Of a stretch of DNA of 64,000 nucleotides, positions 1-64,000 are shown one piece after another (positions within the stretch are counted from its first letter, which is position 1; each line of letters opens with the position of its first letter). The notes beneath the pieces were generated by a model. It was not told the origin of the DNA. It saw only the letters and a program-made list of their open reading frames with translations, and made no database searches. This DNA comes from Entoloma clypeatum (Eukaryota; Basidiomycota; Agaricomycetes; Agaricales; Entolomataceae), in contig OY751485.1 of assembly GCA_963565915.1 (NCBI GenBank), positions 5,208,001-5,272,000 on the forward strand. Direction: 5' to 3'. The translations under genes and the position numbers were made by a program.

Positions 1-304
1 AGGAATCATATGATTTAGATCAGAATCCATGGAGATATGATTAAATTAAATCAGCAACTCATTGAATCAGTTTTGTGAGTACCTATGGCAATTATCAGAA
101 TCAAATGATTCACTGGTTGTATGGTAACCAATTGTCATGACTTACTGATGGAACTTGAATAGAACCCTGATGGATTGTCAAGAAAAGTTGTATAAGAAGA
201 ATCCAACCTCAACAGCCTTTATAATTAATCATGCGTCCTATCTCCTCTTCCCACAAGGAAAACATTCTTTCTCTAGCCTCCAATGGTCACTCCACTCATC
301 ATAA
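1..304 (+). mobile_element. Tc1/mariner-like element, 5' end fragment
   Basis: The segment around 231-300 reads as the N-terminus of a Tc1-type transposase (MRPISSSHKENILSLASNGH, then H-S-T-H-H), matching the HTH start of the better preserved copies at 52272 and near 58680 (both minus strand). Upstream, 54-85 carries a terminal-repeat motif (ACTCATTGAATCAGTTTTGT) also present near 58058. Bases 120-230 match 63050-63154 in reverse complement. The element runs off the left edge and is cut at about 305 by another repeat, so only the terminal repeat, leader and first ~25 codons remain. It is not functional. Confidence 0.7.
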
Positions 305-805
305 ATCTACTCAGACCATTCAAATCAAGCCCAAGGACTTAATAAGGTGAATAGAAGCAAAATAGGTCGAAAATTTGACCAAAAATTTTTGTTTCAGCTT
401 TGGATTCTCCTCATTCAGGGGACCTCACAGCACATCTGTTTTTCAAATTTGGTGCATTCATTATGGAGATATAACACTTTTACTGAAATATGCACATTTC
501 ATCATTTCTATCTTATCTAGAGATCTAAAAATTATACAAGGTGTTTCAGAAGGTGAATACATATATATTGATGAATTCTATCATGTTAAACTATTATTAG
601 ATCATAAGAAAGGCACCGTGCGCGCCTGCGCGATGCATTTGCACATTGTTTACTGTTGTTTGGTGTAAAGCGTCGCATCGCTATATGCTCCAATCTGTGG
701 CGAAAATTCATGAAATAAATACACATTTATTAATATATGATACTCTGGTATATAATTGATATAGTCTGTAAGCTTACTTCCTCCTGTGTAGCCATATTAA
801 GGAGT
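305..805 (-). repeat. Dispersed non-coding repeat core (R), reverse copy
   Basis: Read on the minus strand, this stretch matches the cores at about 32500-33000 and 34880-35350. Shared landmarks include a segment around 380-420 (TTTGGATTCTCCTCATTCAG), a run on plasma-like AT-rich sequence around 470-500, and the GC-rich stretch at 610-650 next to an ACAATGTGCAGAAT-like sequence in the other copies. I recognise no coding capacity; the 97-residue frame at 375-668 is not conserved in the other copies. Confidence 0.7.
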
Positions 806-1076
806 ACAGATACAACAAAAAATAGCACTGTAAACACAGATACAAAAAAATAACACTGTAATCATATGTTTTAGCTATGTTTTCACCATGTTTCACTCAA
901 TTCTTAACCTTTGTGACTCTGAGCAAGAGTTTATATACAAGCTAGAAATGTATTCCACTCAGTTGTAGCTTCAAAACAAGCCTTAGACCAATGAAGTTTG
1001 ACTATAAATATCTAGAATATTATGCAGATTACTGAAAAATCTCCAAAAATTGTAGAATATTAGAGGGGGGGTTGGA

Positions 1077-1283
1077 GGTGTATCCCAAAGGGCAAAAAGA
1101 CCGGTCTAGACCTGTTTAGACCAGTCTTTTTGCGGTCTAAGTCAAAAAAAAAATCTAGACTGAACTGCAGCCTAAATTTTCTAAAATGTATAGACCTTAG
1201 ACCGCGGTTCAGTCCAACATGGTCTATTTTTCAGTTCAGTTCAGTCCGGTTCAGGTCTATGTAGACTGAACCTTCGAACACTA
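1077..1283 (+). repeat. hAT-type terminal-region fragment rich in GGTCTAGACC-like motifs
   Basis: This short stretch is built from overlapping copies of AGACC/GGTCT and GTTCAG motifs and ends in TTCGAACACTA. That is the same type of end as the complete hAT-like MITEs here, whose ends read TAGTGTTT...AAACACTA. The left end and target duplication could not be found, so it is probably a truncated or rearranged end. The motif clusters resemble the subterminal transposase-binding repeats of hAT elements (inference). Confidence 0.5.
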
Positions 1284-1383
1284 ATCTCTGCTGTGTTGAA
1301 AAGTATGGCAGTGAGTTCCCTACAACGGTCATAATGTTACGGAATGACACATTGTACTCACATTGTGCTTTTAATACTAGGAA

Positions 1384-2115
1384 TTCCTCTACAGGTCACC
1401 ACGGATTGTGGTTCAGAAACTACGCTGATGTACAGTCTCCAAAACACTCTACAGTTTGTTACCTCACATAATACCAAGGCTTCGCCAACTGATCTGGCCC
1501 TGCAGAGAAATATTCCATGCTGACTTCGACAATTCACATGAACTACCTGCACATGTCTACCTTCGAAGCATACACAACATCTCAATCAAGTGGTCATGGC
1601 TTCGTCTGCGGTTGGACTGAGGAGACAACACTGTTATTGTTTTTGAGAGGGGCGAGACTGAAGGGTGGTATAATCTGCATGATGTTTCGCAGCAGTGAGT
1701 TCATTTGGCCACAACAGGATCATGTCTGAGACTCCTTGAATTCAATTTTGGCAGGGAACTCTGTCACTGGCTCTGGGCTAAGCTTCTTCAGCAAGTATTC
1801 AACGAGTTCATGTGGAAACGCAATTCATATAGAGCACGCAAGGATAAAGGCAAAGCAGGCCCTTCAGGAATGTCATGGAACACAGCTTTCAGCTTACCAC
1901 ACCAGTGGGGTGGAACAAAATATCTGTTGCTGGTGGATCTTGAGGTCATCCGATGCATCAAGGAGGAAATGGGAGGAGATGAACTTCTTCAGTTTGTTAG
2001 CCAGGAATTCTCAAACCGTGCAGAGGCTTCCTATCAGGCCTTCGGTGTGCAGAATTTGTCGTTTGAGAATGTGTGGCAAGTGTTCCAAGATCTGCAAAGA
2101 AACATGTTTCTGTAG
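1384..2115 (+). pseudogene. Integrase-core-like (DDE) domain protein, decayed
   Basis: Read through frame breaks, this matches the fungal integrase-core-like protein family. A VTTDCGSET motif near 1395-1425 supplies an acidic active-site position. YLRSIHNISIKW follows at about 1560-1595, then a downstream block at 1705-2115 (136 aa frame, ending at TAG 2113-2115) with a W-N/PSG-like segment. The family normally has a glutamate after NISI, as in other DDE integrases; here codon 1588-1590 is AAG (K). An in-frame TGA at 1618-1620 sits where D-R-G is expected, consistent with CGA to TGA. The family assignment comes from motif recognition only. These proteins are common in mushroom genomes and probably derive from retroelement integrases. 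This copy cannot be active. Confidence 0.55.
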
Positions 2116-3056
2116 GATCAATTTATGTAACTACATAGTATGTCATACGCACAGTCTGTTTCTTGTAAATGAGGATTCTAGATGCAATACCAATGAGGCT
2201 GTGGAGAAGCTGGCAGGATAAATAGCAAAGCAACTTGCCTCAGGTCAAGAACAAATCCTTGCAAACTCAACGCCTCCTTGATATGACTGTTTGTGGTGGT
2301 TGTGAAAACTCCTTTCCTCATCTTCAGGCAAACACTTGTTGTCAAAAATGCTGCCATCTAAAGCCAGGTCTCTCGCAGTCTGAGCTTGCAACTATTTGTG
2401 TCAGTGACTTCATTGTCATACTAGTATATAAATTGACTTGCTGATATGAATCTAACATTGACCATAGTACAAGCCACAGTGTGCCGCCTGTGGATTGGTC
2501 TTTAAATCAATTCTGAGTGCACTTCGCCAAGTGTGCCTTGATTTTTACTGTGAGTAAGTGCTTGATTTTTGGCCTGATACATCGTGCTAATAGATATATG
2601 CTGGTCACAGGCAGTCAAGACGTGATTCCCCATGATATCTTAACACTCAAAGGTGTTGGTCCGTTTCTCTTTCGCAAGCCACGACTCGGACCTGCCAGCA
2701 CATCAACAGCATCTAGTGTTTTGAAGTCCAGTCTCAAAGACCTAGAACGGGACCAGAACCAGACTGGTAAAGACTGGTAAAAGACTGGACTGCAGTCTCA
2801 AGTTTCAGATTTTTAAAAATTGACCAGTCTCAGGTTCTTCAAATTTTGGAAAAAAAGAAGACTGGCTTAACACCAGTCTTGATTTGAGACTCAAAAAATG
2901 TAAACTGGTCATAGGTTCACACAGGTTCATATAGGTTCACATAGATTTTGTTTATCAAAGCTTCTATAAAATGTTTTGAAATGTGTCATAAATGATCTTC
3001 TGAAACAGGTTTAATAAATTGGAAAATAACCAGTTTAAACCAGTTTGAACCAGTCC

Positions 3057-3366
3057 TGTTGAAACTTTTCCCATCATGTAGATTAGATTAGATTAGATTA
3101 CATCACGTGACCTTTACATATCTTCATTACATACTTGTTTGGTTGGTACAAACAGTAGTACAGTATATAAGACCAGGAAACTGTCAATATCAACAAGTTG
3201 TCTCTTGACTCTTAACCAGCTCCATCGCTCTCACCAGCCTCAACCGCTCTCACCAGCCTTACCCCCTCCAAACCATGTAAGTGACCATAGCGGTATCGTA
3301 GAGTACTTCCACTGTAGCTATGTTTCTCAGTACACCTGTGGCTAGCGCCCAGGTGGAACTTCAACA
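3057..3366 (+). repeat. Copia 5' LTR
   Basis: It is 310 bp, TGTTGAA...TTCAACA. It contains a short (GATTA)n run at about 3079-3100 and a TATATAAG box at 3164-3171, a plausible promoter for the genomic transcript. Confidence 0.93.
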
Positions 3367-3381
3367 GGTTATGGGCCCCGG
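3367..3381 (+). promoter_or_regulatory. Copia primer-binding site of the internal (half-tRNA) iMet type
   Basis: The sequence right after the 5' LTR is GGTTATGGGCCCCGG. It resembles the Drosophila copia primer-binding site, which pairs with the anticodon-stem region of initiator methionine tRNA (a cleaved 5' half) rather than with the tRNA 3' end. The complement, ending CCCATAACC, contains the CAT anticodon with its flanks. Assignment rests on this resemblance; the host tRNA is not in the window. Confidence 0.7.
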
Positions 3382-3728
3382 ATAGCAGAGGGACTTAGGA
3401 AATGCTGGCAACAGCGAGTACCTGCCCACTCTACCCTGGTTGGCAAAGAACCGATCGAAAGATCTAGGTTCTGAGTCTTACTTCTTCACATATGAACCTG
3501 GGAACGTCATTACGACAAGTACCTGTCATGAGACGTCCCTAAGGGGATTGACCTAGTACACTCCATGTGGAAACATTGATCGCACCTTATACGTTTCCGA
3601 CATATAAAGGGTTTTCCCGTGACCGCTATTCCTAAAGGGAATATGTCATAAGGAATCATTTAATTGTTTTCTTGAATCATATTCATAACACATCACTGAT
3701 TGGGAACCCTTTCTTAGATTCATCTACA

Positions 3729-6700
3729 ATGTCTACCTCTCGCTCTGCTCTTGACATCATCACCCCCTTCGACGGCATTGACTACCAAAGCTGGGCCGAA
3801 AGGATGAAGTCCTACCTCCTCCATCAAGGAGTCTGGCGCCTTGTTTCTGGCGACATCACCCGCCCTGTCATCGCCGACTTCACCACCACGGTCTCCACCC
3901 CTGGGGCCACTGCTGCTGCTCCCCCTGTGCTGGTTACCACCGTTGACCAGCCCGGCTTCCGCAAGGAAGAAAAGGCCTGGATTAGGGACGACGACACAGC
4001 CCTTGGAGCGATCCGTCTAAAAGTCTCTGAGGCGATCAGGCGACACATCAAAGACAGCACCTCGGCACTTGGCGCGTGGAAAACGCTAAAGGATGCCTAC
4101 TCCAAGGCATCCCCGGCTGTCATCTTCGGCGACTTCAAGGCTGCCGCCACCTACAAGCTTTCTGGACGCGACCCCGTGCCTGAAATTGAACGCCTGGGGT
4201 CTCTTTTCGCCCGGCTCGCCAATTCGAGCTTTGTCGTCCCCGATCTGATGCAGGCAATGATCCTGGCCAATGCAATTCCCGACGCCTGGTTGTCACTCTC
4301 CACCGCACTTTTCCAGGTCTACGACGCCGACGATTTCACCTACAAAGCCGTCGCCAAAAGCATCATCTCTGAATACCGGCGCAAGTATGCGGTAGGGTCT
4401 ACTCGGGCGTCCAACAAGCAGGCCCAGAAAATCTCCGGGACAAAGCGCAAGGGGCAGGACCCCAAATGGGAAAAGCAGCAAAAGCCGAGTACCTCGCAGA
4501 ACGATGCTGACGAGCAGCCTAACTCGGCTGACCCAAGTACCGCTTCTGAAAAGAAGAAGGGAAAGGGACGCTGGCGCAATCAGAAGAAAAGCGCTAACAA
4601 TGCGGACAACACGTCCAACCATGTGGAAGAAACGGTTGAGTTTGTTGCTCCCGCCATCCACTTCCCCCCTCTTCAGGCACCGTCCTTCACCACTGCCACT
4701 GGCCGCGGGAAAACGACGAGTACCGCCCAGCCAGACTCTCAAAGAATGCAGTCGCTCCTTCAGCAAATGAACCCGCCTCCATCCCAGTACACCGGGCTTC
4801 CTTCGGGCAAGCCGTCTGCGTGGAAAAAGAATGACCACGTCCGCAAACTCGCATGGAACATTGGTGCTCGTCCCTCAGGGTCGAACCTTCGAATTCTGGA
4901 TATGATTATCCCAGAAGAAGATGAAAGACCATCCAAGCAGCGTTGAGTCACTCCACCTTTGGATGACTCCCTCAGGATGATGGACATAGACCATCAAAGC
5001 GAGCGGATGGGGCCGGAACAATTCGAAGATGGGCTGATCGAACTTGACGGTTCGTCACATCCTTCTCTCAAACTTGACCAAATGGGAAACGCTAATAATC
5101 ACGCACAGACGTTTGAATACATATTAGCTAGTACTGATGCAGATAGTATAGATCTCTTTAGTGATGATCTGTACAAAAAATATATCAAACATTCCGCGTC
5201 CTGCACACACTGCAAAGAGAAAGAACGCACTCAGTGGATCTTAGATTCCGGCGCATCATTACACTTTACCCATGAGTTCAAAGACTTCGCGTATTACAGG
5301 CCTCTCAAGGCTAAGCGATTTGTCCAAACAGCTGCAAAGGGAAAGAAACTGGAAATTCTCGGAGTTGGGGCCATTCCAGTACGGCATACCCTAAATGGGG
5401 AAATAAAAACCCATCTTCTCCGACCTGTATTCTACATTCCGGACATGGACACACGCCTATTGTCCCTAGGCGTCTTCCTTAATCACGGTTACAAAGTAGA
5501 CGGAATGTGTGGAGAAATTAACATCTCCAAAGGACAGAACAAAATACAGTTCTCGCCTCACATTCTCGGACAAACCATTTATTGGTTAGACACTGAAATA
5601 CGCTATGACCAAATCCACGCGATCTCTAGCAAAATCACTGTTGAAACCTGGCATAAACGCCTTGGCCACCCAAATGACCAGGCGCTCAATAAGATTCCCA
5701 CCAGTACCAAAGGAGTACCCAGAACGTTAGTACGTGAGAAATCACAGGAAAGCTGCACGGGGTGCCTAAAAGGGAAAATGCCGAATCAATCTTACCCTAA
5801 CTCGGTGACAAGGGCTGTCAAACCCTTTGATTTGATTCATTCGGACTTGAAACAGATATCCACGGCATCGTACCACAAGTACAAATATTTCCTTACCTTT
5901 TTGGACGATTTTTCTTCCCATGTCTGGGTCTTCTTGCTTAGGAAAAAGTCAGGCGCCATCACGGCGCTGAAACAATTCCTTGCGATGATCCAGAATCAAT
6001 TCGCCGCCACCCCTAAAAAATGGCGGGTTGATGGAGGTGGAGAATTTGACGAACACAAGGATGTACTTGCCGATCATGGAATTCTGATCGACGTCACGCT
6101 CCCATATCAGCACCAGCAGAATGGTAGAGCAGAAAGGATCAATTGAACACTATGGGAAAAATCTCAGGCATTGTGCTTTGATGCATGCTTACCGCCCATG
6201 TGGTGGCAATTCTGTTTGGAACACGCAGCATTTCTCTACAACAGAACCCCCATGCAGCGTCTTGAATGGAAAACCCCTTACTTCAGGGTGACCAATGAGA
6301 TCCCCGACATGTCCAGCGTCAGAGTATTTGGATGTCAGGCATATGTATATATCCCAAAGGAGAAACATAGGAACTCCCTGGAATCAAGATCCCGATTGAT
6401 GATTTATCTCAGATCGAAACCAGGGGTCAAAGGATACCGCTTCATGGATCCTGAGACCAACACGATTTTCATGGGCGGGAAAGCTATCTTTGATGAAAGC
6501 AAGTACCCTAGATGCCATATCGACCCGTTGCCAGAAAACCACCCAGAAATGGAAGACCCAGAGCCGGCTGATGAGTTTGAGGATCTCATTCCCGGCAGCA
6601 ATGACGACGACAGTCACAACGAAACACCTCACAACTCAGTTCCCATTGAACAGGATCAACCTGAATCAGACAACGAATTGCCTGCCAGTGAGCCTGATGA

Positions 6701-8456
6701 CGAACCACGAGTACCCACTCCGGAACCTGAGCAAGTACCAGATCGACCGATCAGGGAACGACGAGTTCGGAAGATGCCAGGAAGCATCTATGGGGAAGAC
6801 ACTCCAGCGTCTGATCTTGAAAAATTAGATCGAAGACGGAGATTGGGCGGTCAAACAGCATGGATGAATGACCTCCTGATGGAGGCAATATCAGTCCAAG
6901 TTGGCATCGTTGAAATGTCCCATAAAGACATATACCCTCTTCCAAATAAAGAAGACTGGTATGCGGCGGAACGTAAAGAGCTGGACATGCTCAAACGCCG
7001 CGGGGTGATCACAGAGCTAGTACCCCTGCCTGCAGGGAGGAAAGCTCTAAGGAACAAATGGGTTTATAACAAAAAGTCCGACGGGCGTCTGAAAGCACGC
7101 CTTGTCGCAAAAGGCTTCTCACAGGTAGAAGGGATTGACTTTGATCAGATCTTCTCACCAGTCGTAAGATATGAAACCGTCCAACTAATACTGGCATTGA
7201 CAGCCCTTGAAGGGTGGTTCATGACACTTTTGGACGTCTCATCAGCCTTCCTCTATGGAACGCTCCGTGAAGTCATTTACATGCGACAGCCTGAGGGCTA
7301 CATAGTAAAAGGGAAAGAGCACCTCATGTACCAACTATTCAAAGCTCTATATGGACTTAAGCAGGCTGCATTAGCCTGGTGGAGGGAACTTGATTCCTCC
7401 ATGAAAAAGCTCGGCTTTGTCCGGCTTCACTCTGATGCGGGAGTGTTCATTCACAAAAGTACCAACAGGGAAATTGTAATCGCCGTCATCTATGTCGATG
7501 ACTCTGCTTTTCTCGGCACAAACCAGGAATACACGCTAGAGAAAAAGAAGGCCTTCATGACCACATGGGAATGTAGGGACCTAGGGCACCTTGTGCCTGA
7601 TGGGGAACCGAAAGAATTTCTCTCTATCCAAATAAGGCAACACGGGAAACGTATCTTCATTGATCAAGTACCTTACCTTGAGAAAATACTCGAACAAATG
7701 GGGATGAGCGAATCTAACGCCACCCATACCCCACTTCCTACGGGTTACAAACCCATGGTGTCCGACGATGAACCCAATGCAGAACTTCGATCAAAGTACC
7801 AATCCGTCATCGGATCACTTCTATATCTGATGATTGGAACAAGGCCAGACATCTGTTTTGCCATGATTAAAATGTTGCAGTTTTCCGCAAATCCCACCAA
7901 ACGCCATTTAGAAGTGGCTAGGGATATTTGCAGGTATCTGAAGGCGACAAAAAATTATGCAATCATGTATGATGGCGACTCAGGGAAAGGAATCTATGCA
8001 TTCACAGACTCCGACTGGGCGTCAGATGAAAACACGAGGAGGTCTACCACTGGCTTCTTCATATCACTGGCGTCTGGAGCAGTGACATGGGTATCATCGG
8101 CGCAAAAGACCATCGCCCTCTCTTCCACAGAAGCAGAGTATATGGCGTTATCAGACTGCAGTCGCGCAGCAACATGGCTGAGAAGCATGCTTGCCGAACT
8201 TGGAATGCAGATCGGATCAGTACCGATCTACAGAGATAACAACGGCTCCGTCTTTATCGCATCCAACCCTGTAACTGAGAAGCGATCCAAGCACATTGAC
8301 GTGCGATTCCACTTCGTCAGAGAAAAAGTCTCCGAAGGGATAATTACGGTCGAATTCATTGAAGGAGTGAACAACCCTGCAGACCTTTTAACTAAGAATC
8401 TGGGAAAAATCCTCTTTTCCAAGTTTATCCCGTACTTCGGATTGATAAAAAACTAG
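3729..8456 (+). pseudogene. Copia Gag-Pol polyprotein, one frame with two TGA stops
   Basis: The frame starts at the first ATG (3729) and stays open to TAG 8454-8456 except for TGA at 4944-4946 and 6144-6146; all three segments are in the same phase. Gag (3729-4943) starts with an LDIITPFDG..Y..W region and has a lysine-rich C-terminal part, with no clear CCHC knuckle. Pol shows the protease WILDSGAS (near 5235), the integrase zinc module WHKRLGHPND..CTGCLKGK and catalytic-core blocks DLIHSDLK, VDGGGEF and NGRAERIN. RT follows with ARLVAKGFSQ, LDVSSAFLYG and YVDD (near 7492), then RNase H with FTDSDWASD, SSTEAEYMAL and KRSKHIDVRFH. The second TGA lies in the NGRAERIN-R-TL motif where arginine is expected, i.e. 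CGA to TGA. The first, between gag and pol, may be a decay stop or a natural readthrough stop. Confidence 0.9.
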
Positions 8457-8531
8457 GCGAAACAGAGTACCTATATATATATGTGGGAAAAAGTAAGATG
8501 TATTTAGAAGTATGTACTAAATATGGGGGGG

Positions 8532-8841
8532 TGTTGAAACTTTTCCCATCACATAGATTAGATTAGATTAGATTACATCATGTGACCTTTACATATCTTC
8601 ATTACATACTTGTTTGGTTGGTACAAACAGTAGTACGGTATATAAGACCAGGAAACTGTCAATATCAACAAGTTGTCTCTTGACTCTTAACCAGCTCCAT
8701 CGCTCTCACCAGCCTCAACCGCTCTCACCAGCCTTACCCCCTCCAAACCATGTAAGTGACCATAGCGGTATCGTAGAGTACTTCCACTGTAGCTATGTTG
8801 CTCAGTACACCTGTGGCTAGTGCCCAGGTGGAACTTCAACA
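8532..8841 (+). repeat. Copia 3' LTR
   Basis: It is 310 bp and pairs with the LTR at 3057-3366 with a handful of substitutions, mostly transitions. It is preceded by the polypurine tract at 8525-8531. Confidence 0.93.
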
Positions 8842-10905
8842 AGTCCTGGTTTACTTTTTTCAGAAAGGAAAGACTGGTTTACCAGTCTTTGACCAGTCCA
8901 GTCCTGGTTTCAATTTTTTGGAGAAACCACTCAACCAGTCTTGGTTCTATGTTCTTAATTTTTTGAGCAAAAAACCGGACTGGACTGGACTTTTGAACAC
9001 TAACAGCATCTGCTGTTGAGACAACTGACTTGCAAGATCACAATGCCCCTGGTTCCAGCATAGATGGTGACCTTGCATCAGCAATCCTGTCAAGAGCTGA
9101 AACTCACCGTAGTGAAGCGTCAGACACCCATTTTGCTGTTTGCCTATCAAAGACAGTCCACAATGCAAGCAGCAGGAACAAGTTTCCCAACTTGACCAAG
9201 GCCAGCCATGTACTCACCAAGCAAAACCGGAAGAAGGTTTGTGTTCCTGTTCTCAACAGCATTTTTGGAAATGCTAAATGTTCTTTAAGGCAGAGACTTG
9301 TCTTCGCGAAGGGGATAAAGATGTGACTGTGATTGCGTCTCTTTGGCGACTTGATGAAAGGGCTAAATTCACAGAAGTGAGTCTTTAAACTTACTTGGTA
9401 CGCTAGTTTCCTTGATATTTTCAAGGTCCAACCAGCTGTACACATTCAGCGCACCTTTCCAAAGGAGGAGGAGACGAAGAAATGTCTAGATGAACTACTC
9501 AGTCAAGCAAGGATTGATTTTGAGAAGGCAAATCCGGAAGCAGATGCGCTAACATGGAGAAGCTCATGATTTTTCTTCAGGCAGAGTATTATTCTTCGTG
9601 CAGATACTGGTGGGGGGGCCGGCGGTTGGGCATCCTTGACATACTTCAATAGAAGTCAATCTCTAGGAGACATGTTAGAAGAATTCCATGTTCAAAAGTT
9701 CGCCAACGAGATGCTCCTCGAGGCTTCGACAATCAAAATTTGCTTTGAAATCATCGGTTCAGTGGAGACAGAGTGCTTAGTGAGTCTATGGTATTCTAAG
9801 CTATGGACCAACTCTGAGTTCCTCCGAAAAGCCTGAATCCTCAGCTCGTCCAAGAAGATCAGTAATGCCATCATTGAAGAGCCTGAAGCGCCCGCGTGCA
9901 GATACTAGGAGTAAGATTGATACAAGGTCAAAAACTGCCCGAGTAGTTGTATCCACCTACAGTGATGCTAATCCGGAAAGCATTAGGAGAACTCCTGCAC
10001 CAGTCATTTTGAAGAGCACATTCAAAGCACCAAGTGCGGCACACCCATCACTGTTGCACCTGAGATGGAGTCGGAACCCGTCCATGGAGCAGTGCACCTT
10101 CATTCGCACAACTGCCTCTATCAGTCTGAGTGGCGAGATCACTCTGGAGCGCTCCCAGGAACTCCAAGATGAAACCATTGAAATTGCAGCTGATTGGTTA
10201 GACGGAGAGAAAGCTTTCTTGAATAAGAAGCCTTATGATGCAACGGGTTTTATTGGGCAAGGTGCAATGAAAAGAGCCATCTATGTTCATACTTCTCTAC
10301 TCAGTTGTCAAAACCTTCCTTCAGTACTAACTTGCATTTTAATTCTAGGCGCGGTACAGTGGCAAAGAGTTTGTGCTTACTCAAAATTACGATGAACAAA
10401 CAACACCTGATGAAGTTGCCAAGAATCTGGCTGGCAAGTATGAGCTCTTAGCTCAGTGTGATTGGTTCAAGTTGAAATTCGACGAGCATGCTATCAATTT
10501 GGGTGCTACCACTCTGCCAGGTATGATTTCCTTTGCGATATGCATCTTGAGTTCTGTCTTGAGTTCTGACGTGTATGCTGGCTTGCAGAATTCTACTTCA
10601 ACTACTCATCATCAATATTTGGAGAAATACAACCATCCTTGAGCTCTGGGGGATTTCGCGTTTCTTTTCAGCACTTCATTGCAACACCCCTACTTCCCTG
10701 TGGTAAGGTCGACACGAAAGTATGCAAGTTTACTGGGAACGATTGGGTCTGTCAGTGCCTCTATCTCGATAATATTGAAGTAGAAAATCAACCATCTTCC
10801 CTGCCAAAGGGAGGTCTTGGTGGTCATGTGGGTGGGTGTCAGAATCCGATGAATCTTGATTTATTGTTGAATGAGCAGGACCCCCAGGCTAGTGGTGTTT
10901 CCCAT

Positions 10906-11620
10906 TAGCAGGTACTATATTTTGTGCTATAAATTCTTGTTTTTTTATCGTAGTTTTTGGAATCATATTGGAATGACATGGGCCTACCCATGGGTGCCGT
11001 CGGCCACCTGTAAACTGCGCCCTTCACAGGTGTGGGACCTGGAGGTGCAGGTTTTAACCATGGTGTGCCCGCCAAGGCCACAAGTCAAAGTATCCTGGTA
11101 TAAACACGACAGGTTGCTTGTTAGAATGCTGGCCCAGTCAGCCACCATTGCTGTCCACATTTGGCACCATCAGTATAGGCCATGAAGGTAGAACTATCAA
11201 CTGTTAATCTGTTGCGGCAACAGCGTGTCAATTGATGGTGTACTGCAAACTGATTAAACAATGGACACGGATCCTTGCTGCGGGCATAGGTGAGAGGGGG
11301 GAGAAGTAGTGACAGTCGGTGGAGATGGCCTGGACATGGTAGCTGCAGATGCTTCCAGGGCACAGTGGGACATGCGAACATTGAACATAAAAAAGGAGGG
11401 AGGCATAAACAGGGGGGAGGGTCGCAGTCGTTGCATGAGAACGAGAACAGACAAGGACGGCGGCAAACAGGGACAGCCACAAAGAACACGAGGACAAGGT
11501 GAATGGGGAGCCAGGTGGATCCACCAGAGATCGAATTTTCCAGGTCGGGTTGTCTGAAGCCAGGGGATAGGTCCGTGTGGCCTTTACGGCCATCGGATTT
11601 GATCGATGAGTGGTCCTCAT
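10906..11620. other. No recognised gene; left flank of gypsy E
   Basis: This is unassigned sequence between the alpha-kinase remnant and gypsy E. Reading frames of up to ~130 residues exist on both strands (for example minus strand 11228-11620) but overlap one another and show no family motif. I treat them as chance frames. Confidence 0.5.
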
Positions 11621-11909
11621 TGTTGAGGCAATGCTAAGTCAAACGACGTCGCGAGCCCAAACTTAGGAACGAAGTGGAAAGATGATAAGAGAACTGTATT
11701 GCCAAGAGACCCAGCGGGAATCTCAAGAGAACAAGCTATTGAATACAAGTGAAAGTACCCTACTTATATATGTAAATTCCATGAGGCTGCATTGAGGCAG
11801 CGTCATGCTGCGCGATAATGATAAGATGTCCTCATGTATGATATGATGTAGATAAGATAAGATCGAGATAAGATAAGATAAAGTGAAAGGTGAAAATACG
11901 ATCATAACA
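11621..11909 (-). repeat. Gypsy E 3' LTR
   Basis: It is 289 bp and nearly identical to 22492-22780. It has AGATAAGATAAGAT-type repeats and a TATATAAG box on the minus strand. Confidence 0.93.
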
Positions 11910-11920
11910 TTACCCCCTTT

Positions 11921-12163
11921 CTAGATCTCGACTTCCAGGCGAGATATGATGTCGTCCGGGGTGTCTGTGAAATTCTCATATGGTTTAAATTCCAATCCTT
12001 CAAAGATGTTTGCGCGTAAGTGCCGGGGTGCATTCAGGTTTAATTTAAAGAAGTCCTCCACCGCTTCCTTGGCATGTTCTAGGTGATCCTTGGGTTCCCA
12101 CGTGTTGTGGTCCTGAGTCAGACCCTCCCATTGCACTAAATATTCCAGCTTCCCTCTCTTCAA
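11921..12163 (-). pseudogene. Gypsy E chromodomain tail, frame-shifted
   Basis: The frame reads KLEYLVQWEGLTQDHNTWEP, a typical chromodomain core (aromatic residues around Y-L-V-x-W-x-G), followed by ~45 residues. Chromodomains on retrotransposon integrases bind modified histones such as H3K9me and steer insertion to heterochromatin (family knowledge). It overlaps the end of the integrase frame (12045-12896) in another phase. The GPY/F-like module that should lie between integrase core and chromodomain is missing, so a deletion of a few hundred bases with a frame change is inferred. There is no natural ATG at this start. Confidence 0.75.
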
Positions 12164-12896
12164 CCATCTCTTCTCGTGCTTTTACTAGCGCTGCTTCTGC
12201 CTCCTCATGAATCTTCTTCATTCGCTCTGCAAATTCTTTTGCCGGTTCTGACTTTTCTGTCCTCCGAGGTTCTACGCCCATCCTAGGGTTAAACCCATAA
12301 TTTACATAGAACGGTGAAAACTGAGTTGCCGTGTGAATTTTATTATTATAGGCGAACTCCGCGGTTGCCATCCATTCGGGCCAATCTGTTTGCCGATGGG
12401 AAATAAATGATCTTAGATATTGCTCCAACTCCTGGTTGATGCGTTCTGTCTGTCCGTCTGTTTGTGGATGATACGCCGTTGATAATTTAGTTGTGATCCC
12501 CAATATTTTATTTAGTTCCTTCATAAATATTGCCGCAAATTGTGGTCCTCGGTCTGATGTTAACGATTCTGGTAGTCCATGAAGTTTCCAGACTTCGTCC
12601 CGATATAGTTTAGCTAATCCTTCTGCTGAGACTTCATCACGTGTTTTGATAAAGTGTGATTGCTTTGTCGATCTGCAAGCCACAACTAATACTGCGTTGT
12701 ACCCCTGAGCTTCTGGAAGTCCTACAATAAAATCTGCTGTAACATGTTTCCATGGTCCTGCATGTTCTGTGTTTGCTTTTAATTTACCAGCTAGCGGTTG
12801 AGGCACGTTTTTTGATCGTTGACATCTGTCGCAGCCCTTGACGTATGCTTTGACCATGTTTGTAATACTAGGCCACCAATAATTATGTGTAACCAA
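12045..12896 (-). pseudogene. Gypsy E integrase
   Basis: It contains the end of the HHCC zinc module (WWPSITNMVKAYVKGCDRCQ) and the D, D, E blocks of the catalytic core: [32 protein letters not shown] and [20 protein letters not shown]. It belongs to the same polyprotein as 13002-15479; the two are separated by a TGA at 13002-13004 where the family has R in L-H-R-G-K-V-Y-V-P (CGA to TGA). The last ~30 residues are out of frame beyond the deletion noted for the chromodomain. Confidence 0.88.
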
Positions 12897-13001
12897 TTCC
12901 AGGGTTTTCCACTGCCCTGGGTGTCCAGCAACTGGGTTGTCGTGGTGTAATTTAATTATTTCCTCCCTGAGTTCCTGACTTTTCGGAACATAAACTTTTC
13001 C

Positions 13002-15479
13002 TCAATGTAACCAGAGTCCCTGCTCTTCGTGCCATTCATCTGCGCGCAATGTTTTGGTATTTGTCTTTTTTAACTCTTCCACTGCTTTCAATACTTGTTC
13101 ATCAAACTCCTTGGCATCCCTGATGCGTTTTAATAGTTTACTTTCTTGTCCATCAATGAGTATGTGACCTCGATCCATTGCTCGCAAGTGGAAGTATTTG
13201 GGTTTTAATAATGTTACGTCTTCGTTGTCATTTTCCACCCCCTTTCTATGATCAACCCTTCTCGAAAGAGCATCTGCCTTTCCCATTGAGGTGCCAGCCT
13301 TGTGTATTAATTTGAAATTGAAACGTGTTAGATACAACGCCCAGCGTGCTTGTCGGCGATTAAGCTTTCGTCCCTTCATGAAGTACTCAAGGTTTTTATG
13401 ATCGGTCCAGATCTCGACCTCATGTTTAGCTCCTTCAAGGTGGTGTCTCCATGCTTCCAGTGCTCGAATTATGCCCAGCATTTCTTTACCGTGTACATCG
13501 TAATTTCGTTCCACGTCATTCAATCCTTTAGATAGAAAGGCACATGGCCTCCATTTCTCATCCTCGCATTCCATAGATAGAATTGCTCCTGTAGCAAAGT
13601 CCAATGCATCTGATTCTACTCTCAACTTCCGATCCGGATCGGGAGATACTAATATAGGTGCTTTCGTAAATAATTTTTTTAGCATATCAAACACTTCCTC
13701 CTGTTCCTCTTTCCAATTCCAGATTGTTTCTTTCCTTGTTAATTTATGTAATGGCCCTGCCACTTTAGAGAAGTCTTTGACAAATCTTCGATAGAAATTG
13801 GCCAATCCTAGAAACGACTGGACTTCTTTGACTTTCGTTGGTTTCGGCCATTGTTTGATGGCGTCTACTTTTGAAGGATCCATTCGAATTCCGTCTTTCC
13901 CAATAATTAACCCTAAGAACTCTATTTCGTCTTTGTCAAAGAAACATTTTCCCGGTTTTAAGAATAAGTCGTTTTCCTGTAATCTTTTTAGAATTTCCTC
14001 CACAATTTCACTGTGTCCTTTTTCTCCTTCAGTTGCCACCAATATATCATCAATATAGATAACTACGTCTCCTTGATCAATCAAGTCTCTAAATATGTCG
14101 TTCATCATGGTTTGAAACGTGCTTGGGGAATTATTTAATCCGAAGAACATAACTGTTGGTTCGAAGGCTCCATCTGGGGTTGTAAATGCCGCTTTCCACT
14201 CGTCTCCTTCTTTGATGCGTACATTGTTATACCCCCATCTGAGGTCCATTTTGGTAAACTTTTTCTTTCCCTTTAATTTATCAATCAATTCCGGAATCAA
14301 CGGAAGTGGATAATTATTGTGAACGGTCCAGCTGTTAATATGTCGGTAATCCTGTACCATTCGTTTCTTTCCATCCTTTTTGGGTATAAAGAATACTGGC
14401 GAAGTTTGTGGTGACTTGGTAGGTCGAATATATTCTTTGCATAATTGATCGTTTACAAATTCGGATACTTCTTTCCTTTCATCTGGTGACAGGGGATAGA
14501 CTTTGGCCTTTTTTGGTACAAAATCCGGTTTTAAGTCTATAGCGTGATCCCATGGTTTCCTGACTGGTAATCTCTCCGATGCTTTCTTTTCAAAGACTGA
14601 TAGATATTTGTGATATTTCTGGGGGACAACCTGTTCTGCCGGTACTTCATCTGAGGGTTCTCCCTTAGCTGCCCTGAGCATGTGGATTACTTCCTCCTTC
14701 ACTTCTTCCTCATTTCCTTCTACTACTTCTTCCATTCTTCCACCCCATCTGGTCCTTGCAGTTTTATTTAAGTAACGTGTTCGACGCATGCCACATTCTT
14801 CTGGACATCTTGATAATTTAATTTCTGCTTTTTCCCAATTGATTTCTGGATTATGACGTTTCAGCCAAGTATGTCCAACGATAATTTTAGCTTTTCCTAG
14901 GTTGCATGCTTCAAACACTGCTATCTCCACGTGTCCTTTATACCGCATAGCCATGACTGCTTCATGCGTGATCGAACCTCCTTGGTTAAGCATGCCATCA
15001 ACGTTGTAGACCCGAATGGGGAACGGTAGTTCCCTTAATTTAATGTTGTTCTTTTTGGCAAAGTCCAGGTCTATGAACATTCCTGTCGCCCCTGAGTCTA
15101 ATAATGCTTCAACATCAAATGTGTGTTTGTCCTGCAACGTTTCCAGCGTGATTTTCATCATAAGCTCCTTTTCCACAGAAGCGGATCGAATAAAAGATGG
15201 TTCCCCCATAGAGTCCGTTTGCCTAGTTAAGTTATCTGATTCATTGCAACAGGGAATTAAGCATTCATCCGTAGGGGACAAACCAAGCCTCGTTGCCGAG
15301 GGCTCCCCAATGATATAGTTTACAAGCATATCTAAGTCCGATTCATCTGTGCTATTTTTTTGGGTTTTTACCTTTTTGGGTTTGTCCAATAGTATTTTAT
15401 TGTATGTAACTGCTGCGTCCGTAAGCTTTTGAAACCAAGAATTTACAGTGTCTTTATGTATGTAAGGGTCTATAGGCAA
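13002..15479 (-). pseudogene. Gypsy E Pol: protease, reverse transcriptase, RNase H
   Basis: The 825-codon frame has no internal stop. The protease motif ALLDSGATGMFID (near residue 128) keeps the catalytic DSG. RT includes PVFFIPKKDGKKRMVQDYRH, FTKMDLRWGYNNVRI and VVIYIDDILVA. RNase H includes VESDALDFATGAILS, DVHGKEMLGIIRALEAW and [10 protein letters not shown]. The integrase N-terminus begins just before the TGA at 13002. Gag ends 36 bp upstream in another phase, so Pol probably needs a frameshift or re-initiation. This is the best preserved PR-RT-RH block in the window and could still give a partial enzyme, but the integrase is broken. Confidence 0.92.
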
Positions 15480-15514
15480 TTGTTCATATCAATTTGTCAG
15501 AGCCAGCGGGGGAA

Positions 15515-16666
15515 TTACTGGTTGACGTTTACAAAATCCTGCTGCGCTGCAGCCTGTCCGTTGTTCTGAGCCGGTTGGCCCTGCCGTCCATTATTAGCTT
15601 GGCGCGCTTGACGCCTCGCGTTGATTTGTCTCAAAATTTCCTCCTCCTCTTGTTCGTCGATCTGTTCAATCATTGCTGCTTGTACCCTGCGCTGCGGCCG
15701 TCTGCAATCTCGGGCAAAATGCCCCTGTCCGCCGCAGTTATAACAATTACCAGGAGCACGTCTCTGGTTCCTATTGACGTCCATTGCATTTGGATCCCGT
15801 TGTGGTTGCTGCTGTTGTTGTTGTTGTTGACCGTTTTGTTGTTGAGGATGGTACCCCCCATTCTGTTGTTGCCCAAAGGGCCTCTGTTGCTGCTGTTGTC
15901 CATATGCGGGCCGATTGCCCCATGTGTTACGTTGTTGTCCAAAGTTATTGCCAGTCCTCATGCCTGGTCTTGCTGCAAAGGTCTCTTCCGCTCTGCCGAT
16001 TGCCAAAATTTCTTCACAGGTGCCCTGCACCGTGGACTTCCTCCTCCCTTGCTGGAAGAGTTGTTGCATGATAGATTCCTTGGCGTTCCTTTCCAAAAGG
16101 GTTACACCGTGCCTTTCCTCAATCTTGCCCTTGATCACCAGGGTCCCGAATTGCGTAATCCAATCATCGGTCTTCATTGAACCTTGCTTAAAGCTCTCGA
16201 TTTTGGATCGGGCCCATTCGATCTCAGTGGTGGGACGAAACCTCATTGTGATTTCACCAACTAGCTCTCGGTACGTTGGCCAATCTTCTGATTCCATACA
16301 TTGATTCAAACAGGTTTCCCCGTAAACTCCTGCCGTGGGACCGTCCAATCGTGACCACACTGCAATGCACACTTCTTCTTCTCCATTGAATAGTTCTCAC
16401 TTGACCCTGAGCCATGCGAGCATCTTAGTCCACCATACTGTGAACATTGCTTTGGATCCATTGTATTTGCCGGGATCCGCGGCGACTTCTAATTTCCTTC
16501 CACGATTGTTGTTTTGTGGGGGGGGGTGATTGAACAGTGGTATCGGAGGTAAGGGTGATGGTGTGTGGTGGTGTTCAAATTCTTCGTCGAATTGGGCATT
16601 GGTGCCTTCGGCCATGATGGTGTGATGAGGGGGAGTGGTTGTTTTTGGAACAGTAGTACCTTGCAT
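15515..16666 (-). pseudogene. Gypsy E Gag with zinc knuckle and poly-Q tract
   Basis: One frame from ATG 16666 to 15515, broken by a TGA at 16397-16399 (LRVK-stop-ELFNGEEE, consistent with CGA to TGA). The N-terminal part is proline/histidine-rich. The middle is a retrotransposon Gag domain (W-L..A.WS.LDG, then FRPTTEIEWARSKIESFKQG). A Q/N-rich run follows, encoded at about 15800-15900, then one CCHC knuckle CYNCGGQGHFARDC. Gag forms the particle and binds RNA through the knuckle. The long plus-strand frame across this region (15494-16180) is an antisense shadow of the Q-rich part. Confidence 0.85.
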
Positions 16667-16696
16667 CGGGCGCGCGACCCTGTTCTAATGCTTAGG

Positions 16697-16896
16697 NNNN
16701 NNNNNNNNNNNNNNNNNNNNNNNNNNNNNNNNNNNNNNNNNNNNNNNNNNNNNNNNNNNNNNNNNNNNNNNNNNNNNNNNNNNNNNNNNNNNNNNNNNNN
16801 NNNNNNNNNNNNNNNNNNNNNNNNNNNNNNNNNNNNNNNNNNNNNNNNNNNNNNNNNNNNNNNNNNNNNNNNNNNNNNNNNNNNNNNNNNNNNNNN
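16697..16896. other. Assembly gap of 200 N
   Basis: Exactly 200 N, a typical placeholder length. It lies where gypsy D should have its 5' LTR and the start of gag. By comparison with gypsy B, about 1.2 kb of LTR, leader and N-terminal Gag is missing here. Frames running through the N are meaningless. Confidence 0.95.
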
Positions 16897-16908
16897 CAGA
16901 CTCTAGAC

Positions 16909-17775
16909 ATGGCAGAAGCCCCGGCTGTACAAACAATGGATACATCCAAGATCATCAAGGATCCTGGGATGTTCAAGGACAGGCACACCTTTGACGAGTG
17001 GTGGAAAGCCACCAAACTATACATCAGGTTCCAAAAGAGTCTCACAGATGATCAGAAGATTCTTGCGGTACTATCCCGCATGATGGAAGGGTCCAGCAGG
17101 CACTGGGCCAGTAACAAGTTAGACGCTCTTGCTGTTGACAATGAGAATATCACCTGGCTAGGCTTCTCCAATGATATCGCCACACAATTCTCCATTGCCA
17201 ACAAATCGGTTGCTGCCAAAGCAAGACTCGAAGTCCTGAGACAAGAGAAATGCACCGTTGATGAATTTTTGGATGAATTTGAAGAACTCTTGAAGTTGTC
17301 AAACCTTGGCAAAGAAACTGGAAAATACATCCTAGAGAAGAACATCAACCGCAGAATCTCTGAACAAGTGGCTAGTGATGGCAAGACATACTCTGAGTAT
17401 GCAAAGGAGATTTGAAACAAGGGACGGCAGATGGAAGGACATGCACTAGTCATCCGAGGTGGCGGCGACATGCGCACCGGATCAGGTACCACTTATGGTG
17501 GTCAGGGCAAGGCCATGGAGATTGACAAAGCAGGAGTAGCCTGTTGCTACAACTTTCAACGCTTCGGTCATCTGGCTAAAGACTGTAGCGCTCCAAAGAA
17601 GAAAGATGGTTGCAAGTGTTTCAACTGTGACCAGGAAGGCCATATTGCGCGCAACTGCCACAAGCTGAAGAAGAACTCCGGAAGGGTTAGGAAGGTGTCT
17701 GAGGAAGATGCCGAGAATGATGAAACCACAATCTTAGAAGCTGACAAGAAGGATTTTCCTGAAGGGTCTGATTAA
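16909..17775 (+). pseudogene. Gypsy D Gag, N-terminus lost in gap
   Basis: The frame from MAEAPAVQTMDTSK (an internal position of Gag in copy B) runs to TAA 17773-17775, with a TGA at 17413-17415 where copy B has CGA. A central retrotransposon Gag region (FDEWWKATKLYIRFQKS) is followed by two CCHC knuckles at about 17545-17660: a copy whose first cysteine context is CCYNFQRFGHLAKDC (one cysteine position replaced relative to CYNC in B) and CFNCDQEGHIARNC. It makes the particle and packages RNA. Confidence 0.88.
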
Positions 17776-17907
17776 ATGATGCTAAGTCGCAACCCTTATC
17801 TATTAAACGGACTTGCTTGCCTTGTATGACTGCAGACAATAGAACCTATGGCATCCCTGCCAAGCGAGCCGCTGGATTGTGAAGGGAGATAAACCTCTGA
17901 AAAGATG

Positions 17908-20900
17908 AGAGATCAGGCTGTTAGCTCAGCTCAAAACACAACGAGGACCAAAGGTCATCCGACCTGAGGTTGACAGCGGATGTGAACGCACATGCATCCA
18001 TCCCAGAATAGTACGTGAACAGAACCTCCCCACACAAGGAATACCGCCCATAGCAATTCTAAATGCGGATGGATCACCAAATTGACAACAGAAAGCGAGC
18101 CAACTTGCCGAAGTCAAACTGGATTTGGGAGAACATCAGAAAACCATGGAAGCAATGGTACTGGACATTGGAAGAACGGACATGCTCTTGGGACATGACT
18201 GGTTGGTACACCACAACCCCACAATCAATTGGACAACCGGCACAGTAACATTTAACCGGTGCCCAACAACATGTCGAACCAAACACTCGGATTTCAGGGT
18301 TAACCTTGATGGTTGCAAACACCGGGTTCGCATGGTTGAGGTGCGCGACAAAGATGCACCCAAAAAGTCGGATCAGAAATGGAAGCCTGGAGACCCTATC
18401 TTGGAAGCTGTCACTCCCACACCACCTCCCACAAGCAAACGACCCTCATATGTTGAACGATTTGCTCATCTTTTCGAGAAAGAGAACTTTGATAAGATCC
18501 CAAAGGAGAGGGAATGGGACCATGGTATTGAACTTACACCGGATGCACCAAAGGAACTAGGGGGAAATACATATCCTATGACCCAAAAGGAACAAGAGGA
18601 ATTGGACGCATTCATTGACGAGGGTCTAGCAACTGGAAAGATCCGCCCGTCCAAATCCCCTTATGCCTCCCCTTGCTTCTTCATCAACAAGAAGGATGGC
18701 TCCAAAAGATTGGTACAAGATTACCACATGGTCAATAAATTCACGGTCAAAGACAAGTTCCCACTCCCACGAATATCCGATCTCTTGGACGTACTGAAAG
18801 ATGCGGTCTACTTCAATAAAATGGACATCATGTGGGGATATAACAACGTCCGGATTAAGGAGGGTGATGAATGGAAAGCTGCCTTCCTCACCAGTCGAGG
18901 ATTGTTCGAACCATTGGTCATGTTTTTTGGTCTTTGCAACTCCCCGGGAACGTTCTCTCGAATGATGGCTAGTCTATTCCGGGACCAGATCTGCCGACGT
19001 ATCTGCGTGATCTACATGGATGACATCATGGTTATCGGTAAAACCAAGGAAGAACTCGCGCAAAACACTGAAGAAATCCTACAGATCCTATCGGACAATG
19101 ATTTGTTCCTAAAGGAGAAGAAGTGTTTATGGGAAGTAACGAAATGTCCTATATTGGGATATGTGGTTGGTGAGGGACGTGTTGAGATGGAAACTGAGAA
19201 GGTGGATACAATTCGAAACTGGCGAGCACCCACATTAAAAAAGGAAGTTCAGAGGTTCCTGGGATTTGCCAACTTCTATTGATGTTTTATTGAAGGGTAC
19301 TCAAACATTGCGAAACCACTCACCGCGCTCACAGGCAGTACAGCATTACATTGGCACCAGTCTTGGCATTACCAAAATCAGAAGGACAGTTCAGGGTTGA
19401 AACCGATGCATCGGACTATGCAATTGGAGCAGTACTCTCAGAAGCAAGACGACAAATGGCACCCCATCGCGTTCTTGTCACGGACCATGTCCGCGGCCGA
19501 ACAGAATTATGAGATATACGACAAGGAACTCCTGGCGGTCATGGAATCATTGAAAGATTGGAGACACTATCTGCTCGAGGCCAGGGAACGTTTCGAGATC
19601 TTGACCGATCACAAGAACCTGGAATATTTCCGTCATCCTCAGGACCTGAATCAACGACAGCGATGCTGGAAAATGAAGTTACAAGACTATGACTTCGAAT
19701 TACGGCATGTGCCCGGCAAGACCAATGCGAAAGCGGACATCCTGTCACGCTTACCCTGGTATGAAGCGGAACTCGAACCACAGGACAGTGACCAAATGCT
19801 CAAGGAGGGATTATTCTTGAAACGGTTGGAATCAGAAGATGTGGTACAAATGGAGATGTTCACGGAGGAACAATTCTTTGAAGGGGGTGAGACATCTGAT
19901 TCCATCAAAATTGGAAACATCACAACCATTGAAAACCCATGGATCGCACGCATCAAGGCCTCGAACCGCATGGAGACAGAAGTAGTGCAGGGCCTAAAAA
20001 AGAATCCTCATTGGTATCAACAGGAGAATGGGATCACCTATGCAGGAGAACGAGTCTATGTCCCGCCAGATCCACAATTACGACAAGAATTGATGTTCGA
20101 GTCACACGATGCACCAGTGGCTGGACATCCAGGACAGTACCGGACACATGAACTCCTCACTCACACCTACTGGTGGCCTACCATACTGCATGATGTGAAG
20201 AAGTACGTGAAGGGTTGCAACACTTGTCAACGCAACAAGATTAACCGACAAAAGCGACATGCTCCGCTACATCCCCATGCAGCACCAAGTCACCCATGGG
20301 AAGACATAGGAATCGACGTCGTAGGACCGATACCAGAATCTGATGGAAAAAACGCAATTCTGGTCATCACGGATAGACATTCGAAGATGCTTCACCTTAT
20401 TCCGACAACCGTGGAACTATCAGCTGAAGGATTAGCCAAGATCTATCAGGATCAGATATGGAAGCTTCATGGGATCCCCAAGAAGATCATCAGCGATAGG
20501 GGACCGCAGTTCGCCGCGAAGTTCATGGAGATACTCTGCCACATGCTAGGGATCAAAAGGAACCTGTCCACTGCATACCACCCACAGACTGACGGACAGG
20601 CCGAGCGATCGCATCAGGAGACAGAAGCGTTCTTACGAAACTTTGTCAACCATCTACAGGATGATTGGGCTGAATGGATCGCAATCGCAGAGTTCCAGTA
20701 CAATGACAAAGAACATCAGGCAACAAAGCACACCCCATTCTACCTCAACTACGGTTTACATCCATGGAAGGGAGAGCTCGTGTTAGAAGATACCAATCTG
20801 GCTGCCAACGACTTCTTGAAAAAACTCAAACAGGCACGAGAAGAAGCCAATGCTGCGCTGAAACAAGCACAGGATCAGATGAAGAAGACAGTTGACACAC

Positions 20901-21361
20901 GGCGAAGTCCGTCTCGGGACTACCGCATTGGAGACAAGGTGTGGCTGGAAGGGACTAACATCAGGACCGATCGACCCTCAAAGAAACTTGATGCACTCCG
21001 ACATGGACCATTCAAAGTCCTAGAGAAGAAAGGAGCTAGCACATACCTTCTTGATCTTCGGAAGACTTGGAAGATGATTCACCCTGTGTTCAACGAGACC
21101 CTGTTGTCACCATATGAAACTCCGAAGTACGCCATCCAGAAAAAGAAACCAGCCCCTGATCTGATCATCGTCGAAGGACGAGAAGAGTACCATGTGTCTA
21201 CGATCCTAGACTCTCGAAAGTTCCGCGGAAAGATCCAGTACCTCGTCCAGTGGGAAGGATATGGTCCAGAAGAGAACACATGGGAACCTCGAGCTAATGT
21301 TCAGAACGCTCAAGATTTGATCCGTGATTTCCATCGGCAGAACCTGTCTCGCCCACGATAA
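17908..21361 (+). pseudogene. Gypsy D Pol with chromodomain, two TGA stops and small deletions
   Basis: Protease VDSGCERTCIHPRIV starts near 17969, without an ATG, in a phase different from gag. RT has KDGSKRLVQDY, FNKMDIMWGYNNVRI and VIYMDDIMVI. RNase H has [18 protein letters not shown] and [10 protein letters not shown]. The integrase zinc module is [20 protein letters not shown]; the core blocks are [30 protein letters not shown] and [16 protein letters not shown]. The chromodomain ([19 protein letters not shown]) is near the C-terminus at about 21235-21295. TGA at 18083-18085 and 19280-19282 replace CGA of copy B. Near 19340-19440 about 55 bp and 2 bp are missing relative to B, scrambling the start of RNase H. 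From 19440 to 21361 the frame is intact, including integrase and chromodomain. Confidence 0.9.
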
Positions 21362-21495
21362 AAGACAGCTCTCAGAATCCATGACAAGTATTGACCTCAT
21401 CAGTCAATCACACACCGAGTTCCCCACTCTAGTCCTTTTCCCTGCCCAATATAGCCTCCCCCTTCTTCTTCTATCTCTCAACCATCCTCGCCGCC

Positions 21496-22344
21496 ATGTC
21501 CAACACCACCGTTACCTCCACCACTACCACCGACATCAACCCCGCCATTGCCGCCCTCATGAACGAAGCACTCTCCATGAGAGACCAGATCCATGCTCTC
21601 GAAACTTCCCTTGCCGACCTCCTCCATCGCCAGATGCATATCCGGCTTCACTCGCTGTCCAACCTACCCGTCGCCCCGAGTCCCGAGGAAAAACAAATTC
21701 TCGGAAATTACACCAGCACCCTCGTCATCGAAAATCGACGCATTCGGCTGGCCATCAAAGGCCTTGAACTCGCCGTAGCCATCAACGAGGAGTTGATTGG
21801 AGCCTCAAGAAAAGTCCGAACTGGTCCGATCCCGGCAACAACGAGGGATGGGGACAGTGACTCTGTGAGGACACAGAGCTTGGAGAGGGGAACATGTTAT
21901 GGACTCTACGGTATGAGGACCACATCATATCTTTTACTTATCGGCCCGACTCGGCGCCCTCTTACGAACTCACTATGTCTAATATCTACTTTCGCAACCT
22001 TCAATTCCCAGTCTGACTCATTACATTACTTCGTCATCCCCTTTAGTATACTTCGCTCCAGCGCTGACTCGCTTTCCGCAGTCAGCTTACTCACTGTACA
22101 TAGCCTTCCGCAGTCGCCTTACTCATGCGCACTGCCTTCCGCAGTACTGACTCATCCGCTACCGCCTATAGTCAGTACCTATATAAACCTCTTGTACTGT
22201 AGTAGATTCCTTAGATTTAGCAATCACTTTGCTCTTCGCCTTTCCACTTTCCTGCATACTCTGCCCGAACCTTGGAACGGTTTGTTAAGCATAACAAATG
22301 CTAGATATAGTGGGTGCGCCAAGCGTTTCTCTTCTTATCCCTGA
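21496..22344 (+). CDS. Extra ORF after pol in gypsy D (ORF3), function unknown
   Basis: It starts at ATG 21496 in CCGCCATGTCC, 135 bp after the pol stop and before the 3' LTR. The conserved part (~115 residues: a T-rich start, then NPAIAALMNEALSMRDQIHA and further leucine-rich helices) has a close match in gypsy B at 38125-38496 on the minus strand. It looks helical and coiled-coil-like, with no transmembrane segment or signal peptide, so it is not a classical env. In D the frame runs on into the LTR because of a 7-base difference near 21795; that tail is probably not functional. No family was recognised. Confidence 0.6.
   Translation: MSNTTVTSTTTTDINPAIAALMNEALSMRDQIHALETSLADLLHRQMHIRLHSLSNLPVAPSPEEKQILGNYTSTLVIENRRIRLAIKGLELAVAINEELIGASRKVRTGPIPATTRDGDSDSVRTQSLERGTCYGLYGMRTTSYLLLIGPTRRPLTNSLCLISTFATFNSQSDSLHYFVIPFSILRSSADSLSAVSLLTVHSLPQSPYSCALPSAVLTHPLPPIVSTYINLLYCSRFLRFSNHFALRLSTFLHTLPEPWNGLLSITNARYSGCAKRFSSYP
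21895..22296 (+). repeat. Gypsy D 3' LTR
   Basis: It is 402 bp, from TGTTATGGAC to AAGCATAACA. TATATAAA is at 22180-22187 and the predicted transcript start AGATTTAGCAA at 22213, 33 bp downstream. Confidence 0.9.
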
Positions 22345-22479
22345 AGTCCGGGAGATCCCCCTTAACGCTAGGGTCCACATGTAATAACGAAGTGCGACTT
22401 TTAACGCAAAAGTGCGAAACGGCGGGGATAGTGATGATGGAGTGGGAAGTGTGTGTTTTTTGGGCGGGCGAGTAGAAAG

Positions 22480-22489
22480 AGCTTGTTCT
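22480..22489 (-). promoter_or_regulatory. Gypsy E self-primer-binding site
   Basis: On the minus (sense) strand this reads AGAACAAGCT, 2 nt after the 5' LTR. It is the exact complement of AGCTTGTTCT at 22608-22599 in the same LTR, which lies 33 bp downstream of a TATATAAG box (22641-22634). That is the layout of Tf1-like self-priming, in which the transcript's own 5' end folds onto this site as primer. Confidence 0.7.
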
Positions 22490-22491
22490 TC

Positions 22492-22780
22492 TGTTGAGGC
22501 GACGCTAAGTCAAACGACGTCGCGAGCCCAAACTTAGGAACAAAGTGGAAAGATGATAAGAGAACTGTATTGCCAAGAGACCCAGCGGGAATCTCAAGAG
22601 AACAAGCTATTGAATACAAGTGAAAGTACCCTACTTATATATGTAAATTCCATGAGGCTGCGTTGAGGCAGCGTCATGCTGCGCGATAATGATAAGATGT
22701 CCTCATGTATGATATGATGTAGATAAGATAAGATCGAGATAAGATAAGATAAAGTGAAAGGTGAAAATACGATTATAACA
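22492..22780 (-). repeat. Gypsy E 5' LTR
   Basis: It is 289 bp and carries the promoter (TATATAAG on the minus strand at 22641-22634). It is followed outside by the duplication CTCAT at 22781-22785. Confidence 0.92.
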
Positions 22781-22785
22781 CTCAT

Positions 22786-24680
22786 CACATCTGTGAGGCA
22801 GAGGTGGGTGAGGATGCATCCTGTCACATCCATTATGCATCCCAACTTGTTCCTCCCATTTCTGCACAGCGTGAGTCGGTCCCATGTCGCGATTGTGGAG
22901 AAAATCGCTGGTGGTCGTCAACAAGAGAAACTCAAGCCTGGACAATAAAGTATCAATATGTACTCAGCAACACATTGTATGTATATCATACATATCTTGC
23001 ACGTGCGTGTGCGTAGGCCTCCGCCAGTTTAGAAGCGAAGAGGGACCAGAGAGAGTTCAAAATGGTCACATGACTGTGGGCCGTTGACCCTTGCAAGCCG
23101 CGCTGGTGAGGGTTCGACGGGAGACGCAAGGGAAGTCGCTATGGGCGGGTAAGCCTCCCCCATTCTCTATTTCATTCACTAACAAACTAATCTCAGGCCC
23201 ACTTGGACTCCACAATGATGACGACAAGTGCTAATTTAACTACCTGTCGCACAAGGGGTTCCCAAGGTGCATATGCACTTCAAGTCATTCTGGGACGATG
23301 AGTTTTGCGTCGTATGTTCATTACTGACTCTTTGGTCATAATTTAGGTATTTCCGACAATGTTTGTATGTCGGGTGTGTCATTAGGCACATATACATTGA
23401 CGCTGTGCCAACAACACCCCTGCGCCCACTGCTGCCATTGTTAATGCCGAACAGCAAGTGTGCCATTGGGCAGCACATATGCAATGAATTTTGTCCTTTG
23501 GGCGTGCCTCACTTGCTGCCAGGCTCAATTCCTGGAGGTAGTGTTTATTTCTTCAGTTTGTTTCAGTTTCTGGTATTGACACACCCCCAATGTTTCCCCG
23601 TGGCTTTTCATCACGGCTCCCTTGGTGCCCCATCCACTCCTTGCCCCCTGCTTTACTTCCAACATGATTCATGCCGCGTACGCTCTGAATTTAGTGGCAG
23701 GAGCGGCTCGTTGGCAGCGTCACTATGAGCTACCGCCATGGGCCTTATGCTATATATCCATCCCATTTATTGCTTTCCCATGCTCATGGCCACCCCTTGC
23801 CTCCTGCCACCAGCAAACCCCACTGCCACTGTGCACCCAACCGCCAAATGGCGTGGGGTGCGAAGATAGTGGCGAAAGTGAAGGACAGGACCGACAGGGT
23901 GTTGTGTGTATCTCTACATAATACATAGTTAACAATGCATAGTTGTTTGATTATCTATACTTAAAAAAACACTCGGTTGGATGAAAGAGTATGGTATCTT
24001 CATATGCATCCACTTCTCAACGAGCCTACTCGGGCTTGAGGATGTATTTAATATGTTTAATATTGTTTCCTGTGACCTGTGACTGTCAGACTGTCAAGGT
24101 CTGGGACCCCATCATTCAAATCAACTTCTATTGCAGCTTCGCAACCAGCCAAAACCGAAAAATAGACCTGACCCTGTGGGGCAACAGTACACGACTCACC
24201 TGTAGTTACAGTAAATTGATACATAAAAACTACGTATAGGGCTCGTCACTTTTGGTCGATCCCATGGAGAGCCTGAGGGGGGGGTGGGGGGGGGGGGGGT
24301 CGAAAACGACAGAGATGGCGTCACTGTTTCAAGTCCTTCAACTACCCCTTCACAGTCACCACAAGTAACAGCCACCCGACCCGGCCCCTCCCCCACAGAT
24401 GAGAAAGCAAGAAAAAAAAAAAGGCACATCCACATCGTCCCATCAAAATGTCTCGACGGAACACCAGGATTTCAGTTTTCCCCAAGAACCCCGGCGTGGA
24501 CTCGGACATGTCCAAGTCAAACAGATGTTGATGTACTGTGATGCATGAATGCATTGATACGACGGGTTGACAGCATGACACTGGCGCGCCGACTCGAAGT
24601 CCTCTGTTAATTCTCCCTCGTGCCTCGGGATACTTATCGAGGATTCTTGTCGCAGGCCTCGTAAGGAGGTAAAGTCTTGT
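22786..24680. other. No recognised gene; includes a long G-run
   Basis: I find no family motif on either strand. Frames reach ~120 residues (23363-23728 plus) but look random. At 24277-24299 there is a run of G interrupted by one T (about nine G, T, fourteen G), a potential G-quadruplex or homopolymer artefact. Confidence 0.5.
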
Positions 24681-24685
24681 TCATT

Positions 24686-25387
24686 TTAGTCGGCATGCAT
24701 TGCTAACACTGCACTTGGGCGACGTATAGATAAAGAAAATGGTATCCACATAAGCCACCAAACACGTGGAAACTGTATCTCGTGAATATCGGGCTTGAAA
24801 GAATGGATTCCTGTATCAATCGTTCGTGCTACATTCGTTGAGCTTAGGACCTGAAGATAATCGATCGTCATCGAGGCGGCCCGACGTCCCTTTATATCCA
24901 GCTCAACGTTGCCATTGGTTGGCAGGAAATTAGTGAGGCATTTCAATGCCTCTACCCCAATGGTTGATAGGTAGATATTTGCGAAATCCATAAAGCGGTC
25001 GAATCGTGTCCATTCGAGTTGGGCTTCAAAGATAAGCTTCCAGGTTGATATGGGACGGGCGGACCACGGCATACAGACTGACTGCTTAAGGCACTGCTCC
25101 AAAGACAAAGGTGTACTTGTTCGATGAGAGCGTCCGGCCAGCCATCCAAAGACAAACTCAACCCAAGGTTTGGGGTACCGATGTACCATAGATAGCATGC
25201 AGAACAGTGGCGTGAGGAAAGAATAAGCAGCTGGTACATCACAGGCCCTCGGCCACGTCTTGTTGCGCAAAACTTGTAGCCGCCGTGGTGAGTATGGACA
25301 ACCATTGGGCCATGATGGTAGACTCGGGCTTACCAGGATATAAAGCCAAGGGTATGCTTTATCGAAACCATGCGTCGTTCTCACCAT
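24686..25387 (-). CDS. Hypothetical protein, 233 aa, unrecognised
   Basis: An open frame starts at ATG 25387 with no stop for 233 codons, ending in TAA at 24686-24688. Composition is protein-like (W-rich, mixed charge), but I recognise no domain and see no signal peptide; hydrophobic stretches are too short for confident membrane helices. Its first codons overlap the last exon of the secreted-protein gene on the same strand, which argues against it being a separate gene with that start. It may be an exon of a gene with a different start, a decayed transposon gene, or chance. Confidence 0.3.
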   Translation of the reverse strand: MVRTTHGFDKAYPWLYILVSPSLPSWPNGCPYSPRRLQVLRNKTWPRACDVPAAYSFLTPLFCMLSMVHRYPKPWVEFVFGWLAGRSHRTSTPLSLEQCLKQSVCMPWSARPISTWKLIFEAQLEWTRFDRFMDFANIYLSTIGVEALKCLTNFLPTNGNVELDIKGRRAASMTIDYLQVLSSTNVARTIDTGIHSFKPDIHEIQFPRVWWLMWIPFSLSIRRPSAVLAMHAD

Positions 25388-25634
25388 TGGCAGGTTCCCT
25401 ACATTTTTACAATGTAGCTCAAGATTTTACGGGCTTTAATACATGATCACTTACTGTGTTGGTAAAATCCCCTGCCTTCTTCTTGCATTGTAGCTGATGG
25501 GTGACTACACAACAATCCTTGTTACCGTTGTTGGTTGCGCATATTTGGTTCTGGGCGTGGCATGAGCCTTTTACTTGACAGACGCTCGCAAGGCAGAGAA
25601 CAATGGAAAGGACGAGAGTATGGGAGACGTGCAT
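25381..25634 (-). CDS. Small secreted cysteine-rich protein with a knottin-like cysteine order
   Basis: ATG is at 25634. Exon 1 is 25634-25455 (60 codons), a 56-nt intron lies at 25454-25399 (donor GTAAGT, acceptor TAG, phase 0), and exon 2 is 25398-25381 with stop TGA. Residues 1-23 form a clear signal peptide with a leucine/valine core. The short mature part (~41 residues) has six cysteines ordered C-x6-C-x8-CC-x7-C-x12-C; the sixth comes only from exon 2. C-C-CC-C-C is the order of inhibitor-cystine-knot folds (inference). If the intron were retained, the frame would run to 25419 and lack the sixth cysteine. A TATAAAAGG box lies ~100 bp upstream. A secreted effector, antimicrobial or signalling role is possible; none is shown. 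It is the only gene here without visible damage. Confidence 0.7.
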
Positions 25635-25731
25635 AGTGAGAATAGGGTGATTCTGAGTGAGTGAGATGTAAGTGTGCGATGACTTTGAACACTTGCTGTG
25701 ATGAAGGTGGTCTGAGGGCCCCCCTGAGCGT

Positions 25732-25740
25732 CCTTTTATA
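25732..25740 (-). promoter_or_regulatory. TATA box of the small secreted protein gene
   Basis: TATAAAAGG on the minus strand, 98-106 bp upstream of the ATG at 25634. Spacing leaves room for a 5' leader of ~70 nt. Confidence 0.55.
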
Positions 25741-26049
25741 CCTCGAACGATTCTGTCGCGGGTATCATCGGGACTCGCAGGAGAAGGAATGGAATGGAAT
25801 GTATTTGACTGACTACGTTACCTACGTAACTCAGGTGACTAACATTCTCGTTCTTTCCTCAATCGTTCTTCTTTCCTGAACGTCTCTGAGGATGAGAGTA
25901 CACTACTTTCCTCGAACCGTAACTGCTCGCTGATGTACTCGTAGTTACGCGATCTCTATAGGTATGATGTTGTTCTTTTTGAACGTCTCTAGACTCTTGA
26001 GGATTTACACGATCTCGATAGATCCCATACAACAATTTTAGGCGGCGTG

Positions 26050-27250
26050 AACATAGTATGGTTCGAACCCGAACCGAACCTGAAGAACCTTGTGTTCAGG
26101 CTCCGAATCCACCTTGTTCGGGTCTATGTTCAGCCAGATCGGAGATCCCTGCCTTACCCAAAGTAAGTACTTACTATTTCATGCACCCACCCTCTTGAGA
26201 ATGTACTAGACCACCGTAACCGCTCTTACGCATACCGTTAGTATATGGCGTGGGAGTGACTGACCAGAGACTGGACGACGCGTTACGATCAATGTGATCA
26301 TTCTTCAGCCGCTTGGCCTTCCCTACAGATGGTGAGTATCGCCAGACCACCGTAAACGCTCTTACGCATACCGCTGACCTGAGCCGAGACCGGACGACGT
26401 GTTACGATGGATCATTCTTCAACCGCTCCGAGTCGGCCTTCCCTTACGCACTGCAGGCATATCAGCCACTTGAAGTCAAGACTCACATTGAGTGAAGAAA
26501 TAAAGCACACCAAAAAAAGAGCGCGGTAAAAAGAATAACGATCAACTGACAGTGCTTCCTCAAAACTTCATGCAATCCCACTGGTGAGAGTACTCTCGCG
26601 CACTCCGACCTTCTTCCATCGTCGTGCTTCGGGCGATGCTCGACCTTCCCTCCAGACGGTGAGTATCGCCAACCGTTATGTCACGCCTCATACCGTCCTG
26701 CCAGGGTATTGCCCACCCCCATAATAATTTAGAGAAATTTTACTTCTTTTTCGCCTGAACATATGGTTCGTACCCGAACCGAACCTGAAGAACGTTGTGT
26801 TCAGGCTCATGTTCAGCCGGATCGGAGATCCCTGCCTTACCCAAAGTAAGTACTTACTATTTCATGCACCCACCCTCTTGAGAATGTACTAGACCACTGT
26901 AACCGCTCTTACGCATACCGTTATATGGCGTGGGAGTTACTGACCTTGATGCCGAGACCGGACGACGTGTTACGATGGATTTCCCTACAGGCCGACGCTG
27001 GGGAGCCTTACGCACTGCACGCATCTCAGACTGCTCAAAACATCATACAATCCCACTGGTGAGAATACGGAAGTGCTCTCGCGCACTCCGAGTCCACCTG
27101 ACTATGTCCCTGACCTTCTTCCACCGTCGTGCTTCGAGCGATACTCGACCTTCCCTCCAGACGCTGAGTATCGCCAACGCTGGGCACCTTTTACACAGCG
27201 ACATTGGACTCGTGGCCCTTGGGCGACATCGTTCATATGCTCAAAACCTC
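26050..27250. repeat. Imperfect tandem duplication with GAACC-rich ends
   Basis: The block 26050-26290 recurs at 26757-26990 (shared landmark GGAGATCCCTGCCTTACCCA at about 26140 and 26825). A second block around 26560-26700 recurs at 27040-27180 (CTCGACCTTCCCTCCAGACG at about 26640 and 27145). The two offsets (~686 and ~505) differ, so one unit has an internal deletion. Both units start with clustered GAACCCGAACCGAACC and GTTCAGG motifs in opposite orientations, reminiscent of DNA-transposon ends. No coding sequence was recognised. Confidence 0.6.
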
Positions 27251-27544
27251 ACATAAAGTCTACATGCATTGACCCGCATCGGAAATATCAATGAATCCCA
27301 TCAAACAGGCAATTTGGTGATTTTTCGCGAGGAAAACTGGTGTAAATACAGCAGCGATGGCTAGATCTATCCAGATCCTCTGGACCACTTAAGGTTCAGT
27401 TCACGGAGCCTCTTTGGCAATATCAAGGGCAGAGCTCAGGTCTCAGGATGCATTTGTTAAAGCAGGGGACACTGAACTATGAAAAAAGAAGCTTTTGGTG
27501 TGACATTAGAGTGACACTTCCAAGCGGCGTTTGAATTGTGTAAG

Positions 27545-27825
27545 GGTACTGTAGCATTTCAATCAATTCGTCGGTCACGCGTAACGGGGCTCTTGAAAAC
27601 ACCGGAATGTCATGTTTGTCACGTTTCCCTGAGCCTGGCGACGAATTCGGCACGCGGGATTTCCAAAAATAGCACGGAGAAATTGCCAAGAATGGCACCA
27701 AAAATGATGAAGATCGGTCACTTGAGTCGACATCACAGAAATTTTCGGCCGCGACGAAATCAAAAATTCGTCACACCATGTCACGCATCACAGGCCCAAC
27801 GAATTGATTGAAATGCTACAGTACC
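27545..27825. repeat. Fold-back (MITE-like) element with ~30-bp inverted ends
   Basis: The left end GGTACTGTAGCATTTCAATC, continuing through AATTCGT, is mirrored at the right end (complement at about 27796-27825, ending GCTACAGTACC). The element is 281 bp. No clear target duplication or superfamily mark was found. Flanks 27300-27540 and 27826-28130 hold no recognised gene. Confidence 0.65.
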
Positions 27826-28139
27826 ATGGATGCCTGACACGTCGACTGGCAGGAAATGCTTGCAGAGACTGAAATATGACTGCAACAATACCATGACAAT
27901 TGTTTCAAATACCCCGAATTTTCAACTCCCCCTCACTGGGAAGCCTCTGATGACACAAGCACATTGTTTCTTCTCAAAGTAAGGTTAGAAGATTATAGAA
28001 GAGATAAATTACAAGCGATCCCGAGCAATCCCAGAGGAAATTGGTGAGGTTCTTGTGGAGAAATATCTTTGCCAAATGTTTCAAATACCTGGTCATTGAT
28101 AGTACATACAAGCCCATGATGTTGCTATAAGGAATCACT

Positions 28140-28420
28140 CTCAAGCAGGCTCTCTTTGATTTCCCTGCTCAAATACTTGGGAACATCAGCAAACTCTGGG
28201 TCACCTATGCAACCTTGTGCAACCCTGTGCAGCTGGTTGCAGTTCTGAAGATCCAAAGACAAGGTATATGCTACATGCAGCTCCATTGCAGCTCTGTGCA
28301 GCTTCACCACCATCTTTTGCAGGTCTATGCACTTTCACTACCAACCTCTGTAGCACTCTGTAGAACCTCTCATGACTATGTACCTCTACAGACTGTGTTG
28401 CTTCAATGATATAAAACTTA
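28140..28420. repeat. TGCAGC/TGCAAC-rich degenerate repeat
   Basis: Many imperfect copies of TGCAG, TGCAAC and CTGTGCA in both orientations. It looks like the motif-rich end of a DNA transposon or a decayed minisatellite. No gene was recognised. Confidence 0.4.
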
Positions 28421-28852
28421 AACCATTGAATTCACTTAACACAGAAAACTGATAGTATGAAGAAACAATTTCATTTGAAAGTAAATGTACAAAGTTACAA
28501 AACTATGGGGGAAATGAAAAGGCATACAATGTCACACCAAACCCAAGACAAGTTGCCAGCACATGTCGCTGTTACCACACGCCCCCCACCATGGTCGCCC
28601 ACCACCATCCTGCTCATGGTCTCTCGCCACATCCCCTCACGAAGTCCCCCATCCCACATGACTGACGAGGAGGGCGTTATCATTGAGAAGGGCATCACTG
28701 TATGTGCATCAAGAGCTCCAGTCGATTCGCTTGAGGCGACTGCGGGTGAAGCATTCATCCAAGCTGCCCGGAAGGAGGCTAGGGTACTTGATGTCAAAGA
28801 CGAGACTTGCTGCTTCTAGTGGGATTGGGACGATTGGGAGGATGTGTTGGCC

Positions 28853-29230
28853 TCAAGGATAGATACCTCGGGAAGGCCCATCCGCTGGGTTTTGCTTGGA
28901 TTCCACGTAGCGGGTGTGGAATTGGCCCAGCTCCTCTTCCATTCTGTGGATGCGATGAAAGATGGAATTGACTGGTTGATTTCTGCTCCTACCAACCCAC
29001 CATCCTTTGATGACACCTGTGTTGTCACCGTAGAGCAGGAATTGGCAAATTTTGGGGTAAAGTTGTGTGACTGCAATGGTGAAAAGTTCGAAGCCGATGG
29101 CTTTGGCCCATCCGATGTCGCGCTTGCCACCTTCCCAGCCCTGGACCAGAGTCCAAGCTCTCCATTGATTTCCGATGGTGATGCCGATCCCGGTGGAGGA
29201 GCTGGCATCTGAAAAGGCTCTAACATCCAA
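28853..29230 (-). pseudogene. RNase H domain of the DIRS-like element
   Basis: The frame reads VRAFSDASSSTGIGITIG (first catalytic D), then ELFTIAVTQLY (E), YGDNTGVIKGWW (D) and NPADGPSRGIYP (last D), the RNase H order seen in DIRS and pararetrovirus-like Pol. It lies just downstream of RT but in another frame. Confidence 0.7.
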
Positions 29231-29290
29231 AATTTTGACTGGATGAGGGATGGGGCGAGAGGGGAACGATCCTGATAGCCTGTTCGCCCA

Positions 29291-30307
29291 TCAAGCAAGT
29301 TTGGAACACACGGCTTTGGGTGGGGTACGTGGGAGGAAAGAACTGCTGTTGAACAATGGAAACATCATTTCTAACCCTATGAGGTACGCATGGCCTTGAG
29401 GCAAGATATTGGACGTGTGCATCAATTTCCCGTATAATTTCCGCAGTTTGGTGAGGGTGTGAGTGCGTTTCTCCAGCCAATCACGTAAAGCCGATCTGTA
29501 TTTCTCAATCTTTCTCTCCATGAGGGAGACTGTTTTTTTGTTGAGGTCCCACTTAAAACCCAAGAATTTGACTCTGGTGTCAACAGGATGGTCTTTGGAT
29601 AGTTTCCAGGGGATACCCAGGACATGAGAGATGTCATCGATGTCCTGGAGGGTGTACACGTGCTGCTGTGAGGGGTCTTGCTCTGGGAAGTTCTTAATGG
29701 GGAAGTACATGTCTTCCTGCCATTCTTTGATGAACCCTGAAGGCCATGTGTCACCTTTGAACCAAATGCGGCCACATTTCTGATGTTTGCCTCCGTTGTT
29801 CATGATCAGTTGACAGCGGTTTTCGTGGAATGTGTTGTAGTGTTCAACCTCGTGTTTCGGTGATCTGAAGAATATATGGTCGTCGACCCATTTGGCTATG
29901 GGGCCAATACCTTTGGCTCTCATTAAGTCAGCACCTGCATCTCTGATTGTACCATGAATGCCAGCTGATGAGGTGAGGCCAAAGCAGCATGCCATGTCAA
30001 TCACAAATTGATCATCATCTGATAGATGCACCATGAGACCTGGCCATTGATTTGGGGTGATCGGGATGGTTCTGTAAGCTTTGACCACATCTTGTATGGC
30101 CACCTCGGTGCCTGTAGGAAGGGGCGCAATGATCACGCAGATTGTGTTGAAGGTTCCCCATGTGCATGGGAAAACCTCGGAATTAATTGACTGATTGATT
30201 GAGGGTTGTGTAGGGTCATTGTGTGGATGAGATAAGTTCTGTATGATGCAGAATTTGTCCAGTTGAGCTGGTTTGGGTATGATTGAGATTGGTGACATCA
30301 AATCCAT
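29291..30307 (-). pseudogene. Reverse transcriptase of the DIRS-like element
   Basis: A 338-codon open frame. The RT blocks seen are KFCIIQNLSHPHND, EVAIQDVVKAYRTIPI (motif A, D), FGLTSSAGIHG (motif B) and AKWVDDHIFFR (motif C with DD). HVLGIPWKLSKDHPVDTRVK leads into the thumb/connection and a basic helical segment. Upstream coding continues at 30308-30331 in another frame (NIPLSLMHGFDV) and then, across the solo LTR, into the Gag-like part. It should copy the element's RNA. No internal stop, so the decay of this domain is mild. Confidence 0.75.
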
Positions 30308-30331
30308 GCATTAAACTAAGAGGTATGTTAG

Positions 30332-30883
30332 TGTTACACTTTTTCACCCTCTTCCTATGTGCCTTCATATGACCCCTCAACCCTCGATCCTTATCAGACC
30401 CCGTTTCACTTAACTCCGATGACCCTGGGACATGTGTCCCCCTTATCAGCATTATGACTCACATCGACTTGGATGATTCTCCTTTTAGATACATTTTCAC
30501 TTGTTATCTCTGACTCACGGCCTTGAGGCCTTATCTCTGACTCCTATGCCACCGCCTTCTTGAAACATCTATCTAATCAATGGCCTATTTAGCTCCTGCG
30601 CAGCACCTACTTATTTATAGCCATCGGATAGTGTATATAAGACCTGTAACCTTAGAGTAGAGGTCCTTAGCTTGACCTAGGCAATTAACACTTACTTGTC
30701 TTATCTGGAACGCTCTCAAACTAAGTGCCTTGTGAGGACTTAGCTCTGCTAAACCGAACCGAGTCGTCCTCTTGAGGAACTCACTGATCGACCAAGTCGA
30801 CCTACTGAGGGACTTGTTGTGAAACCAGTTCGAACCCACATGATCCGATCCTTGGACTTGCTGTTGTAGGCTATCGCCGAACA
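30332..30883 (+). mobile_element. Solo LTR inside the DIRS-like element
   Basis: It is 552 bp, starts TGTTACAC and ends CGCCGAACA, flanked by the 5-bp duplication GTTAG (30327-30331 and 30884-30888). TATATAAG at 30634-30641 suggests plus orientation. Removing it and one duplication restores the DIRS reading (…GLIM-stop-YPNIPLSLMHGFDV), where the stop TGA (30893-30895, minus) replaces an expected arginine. No internal region remains, so it arose by LTR-LTR recombination. Confidence 0.82.
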
Positions 30884-30888
30884 GTTAG

Positions 30889-31180
30889 GATATCACATGA
30901 TTAGTCCGGTGTTTGTAAGTTTGTGCTGCCACGCATCTGGGTGGTAAGGGGTCAAAGCTTTATTTCGACGATGAAGTAGGCTGAGCATCAGGGCATCCCT
31001 GGACGCCATGTGAGGATTCTCCACAGCCGGTGCAAATGTGTTTAGCAGAATGCAAGGAGCTGTTGCAACTGTGGGGCGTTGAAAGTTGATGCAGAGGGCA
31101 AGCTGACTGTCCTTGTGGATCAGTTGTCCTGCTGAGTTGCGGTAGCACTTCGGTATGTTACCATTCCAGGTTAATTTCAT
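30889..31180 (-). pseudogene. Zinc-finger Gag-like segment of the DIRS-like element
   Basis: LALCINFQRPTVATAPC is followed, after a +1/-1 frame change, by KHICTGCGESSHGVQGC. Together they give a cysteine/histidine array (C..C, H-C-C-H-C) of the kind in the ORF1 of basidiomycete DIRS elements. The frame then ends at TGA 30893. Confidence 0.5.
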
Positions 31181-31559
31181 GTTGCATTCCGCAAGATTGT
31201 GTCTGTTCCTCCCTAGGCAGATGGGGCAAGCTGCAAGGGTGAAAGAAGGTGGTCAGGCCCTGCACAATTTGAAACTTGTCTTCTTGTCACAAGCAGGAGA
31301 AAGGGATCTAGAATGCGCGCAATGTGGGGAGGGTGAGCGAGGGTGTTCAGAGCGCCGATGTCGCTGTGAAGATTGATGGTGGTGGGGTTTGTCTCTTGAA
31401 CGGCCACGTCCAGCGTGACGCTTGTCGGTATTATTCATGGTCTGAAGGGAGGTCATTGCTTCCTGGAAAAGGTGGAGAGGAGTTGAATGGGAGAAGGAAA
31501 AGGAGGTGGTTGGGAGGTGTGAGATGGAGGGGGTTTTTAGGGAAATGGAGGTTGATGGC

Positions 31560-31860
31560 GAGGTGCAGCAAATTGAGGTGAGGCAATGTGTTGAGATAAG
31601 AGGCAAGAGATGGGGATAGGCAAGGCAAGAGATGGGGATAGGTGAGGCGAGGCAAGGCATTAGAGAAGAAGGAGAAAAAAGGTGAGGTGTTAGGGGTGAG
31701 GCAAGGCAAGGCATCAGGGGTGATGGATATCATAGATGAGTCGAGGCAAGGCAATGGGAGGAAGAGGGAAGAGGGGGGGCATCAAAAGAATGTAATGAGG
31801 CAGAGGCAAGGCAAGGTTGAGGCAAGGCAAGGCATAGGCAGGTGAGGTCAAAAGAAATTG
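31560..31860. repeat. GAGGCAAGGCAAGGCAT minisatellite
   Basis: Degenerate tandem copies of GAGGCAAGGCA on a purine-rich strand. The flank 31190-31560 is also purine-rich, with no recognised gene. Confidence 0.7.
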
Positions 31861-31877
31861 AGGGGGGTCATATCTGC

Positions 31878-34068
31878 TAGTGTTTCAAGGTTCAGTCCAA
31901 TAGGACTGGAACCAGACCAGACTGAACCAAAAATGAACCAAAATAGACCAAGACTGTGGTCTCGGTCTATGCTAAAATGGAAAGGGCCCGGTCTTCGGTC
32001 TCGACCAAAAAAAATTTTGTTGAAGACCAGTAAAAGACCAGTTGAAACTGGTCTGAACCAGTCTTTTTGGGTACTAGTACAGGGTGTCTATATGTATTTA
32101 TGTGGCTGTTGGCCATTGGGTGATAAAGGGGGCACACATCATGGCAGTTGGGCATGGGATGCCATTGGGCGTGAGTCGACAAGGCCATTGAGAGGGGGCC
32201 GTTGGGTGCGAGTGGAGGCCGTTGGGCATGAAAGGACGCCGTTGGGTGTGAAAGGATGCCATTGGGTGCTAGAGGGGGCCGTTGGGCATGAGTTGAGGCC
32301 ATTGGGTGCCAGAAAGGGCCATTGGGCAAGAGTGGGCATGAAAGTCAGATGACAAACTGGGCAAAGAGTTTGTTTGGCCCAGAAAGCAGCCAAAGCAAAT
32401 AAGGGCAAATAGCCTGCCCTCATTTGGACGTGCATCAGGCATGCATAAAATGTGTCAACTAAATATAAACACACTTAAAAAAACATCGCACATCTGCCTA
32501 CATGTCTTACACAGGGGCAGCAAAAGCTTATGCACTATATCAATTAAGTATTAGAGCATTATGTGTCACTTACTATGTATCTATTTCGCCACGGATCTTA
32601 TGATATAGCGATGCAGAGCTCTGCACCAAATAATAGTAAACAATGTGCAGAATACATTGCGCAGATGCGCACGGCACCTTCCTCATGGTCTAATAAGGGT
32701 TTGAAGTCATAGAACTCATAAATACATATGTATTGACCTTCTGAACGACCTTGAATAATTTTAAGATGTCTAGTTCAGATAGAAATAATCAAATGTGCAG
32801 ATTTCAGTAAAAGTGTTATATCTCCATGATTAATCCACCAAATTTGAAAAACAAATGTGCTGTGAGATCCCCTGAATGGGGAGAATCCAAAGCTGAAGTA
32901 AAATTTTCTGGTCAAAATTTCGACCTATTTTGCTTCTTTTCATTCACCTTATTAAGTCCTTGAATTTTATTTGCATGGTCTGAATAGGTTTACGTACAAT
33001 GTTGCAATAGTATATATTTACTACATGTAGGTTAAAGGGGTTGTGGAAAGGAGAAAGTGAGAAAATGATGTTTTTTGTGTTTGAGGTAACTCATGATGCA
33101 CTGTTTATCACAATTTACAGTGTGATTTGATACATCAATTTGCTGCCCAGACTCTCTACCATACATGGCTCATGTATCTAACTGTATATATACTTCTTAT
33201 AAACATCCCTAAATCAGTTGATAAGTATATTTGAGGCCTGTGATGCCACAGTTTGGGCATTGAGGCCATGATTTTCAATAACACACTCACTCAGCATTGA
33301 CTGCCGAGCACCTCAGCAATCGCTGAAAGTCGAACCATAAGTCAATGGCCAGCGAAATGTTCCCACAGTTCTTTTTATCCCCCACCTCCACTCCATATGG
33401 CCACCACCTCTGCCCAACGCCCACCACTTGTGGCCAACGGCCCGCTATCACCCCCTCTAGTGCCCAACAGCCTACTTTTGCAGACAATGGCCTCTGTTCA
33501 TGCCCAATGCCTCTACCCACGCCCAACGGCCCCTCCTGTGCCCAACAGCCTCCACTCGCGCCCAACGGCCCCCTATCGCACCCCATGGCCTCGACTCACC
33601 CCCAATGCTGCTCCACATGCCCAACAGCATTGACTCGCACCTAATGGCCCCTCCTCTGCCCAACGGCATCCATTCACACCCAACAGCATCCACTTGCGCC
33701 CAACAGCCCCTGTGCCCAACGGCCTCCACCCACGCCCAACGCCCCCTATCGCACCAAACAGCCTCCACTCATGCCCAAAGCCACCCAATCATGCCCAACA
33801 GCGCCAACTCATGCCCAATGTCTACCACTCCCATACATGTATATATTTAGCCACCATGTATAATTAATTGACCCACCACACCGGTTCTGACCAGTGCAGG
33901 CCAGTTCGGTCCACCGTCCATGGGTCCACCATCCATGGGTCCAATGGTCCAGTCCTGCGTGGTCCGGTCTGGTTTTCTGCCCTTTTGTCATATATGAAGA
34001 CCAGTCTCGGTCTCGGTCCATGCCCCTCGGAGGCAAAAAACTGAACCAAACCAAACCCTCAAACACTA
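31878..34068. mobile_element. Composite DNA element R1 with hAT-type ends and inverted minisatellite arms
   Basis: It starts TAGTGTTTCAAGG and ends CCCTCAAACACTA, the same end type as the hAT-like MITEs. The flanks ATATCTGC and ATGTCCAC match 5 of 8, perhaps a decayed duplication. From outside in, each side carries a GGTCT/AGACC-motif zone (31878-32085; 33885-34068) and then a minisatellite of ~17-bp GGCCGTTGGGCATGAG units (32140-32340). On the right (33370-33835) these units lie in the opposite orientation, so the arms could pair. Between them is the ~1-kb non-coding R core. No transposase. Confidence 0.6.
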
Positions 34069-34415
34069 ATGTCCACATGTGAATTGAGGAGGGAGGACAT
34101 TAGTGAAGGCTCTTGGGGATGGTGTGGGTGTTCTTACCATAGCAGCTGCTTGTTTCCGTAAGGCTATTTCGGTGCAAATGGAGGCAAAACGCAAAAGTCC
34201 GATATTGAAGGCCACCCCTGAGGGGGATTTGAGGCTGTTGAACCATTCCTTTCAAATGAGTGCCTGATACTCAACTATGGCTTCATCTGTGTAGGGCCCC
34301 CACTCGTCGTTCTGTGAAGTTCCATCTGGACGAAAAAGTCAACCATGGCATCGATGTGGTGTGGGTCCATACTTTCAGTTGTGCCTTCATGGTATGAATG
34401 AATATCGCTGGCAAA

Positions 34416-36290
34416 GGTGACTCGGTCCATGCCCCTCAGAGGCAAAAAACCAAACCAAACCAAACCCTCAAACACTAGTTGGGCATGAATAGAGGGCGTT
34501 AGGCATGAGTTGGGGCCGTTGGGCACAAGTTGGAACCGTTGGGCATGAGAACAACTCAAGGGGCCGTTGGGCAAGAGAGAGGGCCGTTGGGCATGAGAGA
34601 GGTCCATTGGGCACAAGTGGGGGCTGTTGGGCACAAGTGGGGGGTTGGACATGAGTCAAGACCATTGGGCATGAGAGAGGGCCATTGGATATGAGAGGGC
34701 TGGCAGAGTCAGATGGCAAATTGGGCAAAGGGTTTGGCCCAGAAAGTCAGCCAAAAGCAAACAAGGGCAAATAGCCTGCCCTCATTTGGACGTGCATCAT
34801 GTGCACATCAAATGTGTCAAAGAAATGTAAACACACACTTACAAAAAACATCGCACATCTGCCTACATGTCTTACACAGGAGCAACACAGTTTGTGCATG
34901 ATATCAATTAAGTACTATAGCATCATATGTCACTTTCTATATATTTATTTTGTGAATTTTTGCCATGGACTTTATGATATAGCAATGCGGTGCTCCCACC
35001 AAATAATAGTAAACAATGTGCAGAATGCATCATGCAGGCGCGCGCAGCCCCTTCTTCATAGTCTAATAATAGGTTGAGATAATAGAACTATACATGGGAT
35101 ATGTATTCACCTTCTGAAATACCTTATATAAATTTTAGAAGTCCAGATCAGATAGGAATAATCAAATGTGCATATTTCAGTAAAAGTGTTATATCTCCAT
35201 AATGAATGCACCAAATTTGAAAAACAAATGTGCTGGGAGGTGCCCTGAATGAGGAGAATCCAATCCTGAAATAAAAAATTTTGGTGAAATTTTCGACGTA
35301 TCTTTGCTTATATTCACCTTATGAAGTCCTTTAATTTTATTTGAAAGGTCTCAATAGGTTCACATACAATAATTCAATAGCATATATATATTACAGGTAG
35401 TTTAAAGTGGTTGTGGAAAGGAGGAAGCAAGAAAATACTGGTTTTTGTGTTTGAGGGAATTCATGATGCACTGTTTATCATGATTTACAGTGTGTTTTGT
35501 GTATCATTTTGCAGTACAGACTTTCTACCATATATACCTCATGTATCCAACTGTTTAAATACTTACTATTGGCTTCTAAGTATCTCTACATAGGTTTAGA
35601 ACTATTTTTAGGACTTACAGTGCCACAGATTGGGCATCAACGGTGCGAGTTTCAATAGCACGCATCGCTTGGCATTGATGCTAAGCACTCTCAGCAATTG
35701 CCAAAAGTCAAACCATGCATAAATCAATAGCCAGCCAAACATTCCCACACTTTTTTTATTCCCCACCTCCACTCCACCCAGCCACTTCCCCCTCCAATGG
35801 CCGCCCCTCGTGCACAACGATCCCCTCTAGCGCCCAACACCATCAACTGACACCCAATGGCCCCCTCTGGTGCCCAACGGCCCCTCTCAGCGACCAACAC
35901 ATGCCCAATGGCCACCCCTTGTGAGTCGGCCCTTACTAGCACCCAACTGCCCTCTCTAATGCCCAACGGCATCAAGGCATGTCCAATGGCAGCTTCTCAT
36001 GCCCAGCGCTCCCCACTGGTGCCCTATGGCCCTCTCTCGCCCCCAACAACACCCTTTCATGCCTTACGACCTCCAACTCGCGTGCAATGCCCTCCCTTCC
36101 TGCCTAATGCCCTCCAACTTGCACAAATGCCCCCCTTTTGCACACAACATGTTTCCTTCAAGCCCTATGGCCCCCTCTTGTGCCCAGCTGCCGCGACCCA
36201 TGCCCAACGGCCCCCCCCTTTCATGCCTAATGCCCTCCAACTCACTGGGCACTGTGTGTCCTTCGTAAAGTCTGCCATGTGCCCTCAAGA
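34416..36290. mobile_element. Composite element R2, second copy, left end truncated
   Basis: It has the same order as R1: GGCCGTTGGGCATGAG-type units at 34478-34700, R core at about 34760-35640, oppositely oriented CCCAACGGCC units at 35790-36250. Its left boundary is a misplaced right-type end (AAACCCTCAAACACTA to about 34475). Cores of R1 and R2 align across their length with many substitutions. The space 34069-34415 has no recognised gene. Confidence 0.55.
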
Positions 36291-36402
36291 TGTCTGTCGT
36301 CCGAGTTGCAGATTGAGCATGTGATCTTCAACAACAACAAAAGTCACATGGTCATCGTCAGCTTTGACATTGACAACTACCAACCTTGCTTCGGTCTCGT
36401 TC
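36290..36402 (+). pseudogene. Possible host exon cut by element G
   Basis: After a possible acceptor (TTGCAG at about 36308-36313) the frame reads EHVIFNNNKSHMVIVSFDID and then N-Y-Q-P-C-F-G-L-V up to the insertion point of G. Joining to 56356 after removal of G and one CGTTC copy keeps it open for ~20 codons. No family was recognised. The link to the gene pieces at 56.8-57.8 kb is a guess from position. Confidence 0.3.
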
Positions 36403-36585
36403 TGTAACACTTCTGTTACAGGTAAAGCCTCAATCTCACAAAACAAGGTAAGCTTGACCGAAATCTGGTATTGGCTGTACAATGTCGTGTGAGGTAAAAG
36501 GCTTTCGTTACATAAGCGGCTGTACTCAGCCTAATACGGTAACTCCAATGACCAACTGATGACCATGCCAATCCCACTCGTTACA
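36403..36585 (-). repeat. Element G 3' LTR (left)
   Basis: It is 183 bp, matches 56167-56350 with under ten differences, and is adjoined by the purine tract at 36586-36597. Confidence 0.85.
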
Positions 36586-37684
36586 TATCCCCCTTCAAGA
36601 TTGCTGCTGCGATCTTCACTTGACTTCACGTGAGGAGATTGAAGTGGGAGGTCATGGTAGCCTCCAACAAATTCAGATTTTGAAGGATTGACCACAAAGA
36701 TTCATGGTCGTGGGTATAATCTGGAGTCTTTGGACTCCAATAGAATAAGAGAATAAATAATAATAATTTAGAATGAGTCGCCCTTGAGTCCATCAGGGGT
36801 CATTGGACCCCTCCCGATTATCGCCGGGGTTCCAACGGAGGTAGGGCAGCTCGTATCAAGTCGAATTTCAACTTGTTGTTGGACGCATGCCGAATCGTCG
36901 AACACGTGTGGTCACATGGTCACGTGAGGTCACAGGACCCCGTTGATTTGTTTGACCATTTATCGCTCATTGATAAACGAGCTTCTTGGTGATCACCACC
37001 ACCTTTCGAGGCTCTTCCATGAGCCTCGTCTCTCGTAGCTTGACGCCTACCTGCTTGATGACCGGGGCACGTTCAGTGCCAAGCGACGTTAGTTGCCCAC
37101 AGCCATCAAGATTTGTGGGTCTTCATTCACCAACACCGCCCCATTGCTAGCGTTCGTCATTGACGGACGACTCCTGGTCGAGGGGTGATTGTCGTCCCTC
37201 CATTCTCATCCTCGGTCGACTCCTTCGAGTCGACCTCGTCCGGCTACGCCTCGAGGAGGGCGAGCTTTGGCTCGACCTCCCACGTTTCATCGCAGTGACG
37301 CGCGGTTGGCGTCTATGACCAGTGCCTGGCACTGGTTGGTTGGGGACGCACAATTTGCGCGTCTCCACATCCGAGAAGGTACATGGTACCTTCCTCCTGT
37401 AGTGGGGACGACGCCATGGACATCATTTGTCGTCATTGAGGATATTTTGTTTGAGGGACGACTGTCGTCCCTCTAGGTTCCTCGTTTCCTATCGGTTGAC
37501 TCATTTGAGTCAACCTCGAGTCCTTGCATGTTGACGAGAGCGAGCTTCAGCTCGTACTAGTGTTGACTGCTCTGATATCCCCTAATGCCGTCCAACTGCC
37601 AGCGTTTATCAATGCACGGAGGCCTTGGACGCGCATTGTTGCGCGTCCCAGACATGCATCATTATGCATCGACTGGGTTTACAA
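36586..37684. other. Micro-hairpin array, segment 1 of element G interior
   Basis: Closely spaced short inverted repeats, all checked base by base. TGGAGTC-TTTG-GACTCCA is at 36722-36739 and AGGGGTC-ATTG-GACCCCT at 36795-36812. TGGTGATCACCA is at 36987-36998. Arms of 8 occur at 37007-37028 (CGAGGCTC, loop TTCCAT) and arms of 9 at 37214-37235 (GGTCGACTC, loop CTTC). Further hairpins are CCAGTGCC-T-GGCACTGG 37319-37335, AAGGTAC-ATG-GTACCTT 37376-37392, arms of 10 at 37453-37473 (GAGGGACGAC, loop T), arms of 9 at 37494-37515 (GGTTGACTC, loop ATTT) and arms of 8 at 37627-37648. Arm sequences differ, so this is not a simple tandem repeat. No gene. Confidence 0.85.
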
Positions 37685-37689
37685 AGGTA

Positions 37690-38090
37690 TGTTATGCTTC
37701 ACAAACTGTTCCAAGGTTTGGGCAGAGTATGCAGGAAGTGGAAAGGCAAAGAGCAATGTGATTGCTAAATCTAAGGAATCTACTACAGTACAAGAGGTTT
37801 ATATAGGTACTGACTATAGGCGGTAGCGGATGAGTCAGTACTGTGGAAGGCAGTGCACATGAGTAAGGTGACGGCGGAAGGCTATGTACAGTGAGTAAGC
37901 TGACTGCGGAAAGCGAGTCAGCACGGGAGCGAAGTATACTAAAGGGGATGACGAAGTAATGTAATGAGTCAGACTGGGAATGGAAGGTTGCGAAAGTAGA
38001 CATTAGACATAGTAAGTTCATAAGAGGGTGCCAAGTCGGGCTGATAAGTAAAAGATATGACGTGGTCCTCATACCATAGAGTCCATAACA
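37690..38090 (-). repeat. Gypsy B 3' LTR
   Basis: It is 401 bp, TGTTATG...CATAACA, followed inward by a purine tract (AGAGGGGAACA on the minus strand). Confidence 0.9.
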
Positions 38091-38124
38091 TGTTCCCCTC
38101 TTCAAGCTCTGTGTCCTCACAGAG

Positions 38125-38496
38125 TCACTGTCCCCATCCCTCGTTGTTGCCGGGATTGGACCAGTTCGGGCTCTCCTTGAGGCTCCAATCATATATCAAC
38201 TCCTCATTGATGGCTACGGCGAGTTCAAGGCCCTTGATGGCCAGCCGAATACGTCGATTTTTGATGATGAGGGTGCTGGTGTAGTTCCCGAGGATTTGTT
38301 TCTCTTCGGGAGTCAGGGCGACTGGGAGATTGGACAACGAATGAAGTCGGATAGTCATCTGGCGATGAAGGAGGTCGGTGAGGGAAGTTTTGAGGGCATG
38401 GATTTGGTCTCTCATGGAGAGCGCTTCGTTCATAAGGGCAGCAATAGCGGGGTTGATGTCGGTGGTGGAGGTGGAGGTAACAATGGTGTTTGACAT
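38125..38496 (-). CDS. Extra ORF after pol in gypsy B (ORF3), function unknown
   Basis: ATG 38496 to stop at 38125, 123 residues, between the pol end and the 3' LTR. It is about 90% alike to the ORF at 21496 in gypsy D over ~105 residues, then diverges because of a 7-base difference. Both begin MSNT with a T-rich run and contain DINPAIAALMNEALSMRDQI. It is leucine/isoleucine-rich and looks helical, with no zinc knuckle or signal peptide. Conservation of the frame in two copies with damage elsewhere suggests it is, or was, a real third gene of this family. Confidence 0.6.
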   Translation of the reverse strand: MSNTIVTSTSTTDINPAIAALMNEALSMRDQIHALKTSLTDLLHRQMTIRLHSLSNLPVALTPEEKQILGNYTSTLIIKNRRIRLAIKGLELAVAINEELIYDWSLKESPNWSNPGNNEGWGQ

Positions 38497-38629
38497 GGCG
38501 GTGAGGATGGTTGAGAAATAAAAGAAGAATGGGATGGCTATATTGGGCAGGGAAAAGACTAGAGCAGGGAACTCGATGTGTGGTTGACTGATGAGGTCAA
38601 TACTGCCATGGGTTTTGAGAACTTGTCTT

Positions 38630-41120
38630 TTATCGTGGACGAGACGGGTTCTGCTGATGGAAATCATGGATCAAATCTTGATCCCGATAGATCTTGGCTA
38701 ATCCTTCAGCTGACAATTCCACAGTTGTCAGGATGAGGTGAAGCATCTTCGAATGTCTATCCGTGATGACCAGAATTGTGTTTTTTCCATCAGATTCCAG
38801 TATTGGTCCCACAACATCGATTTCTATGTCTTCCCATGGGTGACTTGGTGCTGCGTGGGGGTGTGGCAGAGCATGTCGCTTCTGTCTGTTGATCTTGTTG
38901 CGTTGACAGGTGTCACAACCCTTTACGTACTTCTTCACGTCATGCAGGATAGTAGGCCACCAGTAGGTACGAGCGAGGAGTTCATGTGTCCGATATTGTC
39001 CTGGATGTCCAGCCACTGGTGCATTGTGTGATTCAAACATCAGTTCTTGATGCAGTTGTGGGTCTGGTGGAACATAGACTCGCTCGCCTGCATATGTGAT
39101 GCCGTTTTCCTGTTGATACCAATGAGGATTCTTCTTTAGACCCTGGGCTACTTCTGTCTCCATGCGGTTTGAACCCTTGATGTGTGCGATCCACGGATTT
39201 TCGATGGTCATGACATTTCCAATTTTGATGGAATCAGATGTTTCACCCCCTTCAAAGAATTGTTCCTCTGTGAACATCTCCATTTGTACCACATCTTCTG
39301 ATTCCAACCGTTTCAAGAATAGCCCCTCCTTGAGCATTTGGTCACTGTCTTGTGGTTCGAGTTCTGCTTCATACCAGGGTAAGCGCGACAGGATGTCCAC
39401 TTTTGCATTGGTCTTGCCGGGTACATGCCGTAATTCAAAGTCATAGTCTTGTAACTTTATTTTCCAGCGTCGCTGTCATTGAGTCAGGTCCTGAGGATGA
39501 CGGAAATATTCCAGGTTCTTGTGATCGGTCAAGATTTCGAAACGCTCCCTGGCTTCGAGCAGATAGTGTCTCCAATCTTTTAATGCTTCCATGACCGCCA
39601 GGAGTTCCTTGTCGTATATCTCATAATTCTGTTCGGCCGCGGACATGGTCCGCGACAAGAACACGATGGGGTGCCATTTGTCGTCTTGCTTCTGAGAGAG
39701 TACTGCTCCAATTGCATAGCCCGATGCATCGGTTTCAACCCTGAACTGTCCCTCTGATTTTGGTAATGCCAAGACCGGTGCCGATGTAATTGCCCTTATG
39801 AGACCTTCAAAGGCTTGCTGCTCTGTTGGTCCCCAAGTAAATGCCATACCGCCTGTGAGCGCGGTGAGAGGTTTTGCGATGTTTGAGTACCCTTCAATAA
39901 ATTGTCGATAGAAGTTAGCAAATCCAAGGAACTTCTGAACTTCCTTTTTTGATGTGGGTGCTCGCCAGTTTCGAATTGTATCCACCTTCTCAGTTTTTAT
40001 CTCGACACGTCCCTCACCAACCACATATCCCAATATGGGACATTTCGTTACTTCCCATAAACACTTCTTCTCCTTTAGGAACAAATCATTGTCCGATAGG
40101 ATCTGTAGGATTTCTTCAGTGTTTCGTGCGAGTTCTTCCTTGGTTTTACTGATAACCACGATGTCATCCATGTAGATCACGCAGATACATCGGCAGATCT
40201 GGTCCTGGAATAGACTAGCCATCATTTGAGAGAATGTTCCCGGGGAGTTGCAAAGACCAAAAAACATGACCAATGGTTCGAACAATCCTCAACTGGTGAG
40301 GAAGGCAGCTTTCCATTCATCACCCTCCTTAATCCGGACATTGTTATAGCCCCACATGATGTCCATTTTATTGAAGTAGACCACATCTTTCAGTACGTCC
40401 AAGAGATCGGATATTCGTGGGAGTGGGAACTTGTCTTTGACCGTGAATTTATTGACCATGCGGTAATCTTGTACCAATCGTTTGGAGCCATCCTTCTTGT
40501 TGATGAAGAAGCAAGGGGAGGCATAAGGGGATTTGGATGGGCGGATCTTTCCAGTTGTTAGACCCTCGTCAATGAATGCGTCCAATTCTTCTTGTTCCTT
40601 TTGCGTGTGGGAGTGACAGCTTCCAAGATCGGGTCTCCAGGCTTCCATTTCTGATCCGACTTTTTGGGTGCATCTTTGTCGCGCACCTCAACCATGCGAA
40701 CCCGGTGTTTGCAACCATCAAGGTTAACCCTGAAATCCGAGTGTTTGGTTCGACATGTTGTTGGGCACCGGTTAAATGTTACCGCGCCGGTTGTCCAATT
40801 GATTGTGGGGTTGTGGTGTACCAACCAGTCATGTCCCAAGAGCATGTCTGTTCTCCCAATGTCCAGTACCATTGCTTCCATGGTTTCCTGATGCGCTCCC
40901 TAATCCAGTTTGACTTCGGCAAGTCGGCTCGCTTTCTGTTGTCGATTTGGTGATCCATCCGCATTTAGAATTGCTATGGGTGGTATTCCTCACGTGGGGA
41001 GGTTCTGTTCGCGTACTATTCTGGGATGGATGCATGTGCGTTCACATCCGCTGTCAACCTCAGATCGGATAACCTTTGGTCCTCGTCGTGTCCTGAGCTG
41101 AGCTAACAGCCTAATCTCTC
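38630..41120 (-). pseudogene. Gypsy B Pol, stops and integrase-chromodomain deletion
   Basis: Segments in order on the minus strand: protease with D-S-G near 41050; the MLLGHDWLVHHNPTINW segment (40881-40558); RT (40648-40289; KKDGSKRLVQDYR, FNKMDIMWGYNNVRI); RT motif C and RNase H (40285-39476; [36 protein letters not shown]); integrase zinc module and first D (39400-38630; [37 protein letters not shown]). After [11 protein letters not shown] the frame jumps straight to DLIHDFHQQNPSRPR, the end of Pol. About 0.9 kb coding the second D, the E and the chromodomain (present in D) is missing, with a few shared bases at the junction. TGA at 40289-40291 and 39476-39478 replace CGA of copy D. Confidence 0.88.
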
Positions 41121-41261
41121 ATCTTTTCGGAGGTTTATCTCCCTTCACAATCTTAGTCGACGCAGCGGCTCGCTTGGCAGGGATGACATAGGTTCTTTTG
41201 TCTGCAGTCATACAAGGCAAGCAAGTCCGTTTAATAGATAAGGGTCGCGACTTAGTGTTGT

Positions 41262-42464
41262 TTAATCGGACCCTTCAGGAAAATCCTTCTCGTCGGCTTC
41301 TAAGATTGTGGTTTCATCATTCTCGGCATCTTCCTCGGACACCTTCCTAACCCTTCTGGAGTTCTTCTTCGGCTTGCGGCAGTTGCGCGCAATATGGCCT
41401 TCCTGGTCACAGTTGAAACACTTGCGACCATCTTTCTTCTTTGGAGCACTACAGTCTTTAGCCAGATGACCAAAGCGTTGACAGTTGTAGCAATGGGCTA
41501 CTCCTGCTTTGTCGATCTCCATGGCCTTGCCCTGACCACCATAAGTAGTACCCGATCCGGTGCGCATGTCGCCGCCACCTCAGATGACCAGTGCGTGTCC
41601 TTCCATCTGTCGTCCCTTGTTTCGGATCTCCTTTGCGTAATCGGTGTACGTCTTGCCATCGCTGGCCACTTGTTCAGAGATTCTGCGGTTGATGTTCTTC
41701 TCTAGGATGTATTTCCCAGTTTCTTTGCCAAGGTTTGACAACTTCAAGAGTTCTTCAAATTCATCCAAAAATTCATCAACGGTGCATTTCTCTTGTCTCA
41801 GGACTTCGAGTCTTGCTTTGGCAGCAACCGATTTGTTGGCAATGGAGAATTGTGTGGCGATATCATTGGAGAAGCCTAGCCAGGTGATATTCTCATTGTC
41901 AACAGCAAGAGCGTCTAACTTGTTACTGGCCCAGTGTCTGCCGGACCCTTCCATCATGCGGGATAACACCGCAAGAATCTTCTGATCATCTGTGAGGCTC
42001 TTTTGGAACCTGATGTATAGTTTGGTGGCTTTCCACCATTCGTCAAAGGTGTATCTGTCCTTGAACATCCCAGGATCCTTGATGATCTTGGATGTATCCA
42101 TTGTTTGTACAGCCGGAGCTTCTGCCATGTTTAGAGTCTGCGGAGGAGAAGAGGAGTCGGGTTGTTGGGATGAAGATGGGGTTCGGGATACAGGTAAGGA
42201 TTGAAAATGAGTCCCTGTTCTAGGCGTCTGTTCGATATCTGACTGCGCGGAGTCAAAAGTAAATTCGTCAGGGGACTCGTCGGCGGAATCGGTGGCAAAA
42301 CGTTCAGAGTATTTCCTCTGTAAATCTGTAAGGAATCTCTGTTCCTGCGCGTCTGTTGGTCTCGAGAAGCGGTCAAGTCTCTCGTTTCGTGCCCAGCGGT
42401 TGTACTCGGTTTGTTGTTCTTCAATGGTGAAGTGGGCGTAGATCTGCTGCTTCGAGTAAGACAT
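41262..42464 (-). pseudogene. Gypsy B Gag, single TGA before the zinc knuckles
   Basis: ATG 42464 to stop at 41262, 401 codons with a TGA at 41580-41582 where copy D has CGA. The N-terminus MSYSKQQIYAHFTIEEQQTE, lost in D's gap, is preserved here. The middle FDEWWKATKLYIRFQKSL Gag region is followed by two knuckles, CYNCQRFGHLAKDC and CFNCDQEGHIARNC, both with all four ligands. Capsid formation and RNA binding. Confidence 0.88.
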
Positions 42465-42859
42465 GATGATGTGGCTCTGGGACGTCTCGATGTGAGCGTC
42501 CTAATCAATCTTCTGATAACGGTTGTCTGGACACCAATAAACTCTCTGATCTCTGTGATCCGACCTGTCTGAGGTCCTTCTTGAACGCGAAAGCTTTCGA
42601 GTTCGTTCTGTCGGGCGTTGTAACGCGCGATGTGGTGTTGCCGAGCAAGATGGATGCTCTCTGCTATCTCGCCGTGGGGGCGATGCTCGTCGTTGTCTAG
42701 TTCTTCGTCAAGCACCTGCTGTAGGATGCGACGGATCTCCAATTCGATGTACTGCTGGATAAGCGTAAAATTGATACTGTCTCGAGGACTTAGCTCCTCC
42801 TGTCGGGCTTCTGGCATGCTGAATGGGTTACTGGTGAAGTCTTCAAAGAAGCGCGACAT
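42131..42859 (-). CDS. Upstream ORF in gypsy B overlapping gag (ORF0), function unknown
   Basis: ATG 42859 to 42131, 242 codons, starting ~60 bp after the inner LTR and overlapping gag in another phase from 42464. The first ~125 residues (up to the gag start) look protein-like: acidic and helical, e.g. FTLIQQYIELEIRRILQQVL, then EIREFIGVQTTVIRRLIRTL. The overlapping part is probably a by-product. It may be a separate small protein ahead of Gag or part of a Gag made by frameshift. The matching part of D is in the gap, so conservation cannot be tested here. Confidence 0.4.
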   Translation of the reverse strand: MSRFFEDFTSNPFSMPEARQEELSPRDSINFTLIQQYIELEIRRILQQVLDEELDNDEHRPHGEIAESIHLARQHHIARYNARQNELESFRVQEGPQTGRITEIREFIGVQTTVIRRLIRTLTSRRPRATSSCLTRSSRSTPTSPLKNNKPSTTAGHETRDLTASRDQQTRRNRDSLQIYRGNTLNVLPPIPPTSPLTNLLLTPRSQISNRRLEQGLIFNPYLYPEPHLHPNNPTPLLLRRL

Positions 42860-42906
42860 CTTGACTCGTCTGGTAGTTGCTCTCTTCGCTCTGGGCGAAC
42901 CTAACG

Positions 42907-42917
42907 AGATTTAGCAA
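42907..42917 (-). promoter_or_regulatory. Gypsy B self-primer-binding site
   Basis: Sense-strand TTGCTAAATCT, 2 nt after the LTR end, is an 11-nt exact complement of AGATTTAGCAA at 43002-42992 in the adjoining LTR. That start lies 34 bp downstream of TATATAAA (43036-43029). This is the Tf1-like self-priming layout. Confidence 0.72.
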
Positions 42918-42919
42918 CT

Positions 42920-43307
42920 TGTTATGCTTAACAAACCGTTCCAAGGTTCGGGCAGAGTATGCAGGAAGTGGAAAGGCGAAGAGCAAAGTGATTGCTAAAT
43001 CTAAGGAATGTAGCTATGGTACATGGGGTTTATATAGTACTGGCTACGAGCGGTAGCGAGTGAGACAGTAGCTGCGGAAGGCAGTGCGGATGAGTCTGTA
43101 ACTGCGGAAAGGCAGTGCGAAGTGAGTCAGACAACTGCGGACTGAGTAATCCCTACTGCGGAGTGCGAGTCAGCGTGGGAGCGAAGTATACTAAAGGAGA
43201 ATGGTAGAGTAAAGGTAAATGAATAAGCGGTCCAATGAGTCAAAGAAATAACGAAGGTACAATGCAAGGGAAAGGTGCGTAGCATACAAACCGGTAAGTC
43301 CGTAACA
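42920..43307 (-). repeat. Inner, diverged LTR of gypsy B (tandem LTR)
   Basis: It is 388 bp, TGTTATG...CGTAACA. Many differences from 37690-38090 in its middle part, while the outer LTR pieces at 43308-43478 and 49529-49733 match 37690-38090 closely. The junction at 43307/43308 goes directly into GGTTCGGGCAGAG, base ~26 of the next LTR. Confidence 0.8.
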
Positions 43308-43478
43308 GGTTCGGGCAGAGTATGCAGGAAGTGGAAAGGCAAAGAGCAATGTGATTGCTAAATCTAAGGAATCTACTACAGTACAAGAGGTTTATATAGA
43401 TACTGACTATAGGCGGTAGCGGATGAGTCAGTACTGCGGAAGGCAGTGCACATGAGTAAGGCGACGGCGGAAGGCTAT

Positions 43479-43912
43479 TGTAAGGGCAACCACTTTCACT
43501 TTTCACTTTTCCTTTACTTTCCTCCTTTCCTTTCTATTCCACCATCTCCGACGTCCTCCGATCGTATCCGCTGTCTCCGACATCTTATCCGCCTCTCCGC
43601 ATCCGACGACTCCGCCCCCATCCGCTACTCCGCACGTCGGATCGCAGGTACTATCATTCATCTTGTTTCCATTCATCCTTCATCGCTACTCCCGATCATT
43701 GCTCATCATTCATGCGTCTCGTTTTATCTCTTATTTCATATCTCATTTTACTATTTATCGCAGCTAGCTTGCAGGGGAATCCTTAGAACTTTCTCTTCAG
43801 ATCTCCCTTGCAAGGTATGTGTTGTATTACTTATTAGACTGCTCAATCTAAACTTCGGATCTCCCTTGCAAGTATCTGAGTTTGAGTCTTGGATCGTAAG
43901 GTCGCCCTTACA
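43479..43912 (+). repeat. Gypsy A 5' LTR
   Basis: It is 434 bp. TATTTAT at 43752-43758 lies 33 bp before the predicted transcript start AGAACTTTCT (43785-43794). Confidence 0.93.
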
Positions 43913-43914
43913 GT

Positions 43915-43924
43915 AGAAAGTTCT
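43915..43924 (+). promoter_or_regulatory. Gypsy A self-primer-binding site
   Basis: AGAAAGTTCT, 2 nt after the LTR end, is an exact complement of the predicted transcript 5' end AGAACTTTCT at 43785-43794. No tRNA 3'-end complement (TGG...) is seen next to the LTR, supporting self-priming. Copy C has the same site at 62909-62918. Confidence 0.72.
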
Positions 43925-43959
43925 CTTCTAATTGGACCGGGTCCGATTGCATCGTTGTC

Positions 43960-45234
43960 ATGATTCCGCGCTTCGGAGCAGCTTCTTCCGCGTCCGACTC
44001 CGATACATCTCACACCCCTTCCAGTTCTTCTAACTACCTCTCCGTAACTGGTGATTCTGCTCCGCGCATAGTAATGGACGACCCCAATCGCCTTGAACAG
44101 CTCGAGCACGAGTTCCAGGAACAACGTCAAACTCTCGCTGATATCTCAACTCAACTTGACCAACTCCTCCTTGCCTTCAACGCAATTCCTGCCCCAGCTC
44201 CGCCACCTATCCCACCTGCTCCCGCACCCGCTATTATACCCACTCCGATCGCTCCGGCCAATCCGGGCGTGCGTCGAGCAAAACCTGCCAATCCGTCGGA
44301 CTTCGATGGACTGCGCGCAAATGGCTGGACCTTTCTAAACTCCTGTGAATTGTTTATGGGGCTGGCTCCAGAACAGTTCGCAGATGACCACGCTAAAATT
44401 TATTGGGCTTTATCTTTCATGAAGAGTGGACGTGCAGCACGCTTTGCGGATCGCATTATCCGACAGGAGCGGAGGATTGGTGCTCCGCCTTATCGGACTT
44501 GGGTGGACTTCCGTGCAGTCTTTACAGCGGAGTTCACTCCGAAGAATGAGGAACAGGACGCGAGACTGATCCTCGAAGGAGAATCCTATTATCAAGGTCA
44601 ACGGGATGTCGAGACCTATATTGATGAGTTCAAAGACTACATTGACAAAGCGGGCTACCAGGAGGATACCAACATCATACTCAAATTCCGCCATGGTCTC
44701 CGTTCCGACATTCAGAACGAGATTGCCACCCTGACCCACGGACGACCTGCGGATGACAACCCCGATGAGTGGTACTCTGCAGCACGAGTCAATGACGACA
44801 ATAGGATTGCCAACAAAGCCTTCAAAGCCACTGCTCCGACCCGTACCTCCGCCTTCCGCAATGTTGTCGGACCAAGAGTACCTGGCACCTCAGTATTCCC
44901 TCGCCCCTACATTCCATTCACTCCACACACAGCTCCGCTCGCATCCGCATCCGCTCCGTCTCCGCCAACAAGGGACCCCAATGCAATGGACATTGATACT
45001 TCACGTGTCAAAGGCAAGAATGCCAATGCATGCTTCAGATGTAACAAAACGGGTCACTTTAGTCATGAATGCCCCCTTCGCTTCGACGTTCGCTTCATGA
45101 CAACGGAGGAGCAGGACGAGTTTGTTATGGAACAACTCGTGGTCAAGGACGCAGCGGAAGGCAACTCCGTTCCGCCCACGGAGTCTGCGGAGTCGGAGGG
45201 AGGACAGGAGGATTTTCCTCCCCACAGCGAGTGA
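43960..45234 (+). CDS. Gypsy A Gag, intact
   Basis: ATG 43960 to TGA 45232-45234, 424 residues. An N-terminal coiled-coil-like stretch (MDDPNRLEQLEHEFQEQRQT) and a proline-rich linker come first. The Gag/capsid region has GWTFLNSCELFMG and AEFTPKNEEQDARLILEGES. A single CCHC knuckle CFRCNKTGHFSHEC is followed by an acidic tail. It forms particles and binds genomic RNA. Pol lies in the -1 phase and overlaps the last part, so a -1 frameshift before 45234 is expected; no textbook slippery heptamer is evident at 45205-45230. Copy C lost this ATG (ATG to ACG). Confidence 0.9.
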   Translation: MIPRFGAASSASDSDTSHTPSSSSNYLSVTGDSAPRIVMDDPNRLEQLEHEFQEQRQTLADISTQLDQLLLAFNAIPAPAPPPIPPAPAPAIIPTPIAPANPGVRRAKPANPSDFDGLRANGWTFLNSCELFMGLAPEQFADDHAKIYWALSFMKSGRAARFADRIIRQERRIGAPPYRTWVDFRAVFTAEFTPKNEEQDARLILEGESYYQGQRDVETYIDEFKDYIDKAGYQEDTNIILKFRHGLRSDIQNEIATLTHGRPADDNPDEWYSAARVNDDNRIANKAFKATAPTRTSAFRNVVGPRVPGTSVFPRPYIPFTPHTAPLASASAPSPPTRDPNAMDIDTSRVKGKNANACFRCNKTGHFSHECPLRFDVRFMTTEEQDEFVMEQLVVKDAAEGNSVPPTESAESEGGQEDFPPHSE

Positions 45235-48200
45235 ACAGTGCGCCCTTGTTGTCTGCTAAAAATCATTATGCTGCCTTATTTATGGAACAATATGATCCTA
45301 TACCCTCCATCTCTAAGCCTGCAAACGATGCCATAGTCGCACCCAACTCCGCAAATCCCATCCGCCTTCGCCTCTCTAAATGGGAGTGTCGGCTTCCAAA
45401 ACAATATGTCCTCGCCTCCGCTCACTCCAACAATTCTATTGAACTAGACATAGTTCTTGAAACTACCGACACCAAAGACACACTATCACAAAAGGCCTTA
45501 CTCAACAGCAGGGCAACAGGGTCATTTATTGAACGCACTCTGGTCGAGAAACATCGACTCTCTACTCGAAAACTACAACGCGCAATTCCGCTATACAATA
45601 TCAACGGAACTCCAAACGAGGCCGGAGCAATAACGGAGGTGTTGGATGTAGTGCTCTGCTACCGGGATCACTCGGAACGGACCCAGCTTGCAGTCACAAG
45701 TTTGGGAAAACAAGAAATCGTGTTAGGCTTCACTTGGCTCAAGGAACACAACCCCGAGGTAGATTGGACATCAGGGGAAGTGAAGATGAGCCGGTGTCCT
45801 GCACGATGTCGGACATGCCACCAGGAGGCAGCCCAAGAGCGGAAGGAGTGGAAGTTTGAACAAGTCCGCATCCGAGCCTGTCGGATGGGTTCCGCTCCGA
45901 CGTCCGGTCTAGAGGAGGAGGCTCCACGTGGCCCATGGGTGGAGGATGTCACAGAAGGAGAGGAAGCGGAGGAGTTAGCGGATAACGAGGAGGAAGAGGA
46001 TGAGTTTGAGAAGGGAGACCGCCTTTTTGTCGGAACAGTACCCGCGGAGGCGGAGTTCATCCGTGCTTCATCCAATATCTCGCAACGTCTATCGGAGGCC
46101 TTCCTCAGTAACCAAAAACCTAAATCTTTCCGCGACTCTGTACCAGACCACTTGTTTGACTTTGAAGACGTATTCTCAAAGACCTCTTTCGACACCTTAC
46201 CAGAAGAGCGGACTTGGGACCACGCCATTGAACTTGTTCCGGACGCCTCTCCGGTGGGTTGTAAGGTATATCCACTTGCTCCGAATGAACAGAAGGAACT
46301 CAACGCGCCTCCGGAGGAAAACCTTGCAACTGGTCGAATCCGCCCTTCCAAGTCTCCGATGGCATCTCCGGTATTTTACATCAAGAAGAAGGATGGCTCC
46401 CTTCGTCTTGTACAAGACTACCGGTCACTCAATTCCAAAACTATCAAAAACAAGTATCCGCTTCCGCTCATATCCGAACTGATCAATAAACTTCAACGCG
46501 CTCAATACTTCACCAAGCTCGACATCCGCTGGGGCTACAACAATGTGTGGATAAAACCCGGAGACGAGTGGAAGGCTGCTTTTTGGACCAATCGCGGACT
46601 CTATGAACCATTGGTGATGTTCTTCGGCCTCACTAATAGTCCATCCACATTCCAGACTATGATGAACGAAATCTTTCAGGACCTTATCACTGAAGGTGTA
46701 GTCTGTGTTTACCTCGACGACATACTCATCTTCACGGAGACCCTTGCGGAGCATCGGAGAGTCACACGGATCGTACTGGAACGACTTCACAAACACAAAC
46801 TCTATCTAAAACCAGAGAAATGCGAGTTTGAACAAACGCGCATTGAATACCTAGGCCTTATTATTGAACAAGGACACGTAGAGATGGATCCGGTGAAGGT
46901 AGCGGGGGTCGCGGAGTGGCCTGCTCCGACAAACGTCCGAGAAGTACAGTCCTTTCTAGGATTCACTAACTTCTATCGCCGTTTTATTGAAGGGTTTTCG
47001 GACATCGCGCGCCCTCTTTTCGAGCTCACGAAGAAAGGGCACCTCTGGTCTTGGAAGGAGGGAGAAGTGTCCGCATTTGCGGAGTTGAAGCGGAGGATTA
47101 CATCCGCTCCGATCCTGGTCTTAGCTGATCATGGAAAGAAGTGGCGGATAGAAGCAGATAGCTCGGACTTTGCAACCGGAGCAGTACTGTCCCAACCAAC
47201 AGAGGATGGTAAGTGGCACCCTGTCGCATTCTATTCCAAAAGCCTTAGTCCGGTGGAACGCAACTACGAGATCTACGACAAGGAGATGTTGGCAGTGGTC
47301 CGCGCATTGGAGGAGTGGAGGCACTTCCTTGAAGGAGCGGAGAAGACAGTGGAGATTTGGACGGACCACAAAAATCTTGAGTATTTCATGACAGCTCAAA
47401 AACTAAATCAACGACAGGCTAGATGGTCCTTATACCTCGCTCGTTTTGATTTCAAAATGCACCATCGACCTGGCAAGTCAATGGGCAAGTCCGACGCTTT
47501 GTCCCGACGAGCGGACCACGGAGACGGATCGCGGGACAACGAAAACATCATCCTTCTGCGACCAGAATTGTTTGCAGTGCAAGCAATGCGGGGGGTAACT
47601 GTTCAAGGGGAAGAACGCGACGTCCTCCGCCAGGTCCGACAGGGAATCCGAGAGGGGTTACTGGAAGATAATGTGGCGGAGGTTGTCAAATCCCTTCCGA
47701 CCGTCGGAGCGGGATCCATCCGTAGTGCGGAGTGGAGGCAAGCGGAAGGTTTGCTCTACTTCAGGGATCGTATCTATGTTCCTAACAATCCCCAACTGCG
47801 TCATCGGATCCTCACACAACACCATGACACTCCGGTGGCCGGACATCCTGGACGGTGGAAAACCTTGGAACTGGTGTCGCGCAATTACTGGTGGCCGCAC
47901 ATGTCTCGTTTAATAGGTCAATATTGCAAGACATGCGACCCTTGCCTCCGCACCAAGGTCCGACGCACTCCGCCCTCCGGAGAGCTCAATCCGCTACCGG
48001 TCCCCACGGAGCGATGGCAAGTAACTAGTGTTGACTTCATTACTGAACTACCAGAAGCCCATGGCTACGACGCTATCATGGTCGTAGTGGACTCAGTAGG
48101 GAAGCGGGGACACTTCATCCCGATGCACTCCGACATCTCCACACTCGGGACTGCACGCTCCTATGTTCAAAATGTCTGGAAACTCCACGGACTACCGGAG

Positions 48201-48836
48201 GCCATTGTCTCCGACCGAGGACCACAGTTTGTTGCCAAGTTCACGCGCGAACTATACAGGCTGCTTAACATTAAGGTTGCTGCCTCAACAGCCTACCATC
48301 CGCAGTCGGATGGACAGACAGAGTGGGTCAATCAAGGATTGGAATAATACCTTCGCCTATTCGTCAATGAACATCAAGACGATTGGGACGAATGGCTTCC
48401 GATGGCTGAATTTGCATACAACAACCATGTTCACGCATCGACATGTCAAACTCCATTCTACATTGACACCGGCCGCCATCCGCGCATGGGATTCGAACCT
48501 TGCGAGAAGGGGACGGAGATTGAGGTGGTAGCGGATTTCAGCCAGCAGATGAAGTCCGGTCTAGAGGAGGCTCGCGCAGCACTGACAAAGGCAAAAGACG
48601 ACATGGCACGATACTACAACCAGCATCGGAGCACCACTCCAACATTCCGCCCAGGGGACAAGGTCTTTTTAGACTCATCAGACCTCAAAACCACCCGACC
48701 CACAAAAAAACTTGCACATCAATATGTAGGCCCTTTCCCAGTGGTCCGACCTGTCGGAACACATGCCTACGAACTTTGCCTTCCCCTTCCATGTCCCGCG
48801 TTCACCCAGTATTCCATGTCGTCAGACTTTCACTAG
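45069..48836 (+). pseudogene. Gypsy A Pol: mutated protease site, integrase stop
   Basis: The frame is open from 45069 (coding proper from about 45235) to TAA 48345-48347, and continues in phase to 48836. Protease: ALLNSRATGSFIE, i.e. N-S-R where aspartic proteases need D-S-G. RT: KKDGSLRLVQDYRSLN, FTKLDIRWGYNNVWI, VYLDDILIF. RNase [29 protein letters not shown]. Integrase: zinc module YWWPHMSRLIGQYCKTCDPC, then DFITELPEAHGYDAIMVVV, VSDRGPQFVAKF and AYHPQSDGQTEWVNQGLE, followed by TAA instead of Q (CAA to TAA). The rest (LFVNEHQDDWDEWLPMAEFA..., FRPGDKVFLDSSDLKTTRPT) ends out of frame at 48836. Copy C carries the same NSR and TAA. Confidence 0.9.
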
Positions 48837-49089
48837 TTCCCAACGACCCTTTCCAATGCCAAGTCCGCTCTCCTCTGCCTCCAACGGTAGTCGGAGAAGA
48901 ATTGGAGTACGATGTGGAAAACCTCTTGGACAGCTGACTGCATTGAGGCAAGCTTCAATTCTTGGTCAAATGGAAGGGATATGGCTATGAAGAGAATTCC
49001 TGGAGTAGTCCGTGACTTCTACCAACGTCATCCGGGAGCTCCGCGGCGGATCGCCGCCGCGATATTCGACTCCCTTGAAGGGGGGGTGA
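48780..49089 (+). pseudogene. Gypsy A chromodomain tail and polypurine tract
   Basis: After a frame change near 48780 the tail reads SRVHPVFHVV, then EELEYDVENLLDS-stop-LH-stop-GKLQFLVKWKGYGYEENSW, a chromodomain whose two TGA (48935-48937, 48944-48946) stand where arginine is expected. A polypurine tract (GAAGGGGGGGTGA, about 49077-49089) abuts the 3' LTR. Copy C shows the same stops. Confidence 0.8.
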
Positions 49090-49523
49090 TGTAAGGGCAA
49101 CCACTTTCACTTTTCACTTTTCCTTTACTTTCCTCCTTTCCTTTCTATTCCACCATCTCCGACGTCCTCCGATTGTATCCGCTGTCTCCGACATCTTATC
49201 CGCCTCTCCGCATCCGACGACTCCGCCCCCATCCGCTACTCCGCACGTCGGATCGCAGGTACTATCATTCATCTTGTTTCCATTCATCCTTCATCGCTAC
49301 TCCCGATCATTGCTCATCATTCATGCGTCTCGTTTTATCTCTTATTTCATATCTCATTTTACTATTTATCGCAGCTAGCTTGCAGGGGAATCCTTAGAAC
49401 TTTCTCTTCGGATCTCCCTTGCAAGGTATGTGTTGTATTACTTATTAGACTGCTCAATCTAAACTTCGGATCTCCCTTGCAAGTATCTGAGTTTGAGTCT
49501 TGGATTGTAAGGTCGCCCTTACA
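49090..49523 (+). repeat. Gypsy A 3' LTR
   Basis: 434 bp, near-identical to the 5' LTR. Confidence 0.93.
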
Positions 49524-49738
49524 GCTATGTACAGTGAGTAAGCTGACTGCGGAAAGCAAGTCAGCACGGGAGCGAAGTATACTAAAGGGGATGACAAAGT
49601 AATGTAATGAGTCAGACTGGGAATCGAAGGTTGCGAAAGTAGACATTAGACATAGTAAGTTCGTAAGAGGGCGCCGAGTCGGGCTGATAAGTAAAAGATA
49701 TGACGTGGTCCTCATACCGTAGAGTCCGTAACAAGGTA

Positions 49739-51011
49739 CATGGTACCTTCTATGTCAAATGGGGACGGCGCATGAGGCATTGTCCGTCGTTAATTAACGA
49801 CTCTCGTTCGGGGGGTGACTGTCATCCCCCTAGGTCCTATCTCCTGACTCATAAGTCAGTTCCTCTATGACAAGGTGCAGGGAATGTTAGGTTCCCTGTG
49901 GCAACTAGATGGTCATCTGATTGTTGAGGTATCAACGCAACGCGATGCAGGTTCCTTTGTACCTGCTTGGTATTTGTCGAGTATGTTGGGATACCTTGTA
50001 CCCAATTAGAGTACATGGACGGTGCCATCGGTGCCATCAATTCAATCACAATTTCTTCAACTAGAATGACATCTTGTGTTGTTTGCGAGATCAGTGGGAG
50101 ATGCTGGGGCAATTGCTACCCCATTTCCTCCCCTTCTTGCTTCATTCCTACTCTTGAAGCACATCTCGAGGGTCCCGAGTTGGCCCTCTTTTTGCCAGTT
50201 GGGGACAATCATTTTCCCCTGTCATGTTTCGCAACTTTTTCTTTTCCAAACGACGTGTTGTCGTTTTGGAAACTGGATGATATTACATCTCCAGTTTTGT
50301 TGGGAAGACCTTTTGAATTCCCCAGGTCTGTTTTCTGGACGACATTCATTGTCATCCAATGTTCTTTTCTCTTGTACTGACTTTGTGTCACTCATCCTCT
50401 GGGGATAATTTATCCCCCGTCATTTGCAACGACCTTTTCTATTCTTCCAGATGATGGTATATGTGTATGCCATCTTTATATTGGGGCTTATATTCCCCAA
50501 GTCGTGGTCCACAACTTTTCATTAAACAAACAACATATGTTCATTTTTTTTATTGGCGAGACTTTTGCCAAGTATATTATCTTTGGCAAGCTTAGCTCGC
50601 CATGTTGTTTGTTCATTTCTGGGGTTCGCAAGAATCCCCATGTTCACATGAACCTATCATAAACGACATGTTGTCGTTTCTATCTTTCTTCGGCATGAAC
50701 ATCTTTTGTGCCTTTTGTACAATGGTATCTTGGTATGCCATCTATATACATGTTGTATGGGGACATATAATCCCCATGTCGCGGTTCGTGACTCTTAGTT
50801 CAATGAACTATAGGCATTTTTGTTGGCAAGATCTTTTGCCACCTATACTTTCTTTGGCGAGCTTAGCTTGCCATATTGTCAGTTCATTTTTGGGGTTCAC
50901 GTTGATCCCCATGTCGTTCACATGAATGACAACTATACCAGTCTTTGTTACTGGTACTATATGAGACAACAACCCATTGTTATCATCAACTTCATTTTCT
51001 TAAATGACATA
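49739..51011. other. Micro-hairpin array, segment 2 of element G interior
   Basis: Examples: GTCGTTAATTAACGAC near 49786-49801; CTGACT-CATA-AGTCAG near 49844-49859; arms CAGGGAA/TTCCCTG near 49878-49898; GGGGATA-ATT-TATCCCC at 50401-50417; TTGGGG/CCCCAA near 50480-50500; GTTCA-CA-TGAAC near 50643-50654; AAACGAC-ATGTT-GTCGTTT at 50661-50679; TAGTTCA-A-TGAACTA near 50798-50812; TGGCAA-GATCTT-TTGCCA near 50824-50841; TACCAGT/ACTGGTA near 50936-50956. One occurs roughly every 30-45 bases. No gene recognised. Confidence 0.82.
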
Positions 51012-52633
51012 CAGTGACTCAAATAATTGTCTGGATGTTTGAGCCATTTTGATTGTTTGCTCAATAGCTCCAGGGCCAAGGCACACAAGACCAAAGTGTT
51101 GGTGTATGACAGATGGAGCTCTATTGTGGCTATAGAAATATTTAACAATTATGTAATTCCAATAAGTTCTCACAGAGATATATACAATCCAATCTGGTAA
51201 CTCATCCGGACAATTATTTGAGTGGGTATCAGAAATACAGAAACTGGTCATTTTAGTACTTGGTATGGCCCCCCTTTGTCTTGATTACTGCTTCCACTCT
51301 TCTAGGCATACTTTCTATCAATCTCTGACACACCTCTGGCTCTATTTTGTCCCACACCTCTGCTACCCTGTCCCAAATCTCCCAAACTCCCTTGGCCTGT
51401 GTTCGAAACTTGCAAAGCTCTACTTTGATGTGTTGCCAAAGGTGTTCAATAGGATTTAGATCTGGAGATTGTGGAGGCCAGTCCAGAAGAGTGATATCAT
51501 TGTTCTCCATCCAGATTCTGGCCTTGTTGGAGGTGTGCTTGGGGTCATTGTCCTGCTGGAATATGAGATCCTCTGCAGGAATCTCACATTCCTCCATGGT
51601 GGGCAATAAGTGGTTGTCCAGAATGTTCACATACTGGTCAGCATTCATCCTCCCCTCAACTTCTGCCAGTTGTCCCACACCATTCCAACTCATACACCAC
51701 CCCCATACCATGATGTTTCCACCACCAAACTTGACTGTTCCCTGGATCTCCCTCTCAATCAGCCCCTCTCCCACCTGTTTCCACACCCACTGCTTCCCAT
51801 CTGACCCCAGCCTGTTGATTTTTGTTTCATCTGACCAAACTACCCTCTTCCAGTCCTCCACAGTCCAGTCCTTGTGCTTTAAAGCAAAATCCAAATGCTT
51901 CTTCCTATGCCTTGTGGTAAGCAAGGGCTTTTTCTTCTTTGTTACAGCTTTGAATGAGTGTTTCTTGAGAACATTCCTCACTGTCTGTGAGCTGACTGGA
52001 TTGGAGATGATGGTGTTGATGTGTTTTGTTGCCTGAACAGTATTGGCAGGCTTTCCAGTGATAATTTGTGTAACGATAGAGCGCTGAGCATGGGCAGAAA
52101 GCTTTGAAGGCCAACCAGCAGAAGGAATTTGTCAAGTAGGAAGGAGATTCTGAAGGATATCAGATACTGTAGACTTGCCAACACCAACTTTGGAGGCAAT
52201 ATGTCAAATGGAATGATGGGTGGAGGCTAGAGAAATGATGTTTTCCTTCTGGGCAGAGGAGATGAGGTGCATGATGAATTGTGGAATGCTGAGAATATTA
52301 GCTCTGGTTATATAGCTTGAAATCAGGCACTACCTATGATAGCATCACTATAGTAACCATCTGCCAAGAGTTTGATGTCATAGGAACCATCTGGCATCAG
52401 ATTCTGATATTTCTGATTGTCACCCAAATAATTTTCTGGATGAGTTACCAGATTGAATTGTATATATCTCCATGGAAACTTATTAGAATTACATAATTGT
52501 TATATATTTCTATATCTACGATGTAGCTCCATCTGTCATACACCAACTCTTTGGTCTTGTGTGTCTTGCCCCTAGAGCTATTGAGCAAACAATCAAAATG
52601 GCTCAAACATCCAGACAATTATTTGAGTCACTG
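51012..52633 (-). mobile_element. Tc1/mariner element, complete, long TIRs
   Basis: It is 1,622 bp, flanked by TA (51010-51011 and 52634-52635). The ends CAGTGACTCAAATAATTGTC and its complement at 52614-52633 continue as inverted repeats of ~230 bp. Each end also has an inner, inverted copy of the outer motif (GACAATTATTTGAGT near 51208; ACCCAAATAATTTTCTGG near 52424), the IR/DR type of arrangement of some Tc1 elements. One transposase gene inside. Inserted in element G. Confidence 0.92.
51253..52272 (-). pseudogene. Tc1/mariner DD34E transposase with two TGA stops
   Basis: ATG 52272 to stop 51253-51255, 339 residues in one frame, the usual length for Tc1. The N-terminal HTH (HLISSAQKENIISLAST...) contains TGA at 52204-52206 and 52132-52134, both where R is expected (CGA to TGA). 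From 51981 to the end the frame is intact. The catalytic triad is visible: [17 protein letters not shown] and DLNPIEHLW, with 34 residues between the second D and the [14 protein letters not shown] is a Tc1 hallmark. It cuts and pastes at TA. The two early stops remove DNA binding, so it is inactive as it stands. Confidence 0.92.
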
Positions 52634-52635
52634 TA

Positions 52636-54310
52636 TTGTCATTTTTGTATCATAAATGACACATTGTCGTTTCTACTTTACTTTCGACGGTGTTGGTTCT
52701 TTGACTTCACACCGTCCTTTCTATTTTATTGCCAGAAGATACATGGTGCCTTCCTCATGTATTGTAGATGGCGCTATCGCCATCTATAGTCTCTTTGTGA
52801 CTATTTCATAGTACAGCCTTTAAGACTATAAGTTGGGAAGGGAAAAATCTCGTGTTGTGGGATTATGTGGTATGATATAGGTGTCGTTGTCACCTATTCA
52901 TCGGGGGAGGTGTCCCCTCCTCTGCCCCCTTCCAAAATGTTCCACGGGTTTCTTGGAATCCCTGCTTTCCCCCCTTCTTGCCTTGTTCACAATGAAACAA
53001 ATTATTGGGGGGAGGTTGAGTTTTTGAGACACTACAATTGTCTCGGAGGACAATTTCTATCCTCCACAGAATGTGGAAATGACAGACTCAGTGTCTGTCT
53101 ATTCTGTCAGATGGGTCTCTATGAGTCACCATCCATTATGAATTATATGGAGAACACTTGTGGTCCTCCCTCATCTCCTTCGGCAGGACTTTTTGGTGCC
53201 CTGCATGTCGCCAACTATATACTTGGCAAAACTCGACCTCTCGAGGCAACATAGTCACCTCAGGTTTTACGGAGAACACTTTTGTTCTTCCTTTTGTCAT
53301 TTCACAGCGACCACTTTTAGTGGGCTGCCTGTCACCAACTTTATGTTCGGTGCGATCTGATTCCAATGTGGTGTCTGTCACCACAGCTTTCAACAAACCA
53401 TTGCAGACAACAATAACCTTGTCGTCCACTCTCGTGACCTCAGCAACATCTGTTGCTACAGTTTTGGATCTATTGCCATAACTTTAGTTTCTCCATGGAC
53501 GATCTTTATATCATCCATTTTGTCACTTGCAACAACAATTGTTGTTGCTGTAGCTGCTACTGTAGCTGCTGGTTCTCGACTTTTGCAGATGGCATCCTTG
53601 TCATCTATTGTTGATTTATTGCAGATGACAACTTTGTCGTCTTCCTTTGCAACTTCAGCGACATTTGTCGCTGCTATCTCAGCACTTTGTGCTGTAATTA
53701 TATTATTTCCATGGACAACTTTCATGCCATCCACTTTGTCATTTGGGACAACTATATTTGTTGCCGCGGGCTGCCAGATCCTCTCTATTGCAGATGACAT
53801 CTTGTGTACTAAAGCTGCCAGATCCTCTCTATTGCAGATGACATCTGTGTCATCTATTTTCTGACCTTTAGCCGCAGAGTTTCTGCTCTCTTGGACAACA
53901 TTCCTTTCATCCTGTTTCTTGTGCTTTTGATGTTCTGACTTGCAGAGATCTTGTTTTTCAGGTGTGACTATTTGAAGCATCAAACGAACTTCACAAGTTT
54001 GTTCTCCAGTGGTCATGGCTTGACCACTCTGCTTCATTATGAAGCAAACAATCTTGTCATTACACTTAGAGCACAATTTTGTGCTCTCATCATCAGTCGA
54101 CACATGTTGTCGACTTTCGCTACTCTTGCAATGTTGATGGCGGCATTTTCATCGCCGTCTCTTCTTCTCTACTGTGACAGAGTCTTCTGTACTTTGTCTC
54201 TCTTTCTCATCGTCTCTTTGATGGTGAATATTTTACCGTCGATTATCATTATCACCTGGGTTATGTTGACCCAGATGTTCGCATTTATTTCGATGATCTT
54301 GTTGTTGTTG
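52636..54310. other. Micro-hairpin array, segment 3 of element G interior
   Basis: Examples: AGATGGCG-CTAT-CGCCATCT at 52766-52785; ATAGGTG/CACCTAT near 52876-52897; GACAGAC-TCAGT-GTCTGTC at 53081-53099; AGCAAC-ATCT-GTTGCT near 53441-53456; the 20-bp palindrome GCAACAACAATTGTTGTTGC at 53529-53548; CAGCGACA-TT-TGTCGCTG at 53656-53673; GATGACA-TCTG-TGTCATC near 53837-53854; AGAGCACAA-TT-TTGTGCTCT at 54068-54087; GTCGACA-CATGT-TGTCGAC at 54096-54114. On the minus strand 53456-54103 is open for 215 codons with a recurring D-D-K-x-x-I-C unit. That may be a relic gene or a by-product of the hairpins. Confidence 0.82.
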
Positions 54311-54808
54311 ATAGTGTTTTGAAGTCCAGTCTCAAAGACCTAGAACTGAACCAGAACCAGACTGGTAAAGACTGGTGAAAGACTGGACTGCAGTCTCAAG
54401 TTTCAGAATTTTGAGGATTGACCAGTCTCAGGTTCTTCAAATTTTGGAAAAAAAGAAGACTGGTTTAACACCAGTCTTGATTTTAGACTCAAAAAATGTA
54501 AACTGGTCATAGGTTCACACAGGTTCTTATAGGTTCACATAGATTTGTTCATCAAAGCTTCTATAAAATGTTTTGAAATGTGTCATAAATGATATTTTGA
54601 AACAGTTTTAATGAATTGGAAGATACCAGTTTAAACCAGTTCGAACTAGTCCTGGTTTACTTGTTTGAGAAAGGAAAGACTGGTCCACCAGTCTTTGACC
54701 AGTCCAGTTCTAATTTCAGTTTTTTGACGAAACCACTCAACCAGTCTTGGTTCTAGGTCCTTAATTTTTTGGGCAAAAAACCGGACTGGACTGGACTTTC
54801 AAACACTA
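54311..54808. mobile_element. hAT-type MITE, copy 2, intact
   Basis: It is 498 bp, TAGTGTTTTGAAGTCCAGTC...GACTGGACTTTCAAACACTA, flanked by GTTGTTGA (54303-54310) and GTCGTTGA (54809-54816), 7 of 8 matching. It is highly similar to the split copy at 2714-9002 and defines where the copia element entered that copy. No coding sequence. Interior crowded with ACCAGT/ACTGGT motifs. Confidence 0.92.
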
Positions 54809-54816
54809 GTCGTTGA

Positions 54817-56166
54817 TAATGAACCTGTTGTTCGTTACTCACAGTCCAATGTGGTCTATTTGACCCATCATTTCTGGGCAATGAGATCTTTTCATCTTGA
54901 GGGTTATTAGAACCCTCTTGGCTACGATTTTTGTGTGGGCAACAATTCTGTCGCCATGGTTTCTGTGAACTTCCAGCCCATTTTGGGCTCTTGCCATGCA
55001 TTCGCAGTTGACGGCATCTTTCAGACCACAAATGTGGTGCTGATTCTTCTGTTGAGGGTAAAGGTACCCTTGGAACTCTTGTTTCCATTGTTGGTGGTCA
55101 CATTCTATGGGTTGGTGGTGATTTAGCAACCCATTCTGACCGCCATGAAGGCAGTTGATCTGCCTTTGACAAAGGTCTTTGAATTTCAAGACCTTCTTTT
55201 GAAGTTGACGGAACTTGTGTTCCATCAAGACTGTCTAGGTCTCTTTTGCAAACAGGACCTATGGAGTCTTTACTCCATATTTTGAGACAGCTGTTGTTGT
55301 CTTCCTTCGCCGTTTTCAATTCGGTGATGATTTCTGGAGTCTCTTCATTGACTCTGGAGGAGGTTATTTTAACCTCTGTTCCTTGATTCATATTAATGAA
55401 AATGTTTCCGTTCTCTTCTTTAGACTCTTTGAGAGAGTTGGAAGACTTAGAAGTCTTCCATTCTAGTCTGTTGACTACATATCATGGACTTATTGAACTT
55501 TCAATTGAAGACTTAATAGTCTTCACTTCTTCACAATCCACTTTGGAGTGGTGGTCAACACCATCTCCGTGGTTCAGAAGTTGATGAGGCTCATAAGCCT
55601 CATGGTTTCTTTCTGCGACAATATCTTGATGTTGCGTGGCTTCTCTGTTTGAAGACATAACTGTCTTCATATCTCCGTTCTGTTGACCTTCGCAACTCTG
55701 CGAATGGTATCTCAATACCAAATTCTCGGTTCGACATGTGTTGACTGTGACAAGGCAGTCAAGTCCACCCTAGTAGACTTTGCTACATGTAATATAGTAC
55801 TTGCAAAATATGTAGACGAGGTCTCCAGTTTGCAACAACTGGACCTCAAGTCTTTTGAGAGGCTTCTCGACACATTCGACGCAATGGAATGGCTCGGAAA
55901 TGAGCCATTTCCATATAAGGAAATGCCAGCTGGCAGCAAAGGTGCCAGCTCATCCCGAAAAAGGGAGCTCTGAGTGAACTCCTGGGGGCCAGACAACTCA
56001 AAGGATGCCATAAGCTGTGTGTAGGTGACACAGCTAGGCACTAAGCAAAAGAGGAGGCTTCTAAGTGAAGCCTCTGGGCCGGATGGGGTTGGTGCAGCTA
56101 GAGAGCTGATAGCAATGGGGGTGTTCCCCTGTAGCAGTTGATAGCAGTTAAGGATAGCTTAAAAAA
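54817..56166. other. Micro-hairpin array, segment 4 of element G interior
   Basis: Examples: GAGGGTT/AACCCTC near 54898-54916; GAGGCT-CATA-AGCCTC near 55587-55602; GAAGACA/TGTCTTC near 55652-55670; GGAAATG-AGC-CATTTCC at 55896-55912; GAGGCTTC-TAAGT-GAAGCCTC at 56054-56074. Frames of ~100-130 codons exist on the minus strand (for example 55712-56041, 54839-55228) with no recognisable domain. Confidence 0.78.
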
Positions 56167-56350
56167 TGTAACACTTCTGTTACGGGTAAAGCCTCAATCT
56201 CACAAAACAAGGTAAGCTTGACCAAAATCTGGTATTGGCTATACAATATCTTGTGAGGTAAAAGGCTCACTGTTACATAAGTGGCTGTACTCAGCCTAAT
56301 ATGGTAACTCCAATGACCAACTGATGACCATGCCAATCCCACTCGTTACA
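56167..56350 (-). repeat. Element G 5' LTR (right)
   Basis: 184 bp, paired with 36403-36585. It is followed by the duplication CGTTC at 56351-56355. Confidence 0.85.
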
Positions 56351-56410
56351 CGTTCCTTGTGTATTCATTGTATTTTTGATAATAGCAGCTACTTCTTTCT
56401 ATGCGCTGAC

Positions 56411-56825
56411 TGTAAGGGTGACCTTACAATCCAAGACTCGAACTCAGATACTTGCAAGGGAGATCCGAAGTTTAGATTGAGCAGTCTGATAAGTAATACA
56501 ACACACACCTTGCAATGGAGATCTGAAGAGAAAGTTCTAAGGATTCCCCTGCAAGCTAGCGAGATAAATAGTAAAATGAGATATGAAATAAGAGATAAAA
56601 TGAGACGCATGAATGATGAGCAATGATTGGGAGTAGCGATGAAGGATGAATGGAAACAAGATGAATAATAGTACCTGCGATCCGACGTGCGGAGTCGTCA
56701 GATGTGGAGAGGTGGATAAGATGTCGGAGACAGTGGATACAATTGGAGGATGTCGGAGATGGTGGAATAGAAAGGAAAGGAAGAAAGGAAAGGAAAAGTG
56801 AAAAGTGAAAGTGGTTGCCCTTACA
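56411..56825 (-). mobile_element. Solo LTR of the gypsy A family
   Basis: It is 415 bp, TGTAAGGGT...GCCCTTACA on the plus strand, flanked by the perfect duplication CTGAC (56406-56410 and 56826-56830). Oriented opposite to gypsy A. It is what remains after LTR-LTR recombination. Confidence 0.93.
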
Positions 56826-56830
56826 CTGAC

Positions 56831-57834
56831 GTCTTCTTACGAAACTGTCAACAGGTTATGTCTCTATCCCTTCAACAATTAACTGATACTGCTGCAACGC
56901 TACCCTCATCCCTCGTCCTGGTATGCCCCCATCTCATCTTGCCTGAAATCACTTCTCATTGGTTATCAGGACTTTGTCCATTCCACCGAACATGCCAAAA
57001 GCCTTCTCCAGAAGGCACGCCAGAAGAAAGAACGATCTCGACTTTTGAAGGAGTATGCTGACAGATGTGTCGAACGCACTCTTGGTTATGCACAACTTGC
57101 AGATCGCCGCGTATTTGAAGCTGATCTGGAGATGGGCCACCTCACCACCATGCTTGAAGAAGATGGACTTCTGGTGAATATGTTCTTTCCCATCCATGGA
57201 ACATCCCATCTTGGAGATTGGATTCAAAACAGTATGTAACCATTTTTCTTACATTTTTCTCTGTTGTAAAGAAATGTTACTCTGAATTATGTTGTGACAG
57301 TCCCTGGGCATAGCACATTAAAAGTAACTTTGGATTAGCTTTTCATATGAGTTGCTCCCTTCATGTTTAAGTAGGCCTCTGATATTTATTGGGATCACAC
57401 GAACTGGGGTCTCAGCCATCAGGGTCTTGGTCCATAAACTGAAATGAATGATTTTTTTTTTGATTTTTTTTTATCCACATAACACCAACTCCCACAGTCA
57501 GTACCGCCAACTCCCGCAGCTTCAACATGTCTCCCAGGTCAAATGCACCCAAATCTAGCACACTGGAACAAGGTATGTCTATGGTTTCTGACTTAATCAA
57601 TTTCCCTGTCTAACAAGACCTCGCTAGAAAGACATCAGCTGCCTCTGCGGTCTTCACATGGGAAGGTGGGGGCTCTCGAGAAGCTGCAAAAAGCCATAGA
57701 CAACATATGCCCCGATCTTGTCAAGCCCCCTGCCCCCCTGAAGAGAAAACCATTGGCAGATGCTCCTGAAGGTCTTGTCAAAAATGAAATGGCCCCACCG
57801 GCTCTGAAAAAGTGCAAAGGCTCAAGGTAATGTA
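56831..57834 (+). pseudogene. Host gene pieces, unknown, coiled-coil region and basic tail
   Basis: Plausible exons: (a) 56970-57232, read from a likely acceptor TTATCAG: DFVHSTEHAKSLLQKARQKK, then RSRLLKEYADRC and ADLEMGHLTTMLEEDGLL, a helical, charged coiled-coil-like region; donor near GTATGTAA at 57232. (b) about 57485-57571, PTVSTANSRSFNMSPRSNAP, with a donor GTATGTCT at 57572. (c) about 57615-57829, ALEKLQKAIDNICPDLVKPP, then LKRKPLADAPEG and ALKKCKGSR-stop. Joins are inferred. I recognise no family. The solo LTR and element G lie just upstream, so its 5' part may be disrupted. 57835-57990 shows nothing. Confidence 0.4.
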
Positions 57835-58107
57835 TCAATGGTTACATCTATTAGGATGCTTCTGATACAATGCCTCACAAAACTGATTCAATGTTTGCTA
57901 CTTTGTGAATACCTTCAAAATAACTTTGCAAATAATGCCAATCAAAAGAAGGTATTGGTACCTGGTTAAAAGCCCTGCTTCAGGACTCTCAGAATCTGCA
58001 GTAATTATGTAATTCCCATAAATAATGATCAATATATGATCAAATTACTCCAGGGACTCATTGAATCAGTTTTGTGAGTATGTACAATAAATACAGTATT
58101 TTATACT

Positions 58108-58690
58108 TTAGTACTTGGTATTACCCCCCTTAGCTTTGATTACTGCCTCTACCCTTCTTGGCATACTTTCTATCAGGTTTTGACACACTTCTGGCTCTAT
58201 ATTATTCCACACCTCTGCTGCTCTGTCCCAAATCTCCCAGACTCCCTTGGGTGGTGTTGGATATTCATTCAACTTCCTTTCAGAGGTGTTCAATAGGATT
58301 GAGGTCTGGGGACTGTGCAGGCCAATCCAGCAGAGCAATATTCTTGCTGTCCATCCATTTTTTGGCCTTCTTGGAGGTGTGCTTGGGGTCATTGTCCTGC
58401 TGAAAAATGATCTCCTCTTCAGAGATTTGGAGATGACAGTGTTGATGTGTTTGGTAGCCTGCACAGCATTGGAGGCTCTCCCTGAGGTGATTTGTGAAAG
58501 TATGTTTCGTGTGTTGGTGGGAGAAAGCTTGGATGGATGACCACCAGAAGAGAGATTGCGATGAGGAAGAAGATTCTGAAGCACTCTGGAGACAGTTGGT
58601 TGGCTGACACCCAGGTTAGAGGCAATATGACGAGTGGAGTGACCATTGGAGGCCAGAGAAAGAATGTTTTCCTTGTGGGAAGAGGAGATA
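58108..58690 (-). pseudogene. Tc1/mariner transposase 2, centre deleted
   Basis: The N-terminal part (near 58690-58440) and C-terminus (GVWEIWDRAAEVWNNIEPEV, then IESMPRRVEAVIKAKGG, to 58108) match the transposase at 51253-52272. Most of the catalytic domain (WSDETK up to the N-D-P-K-H region) is missing, and the remaining centre is frame-shifted. Non-functional. The first codons are split off by gypsy C. Confidence 0.8.
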
Positions 58691-58691
58691 G

Positions 58692-59059
58692 TATAAGGGC
58701 GACCTTACGATCCAAGACTCAAACTCAGATACTTGCAAGGGAGATCCGAAGTTTAGATTGAGCAGTCTGATAAGTAATACAACACACACCTTGCAAGGGA
58801 GATCTGAAGAGAAAGTTCTAAGGATTCCCCTGCAAGCTAGCAAGATAAATAGTAAAATGAGATATGAAATAAGAGATAAAACGAGACGCATGAATGATGA
58901 GCAATGATCGGGAGTAGCGATGAAGGATGCGTCGGATGCGGAGAGGCGGATAAGATGTCGGAGCCAGCGGATACAATCAGAGGACATCGGAGATGGTGGA
59001 ATAGAAAGGAAAGAAAGAAAGAAAAGGAAAAGTGAAAAGTGAAAGTGGTTGCCCTTACA
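58692..59059 (-). repeat. Gypsy C 3' LTR
   Basis: 368 bp, ending GCCCTTACA. The purine tract AAGGGGGGGTGA (minus strand) lies at 59060-59071. It contains the AGAAAGTTCT complement at 58810-58819. Confidence 0.9.
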
Positions 59060-59340
59060 TCACCCCCCCTTCAAGGCACGGCGTCTCGACGTGTCAGGCG
59101 AAATGAGTCAAATATCGCAGCGGCGATCCGCCGTGGAGCTCCCGGATGACGTTGGTAGAAGTCACGGACTACTCCAGGAATTCTCTTCATAGCCATATCC
59201 CTTCCATTTGACCAAGAATTGAAGCTTGCCTCAATGCAGTCAGCTGTCCAAGAGGTTTTCCACATCGTACTCCAATTCTTCTCCGACTACCGTTGGAGGC
59301 AGAGGAGAGCGGACTTGGCATTGGAAAGGGTCGTTGGGAA

Positions 59341-61770
59341 CTAGTGAAAGTCTGACGACATGGAATACTGGGTGAACGCGGGACATGGAAGGGGAAGGCA
59401 AAGTTCGTAGGCATGTGTTCCGACAGGTCGGACCACTGGGAAAGGGCCTACATATTGATGTGCAAGTTTTTTTGTGGGTCGGGTGGTTTTGAGGTCTGAT
59501 GAGTCTAAAAAGACCTTGTCCCCTGGGCGGAATGTTGGAGTGGTGCTCCGATGCTGGTTGTAGTATCGTGCCATGTCGTCTTTTGCCTTTGTCAGTGCTG
59601 CGCGAGCCTCCTCTAGACCGGACTTCATCTGCTGGCTGAAATCCGCTACCACCTCAATCTCCGTCCCCTTCTCGCAAGGTTCGAATCCCATGCGCGGATG
59701 GCGGCCGGTGTCAATGTAGAATGGAGTTTGACATGTCGATGCGTGAACATGGTTGTTGTATGCAAATTCAGCCATCGGAAGCCATTCGTCCCAATCGTCT
59801 TGATGTTCATTGACGAATAGGCGAAGGTATTATTCCAATCCTTGATTGACCCACTCTGTCTGTCCATCCGACTGCGGATGGTAGGCTGTTGAGGCAGCAA
59901 CCTTAATGTTAAGCAGCCTGTATAGTTCGCGCGTGAACTTGGCAACAAACTGTGGTCCTCGGTCGGAGACAATGGCCTCCGGTAGTCCATGGAGTTTCCA
60001 GACATTTTGAACATAGGAGCGTGCAGTCCTGAGTGCGGAGATGTCAGAGTGTGTCGGGATGAAGTGTCCCCGCTTCCCTACTGAGTCCACTATGACCATG
60101 ATAGAGTCGTAGCCGTGGGCTTCTGGTAGTTCAGTAATGAAGTCAACACTGGTTACTTGCCATCGCTCCGTGGGGACTGGTAGCGGATTGAGCTCTCCGG
60201 AGGGCGGAATGCGTCGGACCTTGGTGTGGAGGCATGGGTCGCATGTCTTGCAATATTGACCTATCAAACGAGACATGTGTGGCCACCAGTAATTGCGTGA
60301 CACCAGTTCCAAGGTTTTCCACCATCCAGGATGTCTGGCCACCGGAGTGTCATGGTGTTGTGTGAGGATCCCATGATGCAGCTGGGGATTGTTAGGAACA
60401 TAGATACGATCCCTGAAGTAGAGCAAACCTTCCACTTGCCTCCACTCCGCACTAGGGATGGACCCCCACTCCGACTGTCGGAGAGACTTGGAAGGGTGGA
60501 TCCGACCAGTTGCAAGGTTTTCCTCCAAAAACACGTCGAGTTCCTTCTGTTTGTTCGGAGCAAGCAGATATACCTTACAACCCACCGGAGAGGCGTCCGG
60601 AACAAGTTCAATGGCGTGGTCCCAAGTCCGCTCTTCCGGTAAGGTGTCGAAAGAGGTCTTTGAGAATACTTCTTCAAAGTCAAACAAGTGGTCTGGTACA
60701 GAGTCACAGAAAGATTTAGGTTTTTGGTTACTGAGGAAGGCCTCCGATAGATGTTGCAAGATATTGGATGAAGCGCGGATGAACTCCGCCTCCGCGGGTA
60801 CTGTTCTGACAAAAAGGCGGTCTCCCTCCTCAAACTCATCCTCTTCCTCAGCATCTTCCGTGAACTCCTCCACTTCCTCTCCTTCTGTGACGTCCTCCAC
60901 CCATGGGCCACGTGGAGCCTCCTCCTCTAGACCGGATGTCGGAGTGGAACCCATCTGACAGGCTCGGATGCGGACTTGTTCAAACTTCCGCTCCTTCTGC
61001 TCTTGGGCTGCCTCCTGGTGGCATGTCTGGCATTGTGCAGGACACCAGCTCATCTTCACTTCCCCTGACGTCCAATCTACCTCGGGGTTGTGTTCTTTGA
61101 GCCAAGTGAAGCCTAACACGATTTCTTGTTTTCCCAAACTTGTGACTGCAAGCTGGGTCCGTTCCGAGTGATCCCGATAGCGGAGCACTACATCCAACAC
61201 CTCTGTTATTGCTCCGGCCTTGTTTGGAGTTCCGTCGATGTTGTATACTGGAATTGCGCATTGTAGTTTTCGAGTAGAGAGTCGATGTTTCTCGACCAGA
61301 GTGCGTTCAATAAATGACCCTGTTGCCCTGCTGTTGAGTAAGGCCTTTTGTGATAGTGTGTCTTTGGTGTTGGTAGTTTCAAGAACTATGTCTAGTTCAA
61401 TAGAATTGTCGGAGTGAGCGGAGGCGAGGACATATTGTTTTGGAAGCCGACGCTTCCATTTAGAGAGGCAGAGGCAGATGGGATTTGCAGAGTTGGGTGC
61501 GACTATGGGATCATTTGCAGGCTTAGAAATGGAGGGTATAGGATCATATTGTTCCATAAATAAGGCAGCATAATGATTTTTAGCAGACAACAAGGGTGCA
61601 CTGTTCACTCGCTGTGGGGAGGAAAATCCTCCTGTCCTTCCTCTGACTCCGCAGACTCTGTGTGCAGAACGGAGTTGCCTTCCGCTGCGTCCTTGACCAC
61701 GAGTTGTTCCATAACAAACTTGTCCTGCTCCTCCGTTGTCATGAAGCGAACATCGAAGTGAAGGGGGCAT
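59341..61770 (-). pseudogene. Gypsy C Pol: protease fused in frame to integrase, RT and RNase H deleted
   Basis: The 646-codon frame (61770-59830) reads protease ALLNSRATGSFIE (same NSR as A) up to ENLATGRIHPSKSL. It then jumps directly to SIPSAEWRQVEGLLYFRDRI and the integrase (YWWPHMSRLIGQYCKTCDPC, DFITELPEAHGYDSIMVIV, VSDRGPQFVAKF, AYHPQSDGQTEWVNQGLE-stop). Compared with A about 1.36 kb (the end of the pre-RT region, RT and RNase H) is gone, with the frame kept. The TAA after QGLE is shared with A. A second piece (59775-59341) holds the integrase C-terminal part, and 59071-59300 a chromodomain remnant with the same TGA stops as A. Confidence 0.9.
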
Positions 61771-62759
61771 TCACGACTAAAGTGACCCGTTTTGTTACAT
61801 CTGAAGCATGCATTGGCATTCTTGCCTTTGATGTGTGAAGTATCAATGTCCATTGCATTAGGGTCCCTTGTCAGCGGAGCGGATGCGGATGCGAGCGGAG
61901 CTGTACGCGGAGTGAATGGAATGTAGGGGCGAGGGAATACTGAGGTGCCAGGTACTCTTGGTCCGACAACATTGCGGAAGGCGGAGGTGTGGGTCGGAGC
62001 AGTGGCTTTGAAGGCTTTGTTGGCAATCCTATTGTCATCATTGACTCATGCTGCAGAGTACCACTCATCGGGGTTGTTATCTGCAGGCTGTCTGTGGGTC
62101 AGGGTGGCAATCTCGTTCTGAATGTTGGAACGGAGACCATGGCGGAATTTGAGTACGATGTTGGTATCCTCCTGATAGCCCGCTTTGTCAATGTAGTCTT
62201 TGAACTCGTCAATATAGGTCTCGACATCCCATTGACCTTGATAATAGGATTCTCCTTCAAGGATCAGTCTCGCATCCTGTTCCTCATTCTTTGGAGTGAA
62301 CTCCGCTGTAAAGACTGCACGGAAGTCCACCCAAGTCCGATAAGGCGGAGCACCGGTCCTCCGCTCCTGTCGGATAATGTGATCCACAAAGCATGCTGCG
62401 CGTCCACTCTTCATGAAAGATAAGGCCCAATAAATTTTAGCGTGGTTGTCTGTGAACTGTTCCAGAGCCAGCCCCATAAACAATTCACAGGAGTTTAGAA
62501 AGGTCCAGCCATTTGCGCGTGATCTGTCAAAGTCCGACAGATTGGCAGGTTTTGCTTGATGCACACCCAGATTGGCCGGAGCGAGTGGAGCGGGTATAAT
62601 AGCAGGTGCGGGAGCAGGTGGGATAGGTGGCAGAGCTGGGGCAGGAATTGCATTGAAGGCAAGGAGGAGTTGGTCAAGTTGAGTCGAGATATCAGCGAGA
62701 GTTTGATGTTGTTCCTGAAACTCGTGCTCGAGCTGTTCAAGGCGATTGGGGTCATCCAT
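61605..62759 (-). pseudogene. Gypsy C Gag, start lost, TGA in middle
   Basis: The first ATG of copy A is ACG here, leaving MDDPNRLEQLEHEFQEQHQT (62759) as the first methionine. TGA at 62046-62048 (WYSAA-stop) stands where A has CGA. Around 61860-62040 the frame is disturbed, then the knuckle CFRCNKTGHFSRECP and acidic tail follow to 61605. Without the knuckle the product cannot package RNA properly. Confidence 0.88.
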
Positions 62760-62920
62760 TACTATGCGCGGAGCAGAATCACCAGTTACAGAGAGGTAAT
62801 TAGAAGAACTGGAAGGGGTGTGAGATGTATCGGAGTTGGACGCAGATGAAGCTGCTCCGAAGTGCGGAATCGTGACAATGATGCAATCGGACCCGGTCCA
62901 ATTAGAAGAGAACTTTCTAC

Positions 62921-63024
62921 TGTAAGGGCGACCTTACGATCCAAGACTCAAACTCAGATACTTGCAAGGGAGATCTGAAGTTTAGATTGAGCAGTCTGAT
63001 AAGTAATACATGGTTGCCCTTACA
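62921..63024 (-). repeat. Gypsy C 5' LTR, internally deleted
   Basis: 104 bp. The sequence goes from AAGTAATACA (to about 63010) straight to TGGTTGCCCTTACA, omitting ~264 bp present in the 3' LTR. The primer-binding site at 62909-62918 remains. Confidence 0.88.
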
Positions 63025-63154
63025 GATAGGGCGCATGATCAATTATGGAGGCTGTTGAGGTTGGATTCTTCTTATACAACTTTCCTTGACAACCCATCAG
63101 GGTTCTATTCAAGTTCCATCAGTAAGTAATGACAACTGGTTACCATACAACCAG

Positions 63155-63364
63155 TGGGGTGGTCCTGGTTCATCTTTTTTGAAAAACAAAGACCACTCCC
63201 CCTGATTCTATCCAGTTCATAGGTTTGGACTGGTTTTTTGGCCAAAAAACCGGTTGAAACTGGTTCTGATCTTAGCTTTTCAGAGAGACCACTCACCTGG
63301 TCTTGGTCTCTGGTCTCAAAAATTTTAGACAAAAAACCGGATCAGACCAGACCTTGAAACACTA
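63155..63364. repeat. hAT-type element end fragment
   Basis: A motif-rich end (GGTTTTTTGGCCAAAAAACC, ACTGGT/ACCAGT copies) finishing CTTGAAACACTA at 63364. No matching left end or duplication was found; it truncates the Tc1 element on its left. Confidence 0.55.
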
Positions 63365-64000
63365 ACCTTTGGTGACCAATGAAACCCTCTTGCAAGGCCC
63401 TGGTGAGCCCAAATTTGTCCAACTAGCCAATGATCAACGCTTTGGTTTCCAGATGAACAACAACGCTGTGGTGAATGGGGTTGCACAATATGGTCTTCAA
63501 TCCTACATCACAAGGCTGGCACTCCCTTGTTCCTTTATCTAACCTGGGTGCCCCCAGTTTTCAAGTGACTTGGCAGATGCCATCCCAGGCTGTCAACGGC
63601 AGTTTTGGTGTTCAAATGAACAACACCGTGTTGAACAGCTCACTTCCACATTCCACGCCATCACAGCGCTGCCAGCTCACAATGCCGCCAGTATCTTATC
63701 CCCCAACACTGTTGTCTCTTATGTACATCTGCTCCCCTTTTTCCTTCACCTAATCTAGATGCACCTAGTTCCAAAGCAACAAGGTGGCCCGAGGCTGTCA
63801 ACAGCCATCACATGTCGAACCTTCACACTTAAATAAAACTGATTGGCAACTACAAGGCAAGTCTGCATATCTTACATCCAATATATATTTGGTTCAACCT
63901 TGCATTTTTGCTAGGTGATGATGAAGACGGAAGTGATGATGACTTTGAAGATGAAGAGCAAGATGGCAACAATGAATATCAAAGTGGTGCCTATGAGTCT
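63365..64000 (+). pseudogene. Partial gene at the right edge, acidic segment
   Basis: 63374-63530 reads ETLLQGPGEPKFVQLANDQR, then FGFQMNNNAVVNG. Near the edge, after a likely acceptor (TTGCTAG at 63911-63917), a strongly acidic run DDEDGSDDDFEDEEQDGNNE continues to the window end. These may be exons of one host or transposon gene extending past 64000. No family was recognised and intron limits are unclear, so intact or broken status cannot be decided. Confidence 0.3.

Follow-up and report, generated by a model that had tools for sequence, protein, structure and literature searches.

The element discussed here, designated G and located in a window (the whole stretch of DNA analyzed) of 64,000 nt from the Entoloma clypeatum genome, raises the question of what maintains a dense array of short, perfect hairpins in the interior of an LTR element. 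The first-pass annotation offered selection on structure and a mutational process among its explanations; below, selection is found to be the best supported of them, through the depletion of shared variants in the hairpin arms.

Element G and its hairpins

G is marked as an LTR element by a 5-bp target duplication (CGTTC at 36398..36402 and 56351..56355, flanking both sides) and by directly repeated LTRs that are about 95% alike (36403..36585 and 56167..56350). The LTR pair gives 184 aligned columns with 10 mismatches (nine of them transitions) and one gap column; its ends are TGTAAC..GTTACA, i.e., TG..CA, and the first 18 nt of the LTR at 36403..36585 form a 6-6-6 hairpin. G probably reads on the minus strand, because a polypurine-tract-like sequence, GAAGGGGGATA (36586..36596, minus strand), there precedes and adjoins an LTR (TGTAAC), and because the ORFs of its copies lie on that strand; 36403..36585 would then be the 3' LTR and 56167..56350 the 5' LTR. 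By eye, no tRNA-like TGG start of a primer-binding site was seen after the 5' LTR on either strand. G is a non-autonomous LTR retrotransposon, almost certainly of Ty3/gypsy kinship, and many decayed copies of it exist in the genome. The window copy lacks approximately 0.5–0.9 kb between positions 870 and 871 of its fourth segment, a stretch present in most of the fetched copies that span this point.

Non-overlapping inverted repeats (arm of at least 6, loop 0–8) were counted in the four segments of G left after removal of the nested inserts, with 60 dinucleotide shuffles as a control. Segment 1 (36586..37684) holds 13 versus 1.9 expected (7 versus 0.08 for arms of at least 8), segment 2 (49739..51011) 13 versus 2.3 (3 versus 0.08), segment 3 (52636..54310) 17 versus 2.7 (8 versus 0.18), and segment 4 (54817..56166) 21 versus 2.8 (10 versus 0.12). 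Together, these are 64 perfect inverted repeats versus about 10 expected (z of 8–12 across the segments), and 28 versus about 0.5 at the higher arm threshold. The dense and sequence-diverse array described in the first-pass annotation was confirmed, and the hairpins named there are all exact: 37214-37235, 37494-37515, 37453-37473 (10-nt arms around a single-nucleotide loop) and the 20-bp palindrome at 53529-53548. The spacing of 30–45 bases given for the array proved somewhat too tight; under a definition close to the one used there, hairpins with arms of at least 5 and loops of 1–7 occur once per 61, 75, 58, and 45 nt in segments 1–4, respectively (shuffle expectation 5.7–8.9 per segment). 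The statement that the arms differ and no repeat is involved holds in part, since the array partly consists of old, diverged duplications (62–71% identical in longer matches, at offsets of about 170–650 nt), exemplified by two three-hairpin units of a diverged tandem part, at 37170..37285 and 37445..37557 (alignment A1).

The stems are perfect Watson-Crick helices of 6–11 bp, with loops mostly of 3–8 nt and a few of up to 11–12 nt. The 5' arms are G-rich and there is a tendency to C-G closing pairs; no specific motif common to the hairpins was found beyond these features, and no Rfam family was detected in the window at gathering score. In the flanks tested (1-15000 and 56351-64000), hairpin z ranges from −0.9 to 2.6. 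The nested LTR element(s) B with further inserts (37690..49733), flanked by the duplication AGGTA at 37685-37689 and 49734-49738 (noted by eye), hold 4–9 hairpins in each of four 3-kb windows versus 4.7–5.6 expected, and the Tc1-like element with terminal inverted repeats (51012..52635) holds 3 versus 3.6–3.8. These two are near background, while the 506-nt MITE-like insert (54311..54816; this name and Tc1-like are taken over from the first-pass annotation) is mildly raised, with 4 hairpins versus 1.5–1.7 (arm of at least 8: 2 versus 0.17). With arms of at least 7, 689 hairpins were counted in 94,992 bases of G (7.25/kb) and 120 in 158,681 bases of non-G comparison sequence (0.76/kb), five overlapping loci being omitted.

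No long ORF was found in segment 1; in segment 2, a 150-codon frame on the plus strand lacks a Pfam match and no minus-strand ORF is convincing. Segments 3 and 4 are minus-strand ORF regions, with stop-free stretches of 230 codons (53459..54148; no Pfam match above cut-off) and 148 codons (55715..56158; no Pfam match), the latter being the N-terminal part of the same orphan ORF region. In G copies, minus-strand ORFs reach 482 codons, compared with a maximum of 204 in 300 shuffles, and a codon-position pattern is present; the frame-0 pN/pS is 0.37–0.65, a range that control frames overlap. The copies point to a protein-coding portion of the interior, and the idea of a purely non-coding G was abandoned once these ORFs appeared. 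A search of 5.8 billion proteins with one 482-aa frame yielded nothing at E ≤ 0.001, and a scan of seven open frames of G for pol gave no Pfam match above cut-off.

A second family with the same texture

Following the tract-plus-LTR-end motif of G, which a pattern search placed at 20 genome sites with no more than one mismatch (none for the reversed control), revealed a further family within this genome, H. H has the putative purine tract of G with one change, an LTR pair that is 95% identical, a pol and a gag-like ORF, so that the absence of gag and pol noted in the first-pass annotation stands for G as tested but not for its sister family. By its Pfam domains (RVT_1, 2.6e-24; RT_RNaseH, 1.6e-23; Integrase_H2C2, 8.6e-19), H is a Ty3/gypsy element, resembling this group (Metaviridae) in its reverse transcriptase, RNase H, integrase zinc domain, LTRs, and purine tract; a Tf2-type SH3 match was below cut-off, and no Pfam match to an integrase core was obtained in the H ORFs scanned. 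Two G ORFs showed no significant similarity to the gag-like ORF of H. No relatives of the H reverse transcriptase or of P0001 were found in viral contigs.

H has the same hairpin texture as G. Hairpins with arms of at least 8 number 21 in its 6,112 nt versus 0.48 after shuffling, and 22 in eight H ORFs versus 0.97 after synonymous shuffling, whereas four ORFs of three other elements in the window contain none. The tiling of H thus lies inside gag-like and pol coding sequence and is independent of protein and codon usage. Hairpin tiling is denser in G than in H taken overall, and the two share termini and hairpin texture with little detected sequence beyond some 40 nt at the 3' end. The four further Ty3-type loci examined (reverse transcriptases 37–38% identical) differ from both in lacking hairpin arrays and showed no excess (arm of at least 8: 0, 0, 0, and 1 versus 0.12–0.25). 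The loci L008, L029, and L030, considered at first as a sister family, were dropped; they have in common a block of about 1.3–1.7 kb with a captured piece of G, by eye resembling a TIR DNA transposon.

Perfect short hairpins therefore tile G and H far beyond chance, and local folding agrees (z of about −3 for G, −1.9 for H, −0.2 and −0.5 for two other LTR elements).

Apparent constraint on the arms and possible origins of the array

The hairpins are common to the G copies and look constrained. Outside CpG sites, shared variants occupy 40 of 1489 arm columns, 30 of 418 loop columns, and 187 of 3135 columns elsewhere, i.e., they occur in arms at roughly half the rate seen outside them, while single-copy variants at the same sites (148, 48, and 308, respectively) are equally frequent. 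None of 2000 circular shifts reproduced the arm depletion. It persists after removal of columns within 5 of a gap (30/1021 in arms versus 110/2222, p 0.009), although the arm versus loop comparison then loses significance (p 0.14). With shared variants halved and single-copy variants equal, the arms look constrained during replication and neutral after integration; a history in which arm changes were removed while the lineage replicated, and in which integrated copies decay neutrally, is supported.

The first-pass annotation had named independent mutation of arms, with no compensatory pattern, as evidence against selection, and this was partly observed: among copies at 80–96% identity, arm changes are mostly one-sided (242 of 293 of these being transitions), and compensatory pairs are few. 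Such a pattern is what dead copies would show as they decay once inserted, and it is silent on the replicating phase. Shared double changes at non-CpG pairs number 0 of 709; with CpG sites included there are 12 in 854 pairs versus 5 in 1140 slid pairs. Redundant comparisons were enriched in compensatory changes (93/1621 versus 28/2374 at 60–72% identity; 196/22602 versus 57/25032 at 86–91%), but non-redundant diverged units gave 16 double changes and their slid pairs 10, without a clear difference, and covariation was dropped as proof of structure, its enrichment being unclear in the latter set and gone after CpG exclusion. Wobble and strand showed no clear preference in mismatch counts or folding: fixed arm mismatches on the plus strand are 16 G-T and 17 A-C; shared sense G-U:A-C is 12:4 (slid pairs 22:14); diverged units have the opposite bias (plus-strand G-T 37, A-C 17; slid pairs 50 and 31); and sense and antisense fold equally. 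Given so few compensatory changes and no clear preference for wobble, the structure could act either in RNA or in cDNA.

That the array is under selection we regard as probable. The strongest competitor, although unlikely, is a mutational origin, in which the reverse transcriptase of the lineage folds the nascent strand back, copies a neighboring stretch and thereby writes or perfects hairpins, the array being a by-product balanced by decay. Template switching and quasi-palindrome correction yield perfect short hairpins, and G and H resemble their products in this; the perfect pairing with short loops, the lack of a wobble or strand preference, and the higher density (arm of at least 7) towards the 3' ORF of H, a part presumably under less protein constraint (8.4/kb versus 4.7/kb elsewhere in H), would all fit. 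By eye, one or two hairpins seem newly written in a single copy, e.g., a 7-bp stem in copy C2a, but such gains among copies are very few. To our knowledge, template-switch events are sporadic, not a continuous array under constraint as here. The copying of arms should often make matched pairs, so the depletion of shared variants and the scarcity of double changes count against it, as does the makeup of the diverged units, where 15 of 16 double changes but 54 of 91 single ones are transitions. Wholesale copying of arms would also tend to damage the codons under H hairpins that appear to encode reverse transcriptase and zinc-binding motifs.

Selected structure may instead serve another purpose, such as evading or tuning host RNA silencing, shielding from nucleases or controlling translation, which we consider rather improbable. 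The same constraint data fit, RNA viruses show genome-wide ordered RNA structure, and stems of 6–11 bp, too short to be ordinary Dicer substrates, would suit avoidance; the denser array of G would, however, be more naturally read as competition for packaging. Less probable still is selection on DNA, as cruciforms or single-stranded cDNA, which would account for the missing G-U bonus and strand asymmetry. The wobble and strand evidence has low power, though, closing-pair and loop preferences of this type are also those of RNA hairpins, and the sense-strand loops beginning with A (54 of 123) may hint at strand specificity. Chance, base composition, low complexity or codon usage, for which no point speaks, is ruled out for practical purposes by the dinucleotide and synonymous-codon shuffles.

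Possible role in packaging

The reading that we prefer, with a probability of roughly 0.6, is that of a selected, distributed structure, most likely Gag-binding or packaging sites common to H and its parasite G. During replication, the hairpins would work in the single-stranded intermediate, whether genomic RNA or first-strand cDNA, as a large, scattered set of sites that can stand in for one another. Gag of H-like elements would most likely bind them to condense and package this intermediate, and G, in which pol was not found, would be carried in trans. Taken by itself, packaging as the specific function is tentative. More speculative is a second, structural code over the whole genome of a Ty3/gypsy lineage, in which synonymous and non-coding positions would give a perfect hairpin every 50–200 nt as interchangeable Gag-binding sites, while a pol-less parasite would have retained just the termini and the code, amplified the latter and so come to vie for packaging with a helper that it does not resemble in sequence.

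Parts of this picture have parallels. LARDs (large retrotransposon derivatives, e.g., Sukkula) and TRIMs are LTR elements without pol, assumed to be mobile in trans, for which well-conserved RNA secondary structure is reported (PMC7215508). G is similar in its LTRs, in the lack of a detected pol and in the conserved structure of its internal domain, but its copies have a long orphan ORF, unlike LARDs with no coding capacity, its structure consists of many perfect short hairpins, and the texture recurs in a pol-bearing Ty3/gypsy family, with which G shares LTR ends and tract. The genomic RNA of Ty3 is reported to be a mosaic, with stable, highly structured regions accounting for up to 30% of the genomic RNA in Ty1 and Ty3 (PMC11381356), in contrast to the continuous array of perfect hairpins in G and H. 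In packaging-signal-mediated assembly, dispersed stem-loops share a coat-protein recognition motif (PMC6281560); G and H are similar in having many dispersed stem-loops in a protein-coding genome, and differ in being LTR retroelements with perfect stems and no common recognition motif found. Judged by titles and abstract beginnings, our literature searches listed no LTR element that carries a comparable array.

Beyond a few model systems, it is poorly understood how LTR retroelements mark their RNA to be packaged and how relatives without pol compete for this. Were the origin mutational, the array would represent the uncommon situation of a polymerase that writes hairpins all over the genome of its own element; as a helper-parasite pair with common termini and hairpin texture, H and G would make the packaging question accessible to binding and probing.

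Hairpin array in the interior of element G

The LTR element G (36403..56350) is flanked by LTRs of 183/184 bp with the termini TGTAAC..GTTACA, which differ by ten mismatches (nine of them transitions) and one gap column over 184 columns, and by the target-site duplication CGTTC. Its interior is closed on the minus strand, directly before the LTR, by the polypurine-tract-like sequence GAAGGGGGATA. Within the 60-Mb genome, copies or fragments of G gave at least 33 LTR matches, and two interior segments gave at least 46 and at least 27.

The four interior segments (36586..37684, 49739..51011, 52636..54310, and 54817..56166) contain 13, 13, 17, and 21 perfect inverted repeats (arm ≥6, loop 0-8), respectively, versus shuffle means of 1.9-2.8 each; with arms of at least 8 nt the counts were 7, 3, 8, and 10 (shuffles 0.08-0.18). 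The Tc1-like and B inserts were near background, the small MITE-like insert was mildly raised (2 with arm ≥8 vs 0.17 expected), and the flanks tested (1-15000 and 56351-64000) gave z of -0.9 to 2.6. This bears out the array of short inverted repeats noticed in the first-pass annotation, the four hairpins of which, cited as examples, were exact; its spacing of one repeat every 30-45 bases was somewhat too dense, as one per 45-75 nt was measured (arm ≥5, loop 1-7). Within the long copy C2a, loops of 0-8 nt were strongly over-represented and the excess almost ended at 9 nt, with the exception of four cases with a loop of 12.

With five overlapping loci left out, the 94,992 bases recognised as G carried 7.25 hairpins/kb (arm ≥7), versus 0.76 in 158,681 non-G bases of the window and fetched loci, and all 30 G pieces cut from these sequences contained hairpins with arms of at least 6 nt (2.0-18.7/kb, above 8/kb in 23 pieces). 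Diverged tandem units of three hairpins (GAGGGAC, GGTCGACTC, and CGAGC stems) were found within the array at L012:1386-2455 and L029:1773-2373.

Several other elements were also recorded. A DNA-transposon-like element with terminal repeats, the ends of which were judged by eye, has captured and spread a piece of the G array (L029:1311-3026, L030:2019-3269, and L008:921-2618; 94-95% identical among the three). A non-G hairpin cluster (CACATGTCTATAAACATGTG and others; about 195 nt holding six hairpins of arm ≥7) at L012:4981-5174 looks like part of a different element inserted into a G copy. At L030:3276-3732 lies a fold-back-like element whose palindromes are based on GGTAAATTACC, and positions 34473-34719 of the window hold a degenerate tandem repeat (GGGCCGTTGGGCATGAGAGA type, unit about 20 nt) that has similar counterparts in several of the fetched loci.

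Coding capacity of G

Minus-strand open frames in several G copies reach 482 codons, 434+287+195+220 codons (four frames, overlapping or adjacent), and 336+328+223 codons. The 482-codon frame exceeds the maximum of 300 shuffles of the region (204 codons), and its codon-position composition lies beyond all of them, as in the gypsy genes of the window; for its N-terminal half alone, the signal was not above all shuffles. Its pN/pS against nine other copies was 0.37-0.65, lower on average than in two other frames (0.59-0.86 and 0.34-1.15), with overlapping ranges. However, two copies also have frames on the plus strand, of 262 and 233 codons (the latter strongly periodic), that exceed all 300 shuffles of their regions (252 and 222); we interpret these as the reverse side of the minus-strand gene or of its composition. 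The absence of a recognisable gag or pol, proposed earlier, was upheld: none of seven G frames scanned gave a Pfam match above cut-off, and a search of 5.8 billion proteins returned nothing related to the 482-aa product at E ≤ 0.001. We regard the first half of G as encoding an orphan protein on the minus strand; in the other half, no long frame on that strand was convincing.

Family H, a Ty3/gypsy element with the same texture

A genome search with the tract-plus-LTR-end motif (one mismatch allowed) yielded 20 sites, and the reversed control none. Six sites, all outside the G LTR list, carried AAGGGGGGTATGTAAC, each with a match to the same 3' ORF alongside; two of them were fetched (L033 with L035; L034) and define family H. 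In L033+L035, LTRs 95% identical over 187 nt lie about 9 kb apart, and minus-strand ORFs encode reverse transcriptase (RT), RNase H, and an integrase zinc domain. A gag-like ORF (331 aa) and two 3' ORFs (one truncated at the fetch edge, at least 308 aa; the other 436 aa) had no Pfam match; for the 436-aa ORF a single relative, 42% identical over 77%, came from a JGI source. Nine of the 101 RT candidates scored were 85-100% identical to the H RT, the next being 38%. Sequence common to G and H comprises their LTR ends, the tract, and a stretch of about 40 nt next to the tract that includes a hairpin; two G ORFs compared with four H ORFs other than RT and integrase showed no significant similarity. 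A gag-like ORF directly behind a G LTR (L009:8334-8957), in which no hairpins with arm ≥6 were counted, is 55% identical to that of H over 189 aa.

The 6.1-kb H part L035 contains 21 hairpins with arm ≥8 (shuffles 0.48), and each of its four sub-regions exceeds all 60 shuffles. Eight H ORFs contained 22 hairpins versus 0.97 expected after synonymous-codon shuffling; in the same test, none was present in four ORFs taken from three other elements of the window. The perfect stems overlie, among others, codons for IRSKIDLM, FEQVRVRI, VAKNAFAT, and CRTCESC, which we interpret as motifs of the RT and of the integrase zinc finger. There was no excess in four further Ty3-type loci with RT 37-38% identical (0, 0, 0, and 1 with arm ≥8 vs 0.12-0.25), and a fifth stretch, L014, part of which is G itself, had 2 vs 0.25. 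The decayed locus L042:1143-2280 (G000:C13:797656-798643), holding a relative of the H 3' ORF at 25% identity, had 7 vs 0.33, which suggests that the trait may predate H, although the content of this locus is mixed.

Variation among copies and the possible role of the array

Among G copies at 80-96% identity, differences are mostly one-sided: for 118 hairpins (arm ≥7) in 758 ungapped copy comparisons, 264 were intact and 256 had one broken pair. These one-sided changes are decay of dead copies. The replicating phase was told apart from decay by variants present in at least two copies (shared) or in one (private), using columns with no CpG in any copy and at least five rows, and leaving out columns in single-copy hairpins. 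Shared variants occurred at 40/1489 arm, 30/418 loop, and 187/3135 other sites; private variants numbered 148, 48, and 308 at these sites. When arm labels were shifted along the alignments, so low a shared ratio arose in 0/2000 trials, whereas private variants showed no deviation (p 0.30). The effect was weaker once columns lying within 5 of a gap were excluded (30/1021 vs 110/2222, p 0.009; arms versus loops, p 0.14); its sign was the same in both element halves. In our interpretation, changes in arms were removed during replication of the element.

A serious rival for the origin of the array is template switching, from which perfect stems are expected; it should, however, often turn one-sided changes into matched pairs, and such conversion is rare. 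No shared compensatory double change was found at 709 non-CpG pairs. With CpG included, double changes numbered 12/854 versus 5/1140 in slid (control) pairs, and in the diverged internal units 16 versus 10, with 27 gapped hairpin comparisons set aside; redundant comparisons at 60-72% identity, counting copies many times, gave 93/1621 matched double changes versus 28/2374. Neither strand showed a clear wobble bonus, and folding was symmetric between the strands. The few compensatory changes and these two results count against a simple RNA-structure reading. Silencing escape, translation effects, and cDNA-level roles are possible alternative functions.

Pol-less LTR elements (LARDs, TRIMs) are already known for conserved RNA structure (PMC7215508) and Ty1 and Ty3 RNAs for structured regions (PMC11381356); in searches of open-licence papers, judged by titles and abstract openings, no continuous perfect-hairpin array spanning a Ty3/gypsy element together with its parasite was listed.

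G and H share the texture but little sequence beyond the termini, which points to a function or process common to the replication cycle. The array may constitute dispersed Gag-binding or condensation sites in the replication cycle of both families, tentatively the most likely mechanism (probability of roughly 0.3). We favour it because a helper-dependent, pol-less element would gain from extra sites, and G is denser than H (7.25 vs about 5.9 hairpins/kb with arm ≥7).
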